From the NCBI GenBank assembly GCA_008973525.1, contig WACJ01000501.1, positions 1,612,001 to 1,676,000 on the forward strand: a DNA stretch of 64,000 nucleotides. The letters are read 5' to 3'. Each line of letters begins with the position of its first letter. Positions within the stretch are counted from its first letter, which is position 1. This DNA is from Stenopsyche tienmushanensis. Lineage: Eukaryota > Arthropoda > Insecta > Trichoptera > Stenopsychidae. Position numbers and translations under genes: made by a program. Of the stretch, positions 1 through 64,000 are shown in pieces. The notes below the pieces were generated by a model. That model had not been told where the DNA came from. It was given only the letters and a program-made list of their open reading frames with translations, and did no database searches.

Positions 1-2
1 CT

Positions 3-296
3 GTCACAGCAGAGCTATACTGTGCACACTTAGATAGGTTAAAATCGGAAATGCTCAAAAAGCGATCAATGCTAGTTAACAACCAAAGAAGAATATTACA
101 GCATGATAATGCAAGACCAAACGCAGCAAGGATTACGCAGAACAAAATAAGGGAGCTGGATTTGGAAGTGCTGCAACATCCACCATATTCTCCTGACATT
201 GCACCTTCAGACTATCATCTTTTCAAGTCATTAGAACATTCGCTTCGCGATAAAAAAATCACTTCTGTGGAGCAAGTGAAAAATTATTTGGATAGA
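3..296 (+). mobile_element. mariner transposase fragment (C-terminal part)
   Basis: An open frame enters from the left edge and reads about 98 residues of a mariner-family transposase. The diagnostic block is H-D-N-A-R-P-x-x-A followed by H-P-P-Y-S-P-D-I-A-P-S-D-Y-H-L-F, which carries part of the DDD catalytic site. The last few residues of the real transposase are missing. The frame runs straight into the remains of serine-rich gene A' near position 297, so the element marks where that gene copy was cut. It is a relic and cannot move by itself. The family call is firm; the junction is approximate. Confidence 0.85.
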
Positions 297-1740
297 CATA
301 GAAATAGATCGAGGCCTAGCTTTAGTCGGTCTCTTTCGAAGGTTTTCTAACGAAGTGCTAAAGGAGTTATGATCAGAATCCGAATAAAATAGAGGAGCGT
401 GACATCCACAGATGCCTTCCCAGCCGTAATATCCGTGATGGCATTTCTTATGCCTGGGGATGTATTCTAGACTATCCGAGTAATAGTATGAATCGCTTTC
501 GCTGCCTCCATTTAGGAGATACAGCAACCTCAAAAATCGTGTCTTCCAGTACGATCCTCTGTCTTCGTCCTTATTTCCTTTAATTATTCTTCATGAATTA
601 TATTTATTCCAATATTTATCGCTATCGCTGTTGCTTAAACTGATACTAATTGATGCGAAAACGCCTTTTTTTAGATATAGGTTTCTTATAACGCTTTCAG
701 GATCTTTCTTCGTTCGGTGACGTGGGTGGTAGTTTCTCCCATGGTATTTAATTTCCAGGCTACTCTTGTAAGGTACTGAGGTACTATGACGGTAATTGTC
801 GCGGCGTCCGGGACGTTTTTGATGCGTATGTTTGTTTTTTTGGCAATTATTAGTGGTCTTGCAATGGACTTGTTTAAATTATGACTGCGTTCTTTATAAG
901 CAGGCTTGTTAAGCTTTGTTGGTTTTCCATTAGCAAATTCGTGCGATATAGATAAGCTAAGCGAGCGACACCAAAGCGTAGGTTTAAGCAGTTTTACTTT
1001 TCCTACCTTATTTAGTAAATTCCCAATCAAATGGCCGATTTCGTGCGACACTGAGTGTGAATAGCTATAGGAATGTCTTCCGGGGTGGTGTGCCGCTCCA
1101 GCCCAATGGGGATGTTCGTGCGAGTGGGAATGACTGTGGCTGCGGTCATAGTGCACGTGGTTGTGTTCGTGTGGACCGTGGGCGATAGCCGTGGCTCCGT
1201 GCAGAGAAGCGACACTTCCGGCGCCACCCAAACCACAGCCGGAAGTTCCGATGACATGAGTGCCGTGATGATCATCAATTCCCGCTAGAGTATGGGAGCC
1301 TGCGTGTGTGCTGTCGCTGACGGAAAACGTCCCATGGCCGGCAGCGTTGTGGGCGTCGGCAAAACCGTGGGCGTTCTCGCCAGCCGTGTGGGAATACGAA
1401 GTTCCATCGTGATTAGCTCCCGTATTTGAAAAGCTGATTATTCCGTTTGGTCCAGTGGACATGGACCATGACTGAGATGTTCCAGTGCCACCGGAACTAC
1501 TAGAGGAACTAGACGAGCTGCTCGAGAAACTTGAACTGCCTGTTGCTCCTGACGGGTGAAAAGCACACGGTGATGCTCGTACAATGCCCTTGAAATAAAA
1601 TTTCCATAAATGCAGTAATAGTCGGGGCTGCGATCCGTTATTTATTTCGGTTACTCTCCTAGAATTTATATCGGTTCGGTTATGGTTCTCGTTCGGGGAA
1701 AAACAACGATTTTACAGGTTTTCGGTTTTGTTTACTCTCT

Positions 1741-1870
1741 TTAACCTTTTAAGTAGGGAGCTATTTTAATATCATTGAAAATCAGATGCTATAATCATTT
1801 TTTCGCCACTTATCATCCGTATAAATTCACTTAACTGTCAAGACTGCAGCAGTGAAGCTTTGAAGCTTAT
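1741..1870. mobile_element. TTAA-end MITE, left part only
   Basis: The sequence TTAACCTTTTAAGTAGGGAG starts a stretch that matches the left end of the complete elements at 25669-26102 and 59719-60274. It lies in the intron of A' at the position equivalent to the 25669 element in gene A, so the insertion predates the gene duplication. The right half has been replaced by later insertions. Confidence 0.6.
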
Positions 1871-1879
1871 CTATATATA

Positions 1880-2390
1880 AATATATATATAAATCAAATC
1901 AATGTGTGTCCGAAGTCCGATGTCTGTCTGATCCGCTTTGCTAAGGTAAACAAAGCCTTTTGTCATGCCGAGAGGCGGTAATGGCATGCTCTGATTTTGC
2001 TAAGGTAAAAGAAGCATTTAGTCAAGTTTTTTCTGGTGAAGTGAGGCACGGCTGCGAGTCGGTGATGGTCGTGGGGCGGAAAGGCTCGCGGGTCGCAGAG
2101 TGTCGTCGTGGGTCGCGCGTCAATATTCGAGGTGAGGGAGAGCGCACGCATGCTTTTGGATCCTAACCTCTCAGTTCCACAGCAATGCATTGCCTAGCTG
2201 TTCTACTACATTTCTTTCTAAGCGCGTGTGGCGCTAAGCAACCACATCCTTTATATGCGTCTATTTATCTTCAAAATAAACAAATCAATCATTCGAGGTG
2301 CTATCGTATCTATATGAGGTGCTATCATTGCCTGAAAAATATGTTGAGGATGAAAACGAACACCAAAATTAAGAAAAAACTTTAACAATT
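1880..2390. other. Unassigned insertion sequence in the A' intron
   Basis: About 500 bases that have no counterpart in the gene A intron. It begins with an AT dinucleotide stretch and then becomes more GC-rich (about 1960-2170). Only short open frames occur and none resembles a protein I know. It is probably the end of a mobile element but I cannot classify it. Confidence 0.3.
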
Positions 2391-3690
2391 TACAGTTCAG
2401 CTGTTCCGCGCTAATCTTCGCCTAAAGTGCAGGAGATTTCGTAAGAAATTCTTAATAAATAATTCTTAAACCAGCTAATAGATTGAAACGAAAATTTAGT
2501 GGTGCCTACAAAGAACCTACTGCACCGATATATTTAAGCAAAACAGTGGTTTTCAATATGTGGTACGTTTATCAGCGAATTAAATTCAAAAAGTGATTTT
2601 TTGATAAGAATTGTATGTAAAGGTATTGATTAAATGACACGCAAACACATGAACAAAACATAAGGACAATATTCAGTTAGTTTTTCATTCTATATAAAAA
2701 TATATTTGAATGGGGTATTTTAACACGGAAAATTGGTGCGCCTATAAATCTTCTCCAAAACCTAAATCCACCACGACATGTAGCAACGATAACAGATTTT
2801 TAGTGAAAAAAATGATGAATAATATCATCGGAGCTACAGTTTGAATTGAGAAATTTCAATAAGAAGAGATTATGTCTCAATGATTCCGACTAATTTGCTA
2901 TTCGAATTGAAACGTATACAGTTTCCGGTGCGAGCATCAACAAAGAACAGAAACACACAGGGTATGCGTGCATGCTTCTCACATGGACAGCTTTATATGA
3001 GCTGCTCACGCCCAAATCATTTATTACCAGACGGTATGCACTATGCGGAAAAATATTTTGAATCTAAAAGCACTTCATTATTAGAGCATAAGCATAATTT
3101 TTGGGACGAATATAACAAAAACATGGGAAGTCTTCTCTGACCCGAGCTGTGTGATTGATACCCCTATTCGGGAGCATGCCAGCCCAGGATAAATATATTT
3201 TTATATCGGATAAATATATGGATAAAAACTGTTTAAAAATTAAATAGATGTAAATAATTATAAAAATATATGTTGTATAGAGTAGGGAAGAACTTTGAGT
3301 CTCACATGCGGCGCCGGAAAAAAAAGGATGCGAATCCACTAATTGTTATCGGTGGCAAGGAAGGGCTTCTATGACCCGTTAGAGATCGTAAAATGCCCCG
3401 GGGATGCATTTTCCCCCAAAACTTTTACAAAAAGTCTTAAATGCCCTTAAATTAGAGGGAGCGGCCACAAGGTTTTCGTGTCCAACCGGGCCGAATTTTG
3501 GACCATTGATACAACGAAGGAACGCCTTGCGATTGGACGCCATTCTCCAACATGTCTACAGAACACAGTCTGCGTTCATGAACGGATCTCCGCGTGGACA
3601 TTCCGAAATTGTTGAAAGCCCAAACCTAACCAACGAGGTCCTAAATAATCCGTGTCCTGTGAGGAACTGAGACGTCCAGTGATTCAGTGA
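2390..3690. mobile_element. Composite unit: Helitron helicase end (+) joined to R1-clade LINE 3' end (-)
   Basis: On the plus strand at 2880-3060 a short frame reads R-I-Q-F-P-V-R and then C-F-S-H-G-Q-L-Y-M-S-C-S-R, the C-terminal helicase signature of Helitron Rep/Hel proteins. On the minus strand at about 3690-3350 lies the C-terminal end of an R1-clade LINE (P-R-G-D-P-F-M-N-A-D, degraded zinc-knuckle region) followed by its 3' UTR. The same two parts, with the same junction, recur inverted at 7857-9470 and again at about 54130-54960. The whole block therefore spread as one unit. All coding parts are broken. Confidence 0.65.
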
Positions 3691-4400
3691 TTGGTGTGGA
3701 AATATTTGAGATGGGTACCACATGGTTTAAGCGAGAAGAATTTGAATTGTCGAGTCATCATATGCTTATCTCTACTTGCACGCAATAAAATCGAGCTCTT
3801 TTTGGACCGGATGATAACTGGGGATGAAAAATGGATTACCAACAATTGAAAACATCGTAAAGAAAAGGGCATAGTGTGAATCTAGAAAATCTGCACACCA
3901 CCTCAAAACCGAAGTTGAGCCTGAGTAAGAGAATGTTTTGTATATGATGAGACATTCGAGGGATAAATACATTTTGAGCTCTTGAAACAGAACGAAAAGC
4001 TTAATTCGGAAAGGTACAGTCAGCAATTATAAAAATTAAAACAGCACTATAAAAAAAGAGGCATCCAATGTTCAATAGAAAGGACATCATACTGCTTTTT
4101 GATAATGCCAGGCAACATACTGCTCTGGGGACTCGTCAGGAATGTGCAGAATTAGGCTGGGAAATTCTGTGACATCCATTATACTTCTCGGATCTAGCAC
4201 CTTTCGATTATCACTTGTTTCTGTCTATACAATTCTTTTTGCAGGGTAAAAAAATCAACAACGATACCTTCTTCGTTGTTGACAAGCAATGGTATAATTT
4301 TTCGCCTTTAGATATACACGCTGGCAAGAAGTCATAAATAATGATGGAAAATATATTATTCAATAAAGTTTATTCAAGTTATGAAAAAAAAAATTATATT
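3690..4400 (+). mobile_element. mariner transposase relic
   Basis: A degraded mariner transposase can be read across several stops and frame changes. Recognisable pieces are W-V-P-H-G-L, then L-A-R-N-K-I-E-L-F-L-D-R-M-I-T-G-D-E-K-W-I-T (3770-3840), D-N-A-R-Q-H-T-A (4105-4130) and S-D-L-A-P-F-D-Y-H-L-F-L-S (4190-4225). The order fits the family. It is far more decayed than the fragment at the left edge and belongs to a different lineage. Confidence 0.8.
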
Positions 4401-4439
4401 TTATTATTCTGAAAACGAACAGAACTTTCCGGTAGACCT

Positions 4440-6890
4440 AATATTTGATACGTCATTTTTTACGTAATAAACGTATACATGTCAAAAATATTTTTTGCAG
4501 CGCAAAACTAGGTGTTTAATTAATAATCCACCGTTGATCGTGATCCCTCATTAATCGCGACGTATCCTGGATCCTGGGGTAATTAAAATGTATTTAAATG
4601 AGATAAATAACTGTTGTGTGGAGGGTAATTAATTTGATTAGTATAAAATAACAAAAAATATTAATTGAGGGGTTTTCAGCGGAGTTTTAACTTAGTTAGC
4701 ATTGCGGATTTTAATTCTTCCTAAAGGCATAAAATCATCTAGGGTACAGCAAAATGTAATGATTTTCACAGTACTAGAATATTCGGAGCAAATTTAATTT
4801 AAGGACGATCGACACGACGCGAAGAAAGCGAAAGGCCATCAGCCCTTCCAAATAAATTCTGAGAAACGAGTATTGACGAGCAAATATTTTCGAATCGGTT
4901 TATTTCCGCCAAAAATAACGGTTTTATCGGTTATTAGTTCCGTTCCTGTTCGAAGCCTTGCCATCAGCCATGGTCGGTTGTTTAAAAATGAGCAATAATT
5001 ACTCAAGATGACCGATATTCGATCCAAACCTCAAATATTAATTACAAAAATATGAAAAAAAGGCTTCAGCCAAAGGTTTATGTTCATTTTAAGACACCTG
5101 ATATTTTTGCAAAATATGAAGAACGAAGAGAATTTTATTGCCAGATGTAAGTAAAGCTCTTTTCGTTGAGCAAACACCTTTGGACGGTCGAATTGCAAGT
5201 CACTTGGCCAAATGTTCAAACTATTTATTTACATTTGTGACAAATGATCAATTAATATGAAGAATTTGTTTAATTAAAAATGCAAACACAGGTGTCCTTT
5301 ATGCAAACACAAATTATAATTGCCGAAGAAAATGTCGATTCAATTGTCCATCAGAAAATCGTCGTTTGCTTCGAGTACGATAACTATAACCGTTACTGAA
5401 AGCGTTTGCAATTTCAATTAAATAACGTTTTTGGTGCACGTGAATGTCACAATCGACGTGAATTCAATAGCCAATTTATCATGCAGAATTTGCGTAATTG
5501 AACTCACGCAAATATCAGCTCAAGCTGGTCAAATATTGTTCATTAAAAAATTGGATCCTCTTTGAAATCAATTGACATAGTATATTCGCGATTGAAGGCT
5601 ACAGAGCAAAAATATTCCATAATACATTCTTAATAGCGTCAATTTGACTGGGATAGCTTTAGTCGAATTGAGGATTATCCGCGTGTCTATTTAAGTCCAA
5701 ATATCCGACGATTATGATATAAGATCCTTTGAAATACGCGGTTTAATTTTTGCGCGGCATATAGAAATCGCTGTTCTCTGACCGTTCTCTGTCCTTACGT
5801 CGCGTCGTTATAGGAAACCGTGTACATCGGGGGTTGACGGTCAGAATTTGTCCCAAACTGAAAAACCAGACGGGACTCGAACTTAAATTGCGCTAAAGGC
5901 TTATTCCAGTGCTTATTATGTCACTGAGCACAATTGCGAAGCCTTACAATTATAATTTCAACCCGAACATATAAATTATTTGAAGAGACATTTTTTTATT
6001 TAATTTTCTTAATTTTCTAATCCAAATTTTTCAACAAAATATTTTTTTCATTCTAATTAGGTCATTACGTATTTCTCTTGAACAAATATTGATTTGTTGT
6101 GTGAATTGCAAAAAAAAATTACATCCAAAAGATGACGTCTTTGATTTATGGGCATTTGCTGTCTCGTTTGTTTTGTGTCGAATGATACAAAACAAGCTAA
6201 TCTTATGCACGTAAATATTTGATTTTCCTGTATCTAAAACGAATATATTTTATTGACCATTATGGACAGGGGGTGGTTTAAAATCTATCCATGTATTATT
6301 TTTTAACATGTCTGATATTCAATCTATCTATAGGAAGTATTGTGAAACGATCGTTCGGAAATCAATATCAACATACAAAAATAAGGAATGACCTTTTTAT
6401 GTAATAGAATTGTAGAATATATATCAAAATATTTGTTCCCTTTTATATTGGTATCTTGTTTTATATTTGATGTATTTATCCAAAATAGCGTATTTAATAA
6501 TTATTGTTTTTTGTTCCAATTGCAGAGGTGGATTTACCTATAAATTCGCGGGAACTCAAAAAGTTTTTGTCCCACCGCGTAATTCAAGGAAGTTAAGAAA
6601 TTGCTCATATAATATATAATAGGTTAATTTTTTTAAATACGCGGTATGTAGAATACGTGGTTAAAATGACAACCTTCGATTTAAAAGCTAAGTCGTTTTC
6701 AGCTCAGATGATGCGTAATATTGAAATCGAAATCGTATATCGAGGGCCAAATGGTAAAATTTGGCTCGATTCACCCCCATCCCGTAAATGTGTGAGTTTA
6801 CGGACACTCCGTGACCTGATATTGACTTTCTTATAATAAAAGGGATGTGGTTAGGGACAATATTAGTACTGAAAGAATAAATATACTCAC
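4440..6890 (-). other. Duplicated intron sequence of gene A'
   Basis: This stretch matches 26285-28697 of the gene A intron nearly end to end, with small indels. No coding frame is conserved between the two copies beyond chance short frames. It contains many tracts of about 30-60 bases that are identical between copies, as expected for a fairly recent segmental duplication. I see no other gene in it. Confidence 0.75.
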
Positions 6891-6944
6891 AGTTAGAGCT
6901 ACGAGCAGGAATAGGGCGCCGGTCTTCCAGCTCAACGCCGCCAT
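6891..6944 (-). other. Leader (signal peptide) exon of gene A'
   Basis: Reading down the minus strand from 6944, 18 codons give MAALSWKTGALFLLVALT, followed at once by the donor GTGAGT. It is identical to the leader of gene A at 28698-28751. A charged W-K pair is followed by a hydrophobic core, as in a signal peptide. Codon phase at the donor is 0, matching the phase of the giant exon at 1588. Confidence 0.85.
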
Positions 6945-7054
6945 CCTGGTGAAGAAGAACTGTCTCTTCTGCTTTGAACTTGGATTTTAGGATGTCGGTG
7001 GCGTTTCAATATCCCTGTAGACAATTCCTTGATGCACCAAGGCTGGACAAAGAC

Positions 7055-7160
7055 TGAACTTCTCTATTACACCTTATATATATTTATAAGAAACAGCAGT
7101 GGTAATGTACACACGTATTAAAGATGTGTACAAAGGTTTGATTGATGGCCCATTTTTCGC
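7055..7160 (-). promoter_or_regulatory. Core promoter and upstream box of gene A'
   Basis: The minus strand carries TATAAAT starting at 7088 and an insect initiator TTCAGTC whose A is at 7055, a spacing of 33 bp. The start codon is 111 nt downstream. At 7124-7160 lies a box (minus strand GGGCCATCAATCAAA then TTGTACACA) shared with the promoters of genes A and C. The promoter looks intact although the gene it serves is broken. Confidence 0.7.
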
Positions 7161-7445
7161 TATGTTTGCTTTATTTGCACATTAATATGTTAAGTTAAAC
7201 ATTACAATTAAAATATTAAGTTATTCCATTGCAGGCTAGTATTATACCTGTGCGCAGTGTACCCCCATTTGCATGCTCTGAATTATCATGACGATTTAGA
7301 ATCATCGACGACGACTAGTTGATGAGCTCTAAAACAATTCTAAAAGTTAACAGTCTGTGATTTTAAAAAAGTTTTATGAACGGGAATAGTTTTTAGAATA
7401 AGAAAGATGTATTTCTCGGCGATTTGGCGTGGTGTTTGTGATTTA

Positions 7446-7790
7446 TTAACATTTTGAGTAGTGAGCCAATTTAAAATCATCATAAACTTAGATGTTATAT
7501 TTGTCCGTACAAATCCACTTATCTGTCAGATCGGTCGCAGCGTGTATAAAGTTTGTACATGAATAAATAAACACTGTAGATAGCACACAATATCCGGTAA
7601 TTTCTTCAAGTAAACCCAAACAATACATTTGAAATAGATTCATTCTATTATTCACATATCATCATTAGTCGATTTGGGCTGACTGAACTTGTGCATAAAC
7701 TATTTTTTCCAATATTTCTACAAAAATACGTTGTTTTAGAAATCGGCCTATCACCTCTCTCGGTCTCTATCACCCCGTGAGTGATATATA
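7446..7790. mobile_element. TTAA-end MITE, partial
   Basis: Starts with TTAACATTTTGAGTAGTGAG and shares with the copies at 25669 and 59719 the inner segments AATAAATAAACACTGT and the CATTAGTCGA region. The right terminal repeat is degraded or lost where the next composite element begins. It has no coding capacity. Confidence 0.6.
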
Positions 7791-7856
7791 TTGGTTTGTT
7801 TTCGTTTTTCACTTTATTCTTTTTGTTGGACAAGAGACTTCCTATATTTTCTCCCG

Positions 7857-9470
7857 TCTCAAAGATTCAGAGACATCCAGATAGAGGCGGATGCCTCAGA
7901 CGCACTCGGCGATTTCCGTCGTCGCGTCAAGGAAGCGGCTTTATTTAGTTGGCAGGAGAGATGGTCTGCGTCGGTCATCGGCCGCCACCTATCACGTTTC
8001 TTCATCTTGGTTAGGCACCGCCTAAGAAGTTGCTGGATCGTCCCGAATCACTGGACGTCTTACTTCCTCATAGGACATGGGAAATTTAGGGCCTCGTTGG
8101 TTAGGATTGGGCTTTCAAGAACTTCGGAGTGTCCATGCGGAGACCCGTTCATGAACGCAGATCATGTTCTGTGGACATGTTTGGGCATGGTGTCCGATTG
8201 CGAGGCATTCTCTCGTTGTGTCAGTGGTCCGAAATGCGGACCGGTTGGATACAGAAACTTTGTGGCCACTCCTTCTAATTTTAAGGCATTTAGGGTGTCT
8301 TGTAAAAGTTTTGGGGAAAAATGCATCCCCGGGGCTTCCTATGATCTTTACCGGATCGTAAAAGCCCTTCCTTGTGATCAGTAAAAATTAGTGGGCTCGC
8401 AACTTTTTTTTCCGGGGCCGTAAGTAATACTCAAAGTTCTTTTCTACTCTATACAACATATATTTTTATAATTATTTTAATCTATTTTATTTTTAAATAG
8501 TTTTTATCTATATATTTATCCTAGCCTAAGAATCTCAAAGTAAAATTAAAATCTTTAGCTAGCTTTCCCCCGCGCTCAGAGCGCAAATGGCCGCAAGAAG
8601 TGGAGAAGGAGCGTGTCTTTGCGGACATGGAATTTTAATGTCACAGTTTTGCATCATGCTGTGGACTTTGCGGGTAAGCTGGCTTGCTCCCGAATAGGGA
8701 GTTATCAATCACATAGCTCGGGTCAGAGAAGACTTCCCATGTTGTTGTTATATTCGTCCCAAAGATTATGCTTATGCCCTAATAATGAAGTACTTTTAGA
8801 TACAAAATATTTTTCCGCATAGTGCATACCGTCTGGTAATAAATGATTTGGGCGTAAGCAGCTCATATAAAGCTGTCCATTTGAGAAGCATGCACGCATA
8901 CCCTGTGTGTTTCTGTTCTTTGTTGATGCTCGCACCGGAAACTGTATACGTTTCAATTCGAATAGCAAATTAGTCGGAATCATTGAGACATAATCTCTTC
9001 TTATTGAAATTTCTCAATTCAAACTGTAGCTCCGATGATATTATTCATCATTTTTTTTTCACTAAAAATCTGGTACCGTTGCTACATGCCGTGTTGGATT
9101 TATGTTTCGGAGAAGAATTATAGGCATGCCAATTTTCAGTTTTAAAATACACAATTCAAATATAGTTTTTATATAGAATGATGAACTAACTGAATGTTGT
9201 TTTCATATTTTGTTAGTGTATTTACGTTTCATTTAATCAATGTATGTATGTTCATATAAATTCAAATCAAAAAGTCACTTTTTGCGTTTTATCAGGCTGT
9301 TACACGTACTTATTGAAAACCATTGATATATTTAAATATATCGATGTAGTAAGCTCTTTCATAGGCGCCAGTAACATGTCGTTTCAATCTATTAGCTGGT
9401 TTAAGAAGTATATCAGTTTTACGAAAAAAGTACAGTTTCATGAATTTCTTACGAAATCGCTCGGACTTGG
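7857..9470. mobile_element. Composite unit: R1-clade LINE 3' end (+) joined to Helitron helicase end (-)
   Basis: The plus-strand frame at about 7866-8384 encodes the C-terminus of an R1-clade LINE ORF2. It has D-A-L-G-D-F-R-R-R-V-K, then G-H-G-K-F-R-A-S-L, then the zinc-knuckle-like C-P-C-G-D-P...D-H-V-L-W-T-C. A 3' UTR follows to about 8720. On the minus strand, 8983-8723 carries the Helitron helicase C-terminal motif C-F-S-N-G-Q-L-Y-M-S-C. The arrangement is the inverse of the block at 2390-3690 and shares its junction. Confidence 0.7.
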
Positions 9471-9484
9471 CATGGAGATGAAGA

Positions 9485-10260
9485 TGGGTATGGGTATCGT
9501 CTTCCTAGACGTCGCCTAAGTTTTCGACAAGGTCTGGCACGAAGAATTGCTGTTCAAACTCCTCTCCGCCAGATTTCGCGACTCCACAATCCACATGATT
9601 GATAACTACTTCTCCGAACGTTCCTTTCGCGCCAAAATTATCTCCTTCCTTTCAAATCTTTGTTCCATATCCGCGGGTGTCCCCCAAGGATCCATTCTCG
9701 CTCCTATATTATTTTCCATATATACCAGCGATATCCCTATATCCGATAATCCTTCTGACTCGATCGCTCTCTACACGGACGACATCGCCATAATGTCGCA
9801 ATCGACCGAAATAAACTTATCAAAATACCTTGGAGTAATTTTCGATTCACGACTCACCTGGGCTCTGCACATTGACAATGTCATCAAAAAATCTCGCGGA
9901 GCCTTGGTCGCCTTAAAGCCCATCTTATGTATATCCCATCATGACCTACGCCTCTCTAGTCTGAGGATACCAGTAGAGCGATAATCGCAAACTAAAAACA
10001 GTACAGAGCATCGCTATAAGACGAGCGTTTGGAGCTCCCTGGTATCTCCGGAACTCTCAACTTCAGTACGAATCAAATATCCCTCCCATCAAAGATCACA
10101 TTGAGTACATTTCTACCAATTTCTTTCATTCCCTAAAAAAAGTACCTAGTCCCATCATAAATTCCTTATCTTCCTACTCGAGCTGCTTGAATCGCCGCCT
10201 GAATGCGGTACTTGGTCTTAAAGTCATAAGGAACATTTGCAGATTCCGATACCCAAAAAA
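9485..10260 (+). mobile_element. jockey-like LINE reverse transcriptase relic
   Basis: The frame reads F-L-D-V-A, a stop, then V-F-D-K-V-W-H, later G-V-P-Q-G-S-I-L-A-P and Y-T-D-D, the last being an altered form of the catalytic Y-A-D-D. An internal deletion joins this directly to K-Y-L-G-V-I-F-D-S-R-L-T-W, so the thumb-proximal part is missing. The C-terminal region continues in other frames to about 10260. A related fragment lies on the minus strand at 30110-30850. Confidence 0.8.
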
Positions 10261-10274
10261 GGGTATTGGATAGA

Positions 10275-11960
10275 CTAAACTATGTGTCTAAATTTTCCGT
10301 CCAACGTGTTGGCCCTGATACGGTCATACTTTTCAAACCGCTATGTCATCGCCGAAGCCGGGGATGAGATAATCGCCAGAAAGCTAAGCATGGACTGCCC
10401 ACAGGGCTCGGTCCTTGGACCGGTCCTGTGGAACGTCCTGCTCGATGACATATTCGGGCTGATCCTCCCAGCGGGGTGTGAGTTGTTTGCGTACGCTGAC
10501 GACCTCACGCTGCTGGTCGAGGCCTGCTCGAGATCGCAAATCGAGACAAAAGCAAACTGCGCCCTTGAGATGATAACTGACTGGAGTCGCATGAACAAAT
10601 TAGCGTTCTCGGCCTCCAAGTCGCAAGGACTCATGCTCAAGGGTCGGCTCAAGCGATCCCCTCGGCCTCGGATGGGCGGTGACGTGGTCAAATTTGTGAA
10701 CTCGGCCCCCTCTCTGGGCATCACTCTGGATGACTCTTGCGGCTTCGTGATTCACGCCTACCGCGCGGTAGAAAGAGCGGCGAATGCCTTTGGTAGACTG
10801 TCGAGGATTGCGGTGAGCGATTGAGGCATCAGAGGCCGCCCCTTGTTGACTGCGTACAAAGGTATATTTCTTAGTATTTCAGCGTACGCAGCGGGAGCAT
10901 GGGTGCACAGGGTCGGCATCCAGCTGGTGAAGCAGATTCTGCTACGAGGCCAGAGGTCGGCATTAATACTTCTATCGAAGGCGTATCGTACGGCCTCGAC
11001 CGACTGCCTGCCGGTGCTGGCGGGCGTCATGCCCTTGGATTTGGAGATCCAGTGTCGAACGGCGAGGTTCCTCGCAGAAAACGGTGAGACCCCGGAAATC
11101 GGCGGCAGGAGCATCCCTATCGACGCAGGCTCGTCTGACGCGCTCGGTGATCTTCGTCGACGCGTGAAAGAGGCTTCGTTAGTTAGCTGGCAGGAGAGGT
11201 GGTCCGAGTCTACTTCCGGCCGCCACCTCTCAAAGTTCTTCCCCTCGGTTAGAAACCGCCTGCGTTGCCGCTGGGTCGTTCCAGTTCCTCACAGGGCACG
11301 GGCGCTTTAGGGCTTCGCTTTATAGGTTCAGGCTCTCTCCGGTTTCGGAGTGTCCATGCGGCGATCCGGACATGGACGCAGACCACGTTCTGTGGACATG
11401 TCCGGGCATGGCGTCCGATCGCGAGGCGCTCTTTCGTAGTATCAGCGGCCCGAAAGTCGGGCCGGTTGGGCACACAGACCTGGTGGCCACTCCCTCCTCG
11501 TTCAGGGCGTTTAGGGGGTTTTGTAGCATTTTTGGGCAAAAATGCGTTCCTGGGGGCTACTATGATCCCATCAATCACGGTAGCACCCCCAGCGGCTAGC
11601 TCAATCAGGTGGCTCGCGCCAATAGCGTCGCAAAAAAGATATAATAAAGAAATATATATATATTAATTTATTATATTTCTTTCTTTTATTTTTATTTATT
11701 TATTTTTTCTTTTTCAATATCTATATCTATATATTTTAGTTGGGTCTACTTTATAAATTCAAGTACCTAGATAGCTTCTCCCCGCGCTTAGAGCGTAAGT
11801 GGCCATCGGTGTTGAGAAAGAGTGGGTTCTCGCAGACAGTATAATTTCAGATTTTGCACCCTGGGTGCACTTTTGTTGAACGGGCTGGTATGGTCCCGAA
11901 TAGCGGGACCAATAAACAGCTCGGGTAAGAGGTGGGTCACTGTCTATGTATCTAAATTCC
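10275..11960 (+). mobile_element. R1-clade LINE, 5'-truncated, with stop and frameshift
   Basis: This is the longest LINE remnant here. Residues from 10282 give the C-terminal half of the reverse transcriptase, including P-Q-G-S-V-L-G-P-V-L-W-N and the intact catalytic Y-A-D-D. One TGA at about 10822 interrupts a frame that continues to 11283, where a frameshift follows. The last part (11300-11600) has G-H-G-R-F-R-A and the zinc knuckle C-P-C-G-D-P-D-M-D-A-D-H-V-L-W-T-C. An AT-rich 3' UTR follows. Its C-terminus is clearly related to the LINE in the composite units but less diverged from a working element. Confidence 0.85.
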
Positions 11961-12095
11961 ATAATCTTAAAACTAAAATAAACTTTAAAAGAAATTTTTA
12001 TTATTTTTAACCTTGTAATCTTTTAAACTAAACTTTTATTTAAAACTTTTATTTCTTCTATCTTTACATATATATATATATTTTTTTATTAGTAT

Positions 12096-12619
12096 TGTTG
12101 CATACGAGGGGGCGCCGCGCTTCGCGAGCCCCCAACGCAGCACCAACACCGCTGCCGCCACGGCTGCCAACCGCCGCGGCGTATCTCGGACGGCCCAGAC
12201 GGCCGCGCCGCGGGCGCAAAGCGCCGGCCGCAACGCCGGCCGCCGGAGCCCGAACAGCGGCGGACGCGCCCCCTAACTAGGCGAGGGGGCGCAGAGTTCT
12301 TTTATCCGGTGGATCGACGACGGCTGTCAGGCTGTCGAGCGGCGACGAGGGGAATACTCCATGACGGGATAGGAGGATAATGAATCAAAGTCTTCGGTTA
12401 TTAAATACGACTCCGAAGATTGCGAGGCACGTGGCCTCCATGCGGGGCGATGCGTGCGGGCCAAAATGTCCGTCGACCGCCGCCCAAGGCTGCAACTACG
12501 CTAAGACTTTTTGGTTGCCCGCCTAACGGTTAGTCCGCGGCGGGTCTTAACAGCAAAAAGTATGGCCAGCTTAAGGCCGACCAAACTGTCGACGACAGAA
12601 CATTTTGGTCCACGCAACA
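12096..12619 (-). repeat. LTR, copy at the left
   Basis: GC-rich long terminal repeat with perfect 6-bp terminal inversions TGTTGC/GCAACA. The GC-rich core at 12108-12290 contrasts sharply with the AT-rich surroundings. It is almost identical to 14062-14586. Confidence 0.85.
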
Positions 12620-14061
12620 CTCCCCTTGACTTAAGGGTTGACTCGTCCCGAGTCAAACACCACGTGTCTCACAATCATTCGCATATTTATTTTTCAGTCT
12701 TACAGTTTACATAGAGCATTCAAATATAAAGCAACGCCAAAGAGATTTCTTAACAAAATATTATCCTTCTGGTTGAAAGATTCTATTCTATACTCTTAAT
12801 TACTAGTAACAATTAAACATAAACAATTAAATCACAAGTATTAACCAATTTGTACATATTCAAACAATAATAACAAAACTAAACATCCCACAAGCAGCTT
12901 GTCATTGTCGTCGCCATCCTGTGTCGTAACCAATCTAATTTAACTTTATTTAGTTAACTTCGTCGAGATACCCCTTGGTACGTGAAGTATCACATTACTG
13001 CGCGAAACTGAAAGTTTCGGCTGCCAACCCTACTTCACCGGTCACGACGGTGCCTCTCGATAGGATAGGGAAGGCAGCGATCGAATCCACCGAGGTGGTT
13101 CGATCCGCCCTGATCTGAAAGACCCGTAACAATTATCGCAGCGGATTTCCCGTCGCCAGCGTCTATTGTTGCTTCTATTCAAATACCATTAAAAACCACA
13201 TGCTACCAGCCTGACGGCATCACCAGCTCGCCAGCGCCTGGTTCAAAGCATTGCGGCTCACAACAAATACTTCACGAACCATGGTTCTCCGACGACCTTA
13301 TTCATACAATTCAACAACATTAATGACTTGCTTCATAACAATTACGACACACTTACGTAAAGCTTACAAAAATCAAACAAAAGCGACGACAACAACAGCT
13401 TCTTATCCTAAAACGAACAGAGGATTCGTTCCTTGGGGTTGTCTCTGAAACATTTAAAAATCAATGATTAGAAATATGGCGTTACATTTACATTCAGAAT
13501 TACTAAAAACTAGTTTAAATGTGAGGATAATCATCTCCAACACACATCACTATGAAACGTCAACTGTCAAACATAAAGTCTTAACCTAGAACTGTCAAAT
13601 GCACGACACTGTATGGAATGTCACAACAACTCCACTGTGAACTGAATCAAAATAATTTTACGTATCACGGTGACGATGAGCTGTAGTGGCTCCAGCTCGA
13701 GCTATTGGAAGCCCGAGCGACTTCCGATGTCGGCATCTCTCCGAAGGTGCTTCGCCTTCAGCAGCTACCGCGTGGTCGGTCGGAAGTGAGCGTCTCCATG
13801 ACGCATCACCTTCCTCGTGGATGATGGGGCGATGGACCGCATTCCTGGCGATCCTCTAAATCGCACCGCATCATCATCCCAACCAATACGCCGGTGCCGG
13901 CGCGTCGACGTTCCGCGCGTCATGATCACAGCTGATTTTTACAAAATGGCCGCCCAAGCCGGTGGTATCCTAACCTCACTTTTCGCGCCATGATGTTTTG
14001 GTTTCCCTTCATCGTCGTCCTTATGGTGTCGTCGTCCCGGATTCCACTTTTCTGACACCAT

Positions 14062-14586
14062 TGTTGCATACGAGGGGGCGCCGCGCTTCGCGAGCCCCCA
14101 ACGCAGCACCAACGCCGCTGCCGCCACGGCTGCCAACCGCCGCGGCGTATCTCGGACGGCCCAGACGGCCGCGCCGCGGGCGCAAAGCGCCGGCCGCAAC
14201 GCCGGCCGCCGGAGCCCGAACAGCGGCGGACGCGCCCCCTAACTAGGCGAGGGGGCGCAGAGTTCTTTTATCCGGTGGATCGACGACGGCTGTCAGGCTG
14301 TCGAGCGGCGACGAGGGGAATGCTCCATGACGGGATAGGAGGATAATGAATCAAAGTCTTCGGTTATTAAATACGACTCCGAAGATTGCGAGGCACGTGG
14401 CCTCCATGCGGGGCGATGCGTGCGGGCCAAAATGTCCGTCGACCGCCGCCCAAGGCTGCAACTACGCTAAGACTTTTTGGTTGCCCGCCTAACGGTTAGT
14501 CCGCGGCGGGTCTTAACAGCAAAAAGTATGGCCAGCTTAAGGCCGACCAAACTGTCGACGACAGAACATTTTTGGTCCACGCAACA
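14062..14586 (-). repeat. LTR, copy at the right
   Basis: Partner of the repeat at 12096-12619, with two substitutions and one extra T near the end. The near identity dates the insertion as recent. Confidence 0.85.
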
Positions 14587-14590
14587 GTAT

Positions 14591-16104
14591 ATTTTATTTT
14601 TTTATATTCTCTAGACGCATATTTTATTTGTATATTTTATTAGTATAATTTATTATTTGAATATTTTATTAGTATAATTTATTATTTGTATATTTTATTT
14701 GTATATTTTTTTATTTGTATATAGTTTTTCTTTTATCTCTTTAAGATGTTTTATTATATAGTTAAATTATCCAAACAATGAATATAAAAATCAATTAAGA
14801 TCAATAGTGATCAAGCTTGTATAATGAGGAAGGCATTGACCCTAAGGTCACAGCCTTCATCAATAATTTTTTTTTCTTTCTTTTATATGCATATATTTTT
14901 TTACTTTTTATGTTATTATGTGCTATGGTAAAAACAGTTTATAAAATAAATATGTGTAATGTCAGTAACATTTTATTTTTCCGGTTTTAAAGCATTTTTT
15001 CATATCATGTACTAAATACATATGATCGGAGCGCACGGTGCTTTTCGCACAGTAAGGGAAAGGTTAAATTATTTTTTTAAAATAATGATGTATTTAGATC
15101 AAAAATATACTTTAAAATACAAAAACAATTAATTCGTGCTATTATTAAAGAAGTAAGCTCGAATAAGCGTCTCAAATCTGGAATCTTAAGTACCAAAAAT
15201 ATGTGGATCGTATCGAAAGAGTTCAAATGAAGTTTGAAAATATCCTATGCTTCAAAACAGGAAAAGCATACAATTCGTCCGAATATGAGCGTATCTGTTC
15301 GAAAAATCACCTGTTTTACATGAGGACAGTTTTCAAGATATTAGATTAAGCCAGTATCAACAAACCAGCAAGCCAGCAACTCTAACTTTGTGTAAATAAA
15401 AATAGCTTTATTTTTCAGCTTACCGGAAATTGTTTATTTTAATAGCTAGATAACTAGCCTCGTGTTACCCAATGTAATATAATAGTATCGCTCGAAAAGC
15501 TCTGTATAACAGCAAACGTAATGTATCTACTCAAAATCACAAACGGCAAAATTGACTGCCCTGAGCTACTAAGTAGTATCATCTTCAACATATCTGGGAG
15601 ATCAAAGAGATTTTATCAATTATTATTTTTTAAAACATTTTATTAAGGTAAAGAAAGAACATGTGTTGAATATTTTCGATTTTAATCTAATAAACATCAA
15701 ACGTCAGTTAATAAATTTTCTTATTGTCTAATAAATAAAAACAACAGTAACAACAAAAAAATATAAAGCAATGGTTACGAATTTCTAAACATGAACTAAA
15801 TAATGTTGAGTGCATGATGAATTCTATAAGTGAAACTATGTAATTGGCTTTATTAAAATTTCAAATCTATGGTTAATTATATGCAATCTGTATCAATATC
15901 TGTGGGTTATCAAAAAAAAAAGAAGAAGATACATGAGAATGAATAATTTATTTTCGAATTTTCTCAGTAATTTTAGATCAAACCTAAGCTATTTCGTACA
16001 AATAGTATTAGTAGTATTTCAAAATATGCTTGATATTTAAAATCTCCTGAGTAAATAGAATAAAAGTTTTTTTTTATTAATTATAGTTAGCGTAGTTATG
16101 CTGC
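14591..16104. other. Intergenic AT-rich sequence downstream of gene B
   Basis: AT-rich sequence with T-rich runs and TTTGTATATTTTATT-type near repeats at 14590-14720. A short stretch at about 15065-15165 resembles 40080-40170, probably a common old mobile element. No coding region is supported. The 3' UTR of gene B should occupy the right end of this interval. Confidence 0.5.
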
Positions 16105-19100
16105 TTATCCGCCAACAGTTATGATTTGCGGTTGACTTTCAACGTAACTGCCAGCTTGACTACTGGCATAACTGTCGGCGAAACTGCCGGTTTCACTACC
16201 TGCTAAACTGCCAGCATGGCTACCGGCATAACTACCGGCTTGACTGCCGGCTACATTTTCAGTGTGACTACCGGCAAAACTGCCGGCCTCACTGCCGGTG
16301 AAACTGCCGGCTTGACTGCTAGCAATACTCTCAGCGTGACTGCCTGCTTCACTGCCGGCTTGACTGCCAGCTACACTCTCAGCGTGACTACTGGCATAAC
16401 TGCCGGAGATACTGTCGGCATGACTGCCGGCTACACTTTCAGCGTGACTACCGGCATAACTGCCAGCTTCACTGCCAGCAAAACTGCCGGCTTGACTGCT
16501 AGCTATACTCTCAGCGTGACTGCCGGAGATACCGTCGGTTTGACTGCCAGCTACACTCTCAGCATGACTACTGGCATAACTGCCAGCTTCACTGCCAGCG
16601 AAACTGCCGGCTTGACTGCTAGCTATACTCTCAGCGTGACTGCCGGAGATACTGTCGGCATGACTGCCGGCTAAACTTTCAGCGTGACTACCGGCATAAC
16701 TGCCAGCTTCACTGCCAGCAAAACTGCCGGCATGACTGCTAGCTATACTCTCAGCGTGACTGCCGGAGATACCGTCGGTTTGACTGCCAGCTACACTCTC
16801 AGCGTGACTACTGGCATAACTGCCAGCTTCACTGCCAGCGAAACTGCCGGCTTGACTGCTAGCTATACTCTCAGCGTGACTGCCGGAGATACTGTCGGCA
16901 TGACTGCTAGCTATACTCTCAGCGTGACTGCCGGAGATACTGTCGGCATGACTGCCGGCTACACTTTCAGCGTGACTACCGGCATAACTGCCAGCTTCAC
17001 TGCCAGCAAAACTGCCGGCATGACTGCTAGCTATACTCTCAGCGTGACTGCCGGAGATACCGTCGGTTTGACTGCCAGCTACACTCTCAGCGTGACTACT
17101 GGCATAACTGCCAGCTTCACTGCCAGCGAAACTGCCGGCTTGACTGCTAGCTATACTCTCAGCGTGACTGCCGGAGATACTGTCGGCATGACTGCTAGCT
17201 ATACTCTCAGCGTGACTGCCGGAGATACTGTCGGCATGACTGCCAGCTACACTCTCAGCGTGACTACCGGCATAACTGCCAGCTTCACTGCCAGCAAAAC
17301 TGCCGGCATGACTGCTAGCTATACTCTCAGCGTGACTGCCGGAGATACTGTCGGCATGACTGCCGGCTACACTTTCAGCGTGACTACCGGCATAACTGCC
17401 AGCTTCACTGCCAGCAAAACTGCCGGCATGACTGCTAGCTATACTCTCAGCGTGACTGCCGGAGATACCGTCGGTTTGACTGCCAGCTACACTCTCAGCG
17501 TGACTACTGGCATAACTGCCAGCTTCACTGCCAGTGAAACTGCTGGCTTGACTGCTAGCTATACTCTCAGCGTGACTGCCGGAGATACTGTCGGCATGAC
17601 TGCCGGCTACACTTTCAGCGTGACTACCGGCATAACTGCCAGCTTCACTGCCAGCAAAACTGCCGGCATGACTGCTAGCTATACTCTCAGCGTGACTGCC
17701 GGAGATACCGTCGGTTTGACTGCCAGCTACACTCTCAGCGTGACTACTGGCATAACTGCCAGCTTCACTGCCAGTGAAACTGCCGGCTTGACTGCTAGCT
17801 ATACTCTCAGCGTGACTGCCGGAGATACTGTCGGCATGACTGCTAGCTATACTCTCAGCGTGACTGCCGGAGATACTGTCGGCATGACTGCCGGCTACAC
17901 TCTCAGCGTGACTACCGGCATAACTGCCAGCTTCACTGCCAGCAAAACTGCCGGCATGACTGCTAGCTATACTCTCAGCGTGACTGCCGGAGATACTGTT
18001 GGCATGACTGCCGGCTACACTTTCAGCGTGACTACCGGCATAACTGCCAGCTTCACTGCCAGCAAAACTGCCGGCATGACTGCTAGCTATACTCTCAGCG
18101 TGACTGCCGGAGATACCGTCGGTTTGACTGCCAGCTACACTCTCGGTGTGACTACTGGCATAACTGCCTGCTTGACTGCCGGCGATACTGCCGGCTTGAC
18201 TGCTGGCTACACTTTCAGCATGACTACCGGCATAACTGCCGGAGATACTGTCGGCATGACTGCCGGCTACACTTTCAGCATGACTACCGGCATAACTGCC
18301 GGAGATACTGTCGACATGACTGCCGGCCACACTTTCAGCGTGACTATTGGCAAAACTGCTGGTTTGACTGCCGGCAATACTGCCAGCTTGACTGCCGGCT
18401 ATACTGCCAGCATGACTACCGGCAAAACTGCTGGCTTCACTACCGGCGAGACTGCTGACTATACTGCCAGCATGACTACCGGCATAACTGCTGGCTTCAC
18501 TGCCTACAAGACTGCCGGCTACACTGCCAGCATGACTACCGGCATAACTGCTGGCTTCACTGCCGGCGAGACTGCCGGCTACGCTGCCAGCATGACTACC
18601 GGCATAACTGCTGGCTTCACTGCCGGCGAGACTGCCGGCTACACTGCCAGCATGACTCCCAGCATAACTGCTGGCTTGACTGCCGGTTATACTGCCAACA
18701 TGACTACCAGTATAACTGCCAGCATGACTTCCGGCTTGTGAATAGCTTTGACCATGAGGATTTACAATAACATGCTGAGGCACAGGTTTTACAAGATTCA
18801 GTGGTCTAGGTCTAATATCTTCTCCAGAAATACTTATGGAGATTGAGAATGAATCCGAGAATAATTTTCCGCCATTGTGTTTAGTTGAAATTATGTCATT
18901 AGAATCAGAGATTGAGAGACTATCAAAATCTTCATTTAGAAGATATAACAATCGCAAGAATCGTTTTTTCCAATAAGTTCCTCTGCTTTTATCATACTTT
19001 GTTTTTAATGTTGAAATCCATGGGAAATCACTTATGTCTTCGCTTACGCTGATTTCATCATTGTCATGAAGTAAACCATAATCATCAAAACGATGAAGTA

Positions 19101-20889
19101 ATTTTTTATATTTTCCAGTTAAATACTTGAGTTTTGAAGATCTCTTAACGAGGTTGTCGTATTCTACTGAATTTGATTGAGAAACTGAAAGAGATATGTG
19201 TAAATTATTGTCGTCGTCATTCAATCCATGGAACCATTTGTCGTAATCTGCCCATAAGTCATCCACATCGAAATCATCATCGTCTTCAATTGAGATACTA
19301 AAACTAATTGGTTCATCTTCGAACGATTCTGAAATCGATATGCTTATGCTATTATCAACAGGTTTTCCTCGCTTGTGTTTTCTTATTTTTTTTCCTATTC
19401 CATGTATTTCATTCGATCCAGAGATTGAAATACTTATGCTTAAGTTACCTTTATTTTTCTTCAAAGGCTTACGTCTTCTATGTCCAACTTCTGTTGATTC
19501 TGAAATTGAAATACTTATACTTTCGTGGTTGCCACGCTTAGGTTTATGGATGTGTTTGCCCAATGTCCTTCCGTTACCTAATTCATCTGATTCAGAAACA
19601 GATATACTTAAGCTTATTTTGGGGCGTTTGTGTTTTTTAATGCCTCTCTCCAAGGAAATGGAAATGCTTATGCTTTCGTCGTTTGTGCGTTTTGGATTGC
19701 GTGACTTCCTTCTTCTCGGTCTTTCTTCCGATTCAGAGATGGATATGCTTATACTGATATCATCGCTTATGGATTGTAGTCTACGTGGCTTCTTACGTTT
19801 GACTTCTCGTGAGATTGAAATTGATATACTTACATTCTCGTCTGAATTTCTTCTAGGCTTGTGAATATTTTTATGTATTTTATTTCCTTTTCTTCGGGGT
19901 ATTTCATCCGATCCAGAAATGGAAATACTCAATTCGATTTTACGAGGTTTCTTAGTATTTCGAGGACGACTTTCGGCTGAAGCTGAAATTGAAATGCTGA
20001 TACTTTCATGCCTTGGTTGTCTTCGTGGCTTTCTTCCTCTCCAGGAACCGACTTCATCAGAACGTGATCCAGAGATTTCGACACTTATGCTTATATTTTG
20101 ATTGCGATGAGGTTTTCTTCTAATACTGCGCGATTCGAAAGATGGTGAATCTGAGATAGAAATACTAATATTTCTTTTTTTATTTAATTTTTTGTGCGGT
20201 TTGTTCCCTTTGAAGTGTCCTACTTCGTTTGATCGAGATGTTGAAATTGATATGCTGAAATTGATATCTTTAGGCGACTTGCGTGGTTTCACGAGGCTAT
20301 TAACTCCTCTTTCTCTCGAGAGCGATAAAGATATGGAAATTTTTTTATTGTGGGAAGGTGTGTAAGGTTTTCTATTCCATCGATTCTCTCTCGAGTTTGA
20401 TCTGGATACGGAAATGCTGAATTTTATATTATGATCTGGTTTATTGATCGGTGCTAACCCTCTTCTGAGCCATCTTTCATGGGAATTTGAAACCGCAAAA
20501 GAAAAACTACCATGGTTAGGTCGTCCATATCTCCGCGGGCCGTATTCATTAGAATACGATGATTGAAGGATTAAATTGTTTCTAATTTGCCTTCTTCTCA
20601 ATGATTCTGCAGAAGTTGATACGGAAATATGTAAGTTTATATCTTTTCCATTTGAATCTGCAAGATGAATATCAGCGTGTTGATGGTGTTCATCTAAATG
20701 AGGATGATTTCCATCGAAGTGGAGGTGGTGTTCATCGAAGTGGGGATGATGGTCATCTAAGTGGAGGTGATGTTCATTGCTGTGGGGGTAATGATTGCTG
20801 CCTGCGTGTGCTAAATACCATGCTTCATATTCTTCCGCTGAATTGTGCTTAGTAGAATGACACGGCAAAGGTGTGGCTCGTACAAGTTC
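16105..20889 (-). CDS. Gene B giant exon: serine-rich secreted repeat protein (silk/glue-like)
   Basis: The exon starts at 20889 after an AAG acceptor and encodes about 1594 residues. It opens E-L-V-R-A-T-P-L-P-C, the counterpart of G-I-V-R-A-S-P-C in genes A and C. A His-rich segment follows (exon residues about 25-75, H-H-L-H-x-D pattern). About 15 (Ser-X)n blocks such as S-I-S-I-S-I-S ending in E then alternate with Lys/Arg-rich spacers to about residue 540. Next come an acidic D-D-L-W-A-D-Y-D-K-W segment and the conserved Y-W-K-K-R-F-L-R-L-L-Y-L-L-N (about 635). From about 718 to 1585 it is an A-G-S-H-A-E-S/A-G-S-H-A-D-S array with a roughly 40-residue higher-order period. No leader was found between this exon and gene A, so splicing from the leader at 28698 is possible. 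A secreted structural role is inferred. Confidence 0.8.
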   Translation of the reverse strand, partial: ELVRATPLPCHSTKHNSAEEYEAWYLAHAGSNHYPHSNEHHLHLDDHHPHFDEHHLHFDGNHPHLDEHHQHADIHLADSNGKDINLHISVSTSAESLRRRQIRNNLILQSSYSNEYGPRRYGRPNHGSFSFAVSNSHERWLRRGLAPINKPDHNIKFSISVSRSNSRENRWNRKPYTPSHNKKISISLSLSRERGVNSLVKPRKSPKDINFSISISTSRSNEVGHFKGNKPHKKLNKKRNISISISDSPSFESRSIRRKPHRNQNISISVEISGSRSDEVGSWRGRKPRRQPRHESISISISASAESRPRNTKKPRKIELSISISGSDEIPRRKGNKIHKNIHKPRRNSDENVSISISISREVKRKKPRRLQSISDDISISISISESEERPRRRKSRNPKRTNDESISISISLERGIKKHKRPKISLSISVSESDELGNGRTLGKHIHKPKRGNHESISISISESTEVGHRRRKPLKKNKGNLSISISISGSNEIHGIGKKIRKHKRGKPVDNSISISISESFEDEPISFSISIEDDDDFDVDDLWADYDKWFHGLNDDDNNLHISLSVSQSNSVEYDNLVKRSSKLKYLTGKYKKLLHRFDDYGLLHDNDEISVSEDISDFPWISTLKTKYDKSRGTYWKKRFLRLLYLLNEDFDSLSISDSNDIISTKHNGGKLFSDSFSISISISGEDIRPRPLNLVKPVPQHVIVNPHGQSYSQAGSHAGSYTGSHVGSITGSQASSYAGSHAGSVAGSLAGSEASSYAGSHAGSVAGSLAGSEASSYAGSHAGSVAGSLVGSEASSYAGSHAGSIVSSLAGSEASSFAGSHAGSIAGSQAGSIAGSQTSSFANSHAESVAGSHVDSISGSYAGSHAESVAGSHADSISGSYAGSHAESVASSQAGSIAGSQAGSYASSHTESVAGSQTDGISGSHAESIASSHAGSFAGSEAGSYAGSHAESVAGSHANSISGSHAESIASSHAGSFAGSEAGSYAGSHAESVAGSHADSISGSHAESIASSHADSISGSHAESIASSQAGSFTGSEAGSYASSHAESVAGSQTDGISGSHAESIASSHAGSFAGSEAGSYAGSHAESVAGSHADSISGSHAESIASSQASSFTGSEAGSYASSHAESVAGSQTDGISGSHAESIASSHAGSFAGSEAGSYAGSHAESVAGSHADSISGSHAESIASSHAGSFAGSEAGSYAGSHAESVAGSHADSISGSHAESIASSHADSISGSHAESIASSQAGSFAGSEAGSYASSHAESVAGSQTDGISGSHAESIASSHAGSFAGSEAGSYAGSHAESVAGSHADSISGSHAESIASSHADSISGSHAESIASSQAGSFAGSEAGSYASSHAESVAGSQTDGISGSHAESIASSHAGSFAGSEAGSYAGSHAESLAGSHADSISGSHAESIASSQAGSFAGSEAGSYASSHAESVAGSQTDGISGSHAESIASSQAGSFAGSEAGSYAGSHAESVAGSHADSISGSYASSHAESVAGSQAGSEAGSHAESIASSQAGSFTGSEAGSFAGSHTENVAGSQAGSYAGSHAGSLAGSETGSFADSYASSQAGSYVESQPQIITVGG
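16130..18735 (-). repeat. AGSHAES-type coding tandem array
   Basis: The DNA is built from 12- to 18-base sub-units that code for A-G-S-H, A-E-S-V, A-D-S-I-S-G-S and similar. They assemble into a near-identical block of about 120 bases (40 codons) repeated many times between 16440 and 18140. Both ends are more divergent, which is the usual pattern when unequal exchange homogenises the centre. The opposite strand stays open for most of the array because stop codons cannot arise from these units. Confidence 0.9.
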
Positions 20890-22057
20890 CTTGAAATATT
20901 ATAATTGCGATAAAAATATCTTTTGACGTTTAAATGCTATTTAAAGAATGTCACAAGCAGGGAAGATGGAAGACAAAATCAGCTGGAAGTTAGAAGAAAC
21001 CTGACAGGGCGATGAGCTCAAATTTTATGACAAATTACGTATTTATTATTCATTTCAAATATAACATCGAAAACAATCGATAGAGCTGAACGACACTATG
21101 ACGAGATACTACTTGAAACTACTTCTGAGTCAGGAATAAAATATAATAATAAAAGATATTTTGAAAATGAGGCTCTTCAGTTAATATGGCTCAGTTTTTT
21201 CTATACTAGATGATTCAATGACATATTCGATACCGACTTCGGATCTGGATGAAAAGTCGAGAATTTAATGGAAAATTCAATAAAACATATTTCAATGACT
21301 GAGAGAGATAATTTTTATGAATGAGATTTTAATATAATTTTATTAAAAATTAATTTTATTTAATTTTATTTAATTTTAAAAAAATTAAAAATTATCGTGT
21401 TAATACTGTAACAGGATAATTTTAAAAATATTATCCTTTCTTATTTTGTATTGTATTACTTAACTTAACAAATACTGAGCACACCAGTCTTGGTTGATGT
21501 ATGAACATACCAGTCTTGTTTTTATTGTATTTTACTCGTAATGTTATGTATGTTCATTGTTGGTGAGCCATATCAATAAAATAAAATAAAAAGCTGATTT
21601 TTCTGGTCAGATTTGAAAAGAACTGTCGATTTTGTTGCACAAGGAAATTATAAAAATTCATATCCGAGTATGGTTTTCATGAATATGGAAGAAAGAACGG
21701 ACATACTAAAAATAATTCACTTTTTTTATAACAAGACCATATCATTACAAAGATGTGTAAGTTTTGAAAGGATTCAATTCGATTTAAGAAAAAAACATTT
21801 ATCAATGCCAGCATCGCACTGATATAAAACTAAAAGAATATCTTTACAAAAAATGGACAGACAATTACAGTAGTTTCTCCAAAGTTTCATTGATATATAC
21901 GCAAAAACGGGGAATATATTCTAAGAAAAAATATTCTGGATGGATAAATATTATATATATATTTAAAGATTAAAATATTTACATTTTAAAAGATAATTTT
22001 AGCATATAACATTTCCAAAAAATGTTTATAAATGCTTTCTTATTTTTTTCCATCGTA
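20890..22057. other. Gap between gene A and gene B exons
   Basis: About 1.2 kb of AT-rich sequence. I looked on the minus strand for a short ATG exon with a hydrophobic core and a GTGAGT or GTAAGT donor and found none, nor a TATA/TTCAGTC promoter pair like those of genes A and C. It should contain the 3' UTR of gene A. Confidence 0.55.
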
Positions 22058-25000
22058 CTAAAAATTATTATCCCAAGTGTCATAATTATTCCATGCGTTG
22101 TTATTGCCCCAAGCATTGCTATAAGAATTGCTCTGACTCCAAGACTGGCTCTCGTTATCGTTTTCGTTCCCATCGGCGGCACTAGAGCTACTCGCAGAAC
22201 TAGCGGCACTTGAACCTGACAGACTTCCAAAATTATGTCTACCAGTGAATTCGCTACCGGAAGAGCTGCTACTGCTACTAGAACTCGAACTAGAAGATGA
22301 ACTTCCACTACTGGCTGCGGCGCTGCTAGCACTTGCTGCACTTGCGCTCGCAGCACTAGCGCTTGCGGCGCTCGCACTGGAGGCGCTTGCGGCACTTCCA
22401 CTGTTTCCAAAACGTTTTCTACCAGTGATTCCACTACCGGAAGAGCTGCTACTGCTACTGGAACTCGAACTAGAAGATGAACTTCCACTACTGGCTGCGG
22501 AGCTACTGGCACTTGCTGCACTCGCGGCAGCAGCACTCGCGCCAGCGGCACTCGCGCTAGCGGCGCTCGCGCTTGCTGCACTCGCACCAGCGGCACCTGC
22601 GCCAGCGGCACTCGCGCTAGCGGCACTCGAGCTTGCTGCACTCGCACCAGCGGCACTCGCACCAGCGGCGCTCGCGCTAGCGGCACTTGCGCTAGCAGCG
22701 CTCGCGCTAGCGGCACTCGCGCTAGCGGCACTCGCGCTAGCGGCACTCGCGCTAGCGGCACTCGCGCTAGCGGCACTCGCGCTTGCTGCACTCGCACTAG
22801 CGGCACTCGCTCCAGCGGCACTTGCACCAGCGGCACTCGCGCCAGCGGCACTCGCGCCAGCGGCACTCGCGCCAGCGGCACTCGCGCCAGCGGCACTTGC
22901 GCTAGCGGCGCTTGCGCTAGCGGCATTCCCACTGCTTCCCGAACGCTTTCTACCCGAGCGTTCACTACCCGAAGAGCTAGCACTGCTACTGGAACTTGTA
23001 CTAGAAGATGAACTTCCATTACTGGCTGCGCTTGCGGAACTTGCCGCACTTGCCGCGCTTGCGGCGCTTGCCGTACTCGCGCTTGCTGCACTTGCGCTTG
23101 CTGCGCTTGCGGAACTTGCCGCACTTGCCGCGCTTGCGGCGCTTGCCATGCTTGCACTTTCCGCACTTGCACTTGCCGTACTCGAGCTCGCAGCACTTGC
23201 GCTACTCGAAGAGCTAGAGCTGCTACTCGAATCCGATAAGCTTTCTGAAATATTTTCACTTGAGGGTTCACTCTCAGAGTTTATACTCGTGGGCATCATC
23301 GTCATGAAAATTTCTTCTGTTTCAGGACTATTTTCAATAATAGGATCACTAACAGCATTGATTGGCATAATTTCTAAATCTTTCCCAGAACTTTCATCAT
23401 TAACTGCATCAACAGGGATTCCGGTACTTCCACCTGTTTCAGGAATACTTTCATCGATAGGCGCACTTTCAATAATAGGATCACTTACAGCATCAATAGG
23501 CATAATTTCTAATTCAGGTTTACTTTCAATTATATCATTATTGACTGTATCAATAGGGACGATGCCTATATTGTTTCCGGTACTCTCATCCGTTTCAGGA
23601 ATACTTTCAACGATAGGTGCACTTTCAGAAATTGGATCAACGAGAGCAATCCTTTTTTGAATTTCGGAATTTTCAACCGTTTCAGGAATAATTTCAACAA
23701 TGGGATCTACCGCGGACACCGAGCTAACTATCGAGACTGCAGCGCTGGCAGTATTAGCAGAATCAGGAATGACTTCGTTGGCCTTTTGATTTGAATCAGG
23801 CTTTGGAACAGTACTATAAATTTTATGAGATTCTCCGGTGGGTTCGCAGTAAGTGGTCACAATGGTAATCGAACCGTCGGGCTGGGTTATAGAATCGGTC
23901 TTCGCCGATGACGAGACTGAATCTGGGCATGATTTAACTTTTTTCTTGGGTTTTTCATTTTTGAGATCTTCGAAAGATCGACTTATTGAAATAGAAAGTG
24001 AACTAGATTCCGGTGCGAGCTTGATTTTTTTATTGAGTCTCGGTCGCCGCGTGCTCTCATAAGATGCGCTGATAGATATAGAAATAGATCGAGGGCTAGC
24101 TTTAGACGGTCTCTTTCGAAGGTTTTCGAACGATGTGCTAAAGGAGTAATAATCAGAATCCGAATAAAATAGAGGAGCGTGACATCCACAGATGCCTTCC
24201 CAGCCGTAATATCCGTGATGGCATTTCTTATGCCCGGGGATGTATTCTAGGCTATCCGAGTAATCATATGAATCGCTTTCGCTGCCTTCGTTTAGGAGAT
24301 ACAGCAACCTCAGAAATCGTGTCTTCCAGTACGATCCTCTGTCTTTGACTTTATTTCCCTTAGTTATTCTCCATGAATTATATTTATTCCAATATTCATC
24401 GCTATCGCTGTTGCTTAAACTGATACTAAATGATGCAAAAACGCCTCTTTTTTTAGATATAGGTTTCTTATGACGATTTCGGTATCTTTCTTCGTTCGAG
24501 TACGATGTCGAAAATGAATAGCTTATGCGTCTAGGGTGACGTGGGTGGTAATTTTTCCCATAGTATCTCATTTCCAGGCTACTCTTGTGAGATACTGAGG
24601 TACTATGACTGTAATTGAAGCGGCGTCCGGGACGTTTTTGATGCTTATATTTGTTTTTTCTGGCAATGTTTAACCTATGGCCGCGCTTCTTATAAGCAGG
24701 CTTGTAAAGCTTTTTTGGTTTTCCATTAGTAAATTCGTGCGATATAGATAAGCTAAGCGAGTGACTCCGAAGCTTAGGTCTAAGCAAATTTACTTTTCCT
24801 ACCTTATTTGGTTTATTCCCAATGAAATGCCCGATTTCGTGCGATATTGAGTGTGAAAAGCTATATGAATGTCTTCCGGGGTGGTGTGCCGCTCCAGCCC
24901 AATGGGGATGTTCGTGCGAGTGGGAATGACTGTGGCTGCGGTCATAGTGCACGTGGTTGTGTTCGTGTGGACCGTGGGCGATAGCCGTGGCTCCGTGCAG

Positions 25001-28000
25001 AGAAGCGACACTTCCGGCGCCACCCAAACCACAGCCGGAAGTTCCGATGACATGAGTGCCGTGATGATCATCAATTCCCGCTAGAGTATGGGAGCCTGCG
25101 TGTGTGCTGTCGCTGACGGAAAACGTCCCATGGCCGGCAGCGTTGTGGGCGTCGGCAAAACCGTGGGCGTTCTCGCCAGCCGTGTGGGAATACGAAGTTC
25201 CATCGAGATTAGCTCCCGTATTTGAAAAGCTGAGTATTCCGTTCGGTCCGGTGGACATCGACCACGACTGAGATGTTCCAGCGCCTCCGAAACTACTAGA
25301 GGAACTAGACGAGCTGCTCGAGAAACTTGAACTGCCTGTTGCTCCTGACGGGCGGAAAGCACACGGTGATGCTCGTACAATGCCCTTGAAATACATAAAA
25401 TTTCCATAAATGTAGTAATAATCGGGGCTTCGAACTGTTATTCATTTCGGTTACGTTCTTAGCATTTATATCGGTTTGGTAACGGTTTTCGTTCAGGCGA
25501 AAATATCGGTTTTACCGGTTTTGCTCCGAATGATACATTTGTGATATTTTTAAATGTTTTTATTTGTATTAAAAAAATATTTTCCAGCGTAATTTAAAAC
25601 ATTTTTTTCTCTTCTTCTATTGATATAATAAGCATTTTACATGAACATTGTTATAGAATTTCCTCTCTTTAATCCTTTGAGTAGTGAGCTACTTTAATAT
25701 CATTAAAACTTAGATGCTATAATCGTTTTTCTGCCATTTATCATCCGTAAAAATCCACTTATCTGTCAGGACCGCTGCAGCGAAGCGTTGAAACTTATAT
25801 TTAAATAAATAAACACTGTCGATAGTATACAATATTCGATGATTTCTACATGTAAACATAAACAATACACTTGAAATCGATTCATTATATCATTCACACA
25901 TCATTATTAGTCGATAAATTTGGGTTAACGATTTGTACAATCGTACGATACAAGATACTCCCTCCGTCTCTGTCTCTCTCCAAACTCAACGTGCAAGACA
26001 ATCTCTGTCTCTGTATATCTCCGAGTTCAACGCGTAAGAATGCTCTTTATGAGTCACTGGAATTCGGACACAAAATTGTGTCTCACCCCTTTAAGGGGTT
26101 AATTATTTTTGATTCTTTAGTCAACGTATTATTTCATTTCTGCTTCCCCTATGAATTTACAATTTATTTATAGATTTTTTTTCCAAAAAAGGTCTACAAC
26201 TTTAGAGTCGTCACTTAGGTGACAAATATAAATATATGAATCTTTGAAAGACTGATTTTCTTCGCTTTCACCTATAAATCCAGAATCAATTATTGCTAGC
26301 TAATAAACGTAGACATGTCAAAAAAGTAATAGTAGAATCTTTTTTGCAACGCAGAACTACGTGATTAATTAACATTCCCTCGTTAATCGCGATGTATCCT
26401 GGATCCTAGGATAATTAAAATGCATTTAACTAATATTGGCAAATTAGATAAATAACTGTTGCGTGGAGGACAACTAACACTCGGCGGAGGGTAATCAATT
26501 TGATTAGTATAAAATAGCAAAAAATATGAATTCAGAAGTTTTCAGCGCACTTTTAACTTATTTAGCTTTGCGCATTTTAATTCTTCCTAAATACACAAAA
26601 TCATCATGCATATGGTGAAATGTAATGATTTTCGCAGTCCTAGAATATTCGGAGCAGATCTAATGTAAGGACGATCGACACGACGCTAAGACAGCGAAAG
26701 GCCATCAGCCATTCCAAGTAAATTCTGAGAAATGAGTATTGACGAGCAAATATTTTTGAATCGGTTTATTTCGGCCAAAAATAACGGTTTTATCGTTTAT
26801 TAGTTCCGTTCTTGTTCGAAGCCTTGCTATCAGCCATGGTCGGTTATTTAAAAATGAGCAGTTATTACTCAAGATGACCGATATTCGATTAAAATCTCAA
26901 ATATTAATTACAAATATGAAAAAAAGGCTTCAGCCAAAGGTTTATGTTCATTTTAAGACACCTGATATTTTTGCAAAATAGCACAACATAAAGAACGGAG
27001 AGAATTTCATTGCCAGATGTAAGTAAAGCTCTTTTCGTTGAGCAAACACCTTTGGACGGTCGAGTTGCAAGTCACTTGGTCAAATGTTCAAACTATTTGT
27101 TTAAATTTGTGACAAATGATCGATTAATATGAAGAATTTGTTTAACTAAAAATGCAAACACAGGTGTCCTTTATGCAAACACAAATTATAGTTGCCGAAG
27201 AAAATGTCGATTCAAATGTCTAGCAGAAATTTTCCGTTTACTTCGAGTCTCGACTAATAACCGTGGCCGAAAGCGTCTTTATTCCGATTAAAGTACGTTT
27301 TTGGTGCTCGTAAATGTAACAATCGACGTGGATTCAATACACAATCTATCATTCAGAATTTGCGCAATTGAACGCACGCAAATCGACCCAAGCTGATCAA
27401 ATATTGCTCATTAAAAAATTGGATCCTCTTTGAAATCAATCGAAATAATACATTCGCTGTTGAAGACTACAGAGCAAAAAGATCTCAGAATAAATTCTCA
27501 ATAGCGCCAATTTGATCTGGTTAGCTTTCGTCGAATTGGGAATGATCCACGTGCCTATTTAAGTTCAAATGAAATATCCGACGATTATGACATAAGATCC
27601 ATTGAAATACGCGCTTTAATTTTTGCTCGACATGTAGAAATCGCTGTTATCTGACCGTTCACTGTCCTTACGTCGCGTCATAATAGGAAACCGTGCACAT
27701 CGGGGGTTGACGGTCAGAATTTGTCCCAAACTGAAAAACCAGATGGGACTCGAATTTAAATTGCGCCAAAATTCAAGTGCTTATTATGCCACTGCGCAAA
27801 ATTGCGAAGCCTAAAAATTCCAATTTCAACGTCGTTTAAATACACGTATAAATGCTTTTTGAATAAACATTTTTCCTAATTTTCTTAATTTACTATCTAC
27901 AATCGCATAATTTTAATGAATTCGATTACGTCTCTTGAGCAAATATTGATTTGATGTATGAATTGCAAAAAAATTATAATCAATAAATGACATCTTTGAT

Positions 28001-28751
28001 TTATGTACAATTGCTGTCTGGTTTGTTTTGTGTCGAATGATACAAAACAAGTTAATCTTATGCACGTAAATATTTGATTTTCCTGTATCAAAAACGAATA
28101 TATTTTATTGGACATTATGGACAGGAGGTGGTTTAAAATCTATCCATGTATTAATTTTTAGCATGTCTGATATTCAATCTATCTATAGGTAGTATTGTGA
28201 AACGGTCGGTTGGAAATCAATATCAATATACAAAAATAAGGAATGACCTTTTTATGTAATAGAATTATAGAATATATATCAAAATATTTGCTCCCTTTTA
28301 TATTGGTATCTTGTTTTATATTTGATGTGTTTATCCTAAATAGCGTGTTTAATAATTATTGTTGTTTTGTTCCAATTGCAGAGGTGGATTTACCTATAAA
28401 TTCGCGGGACCTCAAAAAGTTTTTGTTCCACCGCGTAATTCAAGGATGTTAAGAAATTGCTCATATAATATATATAATTGGCTAATTCTTTTAAATACGC
28501 GGTATGTAGAATACGTGGTTAAAATGACAATCTTCGATTTAAAAGCTAGGTCGTTCTCAGCTCAGATGACGCGTAATATTGAAACCAAGGGCCGAATGGT
28601 AAAATTTGGCTCAATTCGCAACCTGATATTGACTTTCTTATAATAAAAAGGATATGGTTAGGGACAATATTAGTTCTGAAAGAATAAATATACTCACAGT
28701 TAGAGCTACGAGCAGGAATAGGGCGCCGGTCTTCCAGCTCAACGCCGCCAT
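22058..28751 (-). CDS. Gene A: secreted serine-rich protein with Ala-Ser array (silk/glue-like), two exons
   Basis: Exon 1 is 28751-28698 and exon 2 is 25384-22058, joined in phase 0 with donor GTGAGT and acceptor CAAG. The product is about 1126 residues. Residues 1-18 (MAALSWKTGALFLLVALT) look like a signal peptide, followed by G-I-V-R-A-S-P-C. Next are a poly-Ser run (about 32-45) and a segment shared with gene C (D-G-T-S-Y-S, G-E-N-A-H-G-F, G-H-G-T-F-S, G-A-T-A-I-A). A His-Ser region and (Ser-X)n blocks with basic spacers come after. The conserved Y-W-K-T-R-F-L-R-L-L-Y-L-L-N is at about 368-382 and C-H-H-G-Y-Y-G-W...C-G-C at about 403. A Pro/Glu/Ile region has repeated S-D-P-I-I-E-S, and A-S-A-A-G repeats fill about 740-1065. 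The end is Asn/Trp-rich. No domain of known enzymatic function is visible. A silk or adhesive role is inferred. Confidence 0.85.
22250..23220 (-). repeat. Ala-Ser (GASAA) coding tandem array
   Basis: A 15-base unit coding for A-S-A-A-(S/G) is repeated across most of this interval. It is interrupted by two near-identical inserts of S-S-S-G-S...G-R-K/H (about 22400 and 22250) and a third related one (about 22950). Ala/Gly/Ser arrays of this kind are typical of fibroin-type structural proteins. Open antisense frames rich in Leu-Ala or Arg-Val-Pro are by-products of the repeat. Confidence 0.9.
25669..26102. mobile_element. TTAA-end MITE in the gene A intron (complete)
   Basis: The left end is TTAATCCTTTGAGTAGTGAG; the right end on the opposite strand reads TTAACCCCTTAAAGGGGTGA. 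Both ends carry the TTAA target typical of piggyBac-superfamily insertions. The interior shares AATAAATAAACACTGTCGAT, ATTATTAGTCGATAAATTTG and the CTCCGTCTCTGTCTC stretch with the copy at 59719-60274. No coding region. Related partial copies are at 1741 and 7446. Confidence 0.7.
28698..28751 (-). other. Leader (signal peptide) exon of gene A
   Basis: Eighteen codons from the ATG at 28751, ending in ACT directly before the donor GTGAGTATA. Phase 0. The context before the ATG (CACTAGG) resembles that of gene C (GTCCAGG). The same exon sits unchanged at 6891-6944. Confidence 0.88.
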
Positions 28752-28853
28752 CCTAGTGAAGAAGAACTGTCTCTCCTCCTTTGAACTTGGATGTTGGTGG
28801 CGTTCCAATATCCTTGCAGACGATTCCTTGATGCACCAAGGTTGGACAAAGAC

Positions 28854-28960
28854 TGAACTTCTCTATTACACCTTATATATATTTATAAGAAACAGCAGTG
28901 GTAATGTACACACGTATTAAAGATGTGTACAAAGATTTGATGGATGGCCCATTTTTCGCT
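28854..28960 (-). promoter_or_regulatory. Core promoter and upstream box of gene A
   Basis: Minus-strand TATAAAT starts at 28887 and the initiator TTCAGTC has its A at 28854, 33 bp downstream. The 5' UTR is then about 103 nt. The sequence just after the initiator (CCAACCTTGGTG...CAAGGA) is also conserved in gene C. An upstream box at 28923-28960 reads on the minus strand GGGCCATCCATCAAAT then TTGTACACA; it recurs at gene C (52311-52345) and A' (7124-7160). Shared control in one tissue is the natural reading, though the factor is unknown. Confidence 0.75.
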
Positions 28961-29579
28961 ATGTTTGCTTTATTTGCACATTAATATGTTAAGATACACA
29001 TTACACGTAAAATATTATGTTTTTCCATTGCGGACTAGTATTCTACCTGTGCCCTGTGGACCCTTATTTGCATGCTTTGATTATCATGACGATTTTGAAT
29101 CATCGATGACGACTAGCTGATGAGTTCTAGAACAATTCTAAAAGTAAACAGTCTGTGATTTCAAAAGAACCATTTAGACATGGACCATGGAGACATTTGC
29201 TCAATAAATATAGACAAATTGTGTGGCATAGAGAGATCATTAGCAATGAAAAAACGACGGAGGATCGATTTCAACAACTATTTTTTTTCGAAACGTTTGT
29301 GGAAATTGGGTCCTACTGATTTTCAGTCATTAGAAAAATGTATATTTGGATTATGATTATAATTATTGATAACATATTGCCATAGTTATTTTGTTTTTCG
29401 ACACTTTTGTACGAAAATATCACGAATATAAAATTCTGTGTTATATCGATATGAGGAATATCTATCAAAAGTGTGGCGTAGCGATATTTAGACGATGAAC
29501 TACTTTTTCTATCTATTTATGAGTATTCTAAAAAAACAAAAAAACATCCTAAAAATCGCAACGAACATGACTAGAAACT

Positions 29580-30000
29580 GAGGTAAGCCTGAAAACGGAG
29601 ATGGGATCAGTCCAGCGAGGGAAGATGGACCCATCGACTTATCCCGGTCATAAGTCGGAGAAGGGCTCGGGAACACGGTGAAATAACCTACCTTGCTCAC
29701 TGGGCATGGATGCTTCGGTGCGTACCTGAAGCGGATTGGCAAAGAACCATCCGTAACGTGCCACCACTGCCAAGCGGAGGTCGACGACATAGAGCACACC
29801 ATCATTGGTTGTGAGGATTGGGCACCCCAGAGAAAACATCTGAAACAAGCACTTGGGGTAGCCGAGCTCAACGTTGACAACATGACCAACAGCAAGAAGA
29901 ATTGCGACCTTTGGCGAGACTACGTAGAAGAGATTTTGAGCGCCAAAGTGGGCAGTGAAAGAGAGAGACGCAGAGCGCAACAGCTTCTCCAACACTAGAA
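29580..30000 (+). mobile_element. R1-clade LINE ORF2 C-terminus fragment
   Basis: The plus-strand frame 29693-29998 has L-T-G-H-G-C-F-G-A-Y-L, then the zinc knuckle C-H-H-C...D-D-I-E-H-T-I-I-G-C, then a basic tail E-R-E-R-R-R-A-Q. This is the standard C-terminus of an R1-clade ORF2. It belongs to a different family from the LINE at 10275. The sequence upstream is too degraded to read far. Confidence 0.8.
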
Positions 30001-30109
30001 TAGGGCCAAATATAATAAAAGGCCAGACTACCTGTCCTCCTGAAGCAATGTGGAAAACAATACCAAGGGACCAAAAAAGGACAAGGGAGGTGGTTTAGTG
30101 GGTACAATC

Positions 30110-30850
30110 ATACACTACCCGCGAAGGGTGTCTTGGCTTGTAAGAGCACATCCGTGGAATACCGTGGGTGCAAAGATTCCCCTCCCACAGGAAAAAAATG
30201 GACCTTTTTTGGGGAATCAAAGAAATTGGTAGAAATGTACTCAATGTGATCTTTGATGGGAGGGATATTTGCTTCGTACCAGGGAGCTCCAAACACTCGT
30301 CGTATAGCGATGCTCTATACTGTTTTTTAATTTGCGATTGTCGATCTGCTGGTATCCTCAGACTGGAGAGACGTAGGTCATGATGGGACGTATAAGGGAT
30401 TTGTATAAGAGCAATTTGTTGTTGTTGTTGTAGTATGCAAGGAGCATGTTGTTGTTGCTCCGCGAGCTTTTTTGATGACATTGTCAATGTGCGGAGCCCA
30501 GGTGAGTCGTGAATCGAAAATTGCTCCAAGATATTTGGTCTGTTTGACCCACGGGATGGTTCCTGATGGAAGGGTGAGAGGAATTTGAAGGGATTTTTTC
30601 TTCTTTGATAATCTCATAGCGAACAGCACCCCCGCGCTCTTTTTGGCATTTATCGTAATTCTTCACCTAGAGTTCCAGACGCTTAGTAAGTCTAATTGAG
30701 ATTGAAAGCGCCTGCAAATTAAGTTTATCTCGGTCGACTGCGACATTATGGCGTTGTCGTCCGCATAGAGAGCGATCGAGTCGGAAGGATGATCGGATTT
30801 GAGTATTTTGGAAAATAACATAGGAGCGAGAATGGATCCGTGCTACACAG
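30110..30850 (-). mobile_element. jockey-like LINE reverse transcriptase relic
   Basis: On the minus strand, pieces in several frames read D-S-I-A-L-Y-A-D-D-N-A-I-M-S-Q-S (about 30790-30750), then K-Y-L-G-A-I-F-D-S-R-L-T-W-A-P-H-I-D (about 30535-30480), then the C-terminal region. It is the same family as 9485-10260, where the matching Y-T-D-D and K-Y-L-G-V-I-F-D blocks occur. A CAA/GTT trinucleotide run lies at about 30418-30430. Confidence 0.8.
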
Positions 30851-30853
30851 CGC

Positions 30854-31063
30854 ATGCCGCGATGGACATTCTGCACTAGCGATTTAACACATTTAGACTT
30901 CTTCCTTTGGAGCAATCTTAAATTGCAGGTCCAAGCGTATAAATCGCAAACAATTAATGCCCTCATAACAAAAGCCATTCAGAAAATTCAGCCAGATTTA
31001 TGCAAAAAAGTCACCGAATATTGGACCTCCTCAATACGTGTCACTCCATACTTAATTCCATAA
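30854..31063 (+). mobile_element. mariner/Tc1-like transposase C-terminal scrap
   Basis: A short frame contains L-T-H-L-D-F-F-L-W-S-N-L-K, which resembles the catalytic D-F-F-L-W-G segment of mariner/Tc1-type transposases, followed by a helix-rich tail. Only about 70 residues survive. Confidence 0.55.
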
Positions 31064-33532
31064 AATACAAATCAAATTGAGTAGATACATTTGTTTTATT
31101 TACATTTTAAAATTGAACGTTCTTATAGAAGGACACTGTAATACGTTTGTGTGTATGTCTTAATATGTGAGGCGCAGGACCGTAATGGGTTAAAAATGGC
31201 TCATTCGCATCATTTTATTTTACGTTCCATCGACATAGACGCTCTTTATTTTGATGATGGCGTTGAGTAAAACCGCTGCGTTACACGGCCCATCTTTAAA
31301 TCGGAATATATTGTTTTTTTCCTTGATTTCCGCGCAAAGTGAATTCGCGCAAATGAGAACTGCGGGACGAAAATGCCCCATTTCGATAAAGAGAGAAGAG
31401 GAAAATAAATGGTAAGTTTGTTGTTGAGTCCCGCCGGTTCGAATTTATGATTTTCGGAAATTCTGACTTTTTATGGCCATTTGACGCAAAGTCAAATTAT
31501 TTTATATTTTTCCAAAATTACAAGTTAATCGGAAGAAAATCAAGGTTTTCTAAAAAAAATTTTTTTTGAAATGGATACGATTTTTCAAAACAATTTTAAT
31601 GAAATTTTGCGTTCTTCTTCCAGATAAGATTTGCGTGTGATTAAACGTAATCTAAAATACAACTTATTTTATAAGACAATACATGATGTAGATTTGGCCA
31701 AAAGTTGTACTTTTCATGTAATTCAGATTGGTTTTATAATTAAAAAAATAAAATAAAGATAAATATGCCTTTTTGCCTTGCCGAAGAATGTGCTGTTTGT
31801 TTCAGGTCGTCATGATTGCGTTTCGTGATGCTGCCATTAGATGATTAATGGGGCGATATACAAACATTTTGTTCAAACTCCAAAACAATCGCTCGGATCT
31901 TACAAGTGAAATTTAACAAAACAAAATACTTTTCATTGCTTGAGAACAATGATATTAATTAGTGATTAACCAAAAGTGAGTGCGGCGCTATCAGGAGTTT
32001 GACAGTTGCAATGGAGTGACGTCAATATTATGTTATTAAAATTGAATTCCACCATAGCCGAAGAGAAACGTAATGTAATTAATATTAATATGCTAATTGT
32101 GTTTGTATTTAAAATGTGACTCTCTTAACTTCTGTTTTGCCAATATTTTCCAGCAAAGAATGAGTTTAATAAACTGTTTGTTAAAACGCAGCTGAGTAAG
32201 CTCAAATATGCTAATTTTTATGGACTAAAATTTACGTCGAATGAATTTTCATGATAAATTATCTGTTTAAAATTTACAAACAAAATATTTTGGATTTTTT
32301 CAATGCAAATTAATTAAAAGAATAACAATTTATGTTGTTTTGAATGCTTTTTTTATTCAGAGATAATTTGATTTTGATAATTCAGTTACATTCAGTGTAG
32401 TTCGTAGCGATGTGGATTGGATATAGTTAAGAAGGTTGTCACCATTTTCATCCGGTATTCATTTCATTCCTGCAAATAGGAGATAAAAGTGTTTTATAAT
32501 TTTTATTTTTGTGTACAATAATTGGTTAACAGCCTTCAATAGTTTGATATAAAATGCCTATAAATTTGTATAAAAATTTTTTTTTTGAACAATCTATCTT
32601 CGATGGAAACTTAGTTTAAAATCGATAAAAGTGATTTTCCCAATTTTCAACATTTGAATTTTCCCAATTTTCATACACTTTTTTTTGCAGTTTTTTGTAA
32701 AAAAAAATTACTTAAAATCAAAATTTCAAAAATCTGATGATATGCGCTATAGCCATAACTATAATATGAAGAATATGTCATTCAAATTTCATGACAATCG
32801 GCCGGATAGTTTCCGAAATTTCATCAACAAGTCACCGGAAAACCTTGTTTTGAGATAAACGCGTTTAGAGTTTTGGTTGCAGAAAAATTGCCCAGACACA
32901 GCTGTTGAAACACTCGTTGTTATTTTATGTATTTTCTCCGAAGATCTTCATTAATCGGTTTCAAAATCTCGTGAACATCCTCAGCTAGAGCAGAAGGATG
33001 TTTGAAAGTTTCTATCTGATTGTTTTTCACCACTTTCTTGTACTTGCACCATGAGTCTGAACAATACATATGCAGCCGGGTGCTCTCAGGTAGTCACCTA
33101 ACGGTCGCCCAAAAATGTAGTTAGACACTCGTCCGATATTTATAAAATTTCGACATAACATTTTTGAAGATATGTACTTTCAAAATTTAAAATAAAATAA
33201 AAATCATTTTTTTTAAATTTGTAAAGTGAGAAGAGACCTTAAGTAATTGTCTTTACTATGAGTTGGGTTTACAGCATTTTTTATTTTTTTTGGTCGTTGT
33301 TGCTATGAGTGATTTGGTTTTTTTAATTTCCTTTTGAGCTGCAAGTATTTCCAAATATTTGTCGATTTTTTCGCTTAATTTATGAGCATGCGTGTCTTTT
33401 ACGTACTCATTTTTTTCGAAAACATCCAGGATATTTTATAACTAATTCCTGTAGAAGTATTGTTATTTCTTCAGATTCGCTGCTATTCTTGAATAGAACT
33501 TGTTCTGATTCATAGAATTTTGAAAATGGGAT
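31064..33532. other. AT-rich stretch with no recognised gene
   Basis: About 2.5 kb with long A and T runs. No conserved frame, leader exon or transposase signature was found on either strand. Some segments (for example 32590-32830) are simple A/T-biased sequence. Confidence 0.5.
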
Positions 33533-35470
33533 TCATTCTACTGAATAAGAATGTTTTTTATTTTTTATTTGAGAAGACGTTACTATACAGTCTTCCACTG
33601 ATTGTGATGCAAATATATTTAAAGTAGACATGATTTCCTTAGAGGACACAGATATATTTTCTCTCTTCTTGTTTTTTAGTTTGTTTCTTCTATGGTTGAT
33701 TTCTTTAGAGGATGACAAAGAATTGGACCAAGAATAACTTTTTTGTTCCTTGGTTTCTTTGTTTTTTTGTGACTTTATTTCTTTACAGATTGATATTAAA
33801 AAGGACGTAGATTTAATTTTTCCATTCTTGAATTTCAGTTTACTTTTTTGTAGCTTGATTTCTTCAGACACTTATAAAGTATAGGGCAAAGAATTCTTTT
33901 TTTTGGCTTTCGGGGTTTAATTTATTTTTTCTTGGTAATGAAGAGGATATTGGAATATTTTTATTATTATCGGTCAAAATAATACAGGAAAAAATCATTA
34001 TGTTTTGACTTTGATACGGAAATGGGCAACAATAATTTTGTACTTTCAACAGAGACATTTTTGTTCGTTCGTTTCGGCAAACTTGCGATTTCTTTGGAAA
34101 GGGGAAACCAAACCAATGTTATTTTGCTTTCACGTATGCTCATGGGATAAACTTGATTTAGAAATTACATAGTTACTGTAGCGTGGGCGATATATCATCC
34201 CCGCATAGTAGCGGCATCTTCCATTTCTCTTCAGGTGCAATGTGCTATTTTAGCAGCGCCACCTCTTGTGGCCCTGCGGAGCCATTGCACCTGCTTACCG
34301 ACCGATCGCTTCTTGCGCGTGCATCGTTACCGGCTGGGTAGTGACGCGCAGGAAGCGGGAGTCGCGAGAGTCGTCCGTTGGCCTTGGCTGCGGGAGGTCG
34401 TCCCTCCTGCAGCCAGACCTCTCTCTCTCTACCTGTGCTGGGGAATAAATAGTTATCCTGTGAAGAGAGTCTTTCTGTTCAACGCCCTTCGTATTCCCAT
34501 CCATTCGTCCAGTACATCACAGCCCGATAGCAGAACGGACCCGTGCAGTAGCGCGGCCATCCCGACACGCACGTGGAGCACGTGGAGGCGGGGAGCCGCC
34601 CGGGGACTCTGCCCCGAGAGCGCCCCCGCCTCAAACGTTACATTATTACGTTACATACAATTAGAATTTTCATATTTACCATAATAATTTCTTCGCCTTT
34701 GATCAAAAAACTCTTTTGACGTTGACAAGGAAACGGCCAACTTAATTTCAGTTTCTTCTGAAAATGAAAACCAACCCAATATTTTATATCTCAACAACAA
34801 TATGGTCATGTGATAAACTTGATTTAGAAATTTCATATTTACCATAATGATTTCTTCGTCTATGAGAAAAAACTCCTTTGACATAGATATGGAAACAGCC
34901 AAGTTAATTTTTGTACCTCTATCGACTCGATCTTCTATTTCTTAATGCGTTATCATGAGATAAACTCGATATATAATGTTTATATTTTCTATAATATTTT
35001 CCTCGTCTTCTAGGAAAAGATTCATTTGAATCTGATATGGAAATATCCAAGTTGGTTAGTTCGTTGCAATAAAGTTACAGTTTTGAATGTTAATGTTTCA
35101 AGTGCGTCTTTTTGGTCCACGAACAGATCTCCGCCTCATATCATCACCGAGTATCAAAAAGGTAAATAAATGATATATTTGATAGTATAATATTTTGATT
35201 GTTTTTTTTTATTTTTTTAGTCCTCCTTTTAGAAGTCGCATAGACAAGCTAGACCGCCGAAGAAGATAAAGATCCGTAGTTTTTCCAGATGTGGTGTTTG
35301 TCGCTTATAGACAATGAGATCAACATCGCGACTACCGTTATGGAATTGCTTCGCATCCGAGTGACTGTCATGTGCGATTTCCGTAACCGAAAACGCAGCA
35401 AACGCCGTATCGCCGAAGATAACGCAGCGTTCAAGAAGTCAACCAAAATCCCTATTATGAAACATTTATT
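33533..35470 (-). pseudogene. Gene G: decayed serine-rich paralogue
   Basis: Family-style pieces appear in order down the minus strand. At 35330-35250 there is L-I-S-L-S-I-S-D; at 35055-34985 L-D-I-S-I-S-D-S-N-E-S then R-R-R-G-K-Y-Y-R-K-Y-K. At 34902-34660 L-A-V-S-I-S-M-S-K-E-F-F and L-A-V-S-L-S-T-S-K-E-F-F are each followed by remains of a Tyr/Lys spacer. At 33871-33533 there are Lys-rich text and several S-K-E-I blocks. Stops and frame shifts lie between them, and an LTR-like insertion interrupts the gene at 34177-34649. The original repeat unit seems to have been about 40 residues. A leader exon candidate lies upstream at 36420-36470. Confidence 0.65.
34177..34649. mobile_element. Solo-LTR-like insertion in gene G
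   Basis: A GC-rich block starting TGTAGCG interrupts a repeat of pseudogene G. The host pentamer GTTAC lies on both sides (34172-34176 and 34650-34654), consistent with a 5-bp target duplication. It has a CT-rich run and GGGAATAAATAG, a likely polyadenylation signal. Related copies are at about 37070-37460 and 53330-53640. The exact right end is uncertain because the usual CA terminus falls a few bases earlier (34642). Confidence 0.6.
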
Positions 35471-36419
35471 TACGCCAAATCCTGTAGTTTTGTATTCTGG
35501 TGTAATATTTAATTACGTGCTCATAATATTTTATCTTCCCCCTGCATAAACAATAAAATATTCATTTATATACTTCTGGATGACCTGAGCGATTAAAAAT
35601 TTTTGGTTAAAAAACCGCTGGTGGTGATTTTGAACTTATAAAATGTACGTTTTGAAAAACAACTTGCGTCTTTTGAGTTTACATAAAATATATGAAAAAT
35701 TAGCGGCAATTTTTACATTGTTTGTCGAAGTCGAAAATCTTTTTGAAAACACGTTTTAATTTTTTATTTCGTTCAATTTATAAAAATAATTAAGAAAAGT
35801 CGATATATCGGCTCATGGTATTTTTGGAAATTTTCCCTATTGGATATTTAGGTTATTAAAAAGAGATAATATAGCAAAATCGAGTTTTGGATATTTTTGG
35901 AGATTGGATATTATTTTCAAATTACCTCAGTATCCACCGAAGCTTTGTAGTTTTTATCCAACAAAAACGACTTTTTATAAAGAAATTTATTATTTTGCTA
36001 CATTTTATCATTAACAAATTATTGTAAATGTAATGGTAGATTCTTTTTTTTAGAATAGACGGTCTTATAATTAGCATTTACGTTGTTTTATTTCATCATT
36101 TTTAAAATCGGACATTTCAAATGAAAACACTTGTCATGCGTAAAAGGGGCCATTTTACAAAAATGTTTTCCAAATGTATCACTTATTTAAATAGATGGTC
36201 GCATGTAAGGACAACAAATTCATATGTTTTCAAACTGTCAGTAAATTTGCTGTCCATTCAGAGGATATTCGCCAAAAACATTAAAAAGGAAGCTTTAATT
36301 GAGCAGCTGGTCAGTGAACTGCCGAAATTAATATTTAACATGGAATGACGCAAGTATTGATTACGGATCTCGATCGATAAAATGATTTATTAAATGTTAA
36401 ATATGCGCATAACACTTAC

Positions 36420-36470
36420 TATGAGGGCAATCGGCGCGATGAAGGTTTCGTTTCGTCTCACGGCTCCCAT
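36420..36470 (-). other. Candidate leader exon of gene G
   Basis: From the ATG at 36470, 17 codons (MGAVRRNETFIAPIALI) run to a perfect GTAAGT donor in phase 0. An initiator-like ATTCAGTC lies with its A at 36579, so the 5' UTR would be 109 nt, close to the 103-113 nt of the other leaders. A TATAAG is present but only 20 bp upstream. The hydrophobic core is short. An in-frame ATG also exists upstream at 36593, before the proposed initiator. Taken together it looks like a decayed or diverged copy of the same leader. Confidence 0.45.
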
Positions 36471-37069
36471 CTTGCAAACACCACAACTTGCGAAAATAGG
36501 GCGTTTCCATAAATTCGACAACCCTTGAGAGATATTGTACGGATACAATTGCCGGGTGGGTCGACGTTTTATAATGACTGAATCCGCACACAACTTATAT
36601 TGTTTAAGACATCAAATTCAGTGTTGTTTGCACAATTTAAATTGTGTATCTTAATTATTGCACAAGCCATATTTATTTTTAACTCATAATTCATTGAACA
36701 TTTGCACATTTAAACATATATTTCCATACCCCAGTATCTTGGACGTGTCAACAGAAATTTGGACATTGATTGAGTGGCATTTGATTTAATATTGATATTT
36801 CTCGTACACGTGCAAGCGCCATTGTAATAGTTTTGGTGTGTTAAAGCTTGCCTGATGTGTTAAAATAAAATATCAGATAGATTGATAGCATTTTAGAATA
36901 ATTTCTCAATATTTAATATAACATTTTCCAATGAATTTCTCCGAAGCTTAAAGCTTATGCATCTCAATTTAATAATAAATGATTAGATTATATAATTACC
37001 AAGAAATGGTGAAGAGGATTGATTTGTCGAGATGGTCACGATCGGTTAATACCTTCTTTCGAGTAGTAA

Positions 37070-37460
37070 TGTAGCCACGCGGAGATCTGGAGGTGAACGG
37101 ATGTTAAATAGAAATACTTTCGTTTTAGATGTTTTTTATCGATGATGAGAGTGAGACATCTGGTCGCGGTAAGAACGTCTTCCCGCAGCCAAGGCTATCT
37201 GCCGGCTTAAACAAGTGTAGCGGGGGCGAAATGTCATCCTCAAATTCAATTTGCCAGATTAACAGCAACATCTTCTGCCTCTCTTTAGACGCAATGTGTC
37301 AATTTAACAGCGACATCATGCGGATTCATTGCGAAGGAACGACATCTATCGCTTATGACGAGTGCACCGTTATCGGTTCTGTCGTAACACGCAGGTGGTG
37401 GAAGACGTGAAGAGTCGTCGGATAGCCTTGACTGCGGGAGGACATCCTTCCCGTGGCCAA
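37070..37460 (+). mobile_element. LTR-like element copy, diverged
   Basis: Starts TGTAGCCACGCGGAGATCTG. It shares with 34177-34649 the region around CGCAATGTG, the TCGTCGGATAG/TCGTCCGTTGG segment and the CTTGACTGCGGGAGG block. It is truncated before the CT run. It lies just downstream of gene E. Confidence 0.5.
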
Positions 37461-37590
37461 ATAGTGTGTAAAAAGATAAATATTTTTTCGAAAAACATTT
37501 TATTTTTTAAATAATTACATACATGTTTAGAAACTATTTGTCATTTAAAATATTATATAATTGAGGATTTATTATTTTTCTGCCAGGAAA

Positions 37591-39662
37591 TTAATGTCCT
37601 CTAGAGTGGGAGTGGGAGTGGGAGTGAGAGTGGGAGTGGGAGTGGGAATGTGAGTGAGAGTGTGAGTGAGATTTCCTTTTTCCCCAAGCATTACCCTTTC
37701 CTCTAGAGTGTGATCCTTTATGCTTTGAGTGAGATCTGTTATTTGAATGAGATCCCTTGTGTTTTGAATGAGATCCCTTGTGTTTTGAATGAGATCCCTT
37801 GTGTTTTGAATGAGAACACTTCTTTTTCTTCTTTTCGTGAGAATGCGAATGCGAGTGGGAGTGCGATCCCTTTTTGCGTTTTTTATTTTTCTTCCAAGAA
37901 TTGGTTTCGGTGTTCTCCCAGGAATTATTCTCAGTATTTTCCCAGGCATTGGTTTCAGTATTTTCCCAGGCATTGGTTTCAGTATTTTCCCAGGAATTGT
38001 TTTCATTATTCTCCCAAGCATCTGTCTCAGTGTTTTCCCAGGCATTGTTTTCATTATTTTCCCAAGCATTAGATTCACTATTGCTCCAAGAACTATTTTC
38101 ATTTTCATTTATTTCTCCAGCATTGCTTTCTGTGTTTGCATAGCTTTCAGAATAGGAATCGGAATGAGAATCTTCATTATTATCCATATTATTAGAAGTC
38201 TTTGATCTACTTGTGGATTTAGAATAGGAATTACTGGTTGCACTATTCTCAGACGAATTTATATTGGTATTGGTTTTAGTAGTTTTAGTTGTTTTTTTCA
38301 TCTTCTTTTTCATCTTTTTACAGCCTTCGTCATATTCTGTCCACATATTATTCGCTAGTTCATCCCAATCATCGTCTGTGTCGGTCAAACTGTCACCTTC
38401 ATTTATGAAATCTAGCCAATCACTCTGAGTAGCTTCAGACCAGCTGTCGCTTTCTGACTGGGTATTGACTTCTCCATTTTGGTCATTAGTAGTAGTGGAG
38501 CTCCAGCTATTTGAATTACTAGCTGCATTGTTGTTGTTTAAAGTTGCTTGGTCGTAGTCTGCCCACATATCATTTGCTAGTTCATCCCAATCGTCGCCTG
38601 TGTCAGTCAAACTGTCACCTTCATTTATGAAATCTAACCAATCACTCTGAGTAGCTTCAGACCAGCTGTTGCTTTCTGACTGTGTATTGACTTCTGCATT
38701 TTGGTCATTAGTAGTAGTGGAGCTCCAGCTATTTGAATTACTAGCTGCATTGTTGTTGTTTAAAGTTGCTTGGTCGTAGTCTGCCCACATATCATTTGCT
38801 AGTTCATCCCAATCGTCGCCTGTGTCAGTCAAACTGTCACCTTCATTTATGAAATCTAACCAATCACTCTGAGTAGCTTCAGACCAGCTGTTGCTTTCTG
38901 ACTGTGTATTGACTTCTGCATTTTGGTCATTAGTAGTAGTGGAGCTCCAGCTATTTGAATTACTAGCTGCATTGTTGTTGTTTAAAGATGCTTGGTCGTA
39001 GTCTGCCCACATATCATTTGCTAATTCATCCCAATGTTCATTTGGTTCAGTCAAATTACTATCATTGTCTAAGAATTCAAGCCAGTCGTCTTGGGTTACT
39101 TGAGACCAGCTGCTACTTTCAGATTGTGACGAAATTTCAGGCTCAAAGTCGTTGAAAGTAGATGCTGAGCTTGAGATACTGCTGCTGCTAGAGCTGATTG
39201 CGTTTGTAACTTTAGATTTCTTGGTGTTTTCAGATATTGTCGGTTTGGTTACAGTTTCGTAATCTGCCCACATGTCATTTGCTAATTGATTCCAATCGTC
39301 GTCTAAATCGGATGTTATTTCATCATTTTTGAGAAACTCCTGCCAATCATTTTGCATCTGCATAAAGTCATCGTTTTCAGAAGTTTCAATGATGTCATCT
39401 GATGTTGCTGTTGTGTACAATGGGCTTTCAATATCATATTTTGACCACTCGTCATCCTGAGTGTATAGGATTTCTTCTTCTTTTATGTTGTTAATTCCAG
39501 TTGTCTCCATCCAGATCGGTTCATCAGCTAGCGAAAAATCATTATAGAGGACGGGTTCAACTGTTGGTGCTATTTTATTTTGGACTATTGCTTGATTCGT
39601 TGTTTTATATTGGTTAAAGGTATCGAAGTCATTTGTGATGTCTCTTTTCGTATTAGTTGCCA
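37591..39662 (-). CDS. Gene E main exon: Trp/Asn/Asp-rich repeat protein with Ser-His tail
   Basis: The exon starts at 39662 after a good CAG acceptor in phase 1 (reading on as A-T-N-T-K-R-D) and encodes about 690 residues. A 74-residue module (W-L-D-F-I-N-E-G-D-S-L, then D-E-L-A-N-D-M-W-A-D-Y-D, then an Asn/Ser linker) is repeated about five times. An 8-residue repeat of the form A-W-E-N-T-E-T-D follows. The end is basic: K-K-K-K, S-H-S-K-H-K-G repeats and a long (Ser-His)n tail. The protein is therefore acidic in front and basic behind. W-A-D-Y-D links it to gene B and, more loosely, gene D. No leader was found in 39663-40685. Gene F is a near duplicate. Function is unknown; a secreted structural role is inferred. 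Confidence 0.78.
38400..39030 (-). repeat. 222-bp coding repeat in gene E
   Basis: Three consecutive copies of a 222-bp unit are almost identical, marked for example by GGAGCTCCAGCTATTTGAAT at about 38499, 38720 and 38942. The same unit recurs in gene F (62170-64000), so repeat homogenisation or gene conversion has acted recently. Confidence 0.85.
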
Positions 39663-40685
39663 CTGAAAGTATTTTTTAAACAATTGATTAATTACATAAT
39701 ATATTTGAAATTGTTATATTTTATTTTTCGTATGCCATATGGTTTAAATATATATAAAGATACATTTTGAGTCTTGCGATGTAAGTAGTAAATATCTAGT
39801 TACAAGAAAATATAAAAATATAGCTTAAAGGTGACTTTAAATTTCTCTTTGAATTATGTACAGGGTCTTTCAATAGGGACACTGAAAATTTGTTAGGGTA
39901 TAGTGGGCAATATTTTGAAACAACATCAGTCAAATTCATTATGAATTATTTAATAGTGTATTGCAAATTATCATGAAAGGTTATAGTTTTTTGTTTGAGT
40001 AATTTAGAAGTTGAAATACCTCATTCGTTTGCACATTTTATGTGACTTTGAAAGCTCAGACTTATTTTTCTTTAAGCCAATTGCATAAAATAATGATTTA
40101 TTTAGATCGAAAATACATTGCAAAATACACAACAGTTATTTTGTGCAATTACGACCACAGATTTAAAAGTGAAATTTTGGGTATTTCTTCAAAATGCTAA
40201 AAAAAAAACTATTTTGATAACTCTGACATTTAGCATATAGGGACTGTGTGTGAAACGTAGTAAAACACACCCCTAAACAAACAAAAAAGTCGATCCATAT
40301 GCAAAATAGCTAATTAATGTTTATATTAAGTTGAGCTTTAGTTAAATTTTTAAACGAATTTTTGTCTGGTACCCCTAATATTTCTTGGTATTGGCGTAAA
40401 GTACTTACATATTACCATATTCGAAAATATTTCGTCCGAAGTTATTCCGTCCCGTTCTCTGATTCAAATGCTTGAAAGGCAAGGATTTTTTCATTTTAAT
40501 ATTAGGGCTATCGAAAAGTATTCGCGTATTTTGAGATTTTATCTTTGAGCTTAGTTTGTATCCGAACACTGACTATTGTTAAATATCATTTTTGTGAACC
40601 GGATTTTTGAAACAAATATGTTTAACTTCCTCTTGCAGTGATCGTCGATCGTTTCTCCAATCGGTCTATAGAGAAAATAATTAAT
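39663..40685. other. Interval upstream of gene E, no leader found
   Basis: A first exon for gene E should lie here or further away, and must end in phase 1. One GTAAGT donor exists on the minus strand at about 40404-40409, but the frame before it (starting M-K-K-S-L-P-F) is not a signal peptide. A stretch at 40080-40170 resembles 15065-15165. Nothing else is supported. Confidence 0.4.
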
Positions 40686-42305
40686 TTAAGTAAAAATATG
40701 TGAAATATAAAAACCTTTCGAACATTTCTTGGCAAATGTTGGTTTGACGACCTCTAATGGAAAATATTCATCCGATGCACTCATTGACGAATCCTCACGG
40801 GAGAAAGACAAAGAAAATGAAATGGATTGTGGCAAAGTGTATTGAGGATTTTTCTTTTTATGGCTTATCAGGGATAGTGGGTGTGCATTGTTTTTGTGAT
40901 TGTCAAGGAGGCGTTGTTGCGGTTTTTTTCGATGACGTATATAATAAGAGAACAAATCCATGAATCTTCTTCTCCAGAATATTTTCCTAAGCTTGTAGTA
41001 GCGTCCAAGAACGGCCAAAAACCGGAAATCGCTTTCCATTTCGTAGCTGATGCTTATCGAATCATCAGATATCTTTCCAACATGTTTGAGATTCTTCAAA
41101 AACTTTTTATGTTTCATGTTTTTACGTGGATGTATTCCACTCCAGACGTGCAATTCTTTAGAGTGCGATTCTGAAATTGATATGCTGATGTCCCATTTGG
41201 GAGGACTATATTTATTGAAATACTTTTTGTAAAGTTTTCTATTGTATCGGGGGCCTTTGTTATGAATTGTGGGCGAAGAAAACAACGAATCTTCTCTGGT
41301 TGTCGTATACCAATCAATATAATTGTGCCAGTCTGACAAATCATGAAGCAACTGGGGCTCTTCAACTATGTGCCTTATGTAAGTATCGTCGTTTTTATCT
41401 TCATTATACCAATCAATATAGTTGTGCCAATCTGATAAATCATAATTATTATAAACGTGATCATCACTATCTCCATGCGAAATGTAAATATCATCGTTTC
41501 TATTTATATTATACCAAGTGTCGTGATCATAATTATCATGATCATCGTGTTCATCTGTATTGTACCAATTATCGTATTCGTCCCAATTGACGTTACAACC
41601 ATGATTAGGATGATCATAATTATCATTACCATGCGTTGTGCAAATATCATCGTGTTTATCTGTATTGTACCAATTATCGTATTCGTCCCAATTGACGTTA
41701 CAACCATGGAGATCATAATTATCATGATCATGCGTTGTGCAAATATCATCGTGTTCATGTATATTGTACCAATTATCGTAGTCGTCCCAATCGAGGTCAG
41801 TATAATGATCATGGTGATCACAATTATCATGATCATGATGGTCTCCATCGTCATCATCGTATCCATGTATATTGTACCAATGATCGTAGTCGTCCCAATT
41901 GACATCAAAATCATGGTAATCACTATTATCATGATCATGGTGATCTTCATCATAATGCGTAATGTTAATATTATTATCGCAATCTATATTGTACCAATTA
42001 TCGTATTCATCCCAATCAATATCTCCCTCATTTTCACTATAATCGTCACCATTATGATCACAGCAATTTTCGTCTTCGCCTGTTATATGATTTATATATG
42101 ACATATCATTGTCATAAGCTTTATTGTTGTAATCATCATTATCATGGTCGCAATCTTCATCTATAGAAATTTCATCGTCCTTATTTGCTTTGTACCATTC
42201 GTCGAATTCGTCCCAATTTATATTTTCTTCACAGTTACATGCTTCTTCTTGATGTTCAAGACCAGTTGTAGAAGACAAGCCGAGTGCTGAAGGTCGCCCG
42301 ATTCC
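40686..42305 (-). CDS. Gene D giant exon: Asp/His/Trp/Tyr-rich repeat protein
   Basis: The exon starts at 42305 after TTTCAAG and encodes about 539 residues, opening G-I-G-R-P-S-A. From about residue 15 to 300 it is a chain of modules of 30-45 residues built on N-W-D-E-Y-D-N-W-Y-N followed by Asp/His-rich text such as H-D-H-D-N-Y-D-H. Two further modules have S-D-W-H-N-Y-I-D-W-Y. Then come family-type (Ser-X)n blocks (I-S-I-S-I-S-E-S), a basic F-W-R-R-R-F-M-D-L-F segment equivalent to Y-W-K-K-R-F-L-R-L-L, and more Ser blocks to the end. The Asp/His density suggests binding of divalent metal ions or calcium; this is inference. No own leader is visible in the 0.7 kb before gene C. The 3' end could be spliced, since a possible AAG/GTTTTT donor lies near the stop. 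Confidence 0.75.
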   Translation of the reverse strand, partial: GIGRPSALGLSSTTGLEHQEEACNCEENINWDEFDEWYKANKDDEISIDEDCDHDNDDYNNKAYDNDMSYINHITGEDENCCDHNGDDYSENEGDIDWDEYDNWYNIDCDNNINITHYDEDHHDHDNSDYHDFDVNWDDYDHWYNIHGYDDDDGDHHDHDNCDHHDHYTDLDWDDYDNWYNIHEHDDICTTHDHDNYDLHGCNVNWDEYDNWYNTDKHDDICTTHGNDNYDHPNHGCNVNWDEYDNWYNTDEHDDHDNYDHDTWYNINRNDDIYISHGDSDDHVYNNYDLSDWHNYIDWYNEDKNDDTYIRHIVEEPQLLHDLSDWHNYIDWYTTTREDSLFSSPTIHNKGPRYNRKLYKKYFNKYSPPKWDISISISESHSKELHVWSGIHPRKNMKHKKFLKNLKHVGKISDDSISISYEMESDFRFLAVLGRYYKLRKIFWRRRFMDLFSYYIRHRKKPQQRLLDNHKNNAHPLSLISHKKKNPQYTLPQSISFSLSFSREDSSMSASDEYFPLEVVKPTFAKKCSKGFYISHIFT

Positions 42306-42716
42306 CTTGAAATATATAAAGGTGATGTAAATGCCATCGTCTTTTGTACTTCATTTTAAATATTAAATTATAAAATAAACTTGTCTGTGATCTTGTTTTC
42401 GATGTTAGTTTATCTTTGTATTCCTCACAATCATGTAAGTTTCGCAATCGTTTGCCAAATAATTCATTATATAGATACAGTGACCATATATCTTCTTCTT
42501 CATAAGGAACACTCCTTATTTGAGAGGCTCTGAATTTATTTCTCCAAAAACATCTATCGTATTTTATTTCTTTTTTCATTTCATCATTTAATAAAACCAA
42601 ATAAGATTTGTTTAGTATTCTGATAAAGTTTAACAATTCTTTGACACGAGCCTTCACAAAAAAAGGTAAATTCAGAATAGTTCTATTCGCATATGCTTTC
42701 TTATTTTTGTTCCTTA
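42256..42716 (-). other. Open frame of unclear status between genes C and D
   Basis: About 150 codons are open, without an ATG at the beginning. They include L-P-F-F-V-K-A-R-V-K-E-L-L-N, K-Y-D-R-C-F-W-R-N-K-F-R and Y-L-Y-N-E-L-F-G-K-R-L-R. C-F-W-R-N-K-F-R recalls the family segment Y-W-K-x-R-F-L-R. A pyrimidine-rich tract ending in GTGAAG could be an acceptor at 42656, and ATT/GTGAGG near 42429 a donor. The base composition is less repetitive than the neighbours. It may be an extra exon of gene D, a relic of another paralogue, or chance. Confidence 0.3.
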
Positions 42717-42997
42717 TTTAAAAGAAATACATATATGGTCCCTGTATGCATTCAAGTGTATGTTATAATATGTTGATGTCATGTAAATGTAGGGTTGGTG
42801 TTTGCTTTGGAATGAAATCAAATCAAACTAAATCTTTGTGTTGAAATTTTTATTTGTTTATATTTTTCAAATTTTGACAAAGCAATTTACAATATTTACA
42901 GGAAATTTTCAAATATAAAAAACCGTATTTTTTCAATAAATCGTGATTTTCAACATTTAAAACTGCTTAATCTCTAATGGAGTCCATTTTTTTTGTC

Positions 42998-45900
42998 CTA
43001 TCTTTTCCCCTTTCCTTTGCCTTTTCCCTTGCAACCGCAATGGGATCCATTTTTTTTATTTTTTCTTTCGTGTGATCCAGAATGGGAACCGGAATGCGAA
43101 CCGGAATGCGAACCGGAATGCGAACCAGAGTGTGATCCCTTTTTGCCTTTTTTATTTTTTTTATTTTTATTCCAGCTGTTATTTTCGTTTTTATTCCAAG
43201 CATTCGAGTTAGAATTGCTCCAAGCGTTCGAGTTAGATCCACTCCATGCATTTGCTTCAGAAATACTTCCGCTCCCCGAACCCGCTCCGCTCCAAGCATT
43301 GGAACTAGCGCTGCTCCAAGCACTGGCTTCAGAATTGCTCTCATTGTTATCATTATCGCTCCAAGCATTTGAACTGGCGCTGCTCCAAGCACTGGCTTCA
43401 GAATTGCTCTCATTGTTATCATTATCGCTCCAAGCATTTGAACTGGCGCTGCTCCAAGCACTGGCTTCAGAATTGCTCTCATTGTTATCATTGTTACTCC
43501 AAGCGTTTGAACTGGCGCTGCTCCATGCACTGGCTTCAGAATTATTCTCATCATTGTTATCACTTGCGCTTTGAGCACTTGAACTGGCGCTGCTCCAAGC
43601 ATTGGCTTCAGAATTATTCTCATCATTGTCATCACTTGCGCTTTGAGCACTTGAATTGGCGCTGCTCCAAGCACTGGCTTCAGAATTATTCTCATCATTG
43701 TCATCACTTGCGCTTTGAGCACTTGAACTGGCGCTGCTCCAAGAACTGGCTTCAGAATTATTCTCATCATTGTCATCATTTGCGCTTTGAGCACTTGAAC
43801 TGACGCTGCTCCAAGCACTGGCTTCAGAATTGCTACCATCTCCATCACTAGCTATGCTTGAAGAACTTGAGCTGGCTGTTGAGGTTCCACTGGCAGAGGA
43901 GCTTGATGCACTACTTGAAGCACTAACCATATCTTTTTCAGATCGTATTTTTTTCAGATTTCTAGCTACACTGCTAGAGGAACTTGAACTACTTGATGAA
44001 CTGGAGCTAATGCCTGAATCAGAATCATCAATGTTTGATGATGAACTAGAGCTACTGGATGAGCTTGAGCTAACTGCAATGACTTCATCACGTTTTGGTT
44101 CATAGATGATAGGTTTAACTGGTCTCGTGTCTTCGATGCTAATAGATATCGATACAGATTTTGCAATCGGTTTAGTGATGGGCCGGACTGGACCCGAATT
44201 TTCAATGCTAATAGATATCGATACAGATTTCACAATCGGTTTAGGAATGGGCTTTTCGTACGAAGCACTGAACGATATCGAATATGATGCATTTTTTTTA
44301 TGGGGATGACGACAACCACATAGTTTTTGCCAGGGATAATATCCATGGTGGCATCTCTTATACCCAGGCCTGTAGATGGGAGAGTCCGAAATGCTATAAA
44401 AATCAGAATTGCTCTTGCTATCTTGGTTCAAAATTAACAGCAGTCTAAGGAATCTCTTTTTCCAATACAAAGCTCTTTTATTTTGTTTTATTTCCAATGA
44501 TCTCGAGCGTTTGGAGCTTGGGTGGTTTTCGATGCTAATACTAATGCTTAGTCCTGGATGTCTCGGCGAGCCCGCTAATGAAAAGTGCCTATTTGTATGT
44601 TTGTTTGTACCTTTAAATGGTTTAACTTCGCCAGACGACGATATAGAGATAGAAACACTATTTCTGGATTTCTTTGGACGCACATATTCTCCAGATTGAG
44701 AGATGGAGATAGACAAGCTATAGCTCTTAAATCCTGGATAACCATGCTTATAAATATGTTTATAAGGTTTGTTGTTCTTCCAGTGTGTTATTTCTTTGGA
44801 TATTGATTTAGATATGGAAATACTATAGCTATCGTCGCCGGGATATTTTCCCTTTTTGTGATAGTGCTTATGAGGTTGGTAAGGCAAGTTTTCAACTGAA
44901 GTTGAGATGGAGATTGACAAGCTATAGCTCTTGGTTCCTGGATAACCATGTTTATAAATATGTTTATAAGGCTTGTTGTTCTTCCAGTGTGTTATTTCTT
45001 TGGATATTGATTTAGATATGGAAATACTGTAGCTATCGTCGCCGGGATATTTTCCCTTTTTGTGATAGTGCTTATGAGGTTGGTAAGGCAAGTTTTCAAC
45101 TGAAGTTGAGATGGAGATTGATAAACTATAGCTCTTGGTTCCTGGATAACCATGTTTATAAATATGTTTATAAGGCTTGTTATTCTCCCAGTATGATACC
45201 TCATTAGATATTGATTCGGATATGGAAATACTGTAGCTATTATCGCCGGGATACCTTCCCTTTTTGTGATAGTGCTTATGTGGTTTGTATGGTAATCGTT
45301 CAATAGAGTTTGAAATTGATATTGAGATACTTCCAGTATTTTTGACAAGATGAGGCAACTTTTTATGAACGTGCTTACGTAATTTATTGCCATTTGAGGA
45401 TCGCTCTCTGGATGAAGATATTGAAATAGAAACGCTAAAGCTCTTGAATCCAGGTCCTCCACGTTTGTGGTAATGTTTGTAAGGCTTATTATTTTTCCAA
45501 TGAGTTATTTCTTTAGAAATTGATTGAGAAATTGAAACACTAAAGCTAGTGTCTCCAGAATACTTTCCTTTCTTGTGTACGTGTTTATATGGATTTTGTC
45601 CAGAATAATAACGATTTTCAAAAGATCGAGAAATCGAAATAGATATGCTTTTACTGCCATTCTTTTTACTTTTGCGTTTCAGGCCACTTTCATTAGATTG
45701 TGAAATCGAGATGGATAAGCTAAAGCTTTGGAATTTAGGACCTCTACGTTTGTGATAATGGTTGTATGGCTTATTATTCTTCCAGTGAGTTATTTCATTT
45801 GAGATCGACCTTGAAAGTGAAAAGCTGAAACTTGGTTTTCCAAGATGACTTCCTTTCTTGTGAATGCGTTTGTAGGGTTTTTTCTGCCCTGGATAGAATG

Positions 45901-48900
45901 TGTGTTTCTTAGTGTATGGCTTGAATGGTTTCTTTCCTTTCCAAGGTCCGTTTTCAAAAGATTTTGAAATCGAGATGGACAAACTAAAACTCTTGAACTT
46001 TTTGCATCCGGGTTTGTGGTAGTGATTGTATGGTTTGTTGTTTTTCCAGTGGGTTATTTCGTTGGAGATCGATCTTGAAAGGGAGAAGCTGAAGCTTGGT
46101 TTTCCGAGATGACGACCCTTCTTGTGAATGTGCTTATGCGGCTTTTTTTGTCCTGGATAGTAAATGTTCTTCTTGGAATATGGTTTGAACGGTTTCTTGC
46201 CCTTCCAAGGTCCATTCTCAATGGATTTTGAAATCGAGATGGACAGACTGAAGCTATTGAATTTCTTGCATCCGGGTTTGTGGTAGTGATTGTATGGTTT
46301 GTTATTCTTCCAGTGGGTTATTTCGTTGGAGATCGACCTTGAAAGTGAGAAGCTGAAGCTCGGTTTCCCGAGATAGCTGCCTTTCTTATGAATGAGCTTA
46401 TATGGTTTTTTACCGCCATTATAAATGTGTTTCTTATAGTATGGTTTTGAAGATTTTCCACCTTTAACATTTTCAAAAGAGCTTGAAATGGAGATTGAAA
46501 TACTTGTACTGCCATTTTTTCCATATTTGGGTTTGAGCCCACTTTCATTTGATTGTGAAATTGAAATGGACAAACTGAAACTATTAAATTTTTTACATCC
46601 AGGTTTGTGGTAGTGATTGTATGGCTTGTTGTTTTTCCAGTGAGTTATTTCATTAGAGATTGATCTTGAGAGAGAAAAACTGAAGCTTGGCTTTCCATAG
46701 GGACTTCCTTTTTTATGAATGTGCTTATAAGGTTTTTTACCACCGTTGTAGATCTTTTTCTTGTAGTATGGTTTTCCGCCATTCACAGATTCGATTGAAT
46801 TCGAAATGGAGATTGAAATACTGGTACTACCATTCTTCTTACTGAGTTGATTCGGATATTTTTTACTTTCGTTGGACTGGGAAATCGAAATAGAGATGCT
46901 GTTACTAACATTCCTTTTATATTTGGGTTTGAGGCCACTTTCATTTGATTGTGAAATTGAAATGGACAAACTGAAACTATTAAAATTCTTACACCCAGGT
47001 TTGTGGTAGTGATTGTATGGCTTGTTGTTCTTCCAGTGAGTTATTTCATTAGAGATTGATCTTGAGAGAGAGAAACTGAAGCTTGGCTTTCCATAGGGAC
47101 TTCCTTTTTTATGAATATGCTTATAAGGCTTTTTACCACCTTTGTAGATCTTTTTCTTGTAGTATGGTTTTTTACCGCCACTGTAGATATTTTTTTTGTA
47201 GTATGGTTTTCCGCCTTTCACAGATTCAAATGAATTCGAAATGGAGATTGAAATACTGGTACTACCATTCTTCTTACTGAGTTGATTCGGATATTTTTTA
47301 CTTTCGTTGGATTGGGAAATCGAAATAGAGATGCTATTACTAACATTCCTTTTATATTTGGGTTTGAGGCCACTTTCATTTGATTGTGAAATTGAAATGG
47401 ACAAACTGAAACTATTAAATTTTTTACATCCAGGTTTGTGGTAGTGATTGTATGGCTTCTTTTTTTTCCAGTGAGTTATTTCATTAGAGATTGATCTTGA
47501 AAGAGAGAAGCTGAAACTTGGTTTTCCGAGATGACGACCTTTCTTATGAATGTGCTTATGGGGCTTTTTTTGTCCTGGATAGTAAATGTTCTTCTTGGAA
47601 TATGGTTTGAACGGTTTCTTGCCCTTCCAAGGTCCATTCTCAATGGATTTTGAAATCGAGATGGACAGACTGAAGCTATTGAATTTCTTGCATCCGGGTT
47701 TATGGTAGTGATTGTATGGCTTATTATTCTTCCAGTGAGTTATTTCATTAGAGATTGATCTTGAAAGAGAAAAGCTGAAGCTTGATTTTCCGAGATAGCT
47801 GCCTTTCTTGTGAATGCGCTTATATGGTTTTTTACCGCCATTATAAATGTGTTTCTTATAGTATGGTTTTGAAGGTTTTCCACCCTTAACATTTTCAAAA
47901 GAACTTGAAATAGAGATTGAAATACTTGTACTGCCATTTTTTCCATATTTGGGTTTGAGCCCACTTTCATTTGATTGTGAAATTGAAATGGACAAACTGA
48001 AACTATTAAATTTTTTACATCCAGGTTTGTGGTAGTGATTGTATGGCTTGTTGTTTTTCCAGTGAGTTATTTCATTAGAGATTGATCTTGAGAGAGAGAA
48101 ACTGAAGCTTGGCTTTCCATAGGGACTTCCTTTTTTATGAATGTGCTTATAAGGTTTTTTACCACCGTTGTAGATCTTTTTCTTGTAGTATGGTTTTTTA
48201 CCGCCACTGTAGATATTTTTCTTGTAGTATGGTTTTCCGCCTTTCACAGATTCGATTGAATTCGAAATAGAGATTGAAATACTTGTACTACCATTCTTCT
48301 TATTGAGTTGATTCGGATATTTTTTACTTTCGTTGGACTGCGATATCGAAATAGAGATGCTATTACTAATATTCCTTTTATAATTTGGTTTGAGGCCACT
48401 TTCATTTGATTGTGAAATTGAAATGGACAAACTAAAGCTATTAAATTTTTTACATCCAGGTTTGTGGTAGTGATTGTATGGCTTGCTATTTTTCCAGTGA
48501 GTTATTTCATTAGAGATTGATCTTGAGAGAGAGAAACTGAAGCTTGGCTTTCCATAGAGACTTCCTTTCTTATGAATGTGCTTATAAGGTTTTTTATCAC
48601 CATTATAAATGTGTTTCTTATAGTATGGTTTTGAAGGTTTTCCACCTTTAACATTTTCAATAGAACTTGAAATGGAGATTGAAATACTTGTACTGCCATT
48701 TTTTCCATATTTGGGTTTCGACCAACTTTCATTTGATTGTGAAATCGAGATGGACAGGCTGAAGCTTTGGAATTGTGGGCCTCTACGTTTATGATAGTGG
48801 TTGTATGGCTTGTTGTTCTTCCAGTGAGTTATTTCATTGGAAATCGATCTTGAGAGAGAGAAACTAAAGCTTGGCTTTCCATAGGGACTTCCTTTCTTGT

Positions 48901-51900
48901 GAATGTGCTTATAAGGTTTTTTACCACCGTTGTAGATCTTTTTCTTGTAGTATGGTTTTTTATCGCCACTGTAGATATTTTTCTTGTAGTATGGTTTTCC
49001 GCCTTTCACAGATTCGATTGAATTCGAAATGGAGATTGAAATACTGGTACTACCATTCTTCTTACTGAGTTGATTCGGATATTTTTTACTTTCGTTGGAC
49101 TGGGAAATCGAAATAGAGATGCTGTTACTAACATTCCTTTTATATTTGGGTTTGAGCCCACTTTCATTTGATTGTGAAATTGAAATGGACAAACTGAAGC
49201 TATTAAAATTCTTACACCCAGGTTTGTGGTAGTGATTGTATGGCTTGTTGTTTTTCCAGTGAGTTATTTCATTGGAGATTGATACTGAAAGAGAGAAGCT
49301 GAAGCTTGGTTTCCCGAGATGGCTGCCTTTCTTATGAATGCGCTTGTATGGCTTTTTCTGTCCGGGGTAGTAAACATGTTTTTTTGTATATGGTTTGAAT
49401 GTTTTTTTACCCTTGTAAGGTCTCTTGTAGTATGGTCTATTTGTGGAGTATCCTTTCCATGGGTATTTTTCTCCAGATTGCGAGATGGATATGGACAGAC
49501 TAAAACTGTGGAGGTTAGGACCTCTGCGCTTGTGATAGTGATTATAAGGTCTATTATTCTTCCAGTGCGTTATTTCATTAGATATTGATCTCGAAATGGA
49601 GAAACTAAAACTCGAATCTCCTGAATTGATTCCTCGTCTGCGAATTCTTCTGTGTGAATATTTAGGGCCGATATGAATGCCCACTTTGTCGTTTTCTATC
49701 GATATCGAAATTGAAAGGCTGAAACTGTTGAAATTAGGTCTTCGGCCTTTGTGATAGTGATTGTATGGTTTGTTGTTCTTCCAGTGTGTTATTTCATTGG
49801 AGATTGACTGAGAGATTGAGAAGCTGAAACTGTCCAATCCCAGGTGACTGCCCTTCTTGTGAATTCGCTTATATGGCTTTCCATTTTTATAGGCGTGTTT
49901 CTTGTAATATGGTTTAATTGTTTTTTCGATCGATGTGGAGATGGAAATCTTCGCGGGTGCTCGTTCGTTAGAATTGGATATCGAGATGGACAAACTATAA
50001 CTACTGTACCCTGGGCCTCTTGGTTTGTGAATATGTTTGTATGGCTTCTTGTTACGGTAGTGTGTTATCTCGTTTGACACTGATTCAGAGTACGAAATGC
50101 TGTAGCTGGCTTGTCCAGGGTATTTACCTCGTTTGTGGATGTATTTGTGTGGTTTCTTTATTCTTTCCACAGATTCTGAAATCGATACTGATAAGCTGAT
50201 GCTATCGTAGTCGGGATGTTTTCGGATTCTTTTATGAGGATTCTTTCCTTTCAAAAATAATTCGCTGGACACTGAAGTGGAAAAGGAGAAGCTTTCGATA
50301 TCATCTTCATTCAGTTGAACTGCGTTCACTTCGTTGGAGTTATAAGCGATAGCAGTGGCACCGTATGGGGTTGCTATACTTCCTGCGCCTCCTTCTCCAT
50401 CGCTGGACGTTCCGATGATGGTGACTCCGTCATCATCTTCGATGCCCGCTATGGTTTGGGATCCACTCAAAGTGCTATCGCTTCCGGAAAATGTTCCATG
50501 TCCGTCAGAATCGTGAGATTCTGCAAATCCATGGGCATTCTCGCCACTCGTGAAAGAATAAGAAGTTCCATCGCTGTCTGAGCCGGTACTCGAGTAACTA
50601 GTTTTACCATCTGGTCCTGTGCTCGAGGACCACGATTGGGAGAATCCTCCTCCGTTACCACAGGAAGAAGAGCTAGAGGAGCTACTCGAAAAGCTCGATG
50701 AGCTGCTTGAGCCCCATCCTGGGGGAAAATTGCATGGCGATGCTCGTACGATCCCCTTAAAATACATAAAGTCTTTGTAAGTGTAATATGTATATGGATT
50801 TGCTATGATTTGAGAAGTGTATAATACGAATAGGGACTTTAATTCCAGTATCATGATATTTTGATATGTAATGACGTGTATAATTCCAAAGAGGTGTATG
50901 GGTCATCAGTAAAAAATATTTTTCATGTGATTCGAGAGCCAATGCTCTTATATTCTTTTAAATTTTAGCTTGTACAACAAAAGCAATTTTCAACAAATAG
51001 ATCACACAACACAAAACATTTTTTAAATTTGTAGGTTGAGATTTTTTTATAAATAAATATTTAAATGCAAAAGCTAAAAGAGCTCATGGACATTTTTTTC
51101 AATTATTAAATCAAAGTAAATCGTTGATTTATCCTTCGATTATTTTTTTGTAAATCCATTTAAAATTAAAAATCGCGTAAATCGAGGGATGGGTGGGTAA
51201 TTATTTTTATGCGTCGAAATAAAAATTTATTGTATTTTCACAGTGTACCAACAGATGGCAGCGCATGTCGCTACACTATTTTCATTGTATGAAAACACTC
51301 AAGGCTTTGCTAAGTATGGGCGAGTGATAGCACAGAATCCCGCACATTTTTAGCATTTTTTTATTCCACGCGGCTTTCACAAAAATCCTCGTAACCTGTT
51401 TTTCTATTAATGCTAATTTAGTAAAATAAAAAGTGTCATAAAGCATTTAGTATAATGCAAGTATTTAAAAATATTTGATTGCATATTACACAGCCAAATA
51501 ATAAAAATAAAATTAACAAAATATTTATAGTTACTAAACTTCTGTGAATTGGGGTTAGTCATAGGTAAGGTTTCATATATTCATCCAAAAATCAAACAAA
51601 CCCCTCTTGAGTACATTTTTTTTCGCGGACCCTCTTTTGTACATTTTGGGCCGGGTTTTAATGCAAAATAAATAAATTAACGAATTATGCATATAAACGC
51701 ATAATTCGTTAATTAATTTTTTTATTAAAGTCGTAAAATACTTATTGATTTGATTTTTTAAAAAGCATATTTTTGGTTTAATTTCCAAGTATTATTATGA
51801 TTTAAAAAAATCCCAACCACTCACGATGTGAATAAATTCGAACAATTGATATTATAAAAAAAATTCAAACTTCAGATGCGAAATAATAAATATTAGCATG

Positions 51901-52113
51901 GTTTATTTGTGAAGATTGAAATTGTGTCGAGGTGTTAAACCGTCTGTGGGGCGCATTTCAGGAGTTATTTTTTAGCTGCCACGTCACACAAAAAGTTAGC
52001 CCATAAGCGCGTATATTTTGCCATAATTTCATATTAGTTTTTCAGTAATTGCTACTCACATTTAGGGAAAGCAAGAGTAGCAAAACGCCTATCTTCCAAG
52101 GGCTAAACGCCAT
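42998..52113 (-). CDS. Gene C: giant secreted (Ser-X)n / Lys-Tyr-His repeat protein, two exons
   Basis: Exon 1 is 52113-52060 and exon 2 is 50755-42998, phase 0, intron about 1.3 kb. The product is about 2603 residues. Residues 1-18 (MAFSPWKIGVLLLLLSLN) form a clear signal peptide, then G-I-V-R-A-S-P-C. The first 200 residues match gene A (poly-Ser, D-G-T-S-Y-S, G-E-N-A-H-G-F, G-A-T-A-I-A). Some 18 modules follow, alternating S-F-S-F-S-L-S-R-S-I-S-N-E with T-H-W-K-N-N-K-P-Y-N-H-Y-H-K, often P-G-C-K-K-F-N, then S-I-S-I-S-Q-S-N-E-S and K-P-Y-K-H-I-H-K-K-G. At about 2111 is Y-W-K-K-R-F-L-R-L-L, at about 2155 C-H-H-G-Y-Y-P-W. Poly-Ser, then S-E-A-S-A-W-S-S repeats (about 2315-2550), (G-S-H-S)n and a Gly-Lys tail close it. 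S-x-E motifs suggest heavy phosphorylation. A phosphoserine silk or wet adhesive is inferred. Confidence 0.87.
43200..43830 (-). repeat. Ser-Glu-Ala-Trp coding repeats in gene C
   Basis: About nine copies of a unit coding for S-E-A-S-A-W-S-S-A-S-S-N/S-A plus a short acidic D-D-N-D-E-N-N linker. The spacing is about 69-78 bases. Trp recurs at fixed intervals, as in the tail of gene E. Confidence 0.85.
45450..49850 (-). repeat. Large coding repeats of gene C
   Basis: Units of roughly 200-450 bases are highly similar to each other. Two or three types alternate: a short one with P-G-C-K-K-F-N and a longer one that also carries K-P-Y-Y-K-K-N/K-I-Y-x-G-G-K-K-P-Y-K-H-I-H-K-K-G-S. Blocks at 46750-47060, 47100-47460, 48100-48480 and 48880-49260 are nearly interchangeable, so copy number probably varies between individuals and the assembly may have collapsed or expanded here. 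Confidence 0.85.
50756..52059 (-). other. Intron of gene C
   Basis: Bounded by the donor GTGAGT (52059-52054) and an acceptor TTTTAAG ending at 50756. AT-rich, with a palindromic ACGAATTATGC/GCATAATTCGT hairpin at about 51680-51710. No coding region is supported and it shares no obvious sequence with the gene A intron. Confidence 0.7.
52060..52113 (-). other. Leader (signal peptide) exon of gene C
   Basis: Eighteen codons from the ATG at 52113 to the donor GTGAGT in phase 0. It matches the gene A leader in length, in M-A at the start, in the W-K pair at positions 6-7 and in the Gly at position 9, while the hydrophobic core has diverged to five Leu in a row. That pattern indicates common descent rather than a recent copy. 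Confidence 0.88.
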
Positions 52114-52225
52114 CCTGGACGCGTCAACAAGGACCTTCACTGGTTCAGATCCCAAATTAAACTGTAAGGTTCAAGCCCTCCAAATCCACTGATAAATCCT
52201 TGGTCTACCAAGGTTGGGCGATGAC

Positions 52226-52345
52226 TGAATTTCTCGATCAAACCGTATTCATATTTATAAGAAAATAATGCGATTTATGCGTCAGACGTTGTATGTGCAC
52301 ACATTAAAAATGTGTACAATAATTTGATTGATGGCCCTTTATTCG
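52226..52345 (-). promoter_or_regulatory. Core promoter and upstream box of gene C
   Basis: Minus-strand TATAAAT starts at 52259 and the initiator TTCAGTC has its A at 52226, again 33 bp apart. The 5' UTR is about 113 nt. Downstream of the initiator the sequence CCAACCTTGGT...CAAGGA matches gene A. The upstream box at 52311-52345 (minus strand GGGCCATCAATCAAATTATT, then GTACACA) is nearly the same as in gene A, though the surrounding DNA has diverged. Confidence 0.75.
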
Positions 52346-52349
52346 CGAT

Positions 52350-53330
52350 TCTTATTTTATTTGAACAACGTGCTGCATTGTAAAAAGCAGACTAGAATTG
52401 ACGTTAAGATCTTGACTTGCAAGTCTCGGAAGTGTCGATATTTATAAACATTTGCTGAGAGCTTTCGTGACACTATGTCTGAGATATTTCAAAGTATTTG
52501 TTTGCATGTCTGCTGTTCAAAGAAGAAACCCTTATTTATTCAGGTTTTCGTAGGATTAATGCATGAAATTAGTATGGATAATCGGTTAGTAATAATTCTA
52601 AAATATTCGGTGCGATTGCCTTATATTTGATTAGCAAATCCCAAACATCCATTGTTCACAGCTCAAACACCTGAATTTGAACAACAACAAAAAAATACTG
52701 TACCATTAATTATTTCAATTATAATGGCAGTATTGCTAAATGTAATAATGGCGACCTGAAATGAACAGCAACTTATTAGGTGAAAAACCTAATCGAGCAA
52801 AATCGGTTACGTGTATTTGTAATGAGTAATCTGTAGATGTTAATAATCTCCTCTCCCTTATTATTTCCAGAAAACATATCGAATATCACGAAGGATTGAA
52901 TAAAAATTCCTGTATCTGAACGCGAGGAGTAAATAATATTCACCTGATTTGATTGTTTGAGTGCAAAGCAGCGTTATGTCACTGCGAGAAAATTCCGTCA
53001 AAAGTGCGTCGTGACGATACATAGACGTCAATTACAAACAGAAATTGGGTACGTGATGTGGTTGTATATTTTGCGCTGTTTTTGCACATATAATCTGTAT
53101 TGTATGCATTCGTTTCATATACGATTATTCCTAAAAAAAAATGAAATACGAAGAAATTTAAATATAAGCCGGAATGTTGTTTCGTAACCCGGAAAAAAAA
53201 TCATCGGATAAGATACGCTTTTTGATCTTGTCTGACATAGTTCGCATAATATTTGCTGTTGATTTTTTTACTCGTTGATGATAATCAGTGAAAATTATTT
53301 CAAGCGCATCCCAAAAAAATGTCGCCATGA
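52350..53330. other. Sequence upstream of gene C, nothing recognised
   Basis: About 1 kb of AT-rich sequence. A 76-codon plus-strand frame at 52957-53187 has no recognisable features. More distant enhancers of gene C might lie here, but nothing shows them. Confidence 0.4.
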
Positions 53331-53640
53331 TGTCGCCTGCAGATGGAGCTGTCTTCGTCTTCTTTGGGTCCGATTCTTCCCTTTCATTTCATTATTTAGA
53401 TCGGTTAACCTTGAATGCGGAAAGATGTCCTTCCTGTGGCCAAATCTCTCTCTCTCTCTCATGTTTAATAAAGGAGTTATGTAAGACGAGAGTCTTTCTG
53501 TTCGACCCTCGTCCATCCACATCTATCCGTCCGGCGACATAATGACCCGAAAGCAAAACGAACCCGCGTGCTAGCTCGGCCGTTCCGATGAGCACGTGGG
53601 AACGGGGAACCGCTCAGGGACGCTTTATTCCTATAAATTA
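53330..53640 (+). mobile_element. LTR-like element copy
   Basis: Shares with 34400-34620 a long similar run: the CT repeat, the ATAAAGGAGTTA/ATAAATAGTTA segment, GAGAGTCTTTCTGTTC, the CATCCATTCGTCC-like stretch, and the GAACCCG...AGCACGTGG end. The left part is missing. Same family as the copies at 34177 and 37070. Confidence 0.6.
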
Positions 53641-54129
53641 TGTCGTTTTTCCAATGCAATTCAATATATTTTTTTCTTGAACTATGGTAGAACTTTTTTT
53701 ATACAAAATAATTTCCTATATTATCTATCACATTTCAGCTACCTTTATTTTAAATCGCCTACACTTATCTTGAAAAATTTAGTAGATTTTAAATGAACAT
53801 ATTCCAAAAGAGTGGTTTTCAAAACTTTTATAGAACTGAAATTCTGATCTCTTAAAAAATGTTCTATAGAACAAAATAAGTGACAATCAAATGTAAAATC
53901 TAGAGAGAATGATAATTGTAATATGACGATCCAACCAAGATCCCTATCACTATTCATGTTTAAATAGAAAGCCCATTTATCATCACCATTTATTAAATTA
54001 CAAATAAATCAGCTTAATAACTATTTTTCTTGCAATAATCTGCTGATGTGGGAATGTGTGTGGGACCCAAAAACTTCTAATTTTATAATATTGTCCAACT
54101 TCTTCAGGATACTCTGAGTATTTATTTTA

Positions 54130-54960
54130 TCAGGATGTGTCGATAATGTGCGAGCATCAAAGAACAGAAACACACAGGGTATGCGTGCATGCTTCTCACA
54201 TGGACAGCTGTATGTGGGCTGCTCACGCCAAAATCATTTATTATTAGACGGTACGCATCATACAGAAAAATAATGTGAATCTAAAAGCACTTCATTAGCG
54301 CGACATAAGCATAATATTTGGGACGAATATTACAACACCAGGGGAGCTTTCCTTTAACCCGAAATATGTGATTGATTCCCCTATTCGGGAGAATGTCATC
54401 CCGCTCGCATAGTACACAGCATAGTGCAAAACCATGAAATTAGAATTCCATGTCTGCAAGGACACGCACCTTCTCCACTTCTTGCGGTCACTTGCGCTCT
54501 GAGCGCAGGGGAAAGTTAGCTAAAGATTCTAATTTTACTTTGAGATTCTTAGGCTAGGATAAATATATAGATAAAAACTGTTTAAATACTAAATAGATGA
54601 AAATAATTATATAAATATATGTTGTATAGGATAAGGAAGAATTTTGAGTCTCACATGCGGCCCCGGAAAAAAAAGGATGCGAATCCACTAATTGCTATCG
54701 GTGGCAAGGAAGGGCTTCTACGACCCGTTAGAGATCGTAGGAAGCCCCGGAGATACATTTTCCTGCAAAACTTTTACAAAAAGCCTTAAATGTCCTAAAA
54801 TTAGAGAGAGTGGTCACAAGGTTTCCGTGTTCAACCGGACCGAATTTCAGACCATTGATACAACGAAGGAACGCCTCGCGATCAGCCGCCAAGCCCGAAA
54901 ATGTCCACAAAACATGAACGGATCTCCGCATGGACAATCCGAAGTTGTTGAAAGCCTGCG
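54130..54960. mobile_element. Composite Helitron/R1-LINE unit, third copy
   Basis: Plus-strand 54150-54340 carries the degraded Helitron helicase end (text equivalent to 2930-3130). The reverse strand at about 54940-54690 carries the R1-clade LINE C-terminus, including D-R-E-A-F-L-R-C. The intervening 3' UTR, including CTAGGATAAATATATAGATA, matches the other two copies. Confidence 0.65.
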
Positions 54961-55099
54961 TAATCGACAGGAAGAAAGTAAGAGGTGGCAGCTGACGACC
55001 GACTCAGATCACCACTTCTGCCATCTAAATAAAGTCGCTTCCTTACACTTTATATCTCTAAGTGTGGCATTGCAACGCATTTCGGGTATTTGCTAGTTT

Positions 55100-57640
55100 A
55101 TGATGTAAGTCGGTATAGTTAGGTACGTACTGGTACAATTAGTTTTCAAACCATTTTTTACGCCTAAAAAATGCATTTATGCAATTAGTATATTCTGCAG
55201 TTGATGGGCAATGTGTAAAGTTCAATGAAAGGTAAAGCTCATCAATTGTAATTATATACATAAACAATACAAATATGTGCATAATGTAAAAAAATGTATG
55301 TATTAAATGCAAGGATACCGAATTCATTTCTTTAGAAATAAAAGACGCATTTTCGATCTGATTTTTGCTGTAGTAGTAAGCATTATTCAATGTGTTTTAA
55401 AGCGTTTACAAAAGAAGTTGACGTCGAATAAAACCTTCTGAGACCAATTTAAATTTGTTATTTCAGCTTGCTATAACGAAACACATTATTGTAGATCACC
55501 GATGCATTAATCAGATATAAATTATGACGATGCTAGTTAATATATGTAAAGTATGGTCTGTGACAATAACGAAATGGATATGTACTAAGAAGACAATACG
55601 AAAGAAGGGCAATGCTACTCTTTGTGCATCCAATTGGCATTTTTCTCCACCTGAGCTAATATTGTCCACATTTTTCCAGATTATTTCCATCTGCTCAGTT
55701 GCTGGACCATTCTCCATGATCCTATAATTACCTTGTTTTCGTTTATATCTTTGCTGCTGCTTTAAACTGGATTTGAAGATTTTTTAAATAATTGAGCACA
55801 TACTGATAGAAAGCTGACTTAAACATATATTATACATATACTCAACGTATAACAGCCATTTTGGTGGCGAAAACACCAAGCAAAAAAGGTCAAAATGAAT
55901 TACTCCGATGATATTTCATCATATACAGAGAATAAACTTATTCAATGATAACTTAGGTAAGAATTAAGAAAGCTATTCTATGCTAAAATATGTTTAATAT
56001 CTAATGGATTCGTGCGATTAGAATAATCATTTACGGAGAAATAACTCACATTCGAGCGATCTCGAAAAGTTGATTATTATACGTGGTTCAAACGGTTATT
56101 CAATAGAAGAGTATACATTAATTTGTATACAGTAAAACATTTATATATATAGCATTGTCAATGTAATCATTGTTCTGTGTAAATTTTCTCTTTTCAACAA
56201 TATAATTCATAATTAGTAAAGATGTCACTATAGTCCCTAAAGTAGTAATGAATGGTAGATAAACTGAGTATCAGCTTGCTGCTAGATGTGTATTTAATTT
56301 TTAAATAAGTACTAGTCAAGTGGTCAATAGTTAAAATACATAAAATCGTATAAGTATAGTAGTTACGAGTAGTCAAATGTGGTTAGGCCGTAAAAAAGTG
56401 TTAGTCAAATTGTAATAGCCAGGGGTAATTATGTATATAAAATAGTCATGCAAATTCATTATATTTTTTAAATTTGACATTGTAGAATGGTTTATCTCTT
56501 CATTGAGATTTTTATGTGGAATTAAATTAAATGAATCTAGACCTATAATTGCGTACGGCATTGTTTTTAAATATGGCATATGTTTCGAATCATTTTTACT
56601 ATTCTAAATTTACTTAAATTTCTAATTGTTCATTTGTGTTTTATAAAACACACGATTCAAGAATTTTAGTTGATGATAGGAGTTCAATTTCACAACACAG
56701 CATCGATATAAAAGGTGAAATTTGCAAACATATGTATTCTCTTGGTCTTAGTGAATGATAGTGATCAAGATCAATGAATAGAGAATACTGAGGATTTATA
56801 TTAGACTGATCGTATTGATAAATATCCTGATGGGAGTTTCATTGATAGCAACACCAATTTGAACAGATTAAAAAGGCTGTTGGTTATTAAAGGCTTTTTT
56901 AACTTAAAGATTAATTTGTTATTAATATTAAAGACTTAAACATTATGAATATTTTCCATTCCTAACGAAATCGGAAAATAGTATCCTTTAGCCAGATTTC
57001 GCAAAACATTCTTTAATGCCTGAAGGATTTGAGTTGGTGATAAAATAAATGGATCTAGTTGATTAATTGAATATGAATTTGGTGGGTTCAGGGTTCATAT
57101 AATGATGTTAACATAAAAATTGTAATTTGGAAATTAGGCTTGAATAGTTATCGTGTAATTTATTTATTTATGGAAATCCAATAGATTTATATATATAATT
57201 AGCAGTGGATTGGAAGTATTACATAGCCAATTATAGGATTTCACACGTAGAAATAATATTGTAGATATATCAATTTAGTACAGTACAAGTAATATATTCC
57301 TAAATAAAGATTGATTGACATGTAAAAGTATATTAATATAAAACATTCAATGCTCTGTTATTTTTAAACTTTCAATAAATGAATTATAATAATAATGAGT
57401 TCGTTTTTAATGGTATTTTTTTATTTTCTTACTTCAAAAACTATTCAGATATCCGAATAGGGTCATTTTTACTATTCGATATTCGAATAACTGATAATGA
57501 CGAATAATTGTAATCCCTGGTTGATATCCGATTTGTGGATTTCTGTTTCAGGATTGATTTTAGAATTTCAATTTGGAACAAATACTTTATATTGGTTTAT
57601 GTTTCCCGAAGAGAGTTGGTCTCGATTTGAATATCGCAAT
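55100..57640. other. AT-rich stretch with no recognised gene
   Basis: About 2.5 kb with only short chance frames. No transposase, leader exon or repeat family was recognised on either strand. Confidence 0.5.
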
Positions 57641-57644
57641 AGAT

Positions 57645-58109
57645 TTAGAGTTTTAATTCTCGATCTCGATTTAGATTTTGACTTTTATTATTTAATGAGA
57701 GTTTGTTTCGATTTGAATTTTTAATTTTCTTAATTAATGAGAGTTTATCTCGATTTAGATTTTTATTATTTGGTGAGAATTTATTTCGATTTGGATTTCT
57801 AATTTTCTTAATTAATATGAATTTATCTCGATTTAGATTTTTATTATTTGGTGAGAATTTATTTCGATTAGGATTTTTAATTTGCTTAATTAATGAGAAT
57901 TTATCTTGATTTAGATTTTTATTATTTGGTAAGAATTTAGCTCGATTTGAATTTTTATTATTTGGTGCGAATATATCTCGATTTGAATTTTGAGTTGTAT
58001 TATTGGAATTATATTGATAATTCGAAAAATTTTGAAAATTCGAAAGATTTAGAAAATTCGAAAGATTTAGAAAATATGACAGATTTTGAGATTTTTCCTT
58101 TTTGGAATA
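57645..58109 (-). other. Asn-rich repeat open frame without a start codon
   Basis: On the minus strand 154 codons are open between a TGA at 58112-58110 and a TAA at 57647-57645. The frame is Asn/Lys/Arg-rich. A unit of 26 residues (N-R-N-K-F-S-P-N-N-K-N-L-N-R-D-K-F...L-I-K-K-I) repeats about 2.5 times with a 78-bp DNA period. The upstream end is built on N-L-S-N-F. There is no ATG. It could be an internal exon of an unknown gene, a relic of another low-complexity paralogue, or a simple tandem repeat that happens to stay open. Confidence 0.35.
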
Positions 58110-58199
58110 TCATGATTTATTAAAAATTTGAGATTCCTTATAATTTGGATTGCGGCTTTTGAATTAGATTATTTGAAGATAAATGATATTCTGCTTGAA

Positions 58200-59420
58200 G
58201 GTCCTTTCCGGTTTTGGTGGCGCCTATAGCCCTATCAGTAAGCCCCAGCCCCCGACAACGCTCGCCGCCATTTTCGTCTGTCCTGGGCCTCCTCCCTCCA
58301 ATTGCCCAGGCCCAGACGAACGGCGTCTTTTTTTACCTGATCAGCCCAGCATCGAGGTCTTCCGACGGGTCTACTGCCATTAGGGCTTGTCGGTTTTCAA
58401 AACCGGTTTTGGAAACCCGGTTTTTACGGAAAAAATTGTTACCTTCGAAAACCGGTTTTTTTAATCCTGAAAATTCGGTTTTGAATATCAAAATTAAAAT
58501 TTCATTATTTAAAGAATTTTGGACGAAAAATATAGAATCGTTCACTTTCAATCGTTTACAGGTTCTTCTCAGAATATGGATTTGAATCTTTACAATAGGC
58601 AGACTGGAGTAAAATGCAAATCTTCTATGAATTTCTCGTTCTTAGGCGACAGAATGTACTATTACCGTATAAATGAAAAAAGTGGAATTCCCAAATATAT
58701 TTTTTTTTTGATATTGTGGATTAATGTTTCTTCAATTTTTCTTCGACATTCATCGGGAACAAGCTAAGAGATACACCATCTTATTAGATTTCAATATCAT
58801 ACAAAATATATTGAAATATAATTGTTTTTTAAGTGTTCGTTCTTTCTTTTTTTGTACTCACATTCATAAACAAGAGATATAATGCTTTTAACATTGAATA
58901 AAATTCGAATAACCTTGATAAACTCGTTATTTTAATTTTATAATTCAAATTTTTTTTTAAACCGAAAACCGATTGAAACCGGTTGTGTTCGAAAACTGAA
59001 AACCGGTTTTAAAAAATTTCGCCTTCTGTATAAGTCCTAACTGCCACTCGGTTGAAAATCTCCGAATTTTTTTCTCAAAACTCGCCTTTCGAACCTCTCG
59101 AGGTGCATCGCGTCCCGAGCGATCATGGTCTATGTTTCACCCCCGTAAACCACTACCGGCCTAATCAATATTTTAATTTTAGCCGATAGTGGTTTGTTTT
59201 CTAATATTTTCTTCAGGCCATGGTAGCACCGATTGCCGTATTGAATACTAGAGGTTATTTTGTTGCACATCAAGTTCATTCCGTGAGGATGGATCCTAGA
59301 TATTTAAAATCCTGGACACTTTCAATATTTTTGTTATTGACATTCACGGAAGTACAGCCTCCAGTATTCACTCTCGAAACCGTTTTAAAAATTTAGTCTT
59401 TTCATAATTGATAGACATAC
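58200..59420 (-). mobile_element. RTE-like LINE C-terminal relic
   Basis: On the minus strand, removing the nested MITE, pieces read K-Y-L-G-S-I-L (about 59300), then a V-V-Y-G-G-E-T-W-T stretch (about 59150), L-E-R-F-E-R (about 59100), and after the insertion G-R-P-R-C-W-A-D-Q-V and N-W-R-E-E-A-Q-D-R-R-K-W-R. This order is typical of the C-terminal part of RTE-type and similar non-LTR reverse transcriptases. Frames change, so it is dead. Confidence 0.7.
58381..59039. mobile_element. hAT-type MITE nested in the LINE relic
   Basis: The left end begins TAGGGCTTGT and the right end, read inversely, TAGGACTTAT. Host sequence ACTGCCAT precedes it (58373-58380) and ACTGCCAC follows (59040-59047), an 8-bp duplication with one mismatch, as expected for the hAT superfamily. 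Sub-terminal AAACCGGTTTT palindromes are repeated near both ends. No transposase is encoded. Excising it restores continuous LINE homology. Confidence 0.75.
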
Positions 59421-59718
59421 CGAAGGTAGCAGCAGCCCCATCGATAGACATAAGCGCGAACAATATCCAGAAGCCCTAAAATGGATAAGAGAGTCTGGGA
59501 CAGGACGCAAGAAGGGATGAAGTAAAACAACGAATCGAAAAAAATTATGTTAAACAGGAACAGGGTCTCAATGATGTACATTTGAATTTTAGATAGATTT
59601 CGGATAAACTACACTAAATAGTAGATAAATCGATTAGGGATTCCCATGACAACCTAAATACAAAAGCACATCAATTCAAACTGATAACACCCATACAATT
59701 CGCTCTTAACGTTAACTC

Positions 59719-60274
59719 TTAACCTTTTGAGGAGTGATCAAATTTAAAATCGATGAAGTCGTTGATGCCATAATCGCTTTATACCGATTAATTTCTGTCA
59801 GCTCCTTTCAGCGAAAGACAATATTCAATTCGAGGCAGGGTAAATTGTAAATAAATACTATTAATAGCATACAAGACCACGTCATTTCTTTACATAAACA
59901 ATACACAAAAAATCGATTCATTTGCTCCTGCTTTAGAAGAAAATAATAATCGGACAAAGACTCATTCAACAAGCAGCGACGAACAGGAAGCAATTAAATA
60001 AATAAACACTGTCGATAGCACAAAATATTCGGTCATTTCTTTGCGTAAACAAATAACGCACTTGAAATCGAAATCATTATTAGTCGATAAATTTGGCCTG
60101 ACGATCTATAAAATCGGGCGATGTATGCGGGGAAGCTCTCCGTCTCTGTCTCCCGAACTGCGCCACGTTCTCTCTCTGTCTCTGCCTGTCTCCGAGCTCA
60201 TTGTACAATAGTGTTCTTTTGAATAAGTGGAAGGGGGGCCCCAGGCCCTGGGATAGTACTCCTTTAGGGGTTAA
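59719..60274. mobile_element. TTAA-end MITE (complete)
   Basis: Ends TTAACCTTTTGAGGAGTGAT and, inversely, TTAACCCCTAAAGGAGTACT. It shares internal blocks with 25669-26102 and contains a partial internal duplication of the AATAAATA region. The TTAA ends point to mobilisation by a piggyBac-superfamily transposase; remains of such an enzyme lie 330 bp to the right. Confidence 0.7.
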
Positions 60275-60603
60275 CACCCGTTTGTTTAACCTGATGACTG
60301 CCGTGCGCGCACCGGTGCGCGTTCATCAAAATCGCCGTGCGCGCCTATCCCTATTCCCTAAATAAAAAGGAAATTCATTTCAATTTTTTAACAATGACGT
60401 TAAGAATAATTTTTCAACATCAAAAATATCGAAAACTGTAAATATTTATCCTTAGTTTAAGATATATTCGAAATATTTCGTCAGGGTTGGCACAAACAAA
60501 AATTGTCAAAAATATTAATTTTAATCAAAATTATAAATGATTCATTTTTAATAGATACAAAGTAAGCAATCATACAAAATATCTACAGTGTAATCTTTAC
60601 TGG

Positions 60604-61135
60604 TTGGGAAAATTCCGAATTTTTTTTTCAAAAAATATGTCAGAAGATATTATGGAGTTCATAATTGAAGAAATTAATAAGCAATACCGATATACAAAAA
60701 TCAAACTGCCAGCGGAATCAAATTCCTATAGAATGGACAAATGGTATGATACAAATATTGACAAAATGTACATATTTTTAATCGTTTGGTTGCTGATGTC
60801 AAGAAATTCGAAAATAGCCAAAAATATTTTTGGTCCACTGATATTTTATTGCATTCGTCTATTTATTCTAAAACGATGCCACGTAATAGGTTTCAAATAC
60901 TAATGAAATATACATTTTTCGGATAATAATGAAGATGCAGGTGATAAATTGCGTAAAATAAAAAATAAAACAGACATGACTAAACGTAATTTCAAAGATA
61001 ACTTTTATCCCTTCCAAAAATTGTGCATCGATGAAAGTCTTTTAATCTTCAAAGGGAGACTACTCCTCAAACAGTAAATTACGCCGAAAAGAAGCCGCTT
61101 TAGAATTAAGTTTTTTGTTTTGTGTGATTGCGAAA
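60604..61135 (+). mobile_element. piggyBac-type transposase fragment
   Basis: A frame with D-K-M-Y-I-F-L-I-V-W-L-L-M-S is followed, after a stop and a frame change, by C-I-D-E-S-L-L-I-F-K-G-R-L (about 61025-61060) and R-F-R-I-K-F-F-V-L-C-D-C-E-S-G. The D-E-S-L-L-x-F-K-G-R segment contains a catalytic Asp region typical of piggyBac transposases. Both ends are missing. Confidence 0.75.
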
Positions 61136-61491
61136 GTGGAATTGTTACGGACTTCATCATTTATACTGGAGCTGGAGAAGAAATTTCTGGACATCTCAAA
61201 TCCCTTGAAAACGAACTTCAGCGTTGCTTCCCTGAGCTGAAAGAAGAAGAGATTACATTAGCACAAAATGCTACCTTTGATTTAACCACCAATACTGATG
61301 AATTACAAGATCAATTATTTGATTCCTCAGCACGTAACTTGTTGAATGAAAAATTACTCACACAATTCTGGTGTAGTCATTCATATCCAAATGTGACGAA
61401 GCTTGCCTTTCCACTTTTAGTTCCATTTGTATTTACATATTTCTGCGAGAGCGGACTTTCAACTCTTTTTTTGTTTAAAAGAAAGAAATAA
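61136..61491 (+). mobile_element. hAT-type (ZBED-like) transposase C-terminal fragment
   Basis: The frame starting near 61120 carries piggyBac text (F-I-I-Y-T-G-A-G) and then changes to L-E-N-E-L-Q-R-C-F-P-E-L-K. It ends F-W-C-S-H-S-Y-P-N-V-T-K-L-A-F-P-L-L-V-P-F...Y-F-C-E-S-G-L-S-T-L, the dimerisation tail seen in hAT transposases. Two unrelated transposase families are thus joined in one open frame of 123 codons. Confidence 0.6.
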
Positions 61492-61494
61492 ATA

Positions 61495-62169
61495 AAATAC
61501 TGATAATGACATGATGTTGGCTTTGACAAAAACTCCCCCCCCCCCCCTTCAGCTTTTGTGACTGGTTAAAAACATACACTTTTAACCATCGCATTAAACT
61601 AATTATTAAACATAAATTAAAATAAAATTGTAATAAAAAAACTATTTTTGTTGTTTAATTACCTTATTAAAAATGCCTTTTTCAATTTCAATTTCAATAT
61701 TGGATCTTGTTTTTGCTGAAGGATCTGGTCCAATGAAACAACGTCTTCTTGACTCTTGAGTTGAGGCCTGATGTGGCGAGCATTTTGTATGTGGTTTTGC
61801 ACTTGTTGTTGTTTTGAGAGGGAAGGGGGTCGCGAGTCACACGACTTTTATAAAAAGGAGTCGCCACCTGAAAAAGGTTGGGTTAGACCTATGCTCGAAA
61901 CAATGTCTAAATTCAGAGTTTGATTAAGGTCTTTCTTTTAGAATATTCGAGTTTCGAGCGTAACATAAAAGTTGCATTATATTTCAAAAATTGAAAACGA
62001 AACGCTTTCTTTGTCAACCAGAATTCCGAAATATCTACAAAGATGAAAAATGAAATAATTTTTTTTGAAAACATTTTATTTTTTAAATAATTACATACAT
62101 GTTTCGAAACAATGATACCATTTGTTATTTAAAATTTAATTTAGGGCTTAATATTTTTCTGTCAGGAAA
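61495..62169. other. Downstream region of gene F
   Basis: AT-rich sequence with a run of about 13 C at 61537-61549. From about 62050 it matches the 3' flank of gene E (37490-37590), including TTTAAATAATTACATACATG, so the duplication extends past the coding region. Confidence 0.55.
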
Positions 62170-64000
62170 TCAATGTCCTCTAGAGTGGGAGTGGGAGTGG
62201 GAGTGGGAGTGAGAGTGGGAGTGAGAGTGGGAATGTGAGTGGGATCTTCTTTTTCCCCAAGCATTACCCTTTCCTCTAGAGTGCGATCCTTTATGCTTTG
62301 AGTGAGATCTGTTATTTGAATGAGACCCCTTGTGTTTTGAATGAGATCCCTTGTGTTTTGAATGAGAATGCTTCTTTTTCTTCTTTTCATGAGAATGCGA
62401 GTGGGAGTGCGAGTGAGATCCCTTTCTACGTTTTTTATTTTTCTTCCTAGAATTGGTTTCGGTGTTTTCCCAGGAATTATTCTCAGTATTTTCCCAGGCA
62501 TTGGTTTCAGTATTCTCCCAAGCATTGGTTTCAGTATTTTCCCAGGAATTGTTTTCATTATTCTCCCAAGCATCTGTCTCAGTGTTTTCCCAGGCATTAT
62601 TTTCATTATTTTCCCAAGTATCTGTCTCAGTGTTTTCCAACGCATTGTTTTCATTATTTTCCCAAGCATTAGATTCACTATTGCTCCAAGAACTATTTTC
62701 ATTTTCATTTATTTCTCCAGCATTGCTTTCTGTGTTTGCATAGCTTTCAGAATAGGAATCGGAATGAGAATCTTCATTATTATCTATATTATTAGAAGTC
62801 TTTGATCTACTTGTAGATTTTGAATAGGAATTGCTGGTTGCACTATTCTCAGACGAATTTATATTGGTATTGGTTTTAGTAGTTTTAGTCGTTTTTTTCA
62901 TCTTCTTTTTCATCTTTTTATAGCTTTTGTCATATTCTGTCAACATATTATTCGCTAGTTCATTCCAATCATCGTCTGTTTCGGTTAGACTGTCACCTTC
63001 GTTTATGAAGTTCAACCAATCATTTTGAGTAGCTTCAGACCAGCTGTCGCTTTCTGACTGTGAACTAACTTCAGTTTGCTGATCATCGGAAGTAATAAAG
63101 CTCGAACTGCTTGAACTGCTCGCTGCAGAACTAACATTGTCATTGGTTATGATAGTTTGAGTCTTTTTTTTAGTTTTCTTCTTATTTTTTTTACATCCTT
63201 GATTGTACTCTGTCCACATGTTATTTGCAAGTTCATCCCAATTGTCGTCTGTATCAGTCAAACTGTCACCTTCATTTATGAAATCTAACCAATCACTCTG
63301 AGTAGCTTCAGACCAGCTGTTGCTTTCTGACTGTGTATAGACTTCTGCATTTTGGTCATTAGTTGTAGTGGAGCTCCAGCTATTTGAATCACTAGCTGCA
63401 TTGTTGTTGTTTAAAGATGCTTGGTCGTAGTCTGCCCACATATCATTTGCTAGTTCATCCCAATTTTCATCAGGTTCAGTCAAACTGTCACCTTCGTTTA
63501 TGAAATCTAGCCAATCACTCTGAGTAGCTTCAGACCAACTGTTGCTTTCTGACTGTGTATTGACTTCTGCATTTTGGTCATTAGTAGTAGTGGAGCTCCA
63601 GCTATTTGAATTACTAGCTGCATTGTTGTTGTTTAAAGATGCTTGGTCGTAGTCTGCCCACATATCATTTGCTAGTTCATCCCAATTTTCATCAGGCTCA
63701 GTCAAACTGTCACCTTCATTTATGAAATCTAGCCAATCACTCTGAGTAGCTTCAGACCAGCTGTTACTTTCTGACTGTGTATTGACTTCTCCATTTTGGT
63801 CATTAATAGTAGTGGAGCTCCAGCTATTTGAATTGCTAGCTGCATTGTTGTTGTTTAAAGATCCTTGGTCATAGTCTGCCCACATATCATTTGCTAATTC
63901 ATCCCAATGTTCATTAGGTTCAGTCAAATTACTATCATTGTCTAAGAATTCAAGCCAGTCATCTTGGGTTACTTGAGACCAGCTGCTACTTTCCGATTGC
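62170..64000 (-). CDS. Gene F (partial): near duplicate of gene E
   Basis: The frame is open from the stop at 62170 to the right edge, at least 609 residues of the C-terminal part. It has the same 74-residue modules (W-L-D-F-I-N-E-G-D-S-L, D-E-L-A-N-D-M-W-A-D-Y-D), the A-W-E-N-T-E-T-D repeats, K-K-K-K, S-H-S-K-H-K-G repeats and the (Ser-His)n tail. Compared with gene E it has an extra diverged module with poly-Ser (about 63000-63230), and one fewer S-H-S-K-H-K-G unit. The 5' end lies outside the window. Lack of stops over such a repetitive sequence suggests it is functional. Confidence 0.8.
   Translation of the reverse strand, partial: QSESSSWSQVTQDDWLEFLDNDSNLTEPNEHWDELANDMWADYDQGSLNNNNAASNSNSWSSTTINDQNGEVNTQSESNSWSEATQSDWLDFINEGDSLTEPDENWDELANDMWADYDQASLNNNNAASNSNSWSSTTTNDQNAEVNTQSESNSWSEATQSDWLDFINEGDSLTEPDENWDELANDMWADYDQASLNNNNAASDSNSWSSTTTNDQNAEVYTQSESNSWSEATQSDWLDFINEGDSLTDTDDNWDELANNMWTEYNQGCKKNKKKTKKKTQTIITNDNVSSAASSSSSSSFITSDDQQTEVSSQSESDSWSEATQNDWLNFINEGDSLTETDDDWNELANNMLTEYDKSYKKMKKKMKKTTKTTKTNTNINSSENSATSNSYSKSTSRSKTSNNIDNNEDSHSDSYSESYANTESNAGEINENENSSWSNSESNAWENNENNALENTETDTWENNENNAWENTETDAWENNENNSWENTETNAWENTETNAWENTENNSWENTETNSRKKNKKRRKGSHSHSHSHSHEKKKKKHSHSKHKGSHSKHKGSHSNNRSHSKHKGSHSRGKGNAWGKRRSHSHSHSHSHSHSHSHSHSHSRGH

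Follow-up and report, generated by a model that had tools for sequence, protein, structure and literature searches.

The 64,000-nt stretch of Stenopsyche tienmushanensis DNA analyzed here (the window) contains a tandemly duplicated gene cluster that encodes giant serine-repeat proteins. We propose, as a reading of sequence to which we give about an even chance of being right, that this is a duplicated silk cluster in which each block has one promoter and one signal exon that splicing would join to one or another giant last exon; the cluster proteins are likely secreted into larval silk. The minus strand carries A, B, C, D and E/F plus the pieces A′ (alternatively named B2) and G, and every gene that a sequence-only reading had assigned to one same-strand cluster was located. 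That reading drew the cluster too small, as it extends past the window to include A2, D2 and C2. On the minus strand the blocks are ordered, 5′ to 3′, exon 1-C2-D2-F; exon 1-C-D-E; exon 1-B-A; and exon 1-(broken B2)-A2. The features of the window are as follows.

62170..64000, minus strand: F giant exon, paralogue of E, 789 aa; runs on to 64541, its first 541 bases lying outside the window
52114..52380, minus strand: C promoter and 5′UTR, TATAAA 146 nt ahead of the ATG; resembles those of B, B2 and C2 in a four-unit alignment
52060..52113, minus strand: C exon 1, encoding the signal peptide MAFSPWKIGVLLLLLSLN; phase-0 donor gtgagt
42998..50755, minus strand: C exon 2, open, 2585 aa, 56 (SX)≥4 runs, 52 of which end in E or are followed by it within 4 residues
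40686..42305, minus strand: D giant exon, 539 aa rich in Asp, Asn, His and Tyr; phase-0 acceptor tttcaag
37591..39662, minus strand: E giant exon, encoding an acidic stretch of 689 aa; phase-1 acceptor tttcag
33533..35074, minus strand: G, decayed, known solely as short serine-repeat reading frames
28752..28990, minus strand: B promoter and 5′UTR, TATAAA 136 nt ahead of the ATG
28698..28751, minus strand: B exon 1, encoding the signal peptide MAALSWKTGALFLLVALT; phase-0 donor gtgagt
22058..25384, minus strand: B exon 2, 1108 aa, Ala/Ser tail
16105..20889, minus strand: A giant exon, 1594 aa, opening ELVRATP; acceptor tttcaag, phase 0
6945..7193, minus strand: B2 promoter and 5′UTR, from the four-unit alignment and comparison with B
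6891..6944, minus strand: B2 exon 1, 54/54 bases the same as B exon 1
291..1588, minus strand: what is left of B2 exon 2, which carries three frame-shifting indels and lacks its 3′ part
44423..44464 (C), 24328-24287 (B), 18972-18931 (A) and 40976-40935 (D, variant), minus strand: WKKRFLRLL motif, from a motif scan

Runs of (SX)≥4 were counted per exon, compared with 300 composition shuffles of each, and proved far commoner than chance would give. C had 56 runs (shuffle mean 1.8, maximum 7), A had 16 (1.5, 6), B 10 (1.3, 5) and D 2 (0.0, 1), while E had 8 (0.2, 2) and F 9 (0.3, 3), the last two counts including a Ser-His tail. An E residue ended the run or followed it by at most 4 residues in 52/56 runs of C, 15/16 of A and 7/10 of B, in agreement with the earlier description of (Ser-X)n blocks that end in E. 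Blocks of the (SX)nE type, as in H-fibroin, were found in C, C2, A and A2, with fewer in B. Serine made up 16-26% of A, B, C, E and F, 7% of D and 14% of D2, and the computed pI was 10.0 for C versus 4.7 for D. The first 143 N-terminal residues of B and C are 65% identical. Two further modules that had been described as common to the cluster proved narrower in distribution: the Y-W-K-x-R-F-L-R-L-L module, scored as W-[KR]-x-R-F-[LM], was present in A, B, C, D, A2, C2 and D2 but missing from E and F, and the GIVRASPC opening occurred within the window in B, C and A′ only, with A opening as ELVRATP and D as GIGRPSA. Rfam and tRNA scans of the window gave no matches.

Comparison of the block copies showed that A′ is 88.9% identical to B over 1475 aligned columns and that B2 and B, which share all 54 bases of exon 1, are 95% identical in the promoter/5′UTR and 87% in the intron. 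Of 2813 54-nt windows in the B/B2 alignment, 99 were perfect; 34 of these begin in the intron and the other 65 in exon 1 or the promoter, so that the exon-1 conservation peak is modest. In C and C2, identity was 96% in exon 1, 90% in the promoter/5′UTR, 88% upstream and 83% in the intron. Near-identical stretches, such as the first 330 residues of C and C2 (99.4% identical), would be expected if the second blocks were misplaced alleles (haplotigs), but a single 3.09-Mb contig holds all blocks, dS reaches 0.20 in E/F and 0.135 in A/A2, and the pieces that can be aligned between block copies are interrupted and spaced differently, and we therefore regard an assembly artefact as most improbable.

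The A/A2 and E/F pairs are under purifying selection, with omega values of 0.29 (Fisher p 2.8e-9, 614 aligned N-terminal codons) and 0.19 (p 6e-18), respectively; for the first 330 codons of C/C2, omega was 0.05 (p 1e-5). For D/D2, an omega of 0.57 over 148 C-terminal codons gave no significant constraint (p 0.15), and the start of this pair has diverged, with 13 differences and an omega of 1.78 in the first 30 codons; both points count against the proposed shared exon. The D/D2 result, together with the decay that has occurred at the locus in B2, is what would be expected if A, D and E were relic exons that lost their promoter through duplication and are open only because the duplications are recent. 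The selection measured in A/A2 and E/F and the long open frames in both copies argue against relics, which we consider very unlikely.

The promoter-plus-signal exon unit was present in four copies, one ahead of each B- or C-type giant exon, and exon 1 was 54 bp long in B, B2, C and C2, that of C starting exactly at position 52113. By blastn, the C promoter (52197-52367) is 71% identical to that of B (28825-28980). A search of the 451-Mb genome with the exon-1 pattern returned four matches with 0 mismatches, all inside the cluster; the remaining 13 each had 3 mismatches, and a reversed-pattern control gave 4 matches. A promoter-unit profile recovered from 281 kb the same four units on which it had been trained, the next best having an E value of 0.14. 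When exons 1 and 2 of B and of C were joined, the products were predicted to have a hydrophobic core and a -3/-1 cleavage site (IVRA/SP), and these clear signal exons support the view that B and C are secreted. A short signal exon followed by a long repetitive second exon was found in B, C and C2; A, D and E showed no conserved signal exon of their own, a point that the sequence-only reading had not raised.

Signal exons belonging to A, D and E themselves were sought in three scans, a method that may overlook atypical exons; scanning the minus strand of 281 kb at loose thresholds gave 253 rows and recovered the candidate exons of the S914 gene and of a fibroin-like giant nearby. None of the 253 rows fell in the intervals upstream of D (693 bp) or D2 (696 bp), the minus-strand scans found no conserved signal exon for E, and A (7 rows) and A2 (4 rows) had no candidate in common in the loose scan. 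Upstream of A there was no candidate with a gtaag or gtgag donor, while A2 has an unshared candidate at -1065/-1053 (MLLINIILTHSNTVFSS, donor gtaagt, phase 0), and the candidate regions of A and A2 are no more alike in DNA than shuffled sequence (local score 23 against a shuffle mean of 24.6). The A2 candidate makes a shared exon less likely and raises the probability that these are ordinary separate two-exon silk genes of the pseudofibroin/cadhesin type, in which the signal exons of A, D and E are unconserved or were overlooked. Published caddisfly pseudofibroin and cadhesin genes mainly have two exons with a tiny first exon, and the neighboring S914 gene and fibroin-like giant each have a candidate exon of their own, that of the giant having been overlooked by the first scan. 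On the other hand, the space upstream of D and D2 is short and empty of candidates even at loose thresholds, the candidates of A and A2 differ even though the acceptor-proximal 507 columns are 81% identical, and all four occurrences of the exon-1 signature precede a B- or C-type exon. We give separate genes a probability clearly below even.

The shared-exon reading also draws on the acceptors, which match in sequence and phase between A and A2 and between D and D2; the phase of A and D is that of B and C. Joining exon 1 to A completes the cleavage peptide as LVRA/TP. Counting against the reading, D lacks the xVRA/ cleavage site found in A, B and C. We also counted in favor of this reading that B2 exon 1 is intact despite its broken exon 2, downstream of which A2 is open for 2406 codons. 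E and F do not fit the model, since their acceptors are in phase 1 and cannot be served by an exon with a phase-0 donor. A GT located 4 nt downstream of the exon-1 donor would suit the E/F phase but is present in every gtgagt. One 126-bp block shared by the regions ahead of E and F (40569-40444 and 67317-67192) was considered as an extra exon and dropped, since most differences in it, judged by eye from the translations, seem to alter the amino acid.

Under the shared-exon reading, exon 1 would join C or D in one block and B or A in another, with a separate poly(A) site for each mRNA, and a single silk promoter would thereby make oppositely charged proteins, as with C and D. Extrapolating from published caddisfly H-fibroin work, where pSX-calcium chemistry has been described (PMC4929942), the (Ser-X)n blocks may be phosphorylated and form calcium-bridged β-domains, and the phosphorylated blocks may pair with the basic Lys/Tyr/His spacers to give a fiber coat or glue. 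A more specific version, to which we give somewhat less than even weight, is a cassette locus in which one promoter and signal exon would feed two or three giant last exons, each transcript using a single one of them (for a basic (Ser-X)n fiber protein or an acidic Asp/His or Cys-rich protein), the whole cassette having been duplicated and selection having retained the signal exon of one cassette after the first giant exon of that cassette died. In the literature searched, no silk gene was described whose alternative giant last exons share one signal exon. For lacewing venom, another insect secretion, alternative splicing has been reported, and alternative last exons are among the classes scored (PMC12758981).

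The comparison with H-fibroin drawn from the sequence proved apt. The genome contains an L-fibroin match (E 1.1e-9), and on another contig, C525, SASGSQSAE and GPYGGSLGPYGD repeats were found in two of 35 samples, one at 890 kb and the other 15 kb away at 905 kb. This repeat is (SX)4E, Gly-Pro-rich and of H-fibroin type, and is flanked by prospero (768-783 kb) and a 2-oxoacid dehydrogenase (1128-1129 kb), the published H-fibroin neighborhood (PMC11906653). The serine-repeat cluster lies away from it, on contig C501, which also carries the fibroin-like giant 93 kb to the left of the cluster, outside the window. This gene encodes 6303 aa and has the H-fibroin layout of a 39-45 bp exon 1, one intron and a giant exon 2: its candidate exon 1 is 39 bp (one of three candidates, gtaagt donor), the intron is 403 bp, and exon 2 has (SX)nE and Gly-Pro-rich repeats, with E in 167/168 runs. 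The first 319 residues of its frame had no match at E ≤ 1 among solved structures. We did not take it to be H-fibroin itself, because the C525 samples show the H-fibroin-type repeat at the published place.

Low-complexity serine proteins are found across many secretions, and the cluster products could be secreted without being silk, as eggshell, cuticle, accessory-gland glue or an adult secretion. We judge this unlikely, given that the fibroin-like gene is on the same contig and that (SX)nE blocks are the characteristic repeat of caddisfly H-fibroin (PMC12576367).

Database searches gave few leads. B residues 1-520, the B/C N-terminal alignment and E had no match at E ≤ 1e-3 among 5.8 billion proteins, a collection that may lack caddisflies, so that missing homologs are weak evidence of novelty; E had no matches in viral and phage collections. 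Five proteins searched against Pfam at E ≤ 1 gave only two matches, phage gp5 trimerisation in the tail of A (E 3.6e-12) and, below the cut-off, DUF6718 in C; both were rejected as repeat artefacts, as was one solved structure matched by the Ala/Ser tail of B (E 0.005). The predicted structure of the B/C N-terminal domain was uninformative (mean pLDDT 36).

Judged by description, the nearest kinds are caddisfly pseudofibroins and cadhesins, with which the locus shares a cluster of Ser-rich repetitive paralogs. The family is therefore new only in part, as both groups are already described as partly clustered two-exon genes in which a tiny signal exon precedes a long repetitive one (PMC9432349; PMC11092239). 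The pseudofibroins (Pfib1-4) and SGA28 of Plectrocnemia conspersa likewise have a Ser-rich repetitive second exon, two duplicates are adjacent, and several contain Cys; their motifs are Ser-Ala/Ser-Gly rather than the long (Ser-X)nE with basic Lys/Tyr/His spacers seen here, and, unlike them, A and D seem to be without a conserved exon 1 (PMC9432349). The cadhesins of Limnephilus lunatus (Caz1-12), for which an adhesive coat has been proposed, are likewise clustered, mainly two-exon and Ser- or Thr-rich, with a fibH-like gene structure; their composition is different, a short exon 1 of its own is present in most, and little alternative splicing is reported (PMC11092239). Trichopteran H-fibroin also has (SX)nE blocks beside other repeats and a tiny signal exon plus a giant exon, its exon 1 being reported as 39-45 bp against 54 bp here (PMC12576367, PMC4929942, PMC11241164). 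The sericin-like Srcl1-3 of Neomicropteryx, likewise large Ser-rich genes in one cluster (two of three with two exons), were found in silk, and the available descriptions mention no (SX)nE with basic spacers (PMC11906653).

Caddisfly silk sticks and holds when submerged, and little is known of the proteins in it other than fibroins. Here the repeat motif known to be phosphorylated in H-fibroin recurs in a separate, expanding cluster with strongly basic spacers, a combination that would suit the cluster products to act together as glue. Should one signal exon indeed be shared, splicing and polyadenylation could set the ratio of oppositely charged silk proteins.

Genes A to F were checked by translation and in a surveyed region of 281 kb that includes the window (C501:1612001-1676000). 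A, B, C and D, which the sequence-only reading had placed on one strand, were confirmed as minus-strand giant exons, as were E and F. From 5′ to 3′ on that strand the cluster runs C2, D2, F, C, D, E, G, B, A, B2, A2, where A2, C2 and D2 are second copies and B2 is a broken second copy of B.

Giant exons, signal exons and neighbouring genes (negative coordinates and those above 64000 lie outside the window)
81626-73341, minus: C2 giant exon, 2761 aa
72644-69309, minus: D2 giant exon, 1111 aa
64541-62170, minus: F giant exon, 789 aa
52113-52060, minus: C exon 1, encodes MAFSPWKIGVLLLLLSLN
50755-42998, minus: C giant exon, 2585 aa
42305-40686, minus: D giant exon, 539 aa
39662-37591, minus: E giant exon, 689 aa
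between E and B, minus: G, decayed
28751-28698, minus: B exon 1, encodes MAALSWKTGALFLLVALT
25384-22058, minus: B giant exon, 1108 aa
20889-16105, minus: A giant exon, 1594 aa
between A and A2, minus: B2 (A' in the earlier reading), broken
-2274 to -9494, minus: A2 giant exon, 2406 aa
-25993 to -23252, minus: S914 exon, 914 residues, Ser/Gly/Ala-rich
-112569 to -93219 (C501:1499431-1518781), plus: H-fibroin-like giant gene, candidate exon 1 and repeats

AATAAA or ATTAAA occurs within 600 nt of the stop in all nine open giant exons, which is weak evidence in AT-rich DNA. A large Cys-Asn-Ser-Asp repeat stretch is present in D2 (locus L015, contig C501, 69312-72689) and absent from D (129 vs. 12 Cys); this exon seems to change fast between conserved ends. 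A 126-bp block upstream of E (40569-40444) and F (67317-67192) is 82.5% conserved.

The proposed (Ser-X)n blocks ending in Glu were above chance in C, where 56 runs of at least four Ser-X pairs were counted against a mean of 1.8 and a maximum of 7 in 300 composition shuffles, with Glu at the run end or within four residues after it in 52. Corresponding counts, with Glu-associated runs in brackets, were 54 (30) in A2, 16 (15) in A, 10 (7) in B and 168 (167) in the fibroin-like giant; S914 had just 4 vs. a shuffle mean of 1.7. The basic Tyr/His spacers were likewise borne out in C, where the 53 inter-run spacers of 6-79 residues (mean 25) average a net charge of +5.5, with 2.0 His and 2.5 Tyr each. 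In B and C an N-terminal domain matches at 65% over 144 columns, and a further segment holding YWKxRFLRLL and a Cys stretch at 55% over 62 columns; the YWKxRFLRLL module, which the sequence-only reading gave as shared, was also found in A, and in D only as a variant.

Exon 1 of B and C ends at a phase-0 gtgagt donor and follows a conserved promoter whose TATAAA lies 136-146 nt upstream of the ATG; joined to exon 2, it gives a signal peptide that is likely cut at IVRA/SP. Across 451 Mb in 549 contigs, the exon-1 pattern gave 17 matches (reversed-pattern control, 4): four had no mismatches, all in this cluster and each upstream of an exon of the C or B type, and the other 13 had three mismatches each. 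The acceptors of A, A2, D and D2 have the same phase as those of B and C, and joining exon 1 to A completes a signal peptide (LVRA/TP), less clearly so for D. A loose signal-exon scan of the minus strand of the 281 kb returned 253 candidates (210 ATGs) and recovered those of S914 and the fibroin-like giant. It placed none in the D or D2 interval, seven at A and four at A2, with none common to A and A2; of the three within the 1.17 kb of non-coding sequence upstream of A, not one has a donor reading gtaag or gtgag.

In B2, exon 2 is disrupted by three indels (23, 37 and 2 nt), and its 3′ part is missing. B and B2 are identical in exon 1 (54/54), and 95% and 87% identical in promoter/5′UTR and intron, respectively; perfect 54-nt windows number 99, of which 65 begin in the promoter or exon 1 and 34 in the intron. 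Because exon 2 is broken, exon 1 is intact and A2, the next giant exon downstream, is open, the B2-block signal exon may have been kept for A2. A live alternative is that A2 uses its own signal exon, since one good, unshared candidate lies near -1065 with a phase-0 gtaagt donor. Purifying selection was detected for A/A2 (N-terminal part), E/F and the C/C2 N-terminus, and was not demonstrated in the D/D2 comparison.

Other elements in the window were:
7785-11666 and 29509-30842: broken reverse-transcriptase elements, with RVT_1 matching two of the six scanned frames
57645-58109, minus: reading frame made of Asn-rich tandem repeats, unit length about 36-78 bp
60541-61491, plus: possible decayed transposase, DDE_Tnp_1_7 match in the first frame only, weak and below cut-off (E 0.0056)

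Copies of the reverse-transcriptase elements recur across the window. Mitochondrial gene order is I-Q-M ... W-C-Y, the ancestral insect order, and is compatible with a caddisfly; an array with ~400-bp spacing on the mitochondrial contig (G000:C509:1-3600), called tRNA-Tyr(ata) eight times, is probably a control-region repeat.

Elsewhere in the genome, L-fibroin (PF05849) matched at C232:155988 (E 1.1e-9). In moths and caddisflies alike, the fibH neighbourhood is reported as the prospero/2-oxoacid dehydrogenase region (PMC11906653). Prospero lies on contig C525 at 768.7-783.4 kb; 2-oxoacid dehydrogenase matches fall on three contigs, C525 (1128.5-1129.1 kb) among them. Among samples taken around and between them (18 of 1.1 kb, 17 of 0.4 kb), two, at 890 and 905 kb, read a GPRGYSASGSQSAEGGWGYGPYGGSLGPYGD-type repeat, Gly-Pro-rich with (SX)4E, matching caddisfly H-fibroin in reported neighbourhood and in the make-up described for retreat-making species (PMC12576367). 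On these grounds the genome is taken to be that of a caddisfly. The fibroin-like giant, located away from this canonical locus, ends 93 kb left of the window on the strand opposite to the cluster and has a candidate 39-bp exon 1 (MRSYFLWCLLLIT), a 403-bp intron, 6303 aa, GHPGFPG repeats and a Cys-rich C-terminus. S914, a two-exon gene with a candidate signal exon at -21819, has repeated domains loosely resembling the B/C N-terminal domain and is possibly a relative of SGA28/Caz12 (putative).

Judged by their descriptions, the cluster genes are of the same kind as the pseudofibroins (PMC9432349) and cadhesins (PMC11092239) of caddisfly silk, but differ in having long (SX)nE proteins with basic spacers and in A and D being without conserved signal exons. 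Sequence anatomy, copy number, phases, duplications and selection on A and E are observed; on these we propose that each block has one promoter and one signal exon, which would be spliced to alternative giant last exons. E and F do not fit, since their phase-1 acceptors are incompatible with the phase-0 exon-1 donor, and the relative rarity of alternative splicing stated by the authors for Limnephilus lunatus (PMC11092239) is a prior against such sharing. Under the shared-exon model the cluster would be expressed in the silk gland, its serines could be phosphorylated and bridged by calcium, as published for H-fibroin (PMC4929942), and acidic D and E would pair by charge with basic C.
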